Below are positions 1-64,000 of a DNA stretch of 64,000 nt, piece by piece; the stretch's first letter is position 1, and every line of letters starts with the position of its first letter. The DNA is from Branchiostoma floridae. Its lineage: Eukaryota > Chordata > Leptocardii > Amphioxiformes > Branchiostomatidae. A model generated the notes under the pieces. The model was not told the DNA's origin. It searched no databases and worked only from the letters and a program-made list of their open reading frames with translations. The translations under genes were made by a program, and so were the position numbers. The stretch spans positions 4,072,786 through 4,136,785 of the forward strand of contig NC_049994.1 in the NCBI RefSeq assembly GCF_000003815.2. Reading direction: 5' to 3'.

Positions 1-15
1 TATCAGTCATTGTAC

Positions 16-3000
16 CTTGCTCTTTCCAGTCTTGTGGCTCAATGACAAAGCGTCGCCTGATCTTCAATGACTCATTTGGAACCTTATTACCCTTATAACG
101 ACAGGTGTAAGTCCCGAAGTCATCCAACTTTTCCATGGTTATATTGCACCAGAGGAAGGAGACTACAGTATCCAAAACCCTGAATCTTTGCTTTATGAAC
201 GTTGCCTTATGGTGGTTGTCGTCTTCAGTAATCTGTGAGAATACATAATAGTACACTGTCATAGCATGCAACTGTAGACAAGAAATTAAAAAATCTCATA
301 CCTACATCAAATATTTCAACTTTTTTTAAAATTTCTTACCGCCATAGCCCTAAACGTTAGTGATCCTCAACTTCTCTTCCTTAATCAACCCCAGTTATCT
401 CCCTCCTACAAGAGGTAATTTGTCTTAACCACATTCTATAGTCTACACCTCTCTACCCTCAGGAAGGGGGTGTCGGTCTGATAAGGTGGTATCTCACTGA
501 ACTTGCGCTTCCGTCACTGCGGGGTTCGGAGATTAATTTCAGAGCTAAACACCGAATTTTATTACGTCTTTTAAGTCGTAACGTTACTCTTACATATTAC
601 GCAATATCTAAATTATGAGAATCGGCGAAAATAACACAACAGTGACGCAGTGAACGAACCCCGCAAGCTTGACGCAAGTTCAGTGAGATACCACCTTAAT
701 TTAGAGAGATCCACACTTACCCTTTGTCCATTTCGATACCAGGACAGCTCTGCCACATCGGTATCTGCCACATCGATGTCTTGAACATATTCACAAGGTA
801 AAGAAAAGGTCCAACCTAGCGCAGAGGGGACTCCTACATGTAACATATTTGATATGATATTGTCTGACGAACACACAACCTTAAACAATTATTGCTATAT
901 TGCCTACAAACGCATTTAATTCTTTATTCGGAAATGTTAGCCTCTACCAGGCTTCGTGGATCGGTGGTCTAATTGTAGAAATTGGACAAATAGAGTTTAT
1001 AGCACGCTAAGGGAGTTAGCCGGCCAGAAGAGTACGTTTCCTCACCACAAACGGATGATAGAACACTGACCAAATAAGGTATGAACAGTACTAGTGATTA
1101 ATCAATCATTCAAGCACCAACGTTACCCATTGTACATGTGCCTGACTTAAAAATAGTTGTACTTAAAACAAAACTGTACAAGAAACGGAGACTAACGCAA
1201 AAAGACTATCGTCTGTGATCACTTCATGATAACTTACGTTTTCGGAATTCAAATTGCCAAGGGAAGATGATCTGGAACGTGGTGCTTAGGCGTTCCTCCC
1301 TAACAAGTCAAGTACATTACGGAAAAGATATCAAATATTTTGTCTCTCAATAGTTAATTTCTATTTACATTGAATAATTTGTAGCAATATGTAGTTTTCC
1401 ATACATGATTGAAGAATGTCTTATTTTTGTAGTGGAAGGAAACAATGATAATCACACAAATAGTTATGTAAATAGTAGGCATCCTTCCATCTTTACAGAT
1501 GATGGTAGCTCTCTGCATGGAGTTATGGCGGCTGTTTAAAAGTACGTCATCGAAATAATTCAGAAAAGGATATATGTGTCACATTTACAAAAAAAATCAG
1601 GAAATGATATATGTGTCACATTTACCAAAAAAATTAGGAAATTATATATGTGTCACATTTAACAAATATGGTACACATAGACATACCCTTCTGGCAATAG
1701 GATTTTAACATCGGAAGCATCTCGAAGAGGGAGGCCATTTTTCTTCAGAAGACAGTCGTAAACACCATAAGATGATGCGTTTTTGATGTCTATCTCAAAT
1801 GTCGCTAAGACTTTGTCAAAGTCTTTATCATCTGAGGGATTGATCTTGACTTTCAACCGAATCACCTGAAAAACAAAAGTCCAATTTCTCTTTAAATGAC
1901 GACCATAAGATGATTACTGTTTACATGTGTTATAATTCCATGTATCTATCAAACAATAAATAAAAAGCATGTAGGAAATGTCAAACGGATGTACGTAAAG
2001 CTGAAAAAGCTCTGCAATACGTTGATACATCAAGAAACTTCGTCATTGGCATCAATTAAGACAAGTAACCAAAATGTATTATTCTTCCCGAAGTGACTGG
2101 ACAGATCAGAGAAGAAATGCACAAATAGGTTTGAAGACGCTGTCTTATGTTTTCAAAATAAAAGAACTGGTGAAAACCCCTTCCGATATATTTTTAATGA
2201 CTCATTACCTACATGTACACGTTTTCCGTTCAATCTCACGAAAACTGCATAACGGTCGTCTTTTTCGCCGTGTTGGACAAGAAAACCACATGTGTGGATG
2301 ACTGTTGTGTTGACTGGAGTGATGACTGTAAAGGTAGGTGTGTCAAATAAAAATAATAATTACATGCATTATGGGGCACTACTGTAACCTGTAAGTATGG
2401 CTAACATCATGCAGCATCGGTCTCTTTTTCTAGTATTGTCTAATTTTTACATCATAACCCTGTGCATGTGTAAATGATGTCTAGTAACAAACTCAAGATT
2501 AGAATATCCTTAGTAACCCCACAAGTAGTTGTGCAAAATACTGTCTTAAAAGCAGTTGCAGCACAACCAGCACCATGCTTGTAACGTCCAAACAGACTAT
2601 ATAGAAGTTTCATCAGTGACTCATCACTAATGATTTTTATCAAAGGATACTTTACAATATATGATTATATATCCTAGCATAAGATTGCAAATCATAAGTA
2701 AATGTTATAATATACAATGTTTGAAAAATCACAGTAAACACACCTGAATACGGCTCCAAGTGTACGTATGTTTTGTTGTCAAATCTTTTTTCGATGAACC
2801 ATGACTGATTAATACAAGCACCATGTCTCTGTCGTATCACGCATTGGTACCGCCCGTACACGTCAGACGTTGTACTCAGAGAAAAATTGTTCTCAACATA
2901 GTATATATGTAGACGGTCCCGAGACGGTAAAGATACATTCCTTGACGCCGCCTGTAGTATAATAAGGCACAAGAATGTATTTCAAAAGGAGCATTTTCTC

Positions 3001-6000
3001 TTGACCAGGGCTAGAATTAACAGTGTGTTTTATTATTCCAAAGGTGCTGCAATCGCTAGTATTACGTCAAACGCACCTCAGTCTAATAGAGGGTTAATAA
3101 CCCGCCTCGGTATGTGTATCACAATACCTTGTCATTTGCTTTCACCACGCTGATGTTATTTGGTAGTCACAGCAAATGTAGGTTCGTGTAAAAACAAAAC
3201 AAAGAAAAAGACAACTATAAAACAAAGAAAAGTACTAATGAAAAGAGCCCACTGCATTACGTATACATAATGGATGAGTCATTAATTGTAATATTTGAAT
3301 TCTTGAGATTTTCGGTTCACCACTCGTGGCACTTTTATGGCGTCACGGCGTCATAATAACCCATATAAAATAAAGAGCCTTGACGTTCGTAGGGCAATCA
3401 CACAACTCAGAATTGGCTGTCACAAATTAAATATAGAAACCGGAAGATTCCAAAAAATCCCTATTGACCAGAGGGTTTGTCCATTCTGTCCAGAGCTAAT
3501 CGAAGACGAATATCACTTTATGGTTGTATGTCCCAAATATTCCGATATACGCAATTCTCTATACAGAAGGCTGTCATTTTGTACACAAGGATTTATCCAA
3601 ATGGACCTGAAGTGCAAATTCAGCTACATAATGACATGTGACAATCCCTGCATGGCAGATATAGGAAAATATATCAAAGAAGGTTTTGACATTAGAAATT
3701 CCCCAAATGATTGTAAAAGCCTCCAATGATTGTAAGAAACTTATCCCATACTGTACTCCTGTATTAGTTAGATAAGCCCTAAGTTAAGTTATAGCACTGT
3801 AGTTATGTAGATGCCATACTTTGTACCTCGTACAATTGTTGTGCAATAAAGTTATCTATAAAATGGGGACTTGGTCAATGTCATCTATCTATATGATAAT
3901 GGATAGTAATACCTCACCTCTTTTCCATCCTTGGTAAGCTGGACTTCCGAGTTGTTCCATGATGGCAACATCCACAAATCACATGAAAACTGAACTTGAT
4001 CTGCATTCAAACTCCAGGCCGGTTGTCCAACAAAGGCTGAAACGACAAAAGTTCTTTTGATTATTTGTTGTTCTTTTTTTTTTGTGGTGAATCCAAATGA
4101 TTGATTTTCAAGTGTAATTACGTTGGCACTGTGGAAAAAACATTACAATCCTTACAACGCTTTTGAACTAGTCCTTCTGATTCACCGCAAACTCAATTCG
4201 CTCCAAACAGTTAACTATGCTAAACGAGTTATCCTCTTCAGACGTTTTTCACAAAAATGCCCCTTCTATCCCAAAACTATTCGCTAGGGGGCCCAGACTT
4301 ATGGCACTTCTTCCTGAGTTAAAGAGCTATCTAACACCTAAAAATCGTGGCACTTGCTTGTTTAGAACGCAAGATAGCAAAACCGAAAGTTGTGCTGTAG
4401 TATCAAGAGAAGCCGCTAGGGGGGCCAAAATCTGATCATTTCCAGCTTTTATCACACCCCACCTACACACCAAGTATGAAACCAATCCACCGAGTCGTTC
4501 TTGAGATATCTTGTTCACACACACACACGCGCGCAGGGTAAAACGTAACCTCCATGAATATTTCATGGAGGTAATAAAAAAAAATGCAAACTGAATTCTT
4601 ACCTTCTGGACGACCTATGCGTAAAGGCTGACCCGCTTGGAAACTTTCCAGCATTGTCCCGTCTATACAGTCAGCCACATGTTGCTTCATCACACAGTGA
4701 TAATCTCCGAAATCTTCTACATCATCAACGGATATCTTTAATGATGCGTTGAATGCGTAGCCATCTGCCTTTACTGAAGTGGTTGAAGTCACCTACAGGA
4801 AGATTTTTAATAAATCATTTTATTTAACCAATTCGTGAAGAACTGTATTAAAGACGTTTACACACTGTGTACAGCTGATGTATAAGATTCCATAGTTGTA
4901 CAACGCAATAAAAGATAATGTTGTGGGAGGAAGTATAGAAGATACATAGAGACGTAACTCTTTTAGATGCCACGTAACTATAGCTCTTATAACATATTCA
5001 TCACCCCTCTTACGTATCCACTATTAGTACGTCCATACATGTAACGATTCAGTAAGATAATAATGTTTTCACAGCTCACCATCTTGTTGTCCTTCAACAG
5101 CATCATTTCACACAAACCCGTATCGCATGGGCAGCAGTCAAAGCAAAATACGAGACATGTCACTGCAGTTTTGCACTGATTGTCCAGCTTACGGTGCACA
5201 ACTACAGGCCAATCACGTTCCTCAAGATCTGGAAACAACAATGGAATGATGAGAATAGTTATTTGCATAATTTGTATTCGACGATGTTTACATTCACTTA
5301 ACTTCCAAAGCTACACGTATGAAGTTCCCGTTATTTGCCAGACTATGGATTGTAGAAAATATCAATACAATGCACCCATACCGTTTAGAGTTACACTAGT
5401 TCATCCACAAAGACACATACACACGTGCACATTCAAACACTACTGAGACATAGCCTTCTTTCCGAAATTAAAAACGATGTCCAACCACAGGCTTTACCAA
5501 ATAAAGCACAATCCATGATCTCTATTCTACTTTGCTTGCCGTATGGTTTCTTAATTGGTTTCTTAAGATGTCGATAGACATATCATGTGGATGATTCGTA
5601 CCGGTCGAACGACTTCACGATCTTGGCATTCCTTTTTGATGTCGTTATTTAATACCTTCAAATTTTAGATTTGAACTCACCTCCAAGAGTGAATGTGTCA
5701 ATAGAGGATATATGTGTCTCTCCTGCCTTTGTCAGTGCGTCACCATCGTAGATAGTAAGGTTACAGGAGTACACACCATAATCCGACTTATCGGCATTGC
5801 GAATGGACAAGATAGATCGGATCAGCAATGTGTTCTTGGGAACCCTACATGAATTGCTGATGTTTGAGGGAACTTTCACAACGTTCTCAGATATGGTAAT
5901 CCGACCATCCGATGTGTCTGATACCTATAAAGAGAGCATAAGAATAGGAATATAAGTCGAAAATTTACAACATCAAGAAATCCTTGACTAGAATTCCACA

Positions 6001-7358
6001 ACTTCGGACCTTTGCCAAATGATGATGTTAACATATGATAAACTGTTTAAGCGATAATGCAAATGAATTCATAATTTGCTTAACAACTACTGACATTTTC
6101 CGTACAAGTTACATATTTGTCAATTAAGAATTCAAGGTTTCATTGATGTGCAGAAGGCTATCATAAAAGTTACTCCGAGGCCCTGCTTTTTGCTTTTCTA
6201 ATCATTATAAGAGGCACAAGACACCGTGGAGAGGGACTAGAGTAGCCTCTATAGATAAAGAAATTAAAACAGTTACATCTTATCTTGATAAAGAAGGCTA
6301 TCTAGCATTTTCAAATCATTTATGCACATGACCCACCCAAAAGCATAACCTTATTGGCAAAGGTAAATAGTGCACGGTCTAGTGCACGACATAAAAGTGA
6401 ACTGTTACTGTGCTGTCAAAATTCTAAGGATGAATACAAGACCTTAATCAACTATAATTGTGCAAAGAATTTAGAGTTTAGCATTCCACATTATTTATGG
6501 CCCAATTCTGTTGATAAGCCTTTGCACTTACCCGCTTACTGTCTTTATACCACGCAAACTTCAACTTCAATCCGATATCAAGTGGATTGAATTCGAAATG
6601 ACATCTTAAATCCTGGCTCTGGCCAAGAACAACAAGTCTTGGTGACTGCGTGTCTATTGATTTTATACGACCAAAGTGCGAGCCTGCAATGTACAAAAAG
6701 CAAAATAAACTTCAAAAAGTAAGGTCATGCGACCGCTCTACGTGTCAATTACAGATCGGTACGGAATCAATACGTATGATCCAAAAATCTGAACTTTGCA
6801 TCTTCGACTTAGATCTTTGTGGTCACAATGACACTGCGCCCTCTTAATAAGGTGGTATTCTAACGTTGAACTGGAACGCGGTAATTTGAATCATACATTA
6901 CCACATATGCAAGACCTATAAAATGTACATGCAGAACGCCAAATATGACCGGCTCTGCTGCTACCTCTCTACTCGCCATTATGATTCAGCTTTCCCCTTA
7001 CAGACCTAGGCTGTTAACCCTTGTCCTGCTGTGGATTTACTCACCTTAGCTGGTTAATAAATCAGATCAGTACAACATAACCTATTCTGTACTGCTGCTG
7101 CATATTTACTTCCCCAATTGCGCTTTGCTCCGGTGTGCTGCATTTAAGTGAGAAATGCCATAAACCCATAAATATACGAGTACAGGACCAACATTCAGGC
7201 AATATATATGTGCATCCCGTATACATACAGGATCAGGAGTTAAACTCACCGGTACCCTCCTTTCCAGATGGACAGAATGTCATTCGAGCAGCTGAAGCTA
7301 CCGTGACAATTGACAAGAGAATGGTGGCAAAGACAACAAAGCACTTCAAATCGGCCAT
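16..7358 (-). CDS. Receptor gene 1: five-Ig, IL-1R-like TIR receptor, 3' end outside window (partial)
   Basis: Predicted type I membrane receptor. Exons in transcript order: 7250-7358, 6532-6683, 5681-5924, 5080-5228, 4603-4792, 3918-4036, 2744-2951, 2219-2325, 1687-1865, 1238-1299, 721-833, 16-232. Exon 1 encodes a signal peptide beginning MADLKCFVVFATILLS; an in-frame ATG at 7376 could add six residues. The remaining exons encode five Ig-like domains, each with a Cys in its first exon and a YxC motif (YGVYSC, FGDYHC, VYGRYQC, YGVYDC, FGTYTC) in its second. Exon 10 is a 62-nt linker. All junctions have GT/AG sites and phases matching genes 2 and 3. The stalk, membrane and TIR exons must lie left of base 1, so the TIR is inferred from the paralogs. 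Exon 8 uses a modest GTACAT donor. Confidence 0.82.
484..696. mobile_element. MITE with ~24-bp terminal inverted repeats (gene 1 intron 11)
   Basis: The left end aggtggtatctcactgaact is inverted at the right end, so the termini form inverted repeats of about 24 bp. TA dinucleotides flank both sides (482-483 and 697-698), as expected for a TA target-site duplication. No transposase is encoded. A related end (aaggtggtattctaacg) occurs at about 6847. Confidence 0.8.
1569..1663. repeat. Three-copy ~40-bp tandem repeat
   Basis: Three direct copies of a unit built around atatatgtgtcacattta, separated by A-rich spacers (caaaaaaaatcaggaaa and variants). It lies just downstream of gene 1 exon 9 in the transcript, within intron 9. 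Confidence 0.85.
3337..3729 (+). mobile_element. Non-LTR retrotransposon ORF2 C-terminal fragment
   Basis: The 130-aa open frame carries the Cys/His-rich C-terminal region seen after reverse transcriptase in many LINE proteins: ITQLRIGCHKLNIETGR, then RVCPFCPELIEDEYHFMVVC and P-Y-x-x-x-R. It sits inside gene 1 intron 6, opposite to the host gene, and lacks the catalytic RT domain, so it is a 5'-truncated insertion. The clade (RTE, CR1 or other) is not decided from this fragment. A plausible 3' end with aataaa lies near 3845. Confidence 0.7.
4110..4575. repeat. Partial copy of a dispersed AT-rich repeat family
   Basis: This shares long stretches with 24,650-25,022: a ctaacacc(t/c)aaaaat block, the reaches around gctaggggggcc, a short CA microsatellite, and the terminal palindrome cctccatgaa/ttcatggagg. 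The open frames here are repeat-derived and match translated frames of the other copies. It lies in gene 1 intron 5. Confidence 0.75.
7250..7358 (-). CDS. Gene 1 signal-peptide exon
   Basis: Coding exon 1. It encodes a hydrophobic leader (FVVFATILLSIVTVASA) followed by a short Cys-containing segment (MTFCPSGKEG). It ends in phase 1 at a GTGAGT donor. Genes 2 and 3 have equivalent exons ending AVCPPGKDG and TVCPEG, so the CP(S/P)GK-like motif after the cleavage region is a family feature. Confidence 0.85.
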
Positions 7359-7690
7359 CTTGACGAAGCCGATCATAGCAAATGCCAAGGGGACAAATTC
7401 CGCGTTTGTCGGGCAGGTTAAACTTTGTACCACTCATCTGTGTCAGAGTCCAAGCCACTCCCAGTGCTATTTGTTCACCTCGGATGTAATGTATTACTTG
7501 AGTTTAATCATGTTTCTATTTAACCCCATATGATCCTTAATATAACCATAATCATAGTAATCAACAGGTTTGAAGTTGTTGAGCGTTTATAAACAAGTGC
7601 ACAAATGGGTGCAAACGGCAAATTTGACAGCCATGTAAAGTTTGTTTAGTGAGTCATTCAGACCTTTGTCACCAACCAATTGTTATTAGT

Positions 7691-7700
7691 GGAAAGCACC
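7691..7700 (-). promoter_or_regulatory. Rel/NF-kB-like site upstream of receptor gene 1
   Basis: On the gene strand this reads GGTGCTTTCC, matching the NF-kB consensus GGGRNNYYCC at nine of ten positions. It lies 333-342 bp upstream of the ATG. Genes 2 and 3 have the same or a near-identical motif at almost the same distance. Function is inferred. Confidence 0.45.
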
Positions 7701-8290
7701 GAGGTTCGATTTTTTTATGTAGCATCGGTATGGCAATCACACAAAAGAGAAGGACATTTATGTCTCTACCATGCCATTGGCTTGTACCTGACTATAGCTA
7801 AATTCGCACTCCTATCTACATGCCTCACTTCCTAAGCCTCCATAGCAGACTCCCGCCGGCATGACGAGATTTGTATATTTTTCTTCTACTAGCTGTAAGT
7901 TTCTTTTTTCTAGTACAATAGAACTAACACCATGCATTTCATCAGAAAAATAAAACACATTTAAGTCCACAAAAGCCTGAATCGTAGAGCCAGCTAACAT
8001 ACCAGCCCCGGGGAGGAAAGCTTCTGACAGTGTAATTTGAAACACATGCTATTAAAGGACTTAAAACCCGTGCGTCTGATACAGATGCATGGGGGCGGTG
8101 TCCATCTCTACTTCTGTAGCCCTTAGGCCACACATTTGTGCAAGACACTACAGTAGGTGGCTTGTCCGCTGGTAGTGATGTGTGTTTAAGTCCCATATTT
8201 TTGTACCATATTTTTTGTCTTCGGTATGATCTGGCTGCAGTGCGACAACCTGGTAACAAAACGATCACTCTACAATTGAACTATTACACC

Positions 8291-8437
8291 GGTCGTGAAA
8301 GTCACGTAAAGTGCATTTTTAAGGGCCTAGCATCGGGGCATGGTGAGTATCGAACCCGGGACCTATTTGTTCAGAGATCTACCAGTTCTTTTCTTTTTTT
8401 GGAGCATGCAACAAAAGCACTACAATGGTGCGCCACA
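8291..8437 (-). mobile_element. tRNA-derived SINE (diverged)
   Basis: On the minus strand a tRNA-like head has box A-like GTGTGGCGCACC and box B-like CGGGTTCGATAC, followed by a body related to the copy at 19322-19463 (GCCCTT...GCACTTTACGTGACTTTC). A pyrimidine/purine-rich insertion interrupts the region between the boxes. Confidence 0.65.
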
Positions 8438-9074
8438 CCGACTTAATACAGTATTAAAGTAAATCATAAATTACGGTATTGACTCAAATATAGTATTATA
8501 GTATTGGCCCAATTAATTATAGTATAGTACTGGCTCAATCAATTATAATATTGGCTCAACTACAGTTTTACAGCATTGGCTAAATCATAGTATTAACTTA
8601 TTAATATTAACAGTACTTGAAATTACGCAAAGGACCATTAAGCTGGCCATTATATCTTTACACGTTTTACACTATAATGAAATAATGTATGAACGTTTGA
8701 ATGTTTGGTTTTCTATCAGCACTTTATACTTTAAGCACTAGCAATTATCAAATACCTTCATTGCACTCATTCTAAGCCTGTTCATAAGTAAGGAATTTAT
8801 ATTTCATTGACATATTTTCATTGGAGTAATTTGTCCACACATTCAATATAAAGTAATACGTGAAGGACTATAATGTACCTTTATCACTTTCTACTCGGAC
8901 CTGGACTATCATACTGTGCCCCTTCTCAGAACATTGTTTGAAGACGTCTTTGATTTGGTATCCAGTAAATAGTTTTTGACAGCGTCACGAAGGAATGTCT
9001 CTATATGCTCTAAGTAATTAAGTAATATTGTTAGGAAAAGGCAAAGATACAAATTAGAAGTAGTTAAAAAAATC

Positions 9075-9080
9075 TTTATT
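9075..9080 (-). terminator. Candidate poly(A) signal of receptor gene 2
   Basis: AATAAA on the minus strand, about 620 bases past the stop codon. The surrounding block is conserved beside gene 3, where the hexamer is changed to AATAAT. Another AATAAA at 9489-9494, about 210 bases past the stop, is an alternative. Confidence 0.45.
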
Positions 9081-9700
9081 TCTTTTCAGGTTCTTCTAAG
9101 CCTATTTACAACTTATTTGTAACCCAACTTACATATGCGTTCATACCGTTCAAGCTACATTCAAAAATCATTATCTATCTAAAATTTATTGGAGAAATGT
9201 GGCATAAACAAGACATTTAAAAGTATAGCCTAATATGATACGAAAAATATGTTATTCTCATATACATGTATATCTATCAAGCACACTAATAAACTGTTGA
9301 CATTGCCTCTAGTATTTACACTTTGCGCAAAGGGCTGCACCGCCACTACTAAACAGTATAAACATTAAGTCAGCTTGATTGCTTGCTTCCTGAATAGAAT
9401 ATGTCCCTCATTAAGAAGGCCTTGCTGACATCCTATGTCAGGCTGGAATCTTTCAACTTATACTTCTATGCATATATAGTATTTAGTATTTATTCATTTG
9501 CAAATTCATGCCCATAGGCTAATTGCAAGGGTACAGACAGTAAAAAGTAACAAGTGTCTAGATTCTTTACAGTATACAGCTATCTTATGATTCTACATAC
9601 TTACTTATATATAGCCAGTCTTGTTAGTAGGTACATTTTTTTGTATGAACCGACTTGTTGAGGAAGAGGGAACACTCTCACTCACTCACTAGAATCTTGA

Positions 9701-10281
9701 TCAGTCAGAACCGTTACTGGGAATATTTTGCCTTTGACGAAGTACAACATCATCTCTTTCCAGAGAGTCAGTTGGGACACCCCCATTAGAATCTTCAATT
9801 GCAAGTACCTCCACCTTTTCCTTCTTACGTTCTTCTTCAATACCCTCATCAAGTGGTAGGAATGAAGGTCCCAGCCACTCGTGCAAATTGGCCCAAAACC
9901 TTTCCCTAGCCATAGGTTCAGTCCAGTCCAGATATGTACGCATAGCTAGACCTCTTGGTATCTTACAGTCATCGTATTTGACGACAACCACACAATTTTC
10001 TCTTTGGTCAAGCTTTCGCTGGAAAGTAAGGGCCAGTTCATGCATGCACCATCCACTATTGATAAAGTTTTTGGACATGACCAAAATCACCTTGCGGCTT
10101 TGGTAAATGGCAGTAGCTATGTTAGTAAGTATCGGTTTACCTGCTTGAAAATCACGAGTATCGAGACATACTGTGTAACCGTTACTTTCAAGATTGCCTA
10201 ACAGATCCTCTCTAACCCAAGACCCATCCGAGCTGCTGTACGAGATGAACACGTCATAGTGGTGACTTCCTTCACTGGATC
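9701..10281 (-). CDS. Gene 2 exon 15: TIR domain and C-terminal tail
   Basis: One exon encodes the whole TIR. Box 1 is [15 protein letters not shown], box 2 region is [17 protein letters not shown], the C-helix has SGWCMHEL, and box 3 is RERFWANL preceded by RTYLDW. The WCxxEL and FW motifs are typical of Toll-like receptor TIRs. The tail after LGPSFLP is acidic and charged and ends [18 protein letters not shown]. The equivalent gene 3 exon is the same length (581 nt). Confidence 0.93.
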
Positions 10282-13200
10282 CTGGACAAAAGACACAATA
10301 CATTTTGTTTTGCTAGGTGTAACATAACATCAATCATAGCATGAAAGTTCATCTGTGTTGGCAAATGACATTATGGGTAAACTAATCTTTAACTAACCAA
10401 CACTAAATTAAGTTGGGACTTCTTACCCCACATTTTCAGCTGATTCCGTCAGTCTTGTTTATGGAATGGACCCGTTTACTGTAGCTTTCGAAACATATAA
10501 CTTCTGGAGTAGGTATGGGAATTCCATACATGAAATTTATGTAACCTATTAGTAACAAATAAAACGAAGCAAATGAATAGAAATTAAGCATATTGGGATG
10601 CAATGTACTCACTTTCCATTTGCTGTATGTTCTCCAATGTCACACGTATGTCTCTTTCTAAGAACTTCTCTTTGATCCATGGGCCGGTAGTCACAAAAAC
10701 TAGGGCTACTAACAGAATCACCACTACCTTGGCGGCCTCTGTGTAAGAGAAAAGAGTATATTCAAACAAGAATTATACTAACAAGTGCTTCTAAAAAAGC
10801 TGTGTCTTGGCTTGTAGTAGGGATATCGTCAGGAAAAAGTACATCGGCGCTTCTCCGGCGCTCATCAATAAACATGAGAATTGCAACAAAATAAGCAGAG
10901 ACAACCAAAACAAGTGCTTTAAAAAAAGCTGGCATTTTGCCAAGGTTTGCGTGTGTGAACGTTTTTTCTAGTTATTAGAATGTCATATGAATAGAAACAG
11001 AGTAACTAAACCTGATATGGTCGCATGGAGAGATTCACAAAATTTGCAAATGAGGCATGTCCAGGAATATGAAATTGATATGTTTAGTGAAACTTTTTGT
11101 CATACAGTATGCAATTTGTTCGACATAAAATCAGTTTCTTCTCGTGCAATTATGTGATATTGATGTTGAAGGGGCATTTTAAGGAAAGTTAGAACGACAT
11201 ATAGGCAGAGACATTACATGTATTATGTATTACATGTCTGTTCATTCATTCAAACATCCCAATTGTGGAAAAATTCAAAACTATAACAGAAAGTCCCAAA
11301 TGTTCTGGTCAAAAGACAAAAGTATTGTTAACTACTTCTTTAAGGTATCGGACCGGAGTTTCCTCTACGATTTCGGAGGTTGGCGGGCAGCCTCAGGCCG
11401 AAGGGCTACAGTTCCGCTAGCGAACGTAGGACGCGAAACTTAATCAATATGGCGGAAAGCCGTTTACTGCCTCTTTCCGACAAACCTATTCGTACCGTCT
11501 GTTGCCTCTTTATTTTGGGTAGAATATGTAGTAAAATCTTGATTTTTGACCCGAAACTATCATTTTTAACACTTTTTGGATCGAAGCTGCTTGGAAAAAA
11601 ACGAATTTTCCCAGGATAACGGCCTACGTGGTAGAGAAGCTAAATGCTTCATGTTTGTGTAAAATGAAAATAAAAAAATTCCATGTGATAACTTTTTTGC
11701 AATCTCCGATGACGTCACTTCTTCGAAATCGCATGAAAAACGCCGCTATTTGGGTCATCAGGCGAAAAAACCGCATCACCGTTGCAGCGGACTAATACAA
11801 AAATGGTTTCGCTGGCCGACCAACTACTCATCGCACAAAAACAATACAGAACAGTACAGGCTTTTCAGAAAATACGACAAATCTATGCTCAGCTATATCG
11901 ATCACCAAGCAATAGGGAGCAAAAGTTTGGGAGACAACAGCGCACTTCCGGCCTATTACACCACCCTTCCGGCAACTCCGGTCAGATTTGAACTCCGACC
12001 CGGAACCTTAACTTAATTAATGGATGTAAAAAAAAATAATAAAAAAGAAAGTTGAAAAAAAATTCCAGTTCACGGAGTCGAACCCGGAGCGTTGGATTGC
12101 GACGCGTAAGCTTTACGACTGAGCTACACTGCTTGTTGTAAAATAACATGTTTTAGCAGGTATAGAATTGTATGAATCTGTATCTATCGCAAACCTGGCT
12201 GCCTTCTCATCGGCAAATTTCTGGTGATTTAAGTATTTAGCAGCTAAACAAGCACATCACAAGAAAGAGAAATATGTATCCTTTATCTGCATGGTTAACT
12301 TTATCTTTAGGAACGGATAGGTTTCATACCTTCAGTGTGAAAAGATGCTAGAAATATACCGAACGTAGGTCTGGGAAATTTACTTCATTAACATAATTTA
12401 TGTCAGATGAATCTATGGCACAATAAACATGTTTTTGAAAACATTTTGACACACAATGAATATGCATTATTCTTTTAGACAAAATAAATGTCTTTTTAAT
12501 TTTGTGTAATTTGCGATGTATCTTTACCATAAATATAATGAGTTAAGGTGTTTATTTACTACACTGGACCACAAACAGTGACACACGCCTGAAAGAGAGT
12601 TTTAAAACTCGGCTGGGATGTACCATTGTCTAACTAAGCATTCAAATTGGGCAAGTAAAGAAGGGCCTTTGGAAGGGCCTTTGGAAGGTTGAACGTTGAA
12701 CCATTGATTGGTTGAAGGAAGAAACGGAGCACAGTAAAATGACATCAAATCGAATTTGCATGCATTGTGACAACACTGGGGATAGGTAAAATGTTATATT
12801 TACTTGTGGCAAGGGTATTGCTATCTTGTTAGTCAACTGTGTACATTAATGTAATTCTTCAATAGCGCATCGATGAGACGATACACAACAAAAGCTCCAC
12901 AACGATCTAACATAATGGGCGTATGCATAAAGCTTGAACAATGGTGATATATCGTGTCATATTGGACATCTGTTGCCAAGTGCATTCTTGTAACTGGCAA
13001 AACTGCTGTTGAAAAAAAGAAACCTTGAAACATGGAATCACTCCCATATCTTGCATTTCAATTTATTTTTGAAAGTGGGATGTGAAGAATGAGAATACCA
13101 AATATGTCAATGACATCAATGAAAGTAAACATTCAAATGACATCCTTAGCAAGTTAACTGTACCTGATAAAGCATTGTCGCGCACTCGAATGCCGTCAGC

Positions 13201-16200
13201 ACACATACGAAAGCCGTCCTTACACGTTTTCCTATCGGTTGTTAACTCTTTAAAGAGGTCGTTTGCTGAAGAATGAGTAAACGGTTTAAGAGTTCATGAC
13301 ATATTATAAGGCACAGCAGACATCAATGTTGCATATATTAAGATATAACAGAAAGCAATGAATGGGATGTAGCGGTAAACAAGAAACCAAGCAATAGGCA
13401 CTAACAATTTACTAAGATTTTCAATAAAACAGTAGGGTCAGTGGAATCTGTCAGATGCCAAATGTGTTTCCTTTCAAACAAAACAATTGGTGAGTAATCG
13501 TTACCATTATCATTATAAATGATTAATCGATTCACAAAAACATACCTTGCTCAGTCCAGTTGTGAGGGTCAATTGAAAAGCTTTGTAGGGTCTCTGATGG
13601 AGCAGTCGATATTTTGATATCGTCTTTGGAGCGACACTCATATGTTCCGAAAGCTTCCACATTGTCAGTATTCACTATGCACCAGAGGAAGGAAACTAGC
13701 TGTTTCTCATCCCAGAATCTTTGACTAATAAGAGTCGCGTAGTTGTCGTCATCTCTAATCTGAAAACAAACAAAAAACGTGTACATGGAATGCAGGTTAT
13801 TTCCGAAAATAAGTTCATCAGGTTGGTAGACCATAAGATATAAGTTGGAGTCTATATATGGAGATATATGGAGTCTATACTGGAGTTCTTCTTCTCGCCG
13901 CCTTGTGTAGCCGATGTACATGTAGGTAGCACTTTTGCAGTAAGAACACAATCCCAAACAACCCAACACCCAACAACCACCCCACCCCCGGGTGCGTCAT
14001 TTGTTTTCTCTATCTATTACCTTGGCCCCATCCATTTCATTCATCCAAGGCTTTATCTCTAACGTTTGGGATTGTGTTCTCGCCGCAAAGGCGCCACCAC
14101 ATCGGCTACACATAGCGGCAAGACGCAGAAATCCATGAAATGTCAGCTAAGGTGAAATTAACTGGTTGTGTAAAAGAAAACTCTTATCTCCCGAGAGAAA
14201 TTATTGTTGTACACGTACCTGTACCCCGTTCCGATACCACGACAATTGTGACATTTCGTCGGTACTAGTGAGGACATCTTCAGGAGAGTGACATGGTATG
14301 TACAACGATGAGCCTAGCTTCACCTGCTCTCCTGCATGTGCATAAACATGCACAGCACGAAAACAACTATTTAAGCAAAGTTTCAGAGATACGTATAAAG
14401 CCCTTAAAGGCGGAGAAATATTTCAGAAGATTTTAAGATCTATTAAAGGCATCGGAAACATACATCTGGCCTTTACGTAAGATTTCAGCGTTTGTAAATG
14501 TAACTTAATCTGTCGTGTTTCTTTACGTGAATTTTACATCTATTTTAGTATGCCGAAAAGACAACTTAAATGTCTTAAAAGTTATGAAAATAATCCGTTT
14601 TACTGTTTTACCACTGTGGTTATATTTTCTGTCAAAACTCACAAATACCGTTTCTCTAGATCTGTTACAAAATACATGTTTACCAAACTTACCTTGGCTA
14701 TGTCAAATATAATAAGCCTTTGTCTGGTGTTTGATAAAACATTGCGTCATCTGTTTTAAAAAAGTGGCAAGATTTACAGTCAAAACTGACAATTGCGTTT
14801 TCCGGTACAAAATGTTATGTTAATACCTCAGCAAAGTCAAATACAATACTCTTCTGTGTTGTTTATTCCGAAAGCAAATGACGTATTCAATCTTTCTGTG
14901 CGCAAGGTTTAATTCGGGAAGACAGGGAAGACCTCTTACGTTTGGCTTATATGCGCTACCTTACGTTATATGAAATGTTGCGTTTTTTGTTTGAATATAC
15001 GCCATGTATAATTTATTTCGAACCGCCGTGTACGCAAGGAAGACCTCCCCCGTTAGCTTATATGCTGCCAAGACGTATATGAAATGTTGCGTTTTTCTGT
15101 TGAGCATACGACATGTTTAATCTTTGAATCCGCGCAGTTTAAGTGAACAAGGTGAGACCTTCCCCCTTTAGCTTATATGTTGCCAAAACGTATTTGAAAT
15201 TTTGCGTATTTCTGTGGATGGAACATACGACATGTTTAATCTTTAAATCCGCGCAGTTTAAGCGAACTAGGGGAGACCTCCCCCGTTTAGCTTATATGTT
15301 GCCAAAACGTATATGAAATGTTGCGTATTTCTGTTGAACATACGACATGTTTAATCTTTGAATCCGCGCAGTTTAAGCGAACTAGGGGAGACCTCCCCCG
15401 TTTAGCTTATATGTTGCCAAAACGTATATGAAATGTTGCGTATTTCTGTTGAACATGCGACATGTTTAATCTTTGAATCTTCGCAGTTTAAGACTTTCAG
15501 CGAACTAGGGGAGACCTCCCTCGTTTAGCTTATATGTTGCCAAAACGTATTTGAAATTTTGCGTATTTCTGTGGATCATACGACATGTTTAATCTTTAAA
15601 TCCGCGCAGTTTAAGCGAACTAGGGGAGACCTCCCCTGTTTAGCTTATATGTTGCCAAGTCGTATATGAAATGTTACGTATTTTTGTTGAGCATACGACA
15701 TGTTTAATCTTTAAATCCGCGCAGTTTAAGCGAACTAGGGGAGACCTCCCCCGTTTAGCTTATATGTTGCCAAAACGTATATGAAATGTTGCGTATTTCT
15801 GTTGAACATACGACATGTTTAATCTTTGAATCTTCGCAGTTTAAGACTTTCAGCGAACTAGGGGAGACCTCCCTCGTTTAGCTTATATGTTACCAAGACG
15901 TATATGAAATGTTGCGTATTTCTGTCAAACATACGACATGTTTAATCTTTCAATTGAACCCGCGCACTTTTAAGCGAACTAGGGGAGACCTCCCCCGTTT
16001 AGCTTATATGTTGCCAAAACTTATATGAAATGTTGCGTATTTCTGTTGAACGTACATGTTTAATCTTTGAATCCGCGCACTTTTTAGCGAACACGGGGAG
16101 ACCTCCCCCGTTTAGCTTATATGTTGCCAGAAAGTATTTGAAATTTTGCGTATTTCTGTGGAACATACGACATGTTTAATCTTTCAATTGAATCCGCGCA

Positions 16201-19177
16201 CTTTTAAGCGAACTAGGAGAGACCACCCCCGTTTAGCTTATATGTTGCCAAAACGTATATGAAATGTTGCGTAGTTCTGTTGAACATACGACATGTTTAA
16301 TCTTTGAATCCGCGTAGTTTAAGCGAACGGGGGGCACCAGCCCCGTTTTATTTATTGGCTTATATACCGTCTAAAAGGTTTTATGAAATGTTGCCTTTTT
16401 CTGCTGAACATACGGCATGTTTGAAGCGCAGTTTATGCGAAAAAGAGGAGACCCTTCACTTTTTAATATACCGCATATATGTTCTGAACTTCCAGGGTCT
16501 AACTTAGGCCGCCTGTTTTTTTTTGTGGCAAGTTGACCCGAGAGCTAAGCGCCGGTAGAAATCCCGACTACTACTATTAATATCTCCGCGACTCAACCTC
16601 TGCTTGAAGAATACTGATGTAGTAGACATAGCGTTTTGTGTAGTGAGTGGTGTTTTCTCTATGTTTTTGTTATTATTAAATGGCGAGCATTTCTACAAGT
16701 AAATGTACGAATGATGTTTACTTCGTTATCTGCAAGCAAGGGTCAAGAAAGAACAGTCTGGGCAGTGTCTTCCCGTGTTGCTCGGTTTTGTTTTGGTTAT
16801 TGTGATATGCATGGGCAGGCTAGATGTAAATTTATTCAGCGTTAATTCGCATGGGGCGCGCCTCCGTCTGTGGCCGGCATACTATACATACACAGCGGCT
16901 GTGTCATGTGATAGGATGTATCCAATGGCAGAAAAGAGTGGGGGTTCAAATTTACCGGCACGGAGCGGTTATTTTCCAGGCGTTCATCTGAAGAGAAGTA
17001 TTGAAGAACGTTTGGACCTGTTGTAATCCGCAAGTTGTGGCCGTGACATTGCTTTTACAGCCTAGGACCCCCGGTGACGGAATTTGATGCAAAGAGAGGA
17101 GGTGGCTATCATTCTGTACAAGTTGATGCTGTTGGAAATCGACACAGAATGGGAAATTACGACCCTTGTACCATCCGGATTAATAGAAGCCGAGACTGCA
17201 AGCTGAACATGTTTCGCGTCCAAATAATCCAAGAGTCCAAGACCATCCAACAACACGAGTCATATCGGCCACTACTCTAGATCTTACCGGATTCTTTTTC
17301 CTGTGGTGGCCAGATTGAACTGTGTGCTCTTTTTAACTTACGCCGAGACGCTTCGTCCGATACTGGAAATGTTACTGTGGACTTGGATGCTGCACGGAAT
17401 TGCACAACCGTTGTGATTGCTTCAACTGCCGACTACATCAGAATAATAGGCCACAAATACCTAGTAGGCTGTATTTTTTTTTACTTTTCCATGTAATATT
17501 TTCTCGTGATTCAATAAAATTTCAAAGTGTCATCCATTGTATTTTCTTGCTTTGAAATGTGCTTATGATTATTCTGCTAAAATGGCACTTATTCACACCT
17601 TATAATCAACTTAATGCATACGTATATGAGACGTACAGAGGGAACTTTAAACATGTCTTAAGGGTGTTTTAGTGCGTATATATGACAACTTTTAGCTGCT
17701 AAAACGAAAAATATAGACTCTTAATGCACACGTATATGAGACGTAAATAGGCTTTAGATCAAATAAACGTGAAGTTTAAACATGTCTTAAGGGCGTTTTA
17801 ATAAGTATTTATGGCAACTTTAAGCTGCTGAAAAGGCACCTAAACACACGTTATAATCCACTTAATGCACACATATATGAGACGTAAATAGGCTTTAGAT
17901 CAAATAAACGTGAAGTTTAAACATGTCTTAAGGGCGTTTTAATAAGTATTTATGGCGAATTTAAGCTGCTGAAAAGGCACCTAAACACACGTTATAATCC
18001 ACTTAATGCACACGTATATGAGACGTAAATAGGCTTTAGATCAAATAAACGTGAAGTTTAAACATGTCTTAAGGGCGTTTTAATAAGTATTTATGGCAAC
18101 TTTAAGCTGCTGAAAAGGCACCTAAACACACGTTATAATCCACTTAATGCACACGTATATGAGACGTAAATAGGCTTTAGATCAAATAAACGTGAAGTTT
18201 AAACATGTCTTAAGGGCGTTTTAATAAGTATTTATGGCGAATTTAAGCTGCTGAAAAGGCACCTAAACACACGTTATAATCCACTTAATGCACACGTATA
18301 TGAGACGTAAATAGGCTTTAGATCAAATAAACGTGAAGTTTAAACATGTCTTAAGGGCGTTTTAATAAGTATTTATGGCAACTTTAAGCTGCTGAAAAGG
18401 CACCTAAACACACGTTATAATCCACTTAATGCACACGTATATAAGACGTATAGAGGCTTTAGATCAAATAAACGTGAACTTTAAACAAGTTTTAAGGGGG
18501 GTTTAATAATCATTTACGACATCTTTAAGCTGCTGAAAGACAACTGGAAAACCGGAAAATAAGGACTAACACGGACCTACGGAAAGACCAATTAAAGGCA
18601 ATATTTACGTACTCGTATAAGTGGTGTATAGGTCCGTAAAGAAAGAAAATACGTCAACATTACGCATGGTTTCAGCACGCTTAAATACCGTTTTTCGTGC
18701 CGTGATGTATCTTACTTCAACTTTCTTCTACATTACAGTAACTTATTAAAGTTCCCCAAAGTATCACAATCTTTGCAGAAACATACTACTCTACAATGTA
18801 GCATCGTAACTATTGAGCCAGCACACATATACACGTACATACACACACTCACTTATCCAAACCATTGGGGCAGATGATAAGCAGTGAAGCTTAGGGGATT
18901 GATAAACATACAAATACATTCTGTGAGTAGGAAAACGAATCACGCAATGGTGCAGACTGTATTGAAATGAAAACTTACGGTTTGAACGTAGAGGTCTCCA
19001 AATTGTACTTGGGGTGATCTGGAACGTGTTATGGAAATAGCTACCACTGGAAAACCAAACATACATCATATTTCATATTTTGCTATTCCTGGCTGCTCGG
19101 TTGAGGCTATGGAGGATAGGGAGGGATGGAGGAAGAGAGTCATGGCCATCCGTGCAACCAGCACGCCCGGATGATTG

Positions 19178-19251
<74 letters not shown>

Positions 19252-19252
19252 T

Positions 19253-19306
<54 letters not shown>

Positions 19307-22007
19307 TAGATAGATAGATTCACTCATTCACACCTGAGTAAAGTGAGGAAAGTCGTGTAAAGTGCCTTTCCCAAGGGCACAAGATCGGTGACACGGCAGG
19401 ATTCGAACTCAGGACCTCTTGGCTCTGAGCCAAACGCGCTGCCGACTGCGCCACGCTATCTCACATATATCGCATATCACACACATCTCATATTTATGTT
19501 TCAATGTTTCGAATCAGTAACTCTGCTGAAGCCGACCTGAAGGCAAAAGAAACTACACGTCAAAGAAATGTAGTAAGACATTGGGAGGAAAGTACTGCAG
19601 CTTTCTTTCAAATTGACATTAGCATCACACGTACCTGTAAACATAAGACGACTCTGCAGTAATGTCCTTAGCATTTGGATCTGGGAGACCATCCTTCTCC
19701 AGAATGCAGTCGTAAATGCCGAAAGAGGTCGGGTCCTTAACCTCAATTTCAAAGTTAGCTGAGACAATGTTGCCTCCATCATCTTCTAATGGTATGCTGT
19801 CGACGTCTAACCGCAAAACCTGCAATACTCAAGTTTATTGTTAACTGGACGTGGGACTAAAACCTATCATTGTTTATATGCCCCTGTGGCAAACATTGAA
19901 TTGATACTATAATGATACACGTTACGTGCTTACAACTAACCTACGTTTTAGAGGGCAAACTAAGAATGATGTAAACTGTATCTCTGTAATACACTTTGTC
20001 TGGCCCTTGCCTCTTCCCTCATGACCTCAATGAAAAGCGGCCTGCAGGCCGATTTTAGCTTTCATTAATAGATAAAGGTTCAAACAAACAAATAAACAAA
20101 CAAACAAACAAACAAAACTAAGCTATCAGCCATAACATTGTCTCCGAAGTCTTACCAAAGATTATGCAGATCACAAATGCATGCTTAGAGTTTTCTAGAC
20201 AAAGACCCTATAAAACCATTTCTGGCGACCAACTTACTTGATTTCCATGTAATGCAACGACAATTGCATAGCGGTCCACTGGCACTTCTCTACGCTCGAC
20301 AAAAAATCCACAGGCGTGTTTAACTGTTCTCCATAACCAAGCAGGGACTTAAAAAAATGGAAACGATTTTATGTTATGTTTGGAAATATGTGAATGCAAA
20401 GATTCCTCAACCGACAAAATGACATTTTATTTCAGCGAAGAGATTAGCTTTGTAAAAAAAGTTATAATACTGTACATGCATGGACATTTTCAGCATGAGT
20501 GCTTAATATGCATCATGACAAAGATGTCCAGAATACTTAGAACACATTTTAATGAGTATAGTCCCCAAAAATCGTTTCGAAAACTGAAAATTCCTCAACA
20601 ATAGCTGCACCAAGAATTGAGAGCATTGCAATTTTTTATGGCTTAACCCTATCTAGACCGGGCTTTTTGGGGAATCCGATCCTTTTGAACCCCCCCCCCC
20701 CTTCGTAATTTCAAAACGGCTTGGGTTACGATCACGAAATTTAATAGGCAAGATGTACTGATAAAGTTTTATATATTCTGTACTTTTCGTATCATTATGA
20801 CTTAATATGACGTAATTATGACGTCATAATATATTTTTGGCTAAAACCGTCTAAATGTGGAATTTTACCTATACTCAAAGGTATTAAACAAAACGATGAC
20901 AATAAAGGGTATCTTATAGGTATCTAACTCTACCAAGTCTTTTGTTGCAGATGACGACGACAATGACGCCTATTTGACGTCAGAAAATGGCGTCATCTGT
21001 CCGACGTCTTGGATAGACAAGCTTGAATTTTCTAAAATACGTTTTTTTTCTGCATATAACCCCCAAACTCAATTCAAGTAGACTAAAAGGTTCAAGTGAT
21101 TGTGTTTTGTAGAAAAATAAAAGATTTTGACGGAATTTGCGTAAAAGTAACATGTATTTACCGTTGATAATGACATTGTCCGCCATCTTGGATTTTTACA
21201 CATGACGTCATCAAATTGGCATAAATTATAGATATGTAATTATGAATGTAATCTGAAATTACACAGGATGTTGATGATATAGGTAAACAAGTGTGGTCTA
21301 GCAATGAAACAATGACATTCAAACTGAAATTAGTAAATTTGGTCAAATATGCCAGTCAGAAACCCGTTGCCATGGCAACACAAACAATCACAATCTAAAT
21401 TTTTTCACAGAATAGTTGCAAACAATATTTTAGGAAAAGTCACCGAGTTTCGTAGTCCTAGCTTACTTCGTTCGGCAGTTATACGACCTCCTTCCCGCCC
21501 ATGTCTCGATTGGGTTAACAAGGGAAAGAGATAAAGTGCATATGTTCAAAATGCAGGAAAATCAAAAAGAGCCAAGGAACATTAAAGAAAAATCAATTAC
21601 AAAAACGTTCATCCCATGTCTCTTTTCACTTTGGAGGAGGGAAATGACATAGTGGATAAGATGGACGTACCTATATGTGGCTGCAGGTCCGGACGTACCG
21701 GACGTGAGCGGTATGGTATAAGTGCGTTCCCGTAATCTGGCTCTTCAAACCATGACTGCTTCATGCAGCCATGATGTGTCTGTCTTATCACGCACTCGTA
21801 TCGTCCATAGACATCCGGAGTTTTCTTCAGGGAAAATGATTCCCACACCGTGTTGTCCGGGGAGAGGGGCGTTTCTTTAGAAGCAATCTGGAATAGAAAA
21901 ATCGGCATTAACCTTCGCCTCCCCATCAGCTATTCTCATCAAAAAATCATCATAACAAATATCAGGAAATATACGCACACATTAAAAACACATAAAAAAG
22001 ACACACA

Positions 22008-22060
<53 letters not shown>

Positions 22061-25000
22061 CCTTCATATTTCATGGAAGTAATAAAGGAAATAGCATGAG
22101 ATGGTATCCTTAGCCATTTTATTTCTAAAGCAAATCTATACACGTGATGTCGTACTAGCTACGTACGGTACTTGGGCACACAAAGAATTGCAGGCAATAT
22201 CTTACCTCTTTACCATCCTTCCGAAGAACAACTTCCCAAGTTTTCCACTTCGGAACAGTTAGGATTGGTAGGAACCATTTTTCAAAGAGGCAGGAAAGGT
22301 GTGCTTTGCCAGAGGTTATAAAAGCTCTCTGTGGCTTTTTCACATGGGCTGAAAAAGATAAAAGAATACTATAGTATGCAAAATCCACGTACACACTAGT
22401 GTATTGTAGTAATGTTAGGAATGGATAAGTTAAACGTGTGACCTGTGGACCAAGGGTTATAGAAATGGAGATGAGCAGCACTCCTATGCATCTGATTAAG
22501 GTCTCATTTCCTTACAATATGGGTAATACAAAAGCATGGCATTAGCCACACGCACCAAGGAGCACTTTCTCGCTGCCAGGGGACGACGCACCACACAAAA
22601 CACAGAACTGTGTAAGTAGCTCCGCCCTTGCGCGCAACTGCCGAACATTACCTGCTAATTGCTTCAGTTACAAACAAGCATTCAAAACTTTGACTATTTA
22701 AATCACTTGGCCTCACTTGGAATTTCTCACTACTATAAACACACGTTCATGTAGCCGTTTTCTTTTTGGCTATTTTACTAATTCAAGCTCAATTACTAAT
22801 TCAAGCACACAAACTACGATGCTCTCGATGAATGTCTTTTAAGTTCAAAATATAGCAGGGAAAATAATCACCTAAAATATACAAAAAAACTTAATACAGC
22901 CGAAAACATATCACCATCAAATCAAATTAAGCTTAATGAACATTCTACGTTGGTATCCCTTTCAATCCCTTGAAACATAACGTATGAAAATTGACCAATG
23001 CTAATAATAACCTTCTTACCTGTTGGCTGACGTAGATACAACGATATTCCAGCTCTCGAATTCTCGAATGTCGACCCATCTACAAAATCAACAACCAACT
23101 GCTTCAGCACACAGTCATACCGTCCGAAATCTTCTGGACCATCAATGGAGATCTTCAACGTTGACTTAAAGGTGTATTTTTTTAATTCAACAGACGTAGA
23201 TGATGCAACCTATAGAAAACAAAACACGATGTCATTACACCAGATTAGTTAATATCATATCAAGTTATCAACTATGTATCCATTGCTTGAAGCACGGTAC
23301 TGAAACTGAAAGCCAAACTTTCAAAGCAATTGTGTGTGCCTTTTATTACCGTGAGTAATGTTGCCTTTGTGATCATTATCTGCTATTCATACAACTATCG
23401 GTGCTACCATTTCATCAATAAAATACCATCATTAGCATAAGAAATCTTAGCTATCATGAATGAATATGTACAATTCTCGTACTTTAACTAATGATTCATG
23501 TTAGTACTCTAATCGGTCTAACACGTTACCATTTTTCCATCTTTGATCAGCAACATTCTACACGAATCCGTGTCACATGGGCAGTAAGGATAATGTACTA
23601 CTAGGCACGTCAGATGCGTTTTACAAGTCTTGGTCAGCCTTCGGTCTACAAGCTTCTCCAAATCCGTGTCAGGATCTAGAAAACAATGATAATAAGATAC
23701 TTGTAAACCAATAATGAACATCATCAACTTACTGGATTTCTACGACCTCATACTCTCGCCAAAGTGTTAAAATTTTTAAGTGACGTATCATAAAATGTTT
23801 ATCATTGATTACAGAAATGACTTGAATCGTTTGCATATCAGTTGAACATCCTCTCTACCTAAGTAAGTCAACAACACAAATTAGTTAGTATTAAGGTCAC
23901 ATCATAGCAAAATAATATTCATGAAGCAAATTCCACATGAACTATGTAAATGTAGCCTGGTTTGCATGAATCATATCTAACTAGAGTTCGGCGACCTCAT
24001 ACCTCCATGAAAATTAAATGCAAATGACTACCATTTACATAATTTATGTATGGCGATGTTCATTATTGACTAACGTACACATGTCACAATTATGAAATTC
24101 CCAATATTAGTCATTATGTGGATTTGCTATTTCTGTATATATTATGCAAATCAGTTCCTCACTTGCATATTTGGTATCTGCTTATCTCTCACCTATGATA
24201 AATTGCATGTGTTACATTTACGTAAGTTCAGCTATTGAAAACAATGGAATTGTACAATTTCCTCATTGATTATGCAAATTAAGTCCTCAATTGCATAAAA
24301 TGTATATCATTATAAACATCTTTGCCTAAGCTACCTGCATGCCAAAAATGATGGCAATCCATCATTCCTTTCTATAGTTATCCTCTTTGGAGTGTCTTGA
24401 CACAAACACCCCTGCAGTTCCACAATTACATGTTAGGGGGCTGAAACTTGCCCCACTTTGCCATGACGTTGAAAGCTATCTACCACCCAAATATCAAAAC
24501 CATATCATGTCCGGTACAAGAGATACATTGAAAAACTGCTATGATAGAATAAGCTCATTAATTATGCAAATGTAATCTAATTTTGCATAATTTGTATTTT
24601 ATCTTGTATAACATTGTCTAAGGTACCTACATACCAAAAATCATGAAAATCCATTGTTTCCTTCTTGAGTTATCCACTTCAGAAGTTTCTGCCAAAAATG
24701 CCCTTGCTATCCCAAAACCAGACGCTAGGAGGCCCAAACTTATGTCACTTATTCCTGAGCACAAGAGCTATCTAACACCCAAAAATTAGGACCATATCTT
24801 GTTCAGAACACGAGATAGCAAAACCGGAAGTGGCGCTGCAGTACCAAGGAAAGTTGCTAGGGGGCCCAAAATCTAATCACTTCTAGCTTTCGTCACACCC
24901 CACCAACACACCAAATATGAAACTAATCCATCCAGCCGTTCTTGAGTTATCTTGTTGACAGACACACACACACACAAACGCAGGGTAAAATATAACCTCC

Positions 25001-28000
25001 ATGACATTTCATGGAGGTAATAACGCTCACCCTCGCTTAACTTCATGCTTACATAAATAGTACATATTAACTTCATAATGCCGCAACTTCTGACTGTGAA
25101 ATATTATCAAAAAATTTATTAGTTATGCAAATGAGATCTGAATTTGCATAATCGATATCTACTGATATTCCTCACTTCCTCGGTAACATATTTCCATGAT
25201 TTTGGTCATATCATGGGTGCCGTGGATTTCTTCATTGATTATGATATCAATTATATAAATCACTACTAAAGCTTTCTACACATCAAAAATCATGATGATC
25301 TGTCAATCACTTCTTGAGTTATTCACTTACCAAATATCATTAATATCCATTCATAGCTTCTCGAGATATACTGTTAACAGACGAACAAACGAAACATAAC
25401 CTTTTGGTGAAAGTAATGATCGAAATGCATCAGCATAACACGTAGTGATACATACACATTCAAAAGGGCATAAAATTTAACTAGTCAATTGGACATAGGA
25501 GTTTCAAAATATATTTACAAAAGCTCTAAATATTTCATGGAGGTATAAGGTCTCCGAACTCCTGCTATGTGCTTTCCTTGCTATGTTGTATTACCTTACC
25601 ATCATTTGAATAACAGTATGGATATGTTTGATGAGTATAGATTATCAACAAGCCTTAGGATGGTATCTTTGAAATCTGACGAATCGACAACAAAGACATT
25701 GTAATCATTCCAGAGCTACCCAACATATCTTCCCCATTCCATCTTACTAACAAAACAATACTTGATATGACGTTTACAAAACTGAACTGTAATATCCCTA
25801 CTCACAATAGAGAGTATAGCTGCAAACGGGAAACTCATGAGTCCTTTTTGCCATCTTGGACGTTGAATCATTGTCGGGGAAAACGTAACATTTATACCGG
25901 CCATGATCAGCCTTCTCAACGTTGCGAATGGACAGGACAGAACTTAAGAGCTTGGCGCCCTGAGATCGTCGGTATAAATGGCTGACGTTTTCCGGAACTT
26001 GGACAACGCGTTCAGAAACGGTGACACGGCCATCCGACGTGTTAGTAATTGGCACCTATAAATATAATTTACATTGCATACATTTCAATTACGAATACAC
26101 TACTGCCAGTTGAATGAAATGCTACTTCAGGGGTGCCTAAGCATTTGCACGAACCCTATGAGATTCGTACGAACATTATGTGATACGCACGAATCACTAT
26201 GCGAAAACGCACGAACCTTATGAAAATCACATGAATCACTATGCGAAAGCGTACGAACGAACTTATAAAAATCACACGAATCACTATGCGAAAAAGTACG
26301 AACCTTATATGTGATTTGCATGAACCTTATGCGAATGACGTAATGTCACGTGACCCGGCAGTGGTCACGTGACATGAGGTTCGTGCAAACCGCATAAGGT
26401 TCGTGTGTGTCACACAGTGATTCGTGCGAATCACATAAGGTTCGTACGTTTTCGCATAATGATTCCTATGATTTTAAAAAGGTTCATGCGTTTTCACATA
26501 GTGATTCGTGCGTATCACATGATGTTGGTACGAATCTCAAAGCAAATGCTTAGGCACCCCTGTACTTTGTCTAGTGAACTGTATCAAAGTAAGATAACAA
26601 CAAAGTATGAAAAAAATTATGCAAAAAAACATCTCATGAAATTGTTCATGGTTATAAAATACTAGAAATTACAATTTTCAAATATGACAAAAAATGCTCC
26701 CTGACATAAAGGTTCACCACTTACCTGATTGCCATCTTTGAACCACAAAAGTTTCGACTTGGGAGGAAGGATGTCATGGAGGGAATGGCATTTCAATTCC
26801 TGGCTTTGACCAATGACTGGTACATATTCAACGTTGTGTATCTGATCAGATGGGTGCCCTGCAATGTAAACATTTTGACAAGTATGTTATCGAACACCCC
26901 TATATATATGAATCAGAATGATAGTAACAGCACGGAGGAGCCGAAGATATGATATTCAATCAAAGGTCAATGAATATGATATCAGTACTTCAGTTCTTAT
27001 TTCATGTCAACTGATTTATTCATTTATGTATCTATTGGAAATAAAGTTAAAACATTTTCTGCCGTTTACCACTTTGAAAACTAGAGTTCCACGACCCCAT
27101 ACCTTTGCAAAATAAATCTATCTTTTACAACTGCTGTATTAATTGTGTTTGTCATTAATTATGCAAATACAGTTCTAATTTGCATATATTATATTACTTG
27201 ATCATCTCCTACACCAAACAACTGACGTACGCAATCTATGTTAGGAAAGAAGGCTTTTATCGTACTTTCTGATAATTTATGCTAATGAGGACCTGATTTG
27301 TATAATTAATGTTCAATGATGTTCACCTTTATATAACTTCCAAATGCAAAAATGTAAGAAGCTCCTGCCATTTTATCACAATTTTCTCAATAATTATGCA
27401 AATTAAGAACTTATTTTGCATAATATATATCTATTAGTATTCTTATCTTTCTCAAGTACAAAAGTCACATGTTGCAATGACCCTATAATTGAACTAAGCG
27501 TGTTAAGATGATTTCTTAATTGATCATGCAAATTAGATCCCAATTTGAATAGTTAATATGTAATTATGTGAAGCATCACTTAAGTTATCTACACACCCAA
27601 AATGATAACAACCCATCAATCCCTTCTTGAGTTATTCTCTTTCAAAGTATGACACTAAACTTGCCTCTGCAGTTCTTAAACTAGAGTTCCACGAACACAT
27701 ACCTTTGCCAATAAACCAGGTTTGTTATGTAGAATGATGTCTGTAGACATAAATGTGTTACTCATTATATTTTATCTTATATGCCTGGAGTTGGTTCATA
27801 ACATTTTGCCATTGCTTATACAAATTAGATCCCTATTTACTTACTAATATTAGATTGTATCAAGCATCACTTAAGCTGTCAGCATACCAAAAATCATGAT
27901 GATAGTTTCATCCCTTCTTGACTTATTCTCTCTCAAAGTAGGAAACTAAACCGGCTCCTGCAGTTCAAGAAAAGATGTTAGCGGACCCAAACATACACCT

Positions 28001-31000
28001 CTTACTCTCTGCCATCTTTCTCAGTTACATGTGTGACAAGTTTGAAAGTCCTATAATGGAATGCAGTGGATTTATCAACTTTCCTCATTAATTATGCAAA
28101 TTAGCTGTTAATTTGCATAACCAGTATCTCATTATGTAAGTTTTTACTTAGGCTATCTACATACCAAAAATCATGACGATCCGTTAACACGTTCATATTT
28201 CCCATTAATTATGCAAATGAGATCATCATCTGCATAATCAATATGTATTGATATTTCTTTCTTTCTCAGCTACAAATGTGTCAAGTTTGAAAGTCCTATA
28301 AAGGAATGCAGTGGATTTACATACTTTCCTCATTATGCAAATTAGCTGTCGATTTGCATAATTAGAATTCCATTATGTAAGTCTTCCCTTTGGCTATCTA
28401 GATACCAAAAATCATGACGATCCGTCAACACGTTTACATTTTCTCATTGATTATGCAAATGAGGCCGTCATTTGCATAATTAATATGCATTGATATTTCT
28501 CTCTTTCTCATCTATATATGTGACAAGTTTGAAAGTCCTATCATGAAATGCAGTGGATTTATAAACTTTCCTCATTAATTATGCAAATGAGTTGCCGATT
28601 TGTATAATTAGTATTTCATTATGTACATTGTTACTTGGGCTATCTACATACCAAAAATCATGATGATCCATCAACACGCTCTCGAGTTATTCTCGTCCAA
28701 AGTTTGAAAGGAAATCGGCGACTGCAGCCGCTAGGGGGTCCAAACTTACAGCACTTACTCTCTGTTCCAAGGGCTATCTACCACTCAAAAATCATGACCA
28801 CAGCATGTCCAGAACACGAGATATAAAAAATTGAGGTTCTGCTGCAGTACCTTAGCAAGCCGCTAGGGGGGCCATTATCGAACTTGACCTTCGTTTTCCC
28901 GACCCCTATCCACCTACCAAATATCATCGGGATCCATCCAAGGCTTCTCGAGTTATGCTGTTAACACACACACAGACAGACAGACAGACTCACAAGCCTA
29001 AAACATAACCTTAGCCATTCTGGCAAAGGTAATAAGCCGCTATGGGGCCCAAACCTACACTTCTTATTCTCAGCCCCACTAGCTATCTACCACTAAAAAA
29101 TCATGACCACAGCTTGTCCAGAACTCTTGATATTAAACCCGGAAGTTCCGCTGCAGTACCGTAACAAGCTTCTAGAGGGCCCAAAATCTAATCATTTTCA
29201 GGCGTTATCAAGATCTACCTACATACCGAATATCAATACAATCCATTCAGGCATTCTCCAGTTGTGCCAGTGTTATACATACACACATACAAACGCTACC
29301 CAAAATATAACCTTCTTGGCGAAGGTAATGAACTAGATTTTACTCTCTATTTTTGATAGATTGCAATTGGGAACTGAAGCAGAATAAAATTATTCATGTT
29401 AGACGACAACAATGGTGCATGGGCAAAATGCCAAATATTACCTATCATAACTTGTTTAATGTGTCTCTTATACTTTTTCTCACCAATACGTTTCCTGGTT
29501 ACCTTTGCCAGAATGGCTAAGGTTATGTTTTAGGCTTGTGAGTCTGTGTGTCTGTGTGTGTGTTAACAGCATAACTCGAGAAGCCTTCGATGGATCCTGA
29601 TGATATTTGGTAGGTGGGTAGGGGTCGGGAAAACGAAGGTCAAGTTCGATAATGGGCCCCCTAGCGGCTTGCTAAGGTACTGCAGCGGAAACTCAATTTT
29701 TTATATCTCGTGTTCTGGACATGCTGTGGTCATGATTTTTGAGTGGTAGATAGCCCACGGGGCAGAGAGTATGTGTGAGTGCTGTGAGTTTGGGCCCCCT
29801 AGCGGCTTTTTTGGTACTGCAGGCGCCGGTTTCCTTTCAACCTTTGGACGAGAATAACTCTACAACGTGTTGACGGATCTTCATGATTTTTGGTATGTAG
29901 ATAGAATGAGTGTTGACTTACATAATGGGATAGTAATTATGTAAATCAACAGCTAATTTGCATAATTAATGAGGAAAGTTTATAAATCCACTGCATTTCA
30001 TGACAGGACTTTCAAACTTGTCACATATGTAGCTGAGAAGGAGAGAAATGTCAAAGATATCAATTATGCAAATGATGACCTCATTTGCATAATTAATGAG
30101 AAAATATGAACATGTTGACGGATCATCATGTTTTTTGGTATGTAGGTAGTGTAAGTGAAGACCTACATAATAAGATACCAATTATGCAAATCAACAGCTA
30201 ATTTGCATAATTAATGAGGACATTTGATAAATCCACTACATTCCATGACAGGACTTTAAAACTTGTCACATATGTAGCTGAGAAAGAGAGAAATGTCAAT
30301 ACATATTTATCATGCAAATTGCGACCTCATTTGCATAATTAATGAGAAAATATGAACGTGTTGATGGATTGTTATGATTTTTGGCATGTAAATAGCCTAA
30401 GTGAAGACTTATATAATATGATACTTATTATGCAAATTAACAGCTAATTTGCATAATTGATTAGGAAAAGTTCATAAATCCACTGCATTCCATTATAGTA
30501 CTTTCAAAGTTGTCACATATGTAACTGAGAAAGAGAGTAAGAGGTGTATTTAAAGACTTTGAAAGAGAATAAGTCAAGAATGGATCAAAGGATCATCACG
30601 ATTTTTAGTATGCTGATAGCTTAAGTAATGCTTGATACAATTTGATATCAATTGATTGTAACTTGGGATCTAATTTGCAAAATCAATGCCAAAATTTTAT
30701 AAACCAACTCCAAGCATATAATTATAGAATGAAATGAGTAACGCATTTGTCTACATACATCATTCTACATAACAAACCTGGTTTATTTGGCAAAGGTATG
30801 TGTTCGTGGAACTCTAGTTTTGTACTATCTTTGGGGGCGCTTTTATTAGTACGTACAAGAAGTTGATGACAGCTTCTTGGTAAATGTAGTTTTTAATCTA
30901 ATCGCCTTGACGGGGGAGGGTGTCCCAGTAAACTTGCTAGACGACACCCAGGCTAGACAAACATTCGGAATGGTTGAATTCACACAACATATGTACACCC

Positions 31001-31350
31001 CTCCCACCTAATACAGTTCTGGCATTGCATAATTATGTTCTATCCATGCAAGTCTGGTTGGGCGATATCTCGGGGTGGGTATAAATTACCAAAGTCTATC
31101 TCGTAATCGGAGTATGAACAGAAGTACAATGCTAATCATGCCAGATAGACTGTATCCAGATAACGGTTCGGTCATGCAGAGGTACATATTTATCCCCGTG
31201 AATGGGAAGTAATACTTGAACAAGACAGTGTTAAATATAAATAAACTTACCGTCCTTCCCAGGTGGACAGACAGCCAATAGAGCTGATGTCGCCGTTGCA
31301 AGTGACAGTAGTATGGTCAGACACAGACTACAGCTCCTAACAGTGTCCAT
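9701..31350 (-). CDS. Receptor gene 2: complete five-Ig, IL-1R-like receptor with TIR domain
   Basis: Predicted type I membrane innate immune receptor of 892 aa. Exons in order: 31251-31350, 26725-26858, 25806-26055, 23530-23675, 23020-23209, 22206-22348, 21671-21887, 20238-20347, 19635-19819, 18979-19046, 14219-14331, 13546-13759, 13164-13265, 10613-10738, 9701-10281. The total is 2,679 nt with a continuous frame. Exon 1 encodes the signal peptide; exons 2-9 and 11-12 encode five two-exon Ig domains; exon 10 is a linker; exon 13 the stalk; exon 14 the transmembrane helix; exon 15 the TIR and tail. An in-frame ATG at 31377 could add nine residues. Five Ig domains exceed the three usual in the IL-1R family. 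By family analogy it should signal through a MyD88-type adaptor; the ligand is unknown. Confidence 0.85.
10613..10738 (-). CDS. Gene 2 exon 14: transmembrane helix
   Basis: Encodes [20 protein letters not shown], a single hydrophobic helix, followed by basic and charged cytoplasmic residues ([21 protein letters not shown]). The motif ERDIR(V/I)TL(E/Q)NI is shared with gene 3, which supports the boundary. Length is 126 nt, phase 1 at both ends. Confidence 0.85.
10770..13160. other. Gene 2 intron 13, unclassified sequence
   Basis: Mostly AT-rich with no convincing exon. About 11,340-12,050 is a repeat-like block with a CpG-containing start and gacgtcac motifs. A degenerate tRNA-like segment lies at 12,068-12,140. 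A short duplication (gaagggcctttg) occurs at about 12,660. Confidence 0.5.
12068..12140 (-). repeat. tRNA-like sequence, degenerate
   Basis: The minus strand shows TAGCTCAGTCG (box A-like) and GGGTTCGACTCC (box B-like) at tRNA-like spacing. However, the acceptor and T stems do not pair and the anticodon loop looks nine bases long. It is probably a tRNA pseudogene or SINE head rather than a working tRNA. Confidence 0.4.
13164..13265 (-). CDS. Gene 2 exon 13: extracellular stalk
   Basis: A short 102-nt exon with TTCTTCAG acceptor and GTACAG donor. It translates to a polar stretch, [17 protein letters not shown] and onward, linking Ig5 to the membrane helix. Phase 1 at both ends matches the 156-nt gene 3 exon at 35973-36128. 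Sequence similarity between the two is low, so support comes from phase, position and splice sites. Confidence 0.65.
13892..14122. mobile_element. Foldback MITE in gene 2 intron 11
   Basis: Arms of about 60 bp are inverted: the left has gtgtagccgatgt and ends aagaacacaatcccaaa; the right starts tttgggattgtgttct and contains acatcggctacac. The spacer is C-rich. No coding capacity. Confidence 0.75.
14915..16455. repeat. ~118-bp tandem array (about 13 units)
   Basis: Direct repeats of a unit containing tttagcttatatgttgccaa, then aaatgttgcgtatttctgtt, catacgacatgtttaatctt, a cgcgcagtttaagcgaac block and the near-palindrome ggggagacctcccc. Unit length varies about 112-131 bp. The outer units are degenerate and the central ones highly similar. 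It lies in the gene 2 intron between exons 10 and 11. Confidence 0.9.
16500..17540 (+). other. Segment between two tandem arrays, with an unassigned ORF
   Basis: Not repetitive like its neighbours. An open frame from 17061 to 17280 follows an acceptor-like ttttacag and reads [20 protein letters not shown] onward to a stop. A further ORF ends at 17026 (...[10 protein letters not shown]). An aataaa lies at about 17513. I recognise no family; it may be the remnant of a transposon whose ends became the flanking arrays, or unrelated intron sequence. Confidence 0.3.
17560..18535. repeat. 141-bp tandem array with an alternating two-unit pattern
   Basis: Landmark ggcacctaaacacacg recurs at 17835, 17976, 18117, 18258 and 18399, exactly 141 bp apart. 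Units are nearly identical but alternate between atggcaacttta and atggcgaattta, implying a 282-bp higher-order unit. Degenerate units flank both ends. It lies in gene 2 intron 10. Confidence 0.92.
18979..19046 (-). CDS. Gene 2 exon 10: small linker exon between Ig4 and Ig5
   Basis: A 68-nt exon with TTTTCCAG acceptor and GTAAGT donor. It translates in phase as [16 protein letters not shown] and onward. It is required to turn the phase-2 end of exon 9 into the phase-1 start of exon 11. The gene 1 exon (1238-1299) shares the TFQI core; gene 3 has a phase-compatible 65-nt exon at 37418-37482. Confidence 0.75.
19181..19319. repeat. (TA)n(GA)n microsatellite
   Basis: About 90 bp of TA repeats with two short interruptions runs into about 30 bp of GA repeats and a few GATA units. 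It directly abuts the SINE at 19322-19463, so it may have expanded from the SINE tail. Confidence 0.95.
19322..19463 (-). mobile_element. tRNA-derived SINE
   Basis: On the minus strand: box A-like GTGGCGCAGTCGGCAGCGCG, box B GAGTTCGAATCC, then a body with GTGCCCTTGGGAAAGGCACTT and TCCTCACTTTACTCAGGTG. The tRNA-like head and the shared body with 8291-8437 define a dispersed Pol III-type family. Confidence 0.8.
20640..21540. repeat. Unclassified repeat-like block in gene 2 intron 7
   Basis: AT-rich, with a homopolymer C run, several gacgtca motifs and a ccgccatcttgga segment near 21,180. It shows no coding similarity. It looks like a nonautonomous element or old insertion, but I found no clear ends. 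Confidence 0.35.
22001..22058. repeat. (CA)n microsatellite
   Basis: Nearly perfect CA dinucleotide run of about 58 bp with one early interruption, in gene 2 intron 6. Confidence 0.97.
23975..25022. repeat. Long copy of the dispersed attatgcaaat repeat family
   Basis: Begins with ctagagttcggcgacctcat and ends with the palindrome cctccatgacatttcatggagg. In between are many attatgcaaat/atttgcataat motifs, gctaggaggcccaaacttat blocks and a CA tract. The copies share boundaries, which suggests a nonautonomous element. It lies in gene 2 intron 3. Confidence 0.75.
25023..25420. repeat. Second, truncated copy of the same family
   Basis: Adjacent to the long copy and in the same orientation: agttatgcaaatgagatctg, atttgcataatcg, and an end resembling the related subfamily (aacataaccttttggtgaaag). 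Confidence 0.6.
26128..26562. mobile_element. Foldback transposon with internal repeats
   Basis: Termini caggggtgcctaagcatttgc are inverted at the far end. The interior is largely palindromic and built of short units (acgaatcactatgcgaaa and their complements). Identical TACTT flanks at 26123-26127 and 26563-26567 look like a 5-bp target-site duplication. It lies in gene 2 intron 2. The terminal CAGGGGTG resembles hAT ends, but the TSD is shorter than the 8 bp expected for hAT. Confidence 0.85.
27081..27677. repeat. Partial copy of the dispersed family, in tandem with the left arm
   Basis: Starts ctagagttccacgaccccat, the same boundary as 27679, and contains several attatgcaaat motifs. It breaks off where the next copy starts. 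Confidence 0.65.
27678..29033. repeat. Left arm of a ~1.35-kb inverted repeat
   Basis: Runs from ctagagttccacgaacacat to ccattctggcaaaggtaata. It is the imperfect reverse complement of 29,498-30,821 over its whole length. Internally it is three or four repeats of a ~250-bp block with attatgcaaatgag and ataccaaaaatcatga. Confidence 0.85.
29034..29497. repeat. Spacer of the inverted repeat
   Basis: 29,034-29,330 is a further partial copy of the repeat family ending aaccttcttggcgaaggtaat. 29,331-29,497 is unique AT-rich sequence. Confidence 0.65.
29498..30821. repeat. Right arm of the inverted repeat
   Basis: Begins ttacctttgccagaatggct and ends gttcgtggaactctagtttt, mirroring the left arm. 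Internal order of blocks is reversed, as expected for two head-to-head insertions or a foldback. Confidence 0.85.
31251..31350 (-). CDS. Gene 2 signal-peptide exon
   Basis: Encodes [20 protein letters not shown], then a short segment ending CPPGKDG, with a GTAAGT donor in phase 1. The 4.4-kb gap to exon 2 is filled by repeats. Confidence 0.82.
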
Positions 31351-31680
31351 GTTGTCGCACTTCAGCGACAAAATCATGCGAAACCTTTGATTAACATCCC
31401 TCAAGCGATGCGAAACTACAGGCTGTTCTCAAGCCCATACACACCCCTGGACGTTCTATTTATTTCCAACTTTGTGCTCCTAAAATGTGAATTATCTCTT
31501 CTAAAAAAACAATGAGATTAACGGGCAAGGGCTTTGGAATTATTACACTATGCATGATAAGCAAAAGGCCGTATTGTATGGCCTTAAACGTTTGAAATAT
31601 GCATAATTTAACGTGGGTGTCCAAAGGGCATGTAACAGCCAAGGTTGTCGTGGTTACGTCGCGGAACAACTGACGTCACT

Positions 31681-31690
31681 GGGAAGCACC
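31681..31690 (-). promoter_or_regulatory. Rel/NF-kB-like site upstream of receptor gene 2
   Basis: On the gene strand it reads GGTGCTTCCC. It lies 331-340 bp upstream of the ATG at 31350 and next to a CRE-like tgacgtca. It is one base different from the sites of genes 1 and 3. Confidence 0.45.
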
Positions 31691-31837
31691 GGGGATGGAC
31701 ACAGTTCACTGCTTGGCGGGACTCTTTCAAATGTCTTTGCCTAATCAAGAAATCTGAATGTGTGTGTGTGTACTTTTGTTTGCTTAAACTACTAGCGATC
31801 AAATATATTCTTTGCCCTACGTCATTCAAAGCCTGTT

Positions 31838-33400
31838 CAGGGGCGGATCCAAGATTTTGCAAAGGGGGGGGGGCGCATATGCTGTTGTAGCTCAGGTCAG
31901 CCCACGAATGCGCAGCGTAGCTGCGCGGGGGAGAGCACGAGAGGGGGTTCCCCCCCCCCCTCTCGTTGGGGGGGGGGGCCTCCCCCGAGAGCTTTCTAAA
32001 ATAAAGAGGCTCTCTGGTGCATTTTAGAGCCATTTCTGTGCAAAAATGACCAACGAATCAACACTGACTGAAATGCAGGAAATGAAGTTTCATGTGGTCA
32101 AGAAATGAAGTTTCATGTGGTCAAGATTTCAATTTTTCTTTGGACGTCACTGGCGACGGCTTGCGCCTCCGGCGCCCACGCCCACGCTCGTCGCCATCAA
32201 AATCTTTTCCCCCCACAGAAATGTCATTACATTTAGCATAGTCTACCAGCAAAGTTTACCCCTCAAAGTGCAGAAAATCCTGTTTCAGAGGGTTCAAATT
32301 TCAACATTTTTCTCCAAACCTACCTTGCGACGGCTCTTGCGCTCGAAATCGTGAAAATACGTTGGGGACGTCGTCGCCCTCAATAATATTAGCTAAAAGC
32401 CTTGTGAAATTCTACTAGAAAGGCTATTAAACTTAGCTTAGTCTGCCAGCAAATTTGTCCATCAAAAGTTAGGAAAGATCGTTTCAGATAGTCAAGATTT
32501 CAAATTTTTCACGGGAGAGCATGACCCCGGACCCCCTAGGATTACGTCAATATAGTTCGCCCTCCCCATAAGAAATATGCTGCAGCCACCTCTGTCGTGT
32601 AATTCCATGTTCGCACGAAGTTTACGTAGTAAATATCAATCCTGCGTGCATCGGTTCTTTCTAAACGGAATGGTTCACGGACGGCAACGGGATAAAACAT
32701 TACGATGTTTACTTTCGTGACAGCGGGCTCTCTGCTGCGTGCATATGACGTAATCATGCATATGATGGCGCGAAAATTTTTCGGCAAGTTTGTTGGTTGG
32801 CCGAAATAACTCCCGTTTTGGAATGATTACAGCAGTATTGAAGCGGTTTTCGTTACGATCGCTAAGATGGACCCAAGTCTCTTCCAAGTAGAACATTAAT
32901 TTATTTTGTGTAAATATCGTACATGTGTAGTGGAAAAGATCGCCGTTCTTTTTTCCCTGACCCATTTTGCATCAGCCCTCCCCCCCGGTAAATAACGTCA
33001 AGTCCCTTAGCGGAGACATATCGTAAGTCTGACATTAAATTTTTAGTATGAAAGAATGAATTAAAAATTGTATCTTGCGTCGCTCAACCCACATGGGGTA
33101 ATAGGGCAACAAAAGTCAGACGGAACATAAGCGAGTTCCGAAGGAGGGCGGGAGTATTGCCAACGTCCTGGTTACGGAACATTCTGGCCATGCCCGCAAA
33201 GACCGACGCAATGTCCAATGAGGAAGTAAAAGCGAGAGGAGTGCGCCTTGGCATTGTTGGTTAGCGCCTTGGCATTGTTGGTTAGCGCCTTTGTATTGTC
33301 GCTGCAACTTTCACTGATTTTCTTGATTTCTTTGTGGAATTCCTTTTTTTTTGTGGTCCAGCCGAATTTTTTTTTGTTGGTCCAGCCAAAGGGGGGGGGG
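31838..33400. other. Intergenic repeat-rich region between genes 2 and 3
   Basis: Starts with caggggcggatccaagattt, which looks like the terminus of a nonautonomous hAT-like element, followed by G and C homopolymers. No matching right end was found; it may lie in the assembly gap. The rest has no convincing exon. A 21-bp duplication (cgccttggcattgttggtta) occurs at about 33,243-33,285. Confidence 0.45.
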
Positions 33401-33500
33401 NNNNNNNNNNNNNNNNNNNNNNNNNNNNNNNNNNNNNNNNNNNNNNNNNNNNNNNNNNNNNNNNNNNNNNNNNNNNNNNNNNNNNNNNNNNNNNNNNNNN
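33401..33500. other. Assembly gap (100 N)
   Basis: Exactly 100 N, flanked by G and C homopolymers. This is a placeholder of unknown real length, probably caused by homopolymers or a repeat. Confidence 0.98.
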
Positions 33501-33559
33501 CCCCCCCAAATCCGCGGATGCTGTTTGTAAGTGACGTAATTCTATTTCTTTGGCATATT

Positions 33560-34425
33560 TTTATTGGAGTAATTCGTATGTCTTAGACAAAGCGATCATA
33601 ATTTTCTTATTTACTTCTGTACAAATATCAATAAACACAATTCACAACGTGAATTTTGCAGAAAATCGTCTCCACATTTAATTTAAAGTAATGTCTCTAT
33701 GGTTAGGAAAAAGTATGAATACAAATTATAAGGTCAAAGAGGACACTTTTAAATTATTTCTTTTCAGGTTCTTCTAAGCCTATTTACAGCTTATTTGCAA
33801 CCAAACTCGCAAATACTTCGTACCGTGGACGATTCAAGCTACATTCAAAAAGCAGTATGATCTACAATTGGACAAACGTCGCGAACACAAGACATTTAAA
33901 AGTATAGCCTAATATGTTATAAATGTTAATCTCATCCATCAAACACGCTATGTACAAACACTAAAGCTACATGTTTAACATTACTAAAAAAGAGAAGAAG
34001 CCGAGCAAATGTATTAGAGTAGCTCAAGTACCCACGTTTTAGATTAGTCTTACAAACCATCTCAATGTCATCATGTGTACTTTGTATCTATATACCTGTA
34101 CTTAGCTCGATATGGCATGAATGTGCAATTTAAACTGTTGGCAGGCCTGTAGTATTTACACTTTGTGTAATGACTGCACCGCCACTATCAAATAGTGTAA
34201 ATATCAAGTCGGCTTGATTGTTTGCTTTCAGTATAGAATAGTTCAAGTTCATGGATTTTCAAATAAAGTCTCAAGTCCATTCGCGTGCTCACTTGAAGGC
34301 ATGGCTGACATCTTATTTCAGACTGCAATTTTAATCTCTCAACTTATAGCCCCCATGTATATTTAGCCAGTCGGCATGAAAGGACTGTTGAGAAAAGGGG
34401 GCAGACCGTCATTATTAAATCTTGA
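33560..34425 (-). other. Gene 3 3' UTR and flank, conserved with gene 2
   Basis: Blocks such as ttctttt caggttcttctaagc, acatttaaaagtatagccta and ctgcaccgccacta recur in the same order after gene 2 (8,810-9,700). No AATAAA is kept at the gene 2 position; AATAAT replaces it. Confidence 0.65.
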
Positions 34426-35006
34426 TCAGTCAGTACCGTTACTTGGAATGTTTTGCCTTTGACGAAGTAATACATCATCTCTTTCCTGTGAGCCATTTGG
34501 ATCACCTCCACCAGAATCCTTAATCGCAAGCAGCATCTCATCCTCTTCTTCTTTATCTTCTCCTTCACCTAAATAACCTGTTGGAGATGGGGGTCCCAGC
34601 CACTCGTGCAAATTGGCCCAGAACCTTTCCCTCGCCATAGGTTCAGTCCAGTCCAGATATGTACGCAAAGCTATCTCCATTGGTATCTTACAGTCATCGT
34701 ACTTCACCACAACCACACAATTTTCCATTTGGTCAAGTTTGCGTTGGTAAGTAAGAACCAACTCATGCCAGCACCATCCACTCTTGATAAAGTTTTTGGA
34801 CATGACAACAATCACCTTGCGGCTTTGGTAAATACCAGTGGCAATGTTAGTAAGTATTGGTTTACCTACGATAAAATCGCGAGTATCCAGACATACTGTG
34901 TAACCATTACTTTCTAGATTACGTAACAGATCTTCTCTAACCCAAGAAGCATCCGCACTGCTGTACGAGATGAACACGTCAAAGCGATAGCTTGCTTCAG
35001 TGGATC
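34426..35006 (-). CDS. Gene 3 exon 15: TIR domain and C-terminal tail
   Basis: Box 1 [15 protein letters not shown], box 2 region CLDTRDFIVGKPI, SGWCWHEL, and box 3 [14 protein letters not shown]. By eye it differs from the gene 2 TIR at about 16 of 130 positions. The tail ends with the shared motif [12 protein letters not shown]. The exon has exactly the gene 2 length. Confidence 0.93.
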
Positions 35007-38000
35007 CTAGATGAAATATATACGATTGTTTTCAGAAGAACACACATTTTTACATAACAATGCGAGTATTGTAAGTCAGGAGGTTTCTCTAGACTTCACT
35101 TGAGACTAATAACAATTGATTATAGAGAACTATAATCGAAAAACGTACAAAGCTATACATGTACATGTGTGTATTTGTAAATATTTCGATGAGCCTACCT
35201 TCCCCAACAGCCTCCATATGATGAATGTTCTGCAGCGTTATGCGTATATCTCTTTCATCCATTTTCCGTTTGATAAACAGGAAACACAGGAAACACAGGA
35301 TACCAAGCGAAATGAACGCAACAGTGAGATATATAATTTCTAGCTGTAGCGATGACTGGGTGGCCACTGTAGAAATATAGAAATGATGCGCACAATAAGG
35401 TAAACATAAAATATCATTTACAGCTTCGAAAATGGATAATACTGACTAGTTCTATGTCACACTGCAGCCAGGTGTCACTGCTAACAGATACGGTCCCAAA
35501 GGTATTTACACAGTATCCAGTATTGCCCTGAGGAAGGTAACAAACCGTCACCTAAATGCCATTTTAAATAGATCATTGATTGTGTACAACAAACTTTGTT
35601 ATCTGGCGATCTAAAACCATGATGAATCGATACACGGAAGCCTTGTGGCGTTCCTAATCAGCTGAAACGTGGTGGGTATTAGGTGCAATATCTAAGTTAT
35701 GTTTTAATGGGTGTTCTTTGAAACGGCTGCAGAATCACCCATATTTTTTTCGGTCAACGTCAAAATATATCTGTGGTTTGCCCACGTCTGCCAACAAACC
35801 GTCATGCGCGTAGAAGTCTTCTGAAATCAAATTAAAAGACGTATAGAAATTAACTATAGCCGATGCCACATATCTGTTTGAATATCAAGCCAACGACAGC
35901 ACATTCCTACTTATTCATTACTTCATCACTTGTCAGTTGTTGTATAATGCTTTGTAACAAAAAGGTACTTACACGATTTCCAAAAAAGCGCCGTATCGGC
36001 AAGCTCACGTGTTACGTTCGACAGCTTTCCTGTATTTTCCATAAACTGTGGTACTTCATCGATTATGTATGTATGGCATGTATCAAGCCGACTTGCCAAG
36101 GAAACTGATCTGTTGTAATACATCTGTGCTGTAAAAAAAACCCAGAAGACATCACTTCTTACATATACTGCAATTAATCTATTTTTTTGGTACTTTAAAG
36201 GTATTTCTTATTCATTAGACGATTGTTAATGAGTTAGTTGTATAGACGTATGGTAGTCGAATATTGTTTACAATGTTGTATAATCATTTCAGTTTCAAAC
36301 ATTGCATTCTTGCGTAGGTTTTGATAAATGTAAAAAGACATGAACAGTCTGTTTAACGAATATCTAGGAATGAACTAACATATATCAACAGCTCTTTATT
36401 ACCTTGATCTGGCCAACTCTGTGGCTTCACGTAAAAGGTCTGGAGTGCTGTCATCGACCCGTTGGATTTCATGTCGTTATCTAAACGACACTCGTACTTT
36501 CCGTATGCATCCGCATGTTGAAGATTCACGGTGCACCAGAGGAATGAAGTCCAGTCATTCAGTTTCCTGAATCTTTGTGCTTTCAGGGATGTATGAGCAT
36601 CGTCATCTATTATCTATTGGACAAAGAAATCATCTGCGTCGATTGTATGCAATTATACCCGATGACATGGAAACTTGGGGCATAGCGGGGCTCACTAGAA
36701 TTTAAGAGTTGACATTGTGAGGTTTGTGGTATGACCGGTCGTAAAAACGATATCACTGCGAATTGGCAATACGAATTCAAGGTAAGCGACTAATAGCAAC
36801 TCTTTACAAAATAGTACAGAAAAACATAATGCCTTAACGTGGCATAACGTGCGCACTACAGCATGCTGGTCTAGATGTAACCGACCATGCACATTTAATG
36901 CAACAAATGGTAATAATCAGCTGCTAACTTACCTTCACACCATCGCGAAACCAGGCCAGGTGTGAATTTTTATTATTGTCTGTTGGTATGGTGTCTTTAG
37001 TTTTTGTGTAGCACGGCAAGTGCACAGAATACCCCAGTGACATCCGTAACACTACATAGAATACAAGTATTTTAGTCACTGCTAACTCCTAATTGATTTG
37101 CACAAAATCTTAAATACAGCACAGCGCGATACAAACTCAAATTGGGGAGTGACAGTCATCATTTCTGGAATCTAAAACACAATGTGCATTTAGCACATTA
37201 CCTGCACCAAAACGTTAGCGTAGACAACTATAATACATATGTGCATATTGCTGTCATGCTTTACTAAGTCAAGACACAATGTGTCAACATTTTTGCCTTA
37301 CACAATAAAAGAATATATATGTCCGGTATCTTTATCGAGTACGGAGATTGCTGCTTCTTAGCTCCTACGGCATGTTGTATTTAAATAGCAGTAAGATTTT
37401 GAATATTCAAGACTCACTTTCCGGAAATGTCCAATTTGTAATTGGTGAAAGCTGCATCATGTTGTCGTTACATAGTATTTGCCTGAAAAACAATGCATGT
37501 GAATTATGGATCGTTTGTTATTGCATTAGCACAAGTATTAACTGTTTAGATTCAATTTCTCTCATTTAACCAAAAAATGTCGGTTACGGTAACTTTCATC
37601 AGCCCACCTCTGATCCACGACCCTGACGACCGCTGTCATACCTCACTTCACCCCAGTAACGAAAAATATTGGATTTAAAAGATGAAAAGACATGTGGCCT
37701 ATAGAGAAATTCAGCTTGATATATGTGTAGTTTCAGTTTCTTACAATAGCTACAAGTGAGTCAGAGACATTATCAATTGCACGTTAGTTGAACCTCTGTG
37801 GAGTGAAGCGCCACATTGCCCTTGTTATTGTTAAGTTTTCGTGAATTTTAAAAAAAATCAAGTCCTTATCTGCATAGAATTGCATATTGCAAAGTCGCTT
37901 AAATTGCTACATATGATACGGTAAGACAGACAATTACAGCATTTGAATTTCCTAATTATGCAACATCATTTTGTTCCATACAAAGTCTCATTATCTGATG

Positions 38001-40538
38001 CTCTTATCATTTAACAAAATGGAATCATGGCGATTTTTTTTTCAAATAACGTGAGTAATACGTTTGTGAAGGTTAGACATCCAGGAATCGTTACAATTGA
38101 AGACGAATAAATCTTTACTTCTGGATACTTTATTTTTATACAGACGTTTCGGAAGGCGTCCGCCTTCCTTCCTCAGTGAAAAGAAAATGAAGACAAACAA
38201 TTTCTTGAAACAAGGAATAATTCTTATGTTCTAAATAAACAAAAAAGGTAACGGCTAAGGTGTTCTAAAAAACGTCTAACAAACGTCTGTATAAAAATAA
38301 AGTATCCAGAAGTAAAGATTTATTCGTCTTCAATTGTAACGTGAGTAATATTTCAATAATTTGTACTGCTTATCCTAACCTTATCAATTTGTGTCGTTTA
38401 CGTTGTACCCTCTTCGCCTGAATAAAATACTATTGGAAATAACGAAAATGAACATACGTTTTCGCTACAAACGTCTTGTGGATGTACATTTTCCAAAGGT
38501 GAAACCAAGGTTCGTCTCCGCTTGGATGTGGGAGACCGTCTTTCAACAAAACACAGTTGTAGAGACCGAAATAACTTGGATCCTTTACTTCTATTTCAAA
38601 ATATGCCGATACGTTTTTAAATTTTGTGTCATTCGTAGGATTCACCTCCGCACTGAGTCGATGAACCTGTAGAGATGTAATATCAATATCAATACTGGTG
38701 TCTCTTTCTACTCAACTTACTTGCTCTTAATTCGATTCACTACCAGAAAAAAACATTGTTAGACAAAAATGCAAAGTAAACATCTTTAGCAAAATAAAGT
38801 TTGTTAGCTTCTGGTGACTGAGTACCTACCTCATCCCCATTGAAAGCCATGGCAATCCCATATGTGCCCTCTTCTTTCTGATGCTCAACAAGAAAGTGAC
38901 AGGTACGGTTGACTTTTTGTTTGATCCAAGTAAGCCCTTCAAGGAAAAAGCATAGAATATAACATTGTCCAGAAAATAATCAATACGCACCAATGCTAGA
39001 ATTAGGAGTTCTTAAACGTACAATTTGGTAATAATGTGTTCGAACAACAAACTATAGAGGAGTATTCAAAAGTGTAGGCAACAGTACTCATTAGCATCGA
39101 AAACGTCGGGTATATATCCACTTGTTGTCATGTTTTTCACGTAATCGATGTCTTCAAAGTTATACAACGTAGGCATACAACATGTACGGGTACATCACCA
39201 TAAACCTTTGAAGGAAAGTACACTACAGGCTGGTCTGGCATCTCTTTCAGTGAAAGAAGTTAGATAACGGAACTGAAAGTCAAAACTTCCGCGTCCAAGA
39301 CACTGCATGTTGCAAGAAGAAACAATTTAACACCTTCCTATAGAACAACAGCACTTGATAGTATTAGGCTCATACGAACCTATTAGTGGTGTGAGGTAAA
39401 ATGCACTGTCATTTACAACTGCTTCCGAACTGACAATGTTGAAAAATGACTTCTTCATGCAGCTGTAGCCCTTTGGTTTTAGTAAGCACTCATATCTTCC
39501 ATAGACATCAGAAGTGACATTCAAGACAAACGAGCCCTCCACGATTTTGCGCCGGAACGCCAGAGATGCATTCAAGGCCATCTGTAAAACGATAGGTGTT
39601 GTTTCAAAACTGCTTTAGTCCTATGGTAAAAAAAAGTATGTCCTTTTTCTTAAAATTTGATAGCTACGAGGGGCGTTCAATAAGTATTGCCCCTGACCCA
39701 TTTCCCATAGCAGGAGATTAATGAAACTTGGCACATTTATTAGTCGTTCTCTACATAGGAACCACCCAGAGTTATGCATTTCTCCCATTGTTTGATGCAG
39801 CTCTGAACACCGTTTTTGTAGAACACCCCAGGTTGGTCCTCCAACAGATGCCTCATCAATGGCAGAAGAGGAACGACCAGGTCTGGGAGCTGTTTCCACA
39901 GACTTACGGCCATGTTTGAATTCAGGATGCCAGCGTTTTACAAGGTCATATGATGGGGCATCATCACCATCAGTTTCTTTCATTTCATCAAAAGTCTCCT
40001 TTGGTGTGCGTCCTTTCAAATACAAAAACCGGATCACTGCACGACACTCAACTGGCTCCATTTCACACCTGGTCCATTTCACACCTGACTCAGTTCAAAC
40101 ACCAGTAAATCAGAAACCACAATTAGTTGAGAACTGTTTTTTGCAACATACCCCATAGAGATATGAATTATTACACATGCAAAATTTCATCTAGCTCAGA
40201 CAACTGAAAGTGGTTTAGAGGCATTACTTATTGAACGCCCCTCGTAGATTAAAATAAAGCATGCTTAAGACTGTGAAAAAGAAACAACGCACCTTTTTGC
40301 CATCTTTTTCAAGTACGATTTCCCAAGGGTAAACGGGGTTTGTCAGGGATTCTGCGTATTGACAGGAAAACAGCACTCTGCCCGCTTTGATGGTGACTGA
40401 TGGATTCGTTTTGAAAGCTGAAAAACATAATAATCAAAATATAACAAAATATAACAATCAACAATATATTTCAATAATCAAAATTAATTGGTTTTGATAT
40501 TTTGCGTATCATGATTTGTAGTGTCTAAGATACCTCTC

Positions 40539-40580
<42 letters not shown>

Positions 40581-43032
40581 ATGTATATGACACGATACTA
40601 ATGTATATATATATATATAGAGAGAGAGAGGGGTATTTTGGACACTACAAATCAGGATACTCAAAATATCATAACCAATTAACCTTAATTATTGAAATAT
40701 ATTGTTATTTCCCTTCACAAAACGAAAACAGCTGACTACGCATTCTTCGTTTAAAGGAGGCAATTACACTACGTGACAAACATGGCTCAATTCAAAGAAT
40801 TCTAAAACGTGGCGACATACCTTTTGGGCGAGGCAGGTGTAGTGACTGTCCGTCGATAGACGTTTTGAACATCGTTCCTTCTGCACAATCAAGTACGTGT
40901 TGCTTCAATACGCAATCGTAATCCCCGAAATCCTCAGTGCCATTAATGGATACTTTAAAAGATGATTTGTAGATGTGGTCATCTAAGGATACAGAAGTAC
41001 TGGAAGCAACCTGTGGCAATGTATGTTTTGAATTGTCAGTTACACACAATCCAAGATAATGCAATACAATAGTATGTACCTATACGGTTCCATGAAAAAC
41101 ATTATGGTATATTTCTTTCAAACATTTTATCTTGCCATAATGTCAGCAGTGTACAGTAGCCTTTATTTTTGTCCAAACCCAATCTTCAATTTTTCAAAAA
41201 TTGGCTAAATATTTGGCTTGTATAAACCTTTTAGGTTTAGAAAATATTATTCACTTTTTAAGCATAAACAAAGATCTTGTCACAGTGATGATTTTTAATT
41301 GCAATTTCCAACCACAACTTGAAGAATAGGCAAAAGAACGTGACTGTAGCAACTTACCACCTTGCCATCTTTCATCAACACCATTTCACACGAACCCGTA
41401 GAACATGTGCAGCAATCGAAGCAGAGAACTTGACACATCAATTTCGCTTTACACTTTTTGGTTAGCTTAGCTATAGGCTGGGGATGCAAAGGCCTCAGCC
41501 AAACGTCACGAGGATCTGGAAGAAAATGATTTAGTGATCAAGCATCGAAATGTATATTCTCCTGGACTCAATGCCCAATTATATGGCTGGTATCTAAACA
41601 ACTAAACACTAAATACTGAAACATGCGGACGAACGAAACAACGAACGAACGGTGTGAGTGAATCCGGTGTCACATGGAATGCTATGTTTACTCACCGTTT
41701 AGCGTGAACATGTTGACAAAGTGTTTAAGCTCCCCTCCTTTCATCTTTGAAGATCCAGTATGGTTTAAAGTCACATAGCATTCGTACCAACCGTAGTCCG
41801 GCTTCTCAATGTTTCGTATTGACAAGATAGAACGGACAAGTGTTGTATTCTTGGGATACAAGCATGTGTGGCTTATATTTTGGCAATTGTCACAACGTCT
41901 TCAGAAACGGTAACTCGACCATCAGACGTGTTTGAGATCTGAAAAAGAATATTGAAATAAATTTCCGTAGTTTGCATATGGATGCTATTGGATGTGCAGT
42001 GGTGCTATATCTGTATTGTTACCAAAGTTATTTTTGCGGAATAATGTGTTGTTCACTTAGCCAAAGTTTTGGTCATTCTTCTCAGGGCTAGTTTTATTTC
42101 GCACTTCAGCTATATGTCGCTGCTGCACTGTGAATAATGTGGTGCCAAACAGTACTAAAATCTAAATGACGTGACTGAGACAAAGTAAAACCGATTTGTA
42201 TAGCATCGAGAGAAGATGACAGACGGTTATCGAGACGTCAGACTGTCAACGCAACATCGGCTACAATTCACATGATTTGCATACAAAGATTTTGTTATAA
42301 AGTGTTTTATCAGCCAGGCAACCTGTCAAAACTATTCACGTATATTCCATGTCTGGTAAAATGTAGCAGAGAGATCAACTGTTCTGATGAGACTTGAGGT
42401 AATAGATAACAAGCGTGCATTATATTCCTTCATGTTAAACAAATGGAGCAAACTTGCCATATATTTGTAAAAGAAACTAATGACACAGTATCCTATTTCC
42501 AAAAATAACATCATAGCCACCTGTCGATTGCGTTTGGTCCAAAACAGTTTCACTCCGGCATCAATATTGTCGATGGGAAAATGACATCTCAACTCCTGTC
42601 TTCTGCGTTCTCCTGGCAAGGGGTAGTTCAATAAAGAACCCCGACGAGAGGACAAACCTGCATTTTAATACAAGAGACATTAGACATCAGGTAGATCTAT
42701 TTTAAGCCTTACAATAAACCAGACTGTTGAGGTTGGTGAAGAATAAATTCTTTTTGTTCTTTGATTACATGACATTTCAAAGTAGCGAAGTTATGATGAT
42801 AATGATAATAGTGGGTATTATCGTATTTCTCATTCCAAAGTCAACCATATTTTCTCAATTTGAATTGACCACATTCAAGTTTCAACGTCCTACCGTATGT
42901 ACGTACTATTTTACAATGTATCACAATCAGCTAAATCTTCAACAACTAACCTTCAGGACAGACAGTCATTGAAGTTGACGTCACCATACTAGGTGACAGC
43001 AGCAAGATCCAGAAGAGCAAAATACGGTCCAT
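34426..43032 (-). CDS. Receptor gene 3: five-Ig TIR receptor with one-base frameshift in exon 3
   Basis: Same 15-exon plan as gene 2. Exons in order: 42951-43032, 42521-42657, 41696-41938, 41358-41515, 40821-41010, 40293-40417, 39380-39581, 38830-38936, 38458-38666, 37418-37482, 36933-37051, 36403-36613, 35973-36128, 35199-35366, 34426-35006. The signal peptide begins MDRILLFWILLLSPSM. The coding sum is 2,753 nt, one short of a multiple of three, because exon 3 lacks a base near 41,880 and meets an in-frame TAA. All other exons are open with good splice sites, so this is a recent lesion, a polymorphism or an assembly error. Without it the protein would be 917 aa. Confidence 0.82.
35199..35366 (-). 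CDS. Gene 3 exon 14: transmembrane helix
   Basis: Encodes LEIIYLTVAFISLGILCFLC, then KRKMDERDIRITLQNIHHME. The juxtamembrane ERDIRITLQNI motif matches gene 2. At 168 nt it is longer than the gene 2 exon, mainly before the helix. Confidence 0.85.
38061..38337. mobile_element. Foldback insertion with ~60-bp inverted ends and a 13-bp direct repeat
   Basis: cgttacaattgaagacgaat at 38089 is inverted at the right end (to 38341). The direct repeat aacgtgagtaata flanks the insertion at 38048-38060 and 38338-38350, resembling a target-site duplication. A related, degenerate left half occurs at 49,067-49,150. It lies in gene 3 intron 9. Confidence 0.75.
39667..40244 (-). mobile_element. Truncated mariner-type (SETMAR-like N-terminus) element
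   Basis: Terminal inverted repeats cgaggggcgttcaataagta and its complement are flanked by TA on both sides (39665-39666, 40245-40246), the Tc1/mariner signature. On the minus strand the interior encodes the paired helix-turn-helix region of a mariner transposase (AVIRFLYLKGRTPKETFDEM, then SYDLVKRWHPEFKHGRKS and PRPGRSSSA). The catalytic DDD domain is absent, so it is nonautonomous. It lies in gene 3 intron 6. Confidence 0.9.
40460..40706. repeat. Imperfect palindrome with (TC)n/(TA)n/(GA)n core
   Basis: Arms of about 75-90 bp are inverted around a microsatellite core: left has ttaattggttttgatatttt and gatttgtagtgtc, right has gacactacaaatc and aaaatatcataaccaattaa. It could fold into a hairpin of about 120 bp per side. 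It lies in gene 3 intron 5. Confidence 0.85.
41696..41938 (-). CDS. Gene 3 exon 3 (second half of Ig1), frameshifted
   Basis: Begins in frame with [16 protein letters not shown], then reads into TAA at 41873-41875. Shifting by one base restores homology (ISHTCLYPKNTTLVRSILSI, then YGWYECYV). The exon is 243 nt; paralogous exons are 244 and 250 nt, both with remainder 1. The missing base falls next to a short A run. Confidence 0.85.
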
Positions 43033-43370
43033 CTTTTCCTGGCTACAGATTTAAAATCTAACTACCTGGCAAGGCGAAACTTTACACTGCTTTTATGACA
43101 GGCACCGGCCAAGCCCAACACATATTACTTTTCCTCATTTATTCATATCGTATGTGACGTGCTCGTTTAACTAAAACATCAGTGACATTTCCAGAAGTTT
43201 TATTCTAGGGTAACTTGATGACAATCTTAACGATTTGGGGCTTTTCTGTTGTTGAACATTTGAAATATACATGAGCAAATGTCGGGGGTTGATTGGTAAG
43301 TGTGACAGCAAAAGACAACATTTGCTTTGTAACCCAACCTGTACTTGCTCCTCGACTCTTTGTCACCACT

Positions 43371-43380
43371 GGAAAGCACC
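43371..43380 (-). promoter_or_regulatory. Rel/NF-kB-like site upstream of receptor gene 3
   Basis: GGTGCTTTCC on the gene strand, identical to the gene 1 site and 339-348 bp upstream of the ATG. The neighbouring ctttgtcacca is also shared with gene 1. Confidence 0.45.
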
Positions 43381-45637
43381 GAAACTTTATTTATAGCGCT
43401 GTGAAGTCAACTTTGAAAGAGAGCAGCACAATTCATCTCTTGTAAGTTGTAGTGCATGCGCATTATACCTCGCTCATGAAAGTGTTGCGTGCACGTGAGT
43501 CATAACTACCGACAGCCAAAGCAACACGACAGGTGCGGCCATGCAAGCATTTTTCCCAATAAAAAAACAGCCTAAACAATATGCAATTGTCAAACTGTGC
43601 ATCACATACTGATGTAAGCAGGCGTTTGTTTGTCGCGGTCATAAAAGTAGGCGGGTGAAATATCGTGTTATACGTCTAGATCAATCTCACGTACCTCTGG
43701 TATGTTGCAATACATGGCCATGGACAGGTATAGCGTGTGCTGTATGCCGCTGAACCTTTCTGATCTATTACTTTTCAAGATTAGTAAATACGTAATGACA
43801 ACCATTGCGCTAGACAGAACCCGGCTGAAAATTACCCTATGTTACAGCTATCCAAAGTGATTGTTCTCCTCTGACAGTAAGGGAGTCTGTCCAACATTTT
43901 CCAAACATACATTTAGAGTGTGCACAGCTGTTAAACGCCAAAACAACAATCCCCACTCAAGAAATCAGCAAAGGGTTTACTGTCGTCGTTCGAAATTCCA
44001 AACATCCAAAGCATACTATATCCGTAATCATTTTTTGTGGCTTGCAACGAAAGCTTGCAACTTGCAACATACTAGTAGATTACTGCGATAAAAGCGGGAA
44101 GGAAACTCCATCAATAGTGTAACTAGCGAAGATTTCCAATATGTCTACAACCTGACCACCCCTAGCGATTAATAGGTCCTTCCATCCGTCATCGACACAT
44201 GAGATGATACGACAGGAAAGTGGTGGCTGTGAAAGGGGTACCTGGGTTTCAAGTTCTTCTTTTTAATTCCATACTGTAGGAACATAATCGTATTAAAGTG
44301 AAGATATAATGCTGTAAATATAACTGTACCAAATGAATGTTTAAGAGAAAGTAGGACTAGGTTTATCCATAGTTATCTCTTTTTTTAAAGATTCTAGGTT
44401 TCCCGAACCCACATACAGAGCCTTTTACCAGCTGACGGTCGCAAGGCAACCGCGCGACGCTGTCTCTGAGTGGAGGGGCCGGTGGACCGAGTTAAGACGG
44501 AAGACTTGTCACACTTCCTTTCCTCGGGCCATAAAGATACCTCTTCTCTCTTTTCTTCGTCCTCCTTGGAATTCCATTCCCAACTATACATGTCCTCAAC
44601 GTACTAAAGTGAGGAATTCTTTCCAACAAACCCTACAAGTGTTAAGGTAAGTGAGTTTTCTACTTTGGTGATTTTGCTTGACAAGAGGGCCTAGATATCA
44701 TGTTGTTGGCGAAACAGTGTCGGATTTAAGCGTTGTTTATCTTAGTACGTAGTAGACCCAAATAAGATTAAGCATGATACGTGTATAATACAGAAGAGAA
44801 TGAAGCCATAGAATGTTTGACTGTCTCCTTTTCTAATTTCTAAATGTGCAGTCGTTCCGGGTTCGATTAAGACAGCTTTAAGCAGATCGGCTTCCTAACA
44901 TTTTTAATCGACTACCCTTGCGACTACGGCCTTTTTCCTACATAACATTTGTAGTTAAATGAGTTATTTCAGAGTATTTGTCAAAAAGGTTGGGTTGAGA
45001 AAAAAATATGTGAAACAATCTAGGTTTAGATTCAGCTTAGAGTCAAGTATAAATCTAAACAACGCCTAATACTTAATTTGTAACCGTCCCATGCTATATC
45101 TTAAATCACTAAATTTTAACGTGTACTCGTACACATTTATAGCTATAAAAGAGCATAGAAAAGTTCCCCTAAAAAAGCAAGAAATGCTTACATGTTTGTA
45201 AGTACATTACTGAAACGAAAAGGGCTCTAGGAGACCAAAGGGTAGTGAGTGAAAGTGTATTGACCACCACTTGACCATTCGATCCTATTGAGTCCGGTTG
45301 TATCGAATGCTTGGTAACATTTCTTCCCTTCACGGGCCACGGGGGCCCAAAAGGCGCCCAGACTCTCTACTCTAACCCTGAGTGCTTCTTTTATTCCCGT
45401 CGCCATGTTACAAGTGGCTACCACTCTATGGTAATGTACAATTCAAACTCAAGATCTGTTTTGTAATTGTAATCTTACGAAAGCCTATGTAACAAATTCT
45501 GTTTCTTTCCGATTGCTAGTCTCTTCTAGACTCCGGCCTGGCCGAATAGTAATAGGGAAATTTGACCAAGTTAGGAATAAAAGTCTAGTAGGAGTTAATT
45601 GGCCTAGGAGTGAACTGTTCGGCCGGATAGCTGGATC

Positions 45638-45673
45638 AAGGAGGTTAAAAAAACATTGTTTTTAACCTCCTTG
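45638..45673. repeat. Perfect short palindrome (aaggaggttaaaaa stem)
   Basis: A 14-bp stem, aaggaggttaaaaa, with a 7-8 base loop and its complement tttttaacctcctt. The same aaggaggttaaa sequence forms an inverted pair at 62,600 and 63,752, so it may be a minimal relic of one MITE family. Confidence 0.6.
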
Positions 45674-46439
45674 GTTGGATAGACTGCAAAAGACTGACTG
45701 AAAACCCATAGCAACGTATTTGTCCCTATTTGGCCAAACTCTTCTCTGTTTTATCCAGCTGACACGTCTGTCTGAAGACTACCGATTACGGCCCTGAAAA
45801 AAATAGGGTCGGTATGTAGGGATTCTTTTATTTTTTCCGTTTGACAGTGCAAAATTTTCTTGGCAGGTTGTATTTCTAGGGTCAGTCGGGCAACCAACAA
45901 CATAATTCCTAAGCCTTACTATGTAGCTATCTGAATGAAAAAAAAATCGCTGCATGTGTATGGGTTTACAATTAACTACGTAAGACGGCAAATTCTAGAG
46001 CTTCTTGTTTTGTTAGCTCATCGCTAAGAGTGTCACAAAGGGGCGAGGTGCGGTGATTACAATAATTACCTGTTATTGTTATGATAATACCTTTCCATCT
46101 TGATGTGTAGTAGACAGATTGGGAATTGAAAAGGCATATTTTGAGTTTGTGTTTTGATATATAAACTAAAACGGTCACCAGCGTACCACCACAAACAAAA
46201 CGACTTCGTCTAGACTATCTGTCAAGCACTTAGACACTACTAATATTTTCTTAGCTTGTCGCAAACACTCCCTTCTCCCTCACCGGTCAGATTAGCCCCA
46301 TTATAAGACAACGTTCTTTTGTGAAACCTATCAACGGCACGAAAAGCAAAGATTCCTTCAAAGGAATTCCCCAGCCCACTCAACCCCTGAACCATTGTTT
46401 TGTAATTGGCCGATAAATTATTTATTTACCCGCTTGAAT

Positions 46440-46660
46440 ACGCTGCAAAAATACAAGCTGTTTTGCCAATACGTAAAGCGTACGCGCCCGCAGAATGGAA
46501 CCCGTTGTCCATAGTAACTATACCCTGGTCATTTGTTCACGGGGTATACACCTGTCAGGGCTCGTCTCAACACACCTTTCGATGCCCTTCTCAAAAACTA
46601 TTTATTTGTTGACCCCAAAACTCCTGTTGTTACTGATTCTTTTAGGGCTACATTCTTTTG
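46440..46660 (+). mobile_element. Degenerate LINE 3' end remnant
   Basis: Across frames it reads PAEWNPLS and, further on, ARLNTPFDALLKNYLFVDP, resembling the C-terminal end of CR1/L2-type reverse transcriptase ORFs (LWNSLP ... F+..LK..L). The frame is broken and no catalytic motif is present. Confidence 0.4.
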
Positions 46661-46861
46661 GTGGTAACCACCCACACTTACTTATTGTAGAGATTTTGTA
46701 TATTCTAAAACCTGCAAAAAAAGTACATATTGGGAAGGGAAAAGAAAGAACTATGAAACGACCCCGGTTACAGTGCTTGAATGCCAGATAAGTGCACCAC
46801 TGGCAACAACACACAGGGACAATAGAGACACACCGCGACCAATCAGAAAAAGGCGTCGTGT

Positions 46862-46876
46862 GTTGCCAATGGTTAC
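46862..46876 (+). promoter_or_regulatory. RFX X-box-like motif upstream of SPMIP4
   Basis: GTTGCC AAT GGTTAC fits the X-box consensus GTNRCC-N0-3-RGYAAC with one mismatch. It lies about 150 bp before the ATG, close to a CCAAT sequence at about 46,839. RFX factors commonly drive ciliary and axonemal genes; use here is inferred. Confidence 0.5.
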
Positions 46877-47025
46877 CCTCGTGTGTTGGGAGTGCCGGTT
46901 CAACATGGCAGACACCTGTGTATGAAAAACGAGTCTCAGCGCTAGTAAGGTGTTGTTTTCGTCATGTAGCTGTTTCTTACTGGAATTCTTTACCTGTTCC
47001 ACCTGCAAAAACAAGGTAAACTAAG

Positions 47026-49896
47026 ATGGCAGCCACACAGGCCTTGCCGTTGTCGCATTACTACAAGGAGACGCAAGGGTTGGACTACCTAGGGGGGAGT
47101 TTCAAGTCGTCTGAGTTGTTCAACCCACTCCAGAGCCCACAGCGACCAACCGTAAACGAAGTCAGGTAAGCGGTTTATCCACTTTGTCAGTATGTAAAGG
47201 AGGATTTCTCCTTGTTAAAATGAGCCGGAAATTCATGTATACCTCCGTGATTTCTTCACTATTTGCTCGGTCGTGACTGCACATATATCGTTTGTGACCA
47301 AATGTCGTTAACGTTTGTCACTATAGGGTAGACAAAAAACTACACGAACTAAACGCACTAAAAGTCCTATTGTCAAGAAAGACATAATTAAGACTATAAG
47401 ATCAACAAGGTTTTGTTGAATATCCCTCTTAGCTATAGGGTAGGAGTAATGGCATGGAAAATCCTACAGTGTTTTCTATTTGCTTTTAACGTATTACCAT
47501 TCGGCTGCGCCTTGCTGAATAAACATGCCTCTAGAAAGGGTTAACAAAGTGAAGGATGTTAAATGAAACCCAATGTGTTTGCTTCTTTATAAAACCACCC
47601 GCGTTTACAATAAAAAGAAAACACTTATCTCTCGAACGATATTGAACATCTTTTCATTAAATTTTTAATCAGAAAGCTACAACTACGCAGGTATAAATGA
47701 ATATAATCTAAATGTGTGAACGTTTCAACACGTACGGATATATCAGTCTTTTGTGGATGCACACATACGGGGGTCTTCCTGTAGACTAGAATTCTAGTCC
47801 AAGAAAGAATTTATAATTAAGATTGAGACGAACTGAACCAAGATGCCATGGCTACATAGCAACACTAGAAGTATTTATTGGCACAGTGTGTGGTTATATC
47901 AGTCTAATGTATCCTCCCCTAAGCCAAATGTTGTCCACCTATCTCTTATCTACTGATGTGTTGACAGTACTCCCAGTGTATTGCCTTAACAGCTCTTCTT
48001 GTCTTAATTGTACCCCGTTCTCCACGTAACAACTTAAGGTGTAATTAAGGGCGACGGAGAAAGGGCTTCTTCTTGATAAAGAGGCTTTTAATGGCCCTGT
48101 AATATCGGGTGTAATCGCATACGACCCCACCAAGTGTTTAAACAGTGCCATTTGTCAAATAGTCCTAGCACTCGCTACTTGACCTGATTCGATCTTTCCT
48201 CTTTTATACGCGTTTACGGGTAATTCTATTCGTGTTAATATTTCCTGAAATGTAGAACCTGTGTTTGAAGTTTCAGGAGCATAATTTCAATGGATTTGTT
48301 TGATTTGCTTTTTGTATTTAGACGCAAGTACGTATATGTTAATCGCGCGTTTGTTAATACGTCATACAACATGCGTCACCAGCATGGGAGGAACAGTACA
48401 ACGGAAATTGGACTTAACGCACATTTTAACACGAATGTCACTGATTTCCATAGCGTACATACCTGGCGCCATGATACTGTATACATGTCAACACTAGCGA
48501 TGACCTACGGCATTTCTTATCGGCCATTATAGTATAGTTGACCCAAATCTTTTGTATTGTATTTAGGATTAGTCCATTTAAAAATAAAAGAGGGGGCGAT
48601 GTGTTATTCTTTTCTATTTTGTCGAAGAAAGGGGGTTGTATTTTGAAATTTTTTCCGTATGGGAGTCTAAAATAGAATGAAACAGTAACAAGATATCGGT
48701 AGATAATGAAGACAGCAGCAACAATGCAATGTATGGAATGTTTTGTGGGACAGTTTGCCGCAGGTTGTATGATTTCCAAGTAATGCTGGGCCGGTTATTT
48801 CTGAAGTAATTATCATATCAAGGAGCCTGTATGAAAGTTCCTTGATCATATCATGTGTAAAATATGTCCCCAAAGCCAACATTTTGCGTCCATTCCTATA
48901 ATGCTAAGGTCACTTTTTCCAACCGGAGCCCAGAAATGAAAAAAAAGTGTATGTTAATAAATATGCAAAATTGTTGTGCTGAAAATTTTGGTACACTTTG
49001 TGTATTCAGACCTACGAATATATAGTATAATTTTCAAACCATATTTATAATAATTTTTCTCAATACGTTTGTAAAGATTAGTCATCCAGGAAATCAAATA
49101 ATAGAAGATGAATCAATCTTTACTGCTGGATAAAAATACATTCAGACGATTTTTAGATATTTTTCGTTCAGGATAAGGGTGCTATTTTTTTAGTCTCTGC
49201 AATACTGACTACGCTGGCTGTTAAAGGGTCGAATAATTTGCCAGGGGTGTTTTGCTACCATAACCTCAGCGTGAACTGACTCCACTGGCCAATTTCCCGA
49301 TTTTGCCGAATTCTAAGATCCCTGAACCCACGTAGGAAGTCCTGGTACATATATATATATGGCTACTATTTTTTTTCTGTTATCAATTTTCTATTTCTCA
49401 ATTTTGTCCATAGTTTTGAGAAGTACCGAGCGCTTGTTGAGAAGAACACGAAGGCTCCATGGGGCCGAGGAAAGCTGGAGTATGGCGGAGAGAGGCCGGT
49501 ACAACTGCCCGACCAGTACAGGCCGAAGGGAGAACCGCCTACCGTGGTGCAGAAAACACACAGGCACTACGGCAGTGGGGCCGACGGATATCCACGGTAC
49601 GTATATATAGATTAATGTTTTAATAAGAACACAAAGACACGCAGATTATATAGATATGTGCCGGCAAACTATTGATCAGATACTTCAAGATTAGAATCTA
49701 TTTGCGATGTATGCTTTGGAAAATATACGTAGCATATCCATTAGGTTATGATCGAAGTCAAACCCAACCTATGTAGACATAGCCAACACTAGTATATGCT
49801 TGGTCTATTTGGTCCATTGTCACGATATCATTTCAATGAAATTTTCATAGTTACATGTCTGTCTGTCTCTCTACCTCTCTCTCTCTGTATATATAT

Positions 49897-49975
<79 letters not shown>

Positions 49976-52900
49976 GGAAAGAAAGAAAGAGAATGTATAA
50001 ATCAAGCAAGGCTCATGAACTCAAGGAACATTGCTAAACATACAGCTTCATTGATCTAAAAAATTACAATTTCACAACCAATGACATTGGCCCAAAGTCA
50101 CAAATGGTTCACTAACAGCGAACTGTACACAAAGCGTGACTAATCAGTACCAAGCCGCCATTTTGTTTACAGTTACCATGCCAACCGTGAACGTAAGGAA
50201 TGAACTTTGCTCACCTGAGGTCACCTAATGGGAAATCAACACACTGATTTTGTGGAGTGAATATGTGGTGAACCTCTCACCTGATATTCGTTTTAAGTTG
50301 GTTGACAAGTGTGACTTGATCGAACATCTGAAACTATGACGGCAGTTATTAACTCAGATATCTGCACCATTGTCAAAAGGTACTATGATCACATGGGGAT
50401 ATGGTAGTAAAGTTCAACCATCATATATAAGAGATGTGCGTGTATTGAGTATGTTCTTCTACCTTCAGCCATTGGCTGTACATGTCTGTCTAAAAAACTT
50501 TCTTTGTATCAACAGTGGTGTCCCGATACAGCAGTACTACGACTTGACTCAGTTGAAGAGGAGTAATGTGCGATGGAACGACCAGCTGTAAGTATGGCCA
50601 TTATACCTAAATACGAAAAGATACAAAAAAGCTTGACTTGCAAGCTGAAATATTTGACAGAGCGGTCGAGGTGCATTCATTTCATGGCAACCTATCATGG
50701 AATTAGATCATATCAAGTCCATGATCATTGGGCTATTGTGGTGATATATATAACTACAGACAGCATGCAGTTGTGATATGTACTTCAAGCTTGTTGACAC
50801 GTATTTTCTCTGTCATTCCAGGTTAACCAATCCACAGAAGAGCAACATGGAGTAAGTATGGACCTTGTTCCCTTTTTTGTGTGCCATTTCATTATGAAAT
50901 AGGTTTTAAACTGTAACAATCAAACTCAACGCATTGGACTGACTCAAATTTTTGATTGTGCAAAATAATGAGCGAGTCAAATCTGCTTCTGTAACGTCAT
51001 TCTATTATAAAATTAACATGTGACTGGAGGAGTAGATCATATGTGTCAGGGAGACTATGGCGCCACCCGTCTATATTCAGGGATGATTGGTCTAATCTGA
51101 CGGATATGATTTTTTTATCTCCAGCTAGCTTTTATCATTTGAATCTATATTGCATGTATGTGCTTGCATGTATGTATGTATGTTTGTTTGTGTAAGTGTG
51201 TGTGTGTGTATGTGTGTTTGAGTGATATCAATGGCATAAAATACAGTTTCAAAGTTAAATATAGAATGTTAACATCTTTTGTCACTTTGCCCCAGGACCG
51301 TGATGATTGACCTGCCGTTCCCGGCGGAACATCCCTACGCCTCGCACATCCCTCGCTATGCGGTGATCCCGAAGTTCGACTCTCCTGATGACCCAAAACG
51401 TGGCGTCCGCGCCCGAAGGGATCAGCCTCTACACCATGAGACCCCGTCGACACCACATAATGTCCGCATCAACAGCAAGAGCAGAGGTAGTGAACAGTGT
51501 AGTTTGCATCAATGTCACCTGTTACAGTACAACGAAAAACACCTAAAAATGGTCACATTTTTAAAAATTTTAATGTTTACCTTCAGGAAAGGGAAAATTT
51601 TATGTTGAATTTTCTCTGATTCTTCCTGTTCTTTTGTCCCAAACAAATAAGGTCAATGACATTACAAAATGTAGCAAGTGGTAGGACAGAGCTGCAGAGG
51701 CTGGTCACCATGTATAAGAATAAACAGAGACTCGGAGTGGTAGTTTATTAGGCTTGATAATGACTGAAAGTAAACTTAATCAAAATTATATATTAGCTTG
51801 CAAATGATACTAGTTCAGACTACTTAAAGTCTACATGATAAATGTTGAACATTTATATGGCTGAATATTCTAGATGAATATAATGGCAGCAAAACAATCT
51901 ATCAAACTGCAGACTTCGAAAAATATAAAGATGTGGTTACTGTTATCAAGAAATGATAGGCACCTGCTGGCAGATTTCAAGATTCATAATTATGCATGGT
52001 TATTCTAACACTGTATTACCTTATGCAGGAGGACCATATCGTTGGGAAACACAGGATTTGCCATCAGAGGGTCACAAAAGGGCGCTGACCTGGCCTGGAG
52101 ACGACTTCTACCATGTAAGATTCGGATGTTTTCTGCATTTAAATCATCAAACAAAAAAATATTCCATTGAAGTACCTTGTGTCTCCAATGTTGAAAAATG
52201 TGCATTTGCATTGCCTCTGCCTTGGTATTCAAACAAGACATTGATCAAAAAGTGCCTGTAAGCTGCCTGCAGTACAAACTGTTGTGCATAGGTGGCTAGG
52301 AGTAACTTGATCAGTTTCCCTACAAAGTACTGTAAATGCATTCAAGTTCACTGGGATTTAATTTCGAGTTAGCTGGAAAATGGAGTTTTCGCTGTGGTTT
52401 TAAGTTCCCATTAGCCCCATATGTAGTCTCTTACTGCCATGGAAAAATGTTTGCGGTGGTTTTAAGTTCGCAGTGGCCGCTTCACTGCGAACTTAAAACC
52501 ACCGCAAAAGTTTCTGCATTTACAGTATATCCAATTTTTCCCTACTTAATGTGCAATTTAAGGCAGAAATCTGGTCCTAGAAAAACAATATTAGTCATTG
52601 AATGATTTGAGTAGTATGTAATATGTCATGAACATATCACTTACCTGCAGTTGGTGAAGTATCCGCCAGATGGCGGTCGTCAGCAGTACTACCCCATTCC
52701 ACCCAAATTGGTGCTGCCTAACCTCACGGAGCGCCCTTTGGACAAGACCCTGGATCCAAGAACCGCTACTGCACTAAGGAATGTGGAGAAGTCGCAATGG
52801 CAAACCACCTACAAACGCACCTTTACAGGTACGTTCAAGTACTTCTAGCTGGAGCAAGCTTTCAGCTCTTGTACTAAGAACAAATTCGCACTTACCATAC

Positions 52901-55435
52901 TAGCTTTGCACTAATTTTATCCACAAGAGTTCGGAGACCTCAAACCTCCATTTGATTTTTTGACATGCTAGCACTGCACTTATCAACAAGACTTCGGAGA
53001 CAGCACACCTACATTAGATACTTTGATTATGCAAATGCCTAATTCCACATATGCTTTTTTTGCATAGTTATGCACACCTTTCACTAACTTACAAATGTAT
53101 GAAGTGAATATTGTTCACCAATGACATGAATCTTTTTACTTTTGCATTAATTATGCAAATTAGGTCTTGATCTCTGATTTAATTCATTCTTACCAACCTA
53201 GGCTATGGGCCGAGTAATGAGCTCCACCTGGACAACTACCATGAGAACATGGTGAAGAGCATGGTTCAAGGGAAAGAGGTGGACGAACTGGTGAGTTTTT
53301 CAAGCTTATTTTCTTCAATTGCAGTTGGTCCCCAAAGCATACACACCTAGATCCATTGGAAATCATTCCTGTTGAGAAATGTACTGAGAAGTATAGTGAG
53401 CTTTTTGGAATTGGTTAACCATACATGGATATTGTGATTTTCTGGAATTGAAGGCAGGTTCAAATTGTTTTCACCAAAACGTCATACTTTCTTTTTCAAT
53501 CGAACACCATCTGCTACTACGCTCTAGCATTCAAAGCGTGTATTCAAATAAAGTTGAGCAATTCCATGACCTTGTATAGAATGACTCAAACAGAAGATGA
53601 GCACATATGTCTACCTGCAAAGATGTCAATAGTGAAGCATGACGTCACATCGCGTTCTTGGATTCAACGACTGCAGAACTGCATGTACGCAGAGAATCCT
53701 CTTCACGCTGAAAATTCTTCTGCGCTCCCTTCGTCCACACTAAAGCATCTGTGACAGCAATGACAGCGTTACTTCACTAATGCGTAGTCCCGCGCTGTAT
53801 TATGTGCTTTTCATGACCCTTTGAAAACTTCCCTTGGTTCCTGTCTCTTAAAGTCAGTGGTTGTCACTCTGCTAGTGTGAGGCATCTCATGCACGACTAA
53901 CATTACAGACGACCATTGTGACATTGTGTGTAAATTATTCTGAACAGTATATTTGTTTGACAATTTTCCTTCTGGTGGTGTTTCTTGGTGCCTGCTTTCT
54001 TTCTCTCAATTTCTCTTACAACAAAGACTTAAAAGTGATCATCATGAAGAACACAAGACAGTCACTATACTCTTTATAGGCACCTATTAACACTACTCAA
54101 GGTAACTGGTGTATTTCTGTGTGACTCCGTGACTAACCCACCTTACTTCGTCCTCACCAGAAACCTGCGACCGTTCCCGTGTTCTTCCCACCGCGGCCGC
54201 TGGAGGGCCGCATCTCGCGAGAGATCGGACCTGCCGTCCGTCAGAAGCACAAGCTGGAGCCTGCCCCTGGGACCGGGTCGGGGGAGGGAGACGAAGAGAA
54301 TCAGCAAGTCGAGCGCGAGTACCACAACTATCCGCAGTATCCTCCCGGGGATCCACGAAACGAAGAGGAATGGAGAATTGTGGAAGAGCAGAGCCATCCT
54401 GACCACAACCTACAGCTTGTTGAACATCAGCAACGACAGACAACAGCGATACCGCATCAGACGGCCACCGTAGCGCAAGCACCAGAGAAACCTCCGCCGT
54501 ACTCAAAAGGACTGAAGGAGACATTGGAAGGCGAGTTTCGGGAGCTAGAGAAGACAAACAGATACGCGCTACTGTCGACGCAAACACCTCAACACGACAT
54601 CGTAGCGTCTCATCACAAGTCCGAGTTGGTGAAAACTTCCACCAAACCTAAAGTCTTTGTTGAACACCATACGGGGATGTACAGAGAGAGGGACCCATAC
54701 ATCCACCACGGACAGGAACAAGTGAACGATGCCTTAGTAGGGGACTACGCCACTAAGATATCTGATATGGGAAAAGTAGCGACTCTTCACGATAGACAGT
54801 TAACACCGGGGTACGGCGAAATCGTGGCATCTAGAGGGTCCGGTCCGCTGGACCTACCCGAGCGAGAGAAACCATCATTAGCGAGTTACACTGTGAGGCA
54901 GAACCCTTACAGTCTGAGCGATCCCATGACAAAAAGGCCTGATATGACACCTTTGCATGAGAAACTGGCTAAAACCTCTAGCCTACCACCAGGTGCGAAG
55001 CTTACGGGTCCGTACTACGACGAGCCCAACCGACTCAACGAGACGTCCCATTCTAGGCGGACAAGCGAGTACAACGATCGCTTCAGCTCCCTTCAACCAA
55101 TGGCTTCCCTTGGGAGCCCAAAAGCACATCTCAACTACGACAAGCCCGTTACGGCCCAGTCGGATCCAACGCCGTACACAGAGCGGAACAATGTTCTATA
55201 CGACCCACGGTTGGAGGCTGAGTTCTCGAGGATGACCTGGCGTCCTGGCACGGGCACCCCCCGACCGCAAACGTCCCTCTTAAAGATTCAAGAATCTTTC
55301 TCAAAGACTGATGCTCACAAGAAGTTCCATCAGAGCTTTGAAGACAAGCAAGTGGATCTGAGAGACAATTCGCCCATAGGGAAAAGCAACAAGCACTACT
55401 TTAGTGGATTCAATTCTTACTACTGGCATAACTAG
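47026..55435 (+). CDS. SPMIP4: Sperm-associated microtubule inner protein 4 (C7orf31 orthologue)
   Basis: Predicted structural protein in the lumen of sperm/ciliary axonemal doublet microtubules. Exons: 47026-47165, 49414-49596, 50516-50587, 50822-50851, 51296-51486, 52029-52114, 52651-52828, 53202-53290, 54161-55435. They sum to 2,244 nt, 747 aa, one unbroken frame. Family landmarks in order: SSELFNPLQSPQRPT, KAPWGRGKLEYGG, a HRHYGSG block, VQ-type QQYYDLTQLKRSNV, FPAEHPYASHIPR, PYRWE...ALTWPG, a LDNYHENMV block, FFPPRPLEGRI, and a C-terminal PQTSLLKIQESFSKTDAHKK, VDLRDN, FNSYYWHN. These follow my recollection of human C7orf31 (about 590 aa); the extra length is in a low-complexity middle of exon 9. 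The ATG has an AAGATGGC context. Confidence 0.92.
49067..49190. repeat. Degenerate relative of the 38,061 foldback element
   Basis: Shares acgtttgtaaagattag, catccagga, and gaatcaatctttact-ctggata with the left half of the element at 38,061. The right inverted end is missing. It lies in SPMIP4 intron 1. Confidence 0.6.
49861..49990. repeat. (CT)n(TA)n(GA)n microsatellite
   Basis: CT, TA and GA runs in series, partly self-complementary, in SPMIP4 intron 2. Confidence 0.95.
50822..50851 (+). CDS. SPMIP4: SPMIP4 exon 4, a 30-nt microexon
   Basis: Ten codons' worth, bounded by ttccag and GTAAGT, in phase 2 at both ends. It bridges NDQL to TVMIDLPFP. Without it the frame is kept but LTNPQKSNME is lost, so skipping would be silent for the frame. 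Confidence 0.85.
52328..52527. mobile_element. 200-bp MITE with TACTGTAAATGCA ends and internal hairpin
   Basis: tactgtaaatgca at the left and tgcatttacagta at the right are perfect inverted repeats including TA flanks. An internal perfect 25-bp stem spans about 52,450-52,508 (tttgcggtggttttaagttc and complement). It lies in SPMIP4 intron 6. Confidence 0.85.
52927..53190. repeat. Partial copies of the attatgcaaat family in SPMIP4 intron 7
   Basis: Two starts, agagttcggagacctcaaac and a variant at about 52,990, are followed by gattatgcaaatgcc and aattatgcaaattagg. This is the same family that fills the receptor introns. Confidence 0.65.
53291..54160. other. SPMIP4 intron 8
   Basis: No repeat ends or coding exon recognised. 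An ORF at 53,554-53,754 lacks splice support and resembles nothing I know. Confidence 0.5.
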
Positions 55436-55610
55436 TGGAAAAAATCTTGCATTTTCTCAAGTGAAAACCCTCCCTATGTGAATATGTGAAAAGGTTCATT
55501 TCAGACACTTTTGTATGAAATAGGGAAAAAATGCACAAATTATATCTTAAATCTCTTACAGAGTTATTACTGCATGCAATGCACAGTTTCCAGAAGTTAT
55601 GCTATTGTAT

Positions 55611-55616
55611 ATTAAA
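55611..55616 (+). terminator. SPMIP4: Candidate variant poly(A) signal (ATTAAA) of SPMIP4
   Basis: ATTAAA about 175 bases after the main stop codon; no AATAAA is nearer. Confidence 0.35.
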
Positions 55617-56189
55617 TACTAGATAGATCTGTTATAATTGCATCATTGATGGAGTATTGTTCAATATATTGACTGTAATTTATAGATTCTAAAAAATGCC
55701 CAAAGCTGCTAAATCATACATTTTTCTATATGTATATATATCTGGACATACTGTTTTATTTTGAAGGTTATCAATTCAAGAAAGTTAGTTAGTGTATATA
55801 CCTAAATATTACAAAATAAGGTATTATCAAGGACCATAAGGTCCAATCTTCCTATTTGATGCATGATTTTTTATGGATAAATCAAAATGTTTTTTTCTAA
55901 CAGTGAAGCCTATTTTGAGATGTTCTTCTTTCTGATTGGCTATCTAATAGAAAAATGTTTCAACAAGATGATCGCTCCTAACAATTTTATCTACATCATA
56001 ACGACTTCGATCTTCATGCATTTTTATTTGGGATGCTATCATTATTGCAAAAAGTCGTTTCAAATATTTTTTGACATTTGCAATTTTACCATAATAGCAA
56101 GTCAGAGGGAAGAACATGTCTTCATTTTGCTGCAAGTTTGCAAAACAATGAAACTAAGTTCTTCCTGCTTGACTTGATTCTCTCCACAG

Positions 56190-56384
56190 AAGAAAGAGCC
56201 AACAAAGAAGCCCCGCCTACACTGTGTCCGGGAACTGCAGGACGCCTACTCCAAGGCTGGCGCTATCACCAGCTTTTGGAGGAGCAACCCCAACCCTGTG
56301 CCTAGGCTTGGGGTTTCTCCTGCCAACAGGAGGCATAGGCCCGGCCTGCTATCCTACTACCAGGGTAGCACCTTTAAACGTTGA
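56190..56384 (+). CDS. SPMIP4: Candidate alternative terminal exon of SPMIP4
   Basis: A 195-nt open exon follows a good acceptor (gattctctccacag) and encodes 64 aa then TGA. Phase 0 matches the end of exon 8. The translation (KKEPTKKPRLHCVREL, QDAYSKAGAITSFWRS, then NRRHRPGLLSYYQGSTFKR) aligns loosely with the end of the main exon 9 (LLKIQESFSKTDAHKKFHQS ... YYWHN). It would give a short isoform without the 350-residue variable tail. It could also be a decayed duplicate of the C-terminal exon. Confidence 0.6.
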   Translation, partial: KKEPTKKPRLHCVRELQDAYSKAGAITSFWRSNPNPVPRLGVSPANRRHRPGLLSYYQGSTFKR

Positions 56385-56401
56385 TGTGGTGTCGTCCTCT
56401 G

Positions 56402-56501
56402 NNNNNNNNNNNNNNNNNNNNNNNNNNNNNNNNNNNNNNNNNNNNNNNNNNNNNNNNNNNNNNNNNNNNNNNNNNNNNNNNNNNNNNNNNNNNNNNNNNN
56501 N
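56402..56501. other. Assembly gap (100 N)
   Basis: Exactly 100 N just downstream of the alternative exon's stop codon; true length unknown. Confidence 0.98.
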
Positions 56502-56630
56502 TCCGCAGACCATCAATGCTGTTGGCATAACAGAAGGCGACAGTTATTTCGAATCAATCACAACATGGTCAAATAATGATTGATGCACGTTCAATGTTTC
56601 TAATGTGTCAGATGCACCTAAAAAGGCTAC

Positions 56631-56636
56631 AATAAA
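56631..56636 (+). terminator. Candidate poly(A) signal for the alternative SPMIP4 terminal exon
   Basis: AATAAA on the plus strand about 250 bases past the alternative stop, measured across the gap. This is consistent with a real 3' end here. Confidence 0.45.
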
Positions 56637-56639
56637 TAG

Positions 56640-58190
56640 CTGTTCTAGTGCTGCGAGCAAGTATCTCCAACGTCACAGTTTGGTGGCCGTTGGAAGTGTG
56701 AACTTGGCTATTGTAACATACAAAAACTGTACATGTAGATAGGGAATTGCAGCATATGTTGTAACATTCAGATTTTTGAGGGTACCTACCAAATGTCTTG
56801 TGAGTCGTTGTGACAAAGATATTTAAAGGACAGCTCATGGATATGAATGCCGTATGTTAAAAATTCCCATTGGCTAGAAAAGAGTAAAAGCAATTACATC
56901 ACCCAACTTTGCACCAATAAGGATGAGGTAAAAGAAAGCAAGACCAACCCAGATGACCCTACCCATAGGTGGACTCATGCCATCATGCTGTGGAGTGTAA
57001 TTCTATAACAACTTGCTGGTTTCACTTCTTCGTAGATTTTATGAGTTTGGTATTATCATTACAATGTCACCTTGAGTTCATATGTGTCATTTCATTGCAT
57101 TTTTTACATCACTGAATACTTTCTTCAACGTACTAAAATAGGCGCCAGAGTACTGACAAGCCATATGGTTATGATGATATCGATGTCTATGTCAGTTCAC
57201 AGAAATACTAGGACAGTGTTCAGAACATCTATCTGCGTGATGCTGCTACTTGAGATGAATTTTGTACACCTTGATTTGTTTGAAGAAAACACTTTACACC
57301 TTTGAGCCAACTCTTCAGTATTTGCATTTTTTGTGTCATGTTTTAGGGCTATAATACAGTATTATATAGCTAGACAGGATTGACCAATTAGGATCCCCCC
57401 ATTTGATACTTATAAGGCCATGTGATCATTGGCCAGTCAACATTTAGTGTATGGTTACAACAATCAACTCTTGCATTATCTGCAAATGAAAAAAATCAAC
57501 GAAACTACAGATATGTATTTTGAAATTTTTAATGGGTTTGTCTCAAACTTTATTACATATCATCACATAAATACTGGAGACACAGGAAATGACAATAACA
57601 ATGGCAATCAATCACATTTGCAACAAACAAAAAAGCAACATAAACTCTATCAATAATCATATAAGTCCCTAACACTGATTGGAAGTATCTAAATATATAT
57701 AAATTTCAATACCTTTATCCCTAAATTACATAATTCTCTCACGATCTTTTTAATTGCATCATATTGTTATTCACATAGACATTTTATAAATTTTCATCCA
57801 TTTGAATGCAAAAATACTTCATTTGATTTACATTTATATCACATTAATAGCTACAAAGCCCTACAATTCTCTAAGATTTTGACTTTTAAATGACTATAAT
57901 TTCATCAACAACATATTCATAATATCACCAGATAGAAATCTTCTCTGCTCGACTTATCCTTTACTACTGGGCACATATTTATATAAGTTAATATATCTAT
58001 GCAACATGATATTTAGCATAACTTAATACCACTATTTTTTGCTGTTTAAAAACACTGCATACTTTTCATTTTAAGAGTCAGCTAGCAGTAACCCTAATAC
58101 CTGATAGTCTGCATCTAGACACAATCAAGTATAGGAAGACAAGGCTGGGGTAAAATATGATGAAGCCTTCTAAAATGTAGATATTGTCCC
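56640..58190. other. AT-rich intergenic sequence
   Basis: No recognisable coding exon. The minus strand has AATAAA at about 57,549, which could serve a gene whose last coding exon is the candidate at 58,192-58,251. Confidence 0.4.
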
Positions 58191-58191
58191 T

Positions 58192-58251
58192 TTATAAGTC
58201 ATTCATTTGTTGTTGTGAACTTGGCCAAAAGCATTTGTTGTCATCATCATT
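58192..58251 (-). CDS. Possible terminal exon of an unidentified minus-strand gene
   Basis: A strong polypyrimidine tract and TTTTGCAG acceptor precede a short open stretch reading NDDDNKCFWPSSQQQMNDL and a stop. A second frame is also open for 15 codons. No partner exon was found inside the window, so this is weak. Confidence 0.25.
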   Translation of the reverse strand, partial: NDDDNKCFWPSSQQQMNDL

Positions 58252-59079
58252 CTGCAAAACAAAGAAAAACAACAATCAACTGAAGTGTATACTTTTTGTA
58301 GTGAATGTTGCTACTTCTTTATAATAAAGCTGCCACTTGTACATTGTACATATGCAGAAGCAATATCAAATGTGTGCTGCAGTACCATCAATGTATAAAA
58401 GAGGGCGCTATCAAAAGATACTACCATTCCCTACGGAGGACCTGAAAATGAGTTGCTTGATATTTAATTGTTAACTTAAGAAATCAGGTATTAGCAAAAG
58501 CATACCATATTTGGGATAACCTATATCTATCTATTTATCTATCTATCAAAATTCATCAAGGAAGGAGATGGGAACAGTTGTTCCTTTTCAAAGGGCACCT
58601 CTTGAAAACCTCTTCAATTTTCAGATGAAAAGCTACATTTAGCTGGGAGTACTGTACATGTAAACATGGGGGTTATGAATCTCATTTTCAGACAACTTTA
58701 TGACCCAAGATAGCATATGTTAGTATGCAAAGAAAAATGTAGGTTAAAAAAATTTGCAAAATTTCAAGGTTTTGGATAACTTAATTCACAGTCAAGACAA
58801 TTGACAGCTTTACATAATTTATATAATGCAGCAACATGTACTCTGCAAGACATTTAAGACTTTCTCCAACCATGAAAATTGGATGGAAGTCATCCAGATT
58901 TTGTAGACACAACAAGATGTGACACTTGAAATGGGTCAGGGGCTACAGTCTCATCTTATGCTTTTGTATGCATGCATTGAAAAAAGACTTGCTAGGGCTC
59001 AAAAAATGGAACTGCACAACTTTCGTTAAACTTGTAACAGTGGTGTTCAAGCACCGCCTATCGTCCTTGCCCAAGGGGA

Positions 59080-59165
59080 CTAGTGCTTTTGTGGCGACAG
59101 CGATAGTGGTCATGACTTGTAATCTGCTGACCCCGGTTCGATCCCGGGTAGGGGGCATGTTGTTT
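59080..59165 (+). mobile_element. tRNA-like SINE head
   Basis: Plus-strand segment with an A-box-like agcgatagtggtcatgactt and a strong B-box in ccccggttcgatcccggg, at tRNA spacing. The tail differs from the SINEs at 8.3 and 19.3 kb, suggesting another family. Confidence 0.55.
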
Positions 59166-59314
59166 CTTTCTGTTCTACTCGCCCCTCTGGTTGTTTCAAA
59201 CTTTATGGGTAAGGGTACACATTGCGATGTATATAAGCTCAGGCAAGTTGAAAAGAGGATAAAGCACAAAAACCAATCAATCACATGGTAATGCAAGTTT
59301 CTACATCCATCAAC

Positions 59315-59489
59315 TAATCTCCAAGCAGATCCTACGGTGCCATAAGAGTATCAAAGCTGGCCAAGGAGTATAGCCGGCCATAGGGTGTCAAACGGGCAAC
59401 GGTCGAATACACACACCTATAGGCCGGCTTCACACCTCTGCCAGCTTTTGATAATATCTTATGCTACCGAACGATCTGCTTGGAGATTA
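59315..59489. mobile_element. MITE with ~55-bp inverted ends
   Basis: taatctccaagcagatc at the left and gatctgcttggagatta at the right, with homology continuing inward (ggtgccataaga / tcttatgctacc, then caaagctgg / ccagctttt). 175 bp, no coding capacity. Confidence 0.8.
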
Positions 59490-62400
59490 CCATCAACAGC
59501 TTTTTCTTCTTATAAGTGAATCACACTGTCTTTGCCACATACATGTATCATAATAGACATTGTAATATTCAAGATTAAAACTCATCCACAGATACATAAA
59601 ACTCTCAAAGTTCAAGTTTTGAAAACTGCAGTGGTTTATAATCACAAGATCCCCGCTTAAAAAGAACAATGGCCCGATTCATTCCACAGGTGTTGAACAG
59701 AAGGTAACCTTTTGGGTTAAACAGTTAGTCAGAACACAATGGAGGTTCCCAGGCTTGGCAAGGGTGCAGAGATTGTTTCCGCTTCTTTTCATGGTCCCTT
59801 TCAGAGCGGGAATTTTCTTAGGCTCAAATACTCTCAACACACTAGGCCCTGGATTAGTCCTGTCCTTTGTTTAGGTGTTAGGCTAACTCCCGCAGGAGGG
59901 CCAGAAGATGTGGGAACAATCCCTGGGGGTCAAGGGTCAAGGTCCTCTTTGTGCAAGTGGACTCTTCCACTCATATTCAACAGGGGGAAATAGTCATCTG
60001 AAAGACATTGTTCTAAATTTTCAGAAAAGTGCTATATTTGTAGCACAGGGTCTTTTGCTTTGGGTAAAAAATACAAAATACAAAACACAAAACACAAAAT
60101 AAAATTCCAAACTTAACCAAACTGTCACACCTGTAATGCTAATAGAATAGTTTAAAAGACTCTCGTAAACTTTGGGATGATGGACTTTTATGGAAGAAAA
60201 TTGTGCAACAATAGAACTAAATTTTTCATTTTTGATGACACAGTATGAAACAAATGAACAGTACATAGTCCATGTATATCATTGGAAAAAGATTATCAGA
60301 TCTCTAGTTGGGTAGCCCTGGCTGTATTTCTCATGATTATACAGCCGAATAAATCAAATCAAATCAAATCTCACACTTGAGGCAATCATCCTAACCCTCC
60401 CTCCCTGCCACTTTGGTACGGCCCAGCGGCTGCCACTGAAGGACTGACATATGCAAACACAAGAGGCTGTGAGAGAAAGAAAACAAACTGGGGCAAGCAC
60501 AGCCCTGGCCCTGCGCTGTTGAATGGGTGAGGACAGCGTGCACAATGCCTGACGTTGTTCCCGCGTGCATTACGTAACAGCTGATCCGCTAATCACCTGG
60601 CAACATAAACCGAACACGGATAATTTGTACAACGAACGACTACAAACGGTGCGCGATCAAGAGATCAGCGGCCGGACTTAGGGAATCCCTGGATGGGTTG
60701 ACCACCAACTCTACCGAAGCTCCGACCACAGTCTGCTCAGTAATATATGGTAAGTCATGGATAAAGGTGACACATGGCAAGACACATGGCACCAGAAGGA
60801 ATGTACCCATGCAGTGCACAGCCAAAATCTGAGATCCCTTTGTGACAGAATTAGAGTTCTGAGAATTAATTGCTTGCAAACGGCAAATCTTAGGAGAGAG
60901 TCTTTCATATGCACATAAAGTGGATGCAATACTGCCAATAGCCAGATTGCAAAGATGATAGGTACGTTATGATCAGTTTTGTACATGAATGCCTCTATGT
61001 TCCTACTCAAAAGGTTGGTTGTGCAGCATACTCTATGCATATAGATTTCACAACACACCAGCTTCTAAATACATGTTAATGTGATTACACTGTCTAGATG
61101 GCTATAAATAGGAGGTCAACATCCCACTAAGACGCAATATTGACAGAGCTGTCTATATTTTCCCTGGAAGTGCGCTGTATGTATCATGTTGACATCATTT
61201 AAGGCCGGGCTTGAATACTGTAACAACACATGACAGTCTATAAATAATTGAAGCAAGGGCAATCCAGCAGTATATCAATAGCAATTGACAGAAGCTAAAC
61301 ACATAACTCCTATGCAATAGCCTAGACAAAATAATTAACATCTAAATGTGATGTACTACTTTTACGCCTAGCATTAGAAAGTTAAGGGTTACATAATCCC
61401 CCCTCCCCCCATTTTGCAATGGAGCAATCACTTATTCCCCTTCTGAGGTCGCATTCCGCACATAGGTCCACCAGCGGGATTGTGTTTTCTTTTTCTCAAG
61501 CAGGATTACTTGTACCACAGTATGTAAGGCTTAGTCATGTTCAGAACTACATGTAGAATAAAGCCTTGTTTGTAGACTATGTAGACTATATACCCCCTCC
61601 CCCTAGGTTCTTGGTAAGGCCTAAGAAAATTAGTGTTGTGTTTCCAATCACCGTTCAGAAAAAATTAAGGGTTGGTAGCTTGGGGTTCTCTTTCAATTTT
61701 TCTATTTGAATTTTGGACAAACTTCTAAAATCTCCTTGATAATACTGAAATGCATCAGGACATTGGTATTGTCTACATTATATTTTAACTATACAGATGT
61801 CATTTGTAGTTTGTTCAAGCACAATTTTCTGTTGCAATGTTAGTTAGAAAGTGATTATTCAATTTTCAGCACTCAGATGTCATATTCTAAATTCTAGTGG
61901 CTGACTTAAAAGAAAGTATGTGTCATCAGATATTTGCTATGGTCAATCGAGTGTCAGAATGTTTTTTCTTAGGCCTACCTTTCTCCTCCTACCACTTATC
62001 TTTCAACTTGTAATGTTAAACCTTGGACAATCATTTTAAGAGGTGCACACAAGAAGGTATGTTAGACTCTGTGGGGACAACTTCCAAATGATCGATATCT
62101 TTGAGGTCAATCTTCTCAGCTATGTTAAGCCTGGTGCTACTTTCACCTTGTACTTCAGTCCACAAATGAAGGACTTTCAGTAAGTCTTACTTCGCACGCC
62201 ATCATGAGGCACAACTTCCAAATGTTTCAAATCCTTTTTACAGTCAACAGTTCATCTTTATTGAGCATGTCAAATATAGCTTTTATCTAAATTTTTTAGT
62301 AGCAATTTTTGAGTACGGCATAGTTTTCAGCATACCTCCAGAATCTATGGATGGTTTAAAATAAAATTTGTCATGCGGTTATTTCTTGAATTATGAATCG

Positions 62401-62599
62401 AAGAAATAATTAGATCCCTAGCCAGCTTTCCTAAGTACTGCAGTAGAAATTCTATTTTTCAATCGTCAGCCAGGTGAATAAGATGTATACATATATGGTC
62501 AATTTTAGGTGGTAGGTAAGACCTTGTAAGTTGTATGGTTAATTTATATATGTGGTAGATAGCTCTTGTTTAACTTGCCATTGTAAATAAGACACAAAT

Positions 62600-63767
62600 C
62601 AAGGAGGTTAAAGAAAGAGAGGAGAGCGTTCCTATTGTTCCATGTTTGCCGCGAGTGTGAATCACATCGAAGTGCTAATTGCCCCAATCTGCATCTCGCC
62701 ATGCTAGCGTGGGCCTTTGTTTACGAGTGAGTTTCAACATCACTCGTCCAGGAACATCGATTTGGGGCCGGGATTTCAGCGATTTTGAGGATGATTCTCA
62801 TTAAATACAGCGCTACTTTTACTAAGGAAACAGATATCAACTTTAGTGACGATACTTCGCCTGAGGCAAGTGCGAGCATAGTTCCCCACGGGCCACAGAA
62901 ATGTGTGTAACAACAAGTCACGCGGTGTAGAAGAACGCTGGGTCGGCTTTCATAGCCCAGGACACACGGAGCTATTTCATAGTATTTGTAAGAAGCTTGA
63001 GAAACGCTATGCAACTTTATTTTCAAGTCTGTCAAATTAAGATATCAAGCCATCTGTTTAAAAAAAATGCGTTCCTCGTGAGGCAAAAATTCCCTCAATA
63101 CCGACAAAATAAATTTCCTCGGAAATATCATCTTGCTTCCCATCATTGCCATGAACATCCACGGAGCCCTCAGAGTACAAAATTCATGCATCACGAACAG
63201 CAAAAATCGATCGCAAACAGCAACAACAAATACTTATTTGGCACACCCAAGCCCACTACTATCGTTGAAAAAAAGTCTCTTTTGCGGGGCAAGCGTAATA
63301 ATTTTTTAATAGACACATGAAGTAGAGAATATTGTTCATAATTCTGAGACAAAAAAATCGGGGATACAGCGACAAAAATGCCTGTAAATTCACTCAACTT
63401 GGTCGCACAGCGCCGAAACAAGTATCGACATGATCGCCATCTTGGTCCCTCCACAACAGTACTGTTTGCACACGTCACCTTCGCTTCCCAAATAAGGAAA
63501 TCTGCGGAAACTGCGCTCATCTCGCTCGCAGTTCGGCAACCCTCGGTCGTCCTCGGCCGGGATCGCGGTGCATGACGTCATGGCTGGGCTCATGTGATTG
63601 GCTGACACGTCCGGGCTCATCAGAAATGGCGGGAAACCCCGCGGCCATCATGGTCATCAGAGACGCGCCGCCGGATAGCGGAAACAATGGGCCCGGAGGG
63701 TCTGAACAATAGCCCGCAGTGGGGTGTTAATGACTGAGCTCTCTCCTGTGATTCTTTAACCTCCTTG
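62600..63767. mobile_element. Possible ~1.2-kb element bounded by 16-bp inverted repeats
   Basis: caaggaggttaaagaa at 62600-62615 is perfectly inverted at 63752-63767. Flanks share acaaat (62594-62599 and about 63769-63774). The interior has no transposase and includes GC-rich sequence, so the pair could be coincidental. Confidence 0.4.
63440..63700. promoter_or_regulatory. GC-richer promoter-like stretch
   Basis: Higher CpG than its surroundings, an inverted CCAAT box (gattggctgac, about 63,594) and a YY1-like gatcgccatcttgg. No coding exon is attached within the window. Confidence 0.3.
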
Positions 63768-63824
63768 CACAAATGCATAACAGAATTTGTAGAAATGAGA
63801 GGGTTTACGGAAAAGGCTGGGCTG

Positions 63825-63870
63825 TCTACCAGTGCTGTCTACCTGGGCTGTCTACCTGGGCTGGCTATCA
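63825..63870. repeat. Short imperfect tandem repeat
   Basis: Three to four copies of gggctgtctacc with two-base variation, near the right edge. Confidence 0.7.
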
Positions 63871-64000
63871 CGTCAGGCTACTTGGACCTACGAAAGCCCA
63901 TTGGGACAAATGCTGTTTTAGCAGTAGGGGTTGTTTGTGCTCCATGAGAAACTATGTGTGAAGGACCTGTGTGTTATGTGAATGACCTGTGTGAAAGTGC

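Follow-up and report, generated by a model that had tools for sequence, protein, structure and literature searches.

The window, by which we mean the whole 64,000-nucleotide stretch of the Branchiostoma floridae genome analysed here, carries three neighbouring receptor genes on the minus strand, g3 (43032-34426), g2 (31350-9701), and g1 (7358 to -1982), arranged in tandem and following one common plan of 15 exons: a signal exon, five two-exon Ig units, a linker, a stalk, a membrane helix exon, and a TIR exon. Window coordinates are converted to genome positions by adding 4072785, with negative values lying outside the window on the same contig, C16. The exon models were obtained by comparison of open reading frames between neighbouring stretches, followed by splice-site scoring, and the genome searched comprised 513 Mb in 431 contigs. 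All 15 exons were modelled in each gene, the last three of g1 beyond the window. Further to the left, wholly outside the window, lies g0 (-14835 to -25866, minus strand), also modelled with 15 exons, and the array comprises these four complete-length genes and an additional cassette of a signal exon and a first Ig domain.

The first-pass annotation had described three genes sharing this 15-exon plan between positions 16 and 43032, and exon modelling recovers them on the minus strand with both ends reproduced (the last in-window exon of g1 ends at 16 and g3 starts at 43032), as well as the 892-residue protein of g2. The TIR of g1, which had been postulated, exists just beyond the window (C16:4070803-4071404, window -1982 to -1381). 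An array of three genes is ruled out by g0 and the cassette. The conceptual proteins of g0, g1, and g2 (904, 915, and 892 residues) contain no internal stop, and their exit phases are identical (1,0,1,0,1,0,1,0,2,1,0,1,1,1). Upon conceptual splicing, each of these three genes has a signal peptide, Ig domains, one membrane helix, and a TIR on a single frame, the signal peptide and membrane helix being called from hydrophobicity and by eye. The phase plan of g3 is the same apart from a one-base frameshift in Ig1b, where two frames continue each other, in agreement with the earlier statement that this is the sole departure from common phases. The membrane exon is positioned between Ig5 and the TIR in all four models, and paralogous exon matches between loci are beyond chance (E down to 5e-106 for the TIR and 4e-43 for Ig exons). 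At the level of gene models, the four copies, with their order, strand, and phases, support the proposed tandem cluster of Ig-TM-TIR genes with a common exon plan.

In g1, the signal exon (7250..7358) includes an ATG, a hydrophobic stretch, and a CPxGK motif, also found in g0 and g2, and ends with a phase-1 donor. It is followed by Ig1a (6532..6683) and Ig1b (5681..5924), a domain covered by the best stretch of the whole-protein Pfam Ig_3 match, and then by Ig2a (5080..5228), Ig2b (4603..4792), Ig3a (3918..4036, with a weak acceptor), Ig3b (2744..2951), Ig4a (2213..2325, with the acceptor at either 2313 or 2325), Ig4b (1687..1865), the linker (1238..1299, entered in phase 2 and left in phase 1), Ig5a (721..833, again with a weak acceptor), and Ig5b (16..232). 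The stalk (-296..-430), membrane (-965..-1120), and TIR (-1381..-1982) exons were modelled outside the window, and the last of them was also found in the TIR search.

In g2, the signal exon (31251..31350) is followed by Ig1a (26725..26858), Ig1b (25806..26055), Ig2a (23530..23675), Ig2b (23020..23209), Ig3a (22206..22348), Ig3b (21671..21887), Ig4a (20238..20347), Ig4b (19635..19819, weak acceptor), a linker (18979..19046) that is 83% identical to that of g0, Ig5a (14219..14331), Ig5b (13546..13759), the stalk (13164..13265, weak donor), the membrane helix exon (10613..10738), and the TIR, which occupies one exon with the stop codon (9701..10281; Pfam TIR_2 1.8e-24, TIR 3.7e-20). The corresponding elements of g3 are the signal exon (42951..43032), Ig1a (42521..42657), the frameshifted Ig1b (41696..41938), Ig2a (41358..41515), Ig2b (40821..41010, weak acceptor), Ig3a (40293..40417), Ig3b (39380..39581, weak donor), Ig4a (38830..38936), Ig4b (38488..38666, with the donor at 38488 or 38458), the linker (37418..37482), Ig5a (36933..37051, weak acceptor), Ig5b (36403..36613), the stalk (36009..36128), the membrane helix exon (35199..35366), and the TIR with its stop codon on one exon (34426..35006).

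Because the splice-site models were limited to GT donors and AG acceptors, all 56 introns (14 per gene in four genes) are necessarily GT-AG, and the sites of most Ig exons were filtered for the expected phase. When g1 was scanned without filtering (sites scoring >3), most of the sites found agree with the model, with no such site for some exons and some extra sites listed; the sole unfiltered acceptor of Ig3a is at 4128 (phase 2), as opposed to the modelled one at 4036 (phase 1, score 0.3). Donors with low scores are those of Ig1a in g0, Ig4b and Ig3b in g3, and Ig5b in g1, and low-scoring acceptors precede Ig2b in g3, the TIR in g1, and Ig4b in g2. Another candidate exon scored above the modelled linker of g2. 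The stalk exons, with 15-38% identity between genes, are the least certain part of the models.

Comparison of the paralogues reveals that the TIR and the ectodomain have diverged unequally. Protein identity of the TIR is 76-77% in all pairs and that of the Ig domains is 33-51%, with the exception of Ig3-Ig5 in the g0-g2 pair (65-79%). Synonymous divergence (pS) is 0.31-0.48 in the TIR and 0.58-0.77 in the Ig parts, again except for Ig3-5 of g0-g2 (0.28). The bootstrap ranges of TIR and Ig pS are separate in four of the six pairs (g0-g3, g1-g2, g1-g3, and g2-g3), and in the same four the TIR and the ectodomain differ at fourfold sites (p 5e-3 to 5e-6). Within the g0-g2 pair, pS of Ig1-2 (0.58) and Ig3-5 (0.28) have ranges that lie apart, and intron stretches are also alignable in Ig3-5, so that g0 and g2 look mosaic at this level of comparison; the fourfold differences (20/48 in Ig1-2 vs 31/98 in Ig3-5, p 0.27) do not support a mosaic there, and those of g0-g1 lean in the opposite direction (22/49 vs 36/52, p 0.016). 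Ka/Ks ranges from 0.14 to 0.28 for the TIR core and from 0.21 to 0.57 for Ig domains (in the 21 of 30 comparisons with finite Ks), and it reaches 1.13 in the membrane exon of g0-g2.

The best account of this pattern, as judged from the sequences, would be homogenisation of the TIR exon combined with exchange of segments. An alternative that we regard as a serious one, if somewhat short of an even chance, is that constraint on codons or a lower mutation rate, and not gene conversion, keeps the TIR exons similar at synonymous sites. Such an effect would agree with the confinement of similarity, in most pairs, to the TIR exon and a few flanking bases, with a GC3 of 0.38-0.40 in the TIR vs 0.42-0.49 in the Ig parts, and with the g0-g1 pair, in which the pS ranges overlap and the fourfold comparison of TIR and ectodomain is not significant (p 0.065); the separate pS ranges and the fourfold differences in the four pairs listed above speak against it.

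The additional cassette is located between g1 and g0. Its signal-like exon (window -3965 to -4037, upstream of g0) and its Ig1 pair (-9976 to -10082 and -10669 to -10876) have open frames and the splice phases of the family, and its Ig1 shares 42-49% identity with the other Ig1 domains, with pN/pS of 0.50-0.63. The cassette could be joined to Ig2 of g0, replacing the gene's own Ig1, the Ig1a exon of which has a weak donor by splice-site score; it could also be joined to Ig1 of g0, or it could be a relic.

Five two-exon Ig-like units were modelled in each of the four genes, and the whole proteins match Pfam Ig_2 and/or Ig_3 above the cut-off in all four. Nine individual domains, all from g2 (Ig1-Ig5) and g1 (Ig2-Ig5) and none from g0 or g3, were scanned separately. 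Ig1 of g2 alone clears the Ig_3 cut-off (31.7 bits vs 30). Isolated Ig3 and Ig5 reach best E values of 5e-4 to 7e-5 (in g2, Ig_2 with 4.4e-4 for Ig3 and 5e-4 for Ig5), under the cut-offs except for Ig5 of g1, which exceeds that of V-set_CD47 by 0.2 bits. Isolated Ig2 is marginal (best E 0.014 in g2 and 0.038 in g1), and isolated Ig4 has no Pfam match in either g1 or g2. The five Ig domains attributed earlier to the g2 protein are thus confirmed by domain search in the case of Ig1, with Ig3 and Ig5 falling below the cut-off, Ig2 marginal, and Ig4 unmatched. Ig2, Ig3, and Ig4 of g1 and g2 do not have the usual core tryptophan, although the two cysteines and the [FY]GxYxC end are kept; the profile of Ig4 resembles that of Ig2, and both Ig2 and Ig4 presumably adopt the Ig fold. 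At least 31 genomic matches to the g1 ectodomain were found (E up to 0.1), all of the 31 lying within the C16 cluster. None of the four array proteins has a match to leucine-rich repeats (LRR).

The TIR and the stop codon are on one exon in all four models, and Pfam TIR_2 and TIR are above the cut-off in all four proteins. The TIR is of the TLR type. Compared with solved structures, the profile of the four proteins matches TLR1 (1e-28), TLR2, TLR6, and TLR10 first, followed by MyD88 (from 1.2e-8), whereas TIRs of the IL-1R family, few of which entered this comparison, come close to the end of the list of 43 matches (IL1RAPL1 6.5e-4, IL1RAP 9.3e-4). An LRR-TIR gene from the same genome, used for comparison, ranks TLRs, MyD88, and the IL-1R family in the same order as the array TIRs do (TLR6/1/2 first, MyD88 from 6.5e-10, IL1RAP 5e-8).

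The search of the genome with the g2 TIR yielded at least 87 TIR places, the top eight rows of which have at least 56% identity over long matches, with the ninth at 42%. Besides the four array genes, the close kin are four TIR exons, three on contig C8 and one on C18. When a tree was built from 35 of these places, all of this genome and with no Ig-TIR or IL-1R sequence of other species, the eight family TIRs, four of them Ig-linked, grouped as a single clade (98/96), separate from 20 TLR-like rows (90/89), and LRRs are present in all eight of the TLR-like genes that were tested among these 20. The tree is compatible with derivation of the clade from TLRs as well as with a position next to them. 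None of the eight family TIRs has the BB-loop proline, which 13 of the 20 TLR-like rows carry; in the C18 copy the whole BB loop is absent. In the available text of PMC6224433, the same replacement of this proline by alanine is described for an amphioxus TLR, and the residue is linked to MyD88 signalling. Since the family TIRs do not have this proline, their use of MyD88 as an adaptor is uncertain. A C-terminal tail of the TIR exon, RDD..LRQR.NI, is found in all four Ig-linked C16 proteins and is absent from the two C8 relatives that were aligned.

The three C8 TIR exons are preceded on the same strand by different upstream exons, of F5/8 type and/or Sushi. At C8:25.00 Mb, the TIR has upstream of it an F5/8-type match, scoring 33.5 bits against a cut-off of 27.8, as well as two Sushi reading frames; at 24.93 Mb, a Sushi match was found in the near upstream stretch; and at 24.39 Mb, an F5/8-type match just under the cut-off (27.0 bits) accompanies a Sushi match. 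These relatives have membrane exons with phase-1 donors and tentative acceptors, followed by TIR exons with phase-1 acceptors, and one of their TIRs is closest among solved structures to TLR2 (5.2e-22, with IL1RAP at 4e-5). From this order and phase, each C8 exon set would be expected to form one gene. The C18 relative, whose TIR acceptor is low-scoring, has no recognisable ectodomain within the 1.5 kb examined. Long reading frames on the opposite strand, resembling non-LTR retroelements by eye, are interspersed among the exons of one C8 locus.

We consider it probable that the array encodes at least four type I Ig-TIR receptors with a TIR of TLR1/2 type, acting in the manner of Toll/IL-1R receptors and having an origin separate from the vertebrate IL-1R family. 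Each receptor would comprise a signal peptide, five two-exon Ig-like domains, a short stalk, a single membrane helix, and a TIR on one phase-1 exon, with the Ig and TIR exons expected on one transcript. By analogy with Toll/IL-1 receptors, a putative extracellular ligand would bring the ectodomains together, upon which the TIRs would assemble and recruit TIR adaptors, leading to the NF-kappaB pathway. Because the TIR is conserved while the ectodomains have diverged, one shared output with different ligands for individual paralogues is suggested. The receptors would have originated when a TLR-type TIR exon was joined to an Ig ectodomain, probably apart from the vertebrate IL-1R family. A fuller version of this reading, to which we give an even chance, is that such an exon was combined, within this genome, with two or more ectodomain types that are unrelated to each other (five Ig domains in the four genes of this cluster, and F5/8-type and/or Sushi domains in three genes on another chromosome), and that the Ig set, despite its resemblance to an IL-1 receptor, was assembled independently and diversified by TIR homogeneity and segment exchange, possibly also by an alternative signal and Ig1 cassette upstream of g0.

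The Ig domains of the IL-1R family are encoded by two exons each and its TIR by several. The two-exon Ig domains of the array and its Ig-TM-TIR order are features that would be expected if its members were true IL-1R orthologues in which the middle Ig domain was multiplied, taking the number from three to five. Profile comparison points in the same direction, with Ig2 resembling Ig3 (probability 95.6) and Ig4 (85.1), and Ig1 resembling Ig5 (92.5). The other seven pairs reach no more than 33.5, and one of them, Ig3-Ig4, at 24.1, speaks against such a multiplication; with four sequences per profile, multiplication of the middle domain is a hint only. We find this descent improbable in view of the TLR-like TIR and its single exon, and of the ectodomain profile, whose matches are Ig chains of a generic sort; the best 60 of 244 PDB matches include none from the IL-1R family. 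Pfam Ig_6, which we take to be the model built on IL-1R first domains, is matched neither in the four proteins nor in the genome search, where the positive control was likewise unmatched, and the high divergence of the ectodomains limits what the Ig_6 and PDB-chain comparisons can show. The assignment to the IL-1R family implied by the first-pass annotation is not retained, since the TIR has its best matches in TLR1/2, is encoded by one exon, and falls in a clade with Sushi- and F5/8-linked members; as a default, it was rejected on the TLR-like TIR and the generic Ig-chain matches. It is very unlikely that the Ig exons form genes of their own, distinct from those of the TIR exons, or that the array is largely non-functional, as might be read from the g3 frameshift, the weak Ig1a donor of g0, and the poorly conserved stalks, given that the exon order, strand, and phase plan are repeated four times, that the membrane exon always lies between Ig5 and the TIR, that the frames are open in three of the four genes, and that Ka/Ks is below 1 in the TIR and Ig comparisons with finite Ks.

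The array appears to be a new build of the known Ig-TIR kind of receptor, and not a set of clear interleukin-1 receptors. It shares with TLRs a TIR nearest the TLR1/2 type among solved structures, and differs from them in having an Ig-like ectodomain in place of leucine-rich repeats. With the vertebrate IL-1R family it has in common the Ig-TM-TIR order and the two-exon Ig domains. It differs in its five Ig-like domains and one-exon TLR-type TIR, PMC9020223 giving three Ig domains for the vertebrate family and reporting that searches beyond the vertebrates had identified no orthologue of IL-1. Among invertebrates, the accessible parts of the respective papers report Ig-TIR genes in anemones, citing the view that the combination arose separately from vertebrate IL-1R (PMC5094078), TIR proteins with IL-1R-like Ig domains in sponges (PMC6043800), and an IG-TIR category in molluscs (PMC4346834, PMC9334734). 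The array resembles these in its Ig ectodomain, membrane helix, and TIR; as compared by published description only, it is distinguished by five Ig domains, the fixed 15-exon plan, and the tandem arrangement, to which the kinship of its TIR exon with exons beside Sushi and F5/8 exons can be added. According to the main text of PMC2575513, nearly all TIR combinations of human and sea urchin are found in amphioxus, with 20 of the 28 being amphioxus-specific; given the breadth of that survey, the amphioxus Ig-TIR combination has probably already been counted. The five-Ig array, its exon plan, and the common TIR exon are not described there, supplementary tables aside, and no description of the array, its mosaicism, or the common TIR exon was found in the open-access texts searched.

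If the TIR exon was captured by different ectodomains, the IL-1R-like architecture has more than one origin, even within the chordates, and annotation of an invertebrate gene as 'Ig-TIR' should not imply an interleukin-1 receptor. The array would also be a compact case of a gene whose signalling part and sensing part differ in the pace of their evolution, and it supplies a concrete list of paralogues for tests of ligands and adaptors.

Several other elements are present in the window. An intron of g3 contains a reading frame with the helix-turn-helix of a Mos1-type transposase (39624-40094, minus strand; HTH_48 3.1e-7), and an intron of g2 contains a tRNA-Leu-like element (19387-19460, minus strand) that is possibly a tRNA-derived repeat. 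A plus-strand reading frame in an intron of g1 (3307-3729) has no Pfam match and presumably resembles the zinc-binding terminus of a reverse transcriptase from a retroelement. To the right of the array, a plus-strand open frame of 432 residues (54137-55432) matches at its end sperm-associated microtubule inner protein 4 (E 1.7e-12).
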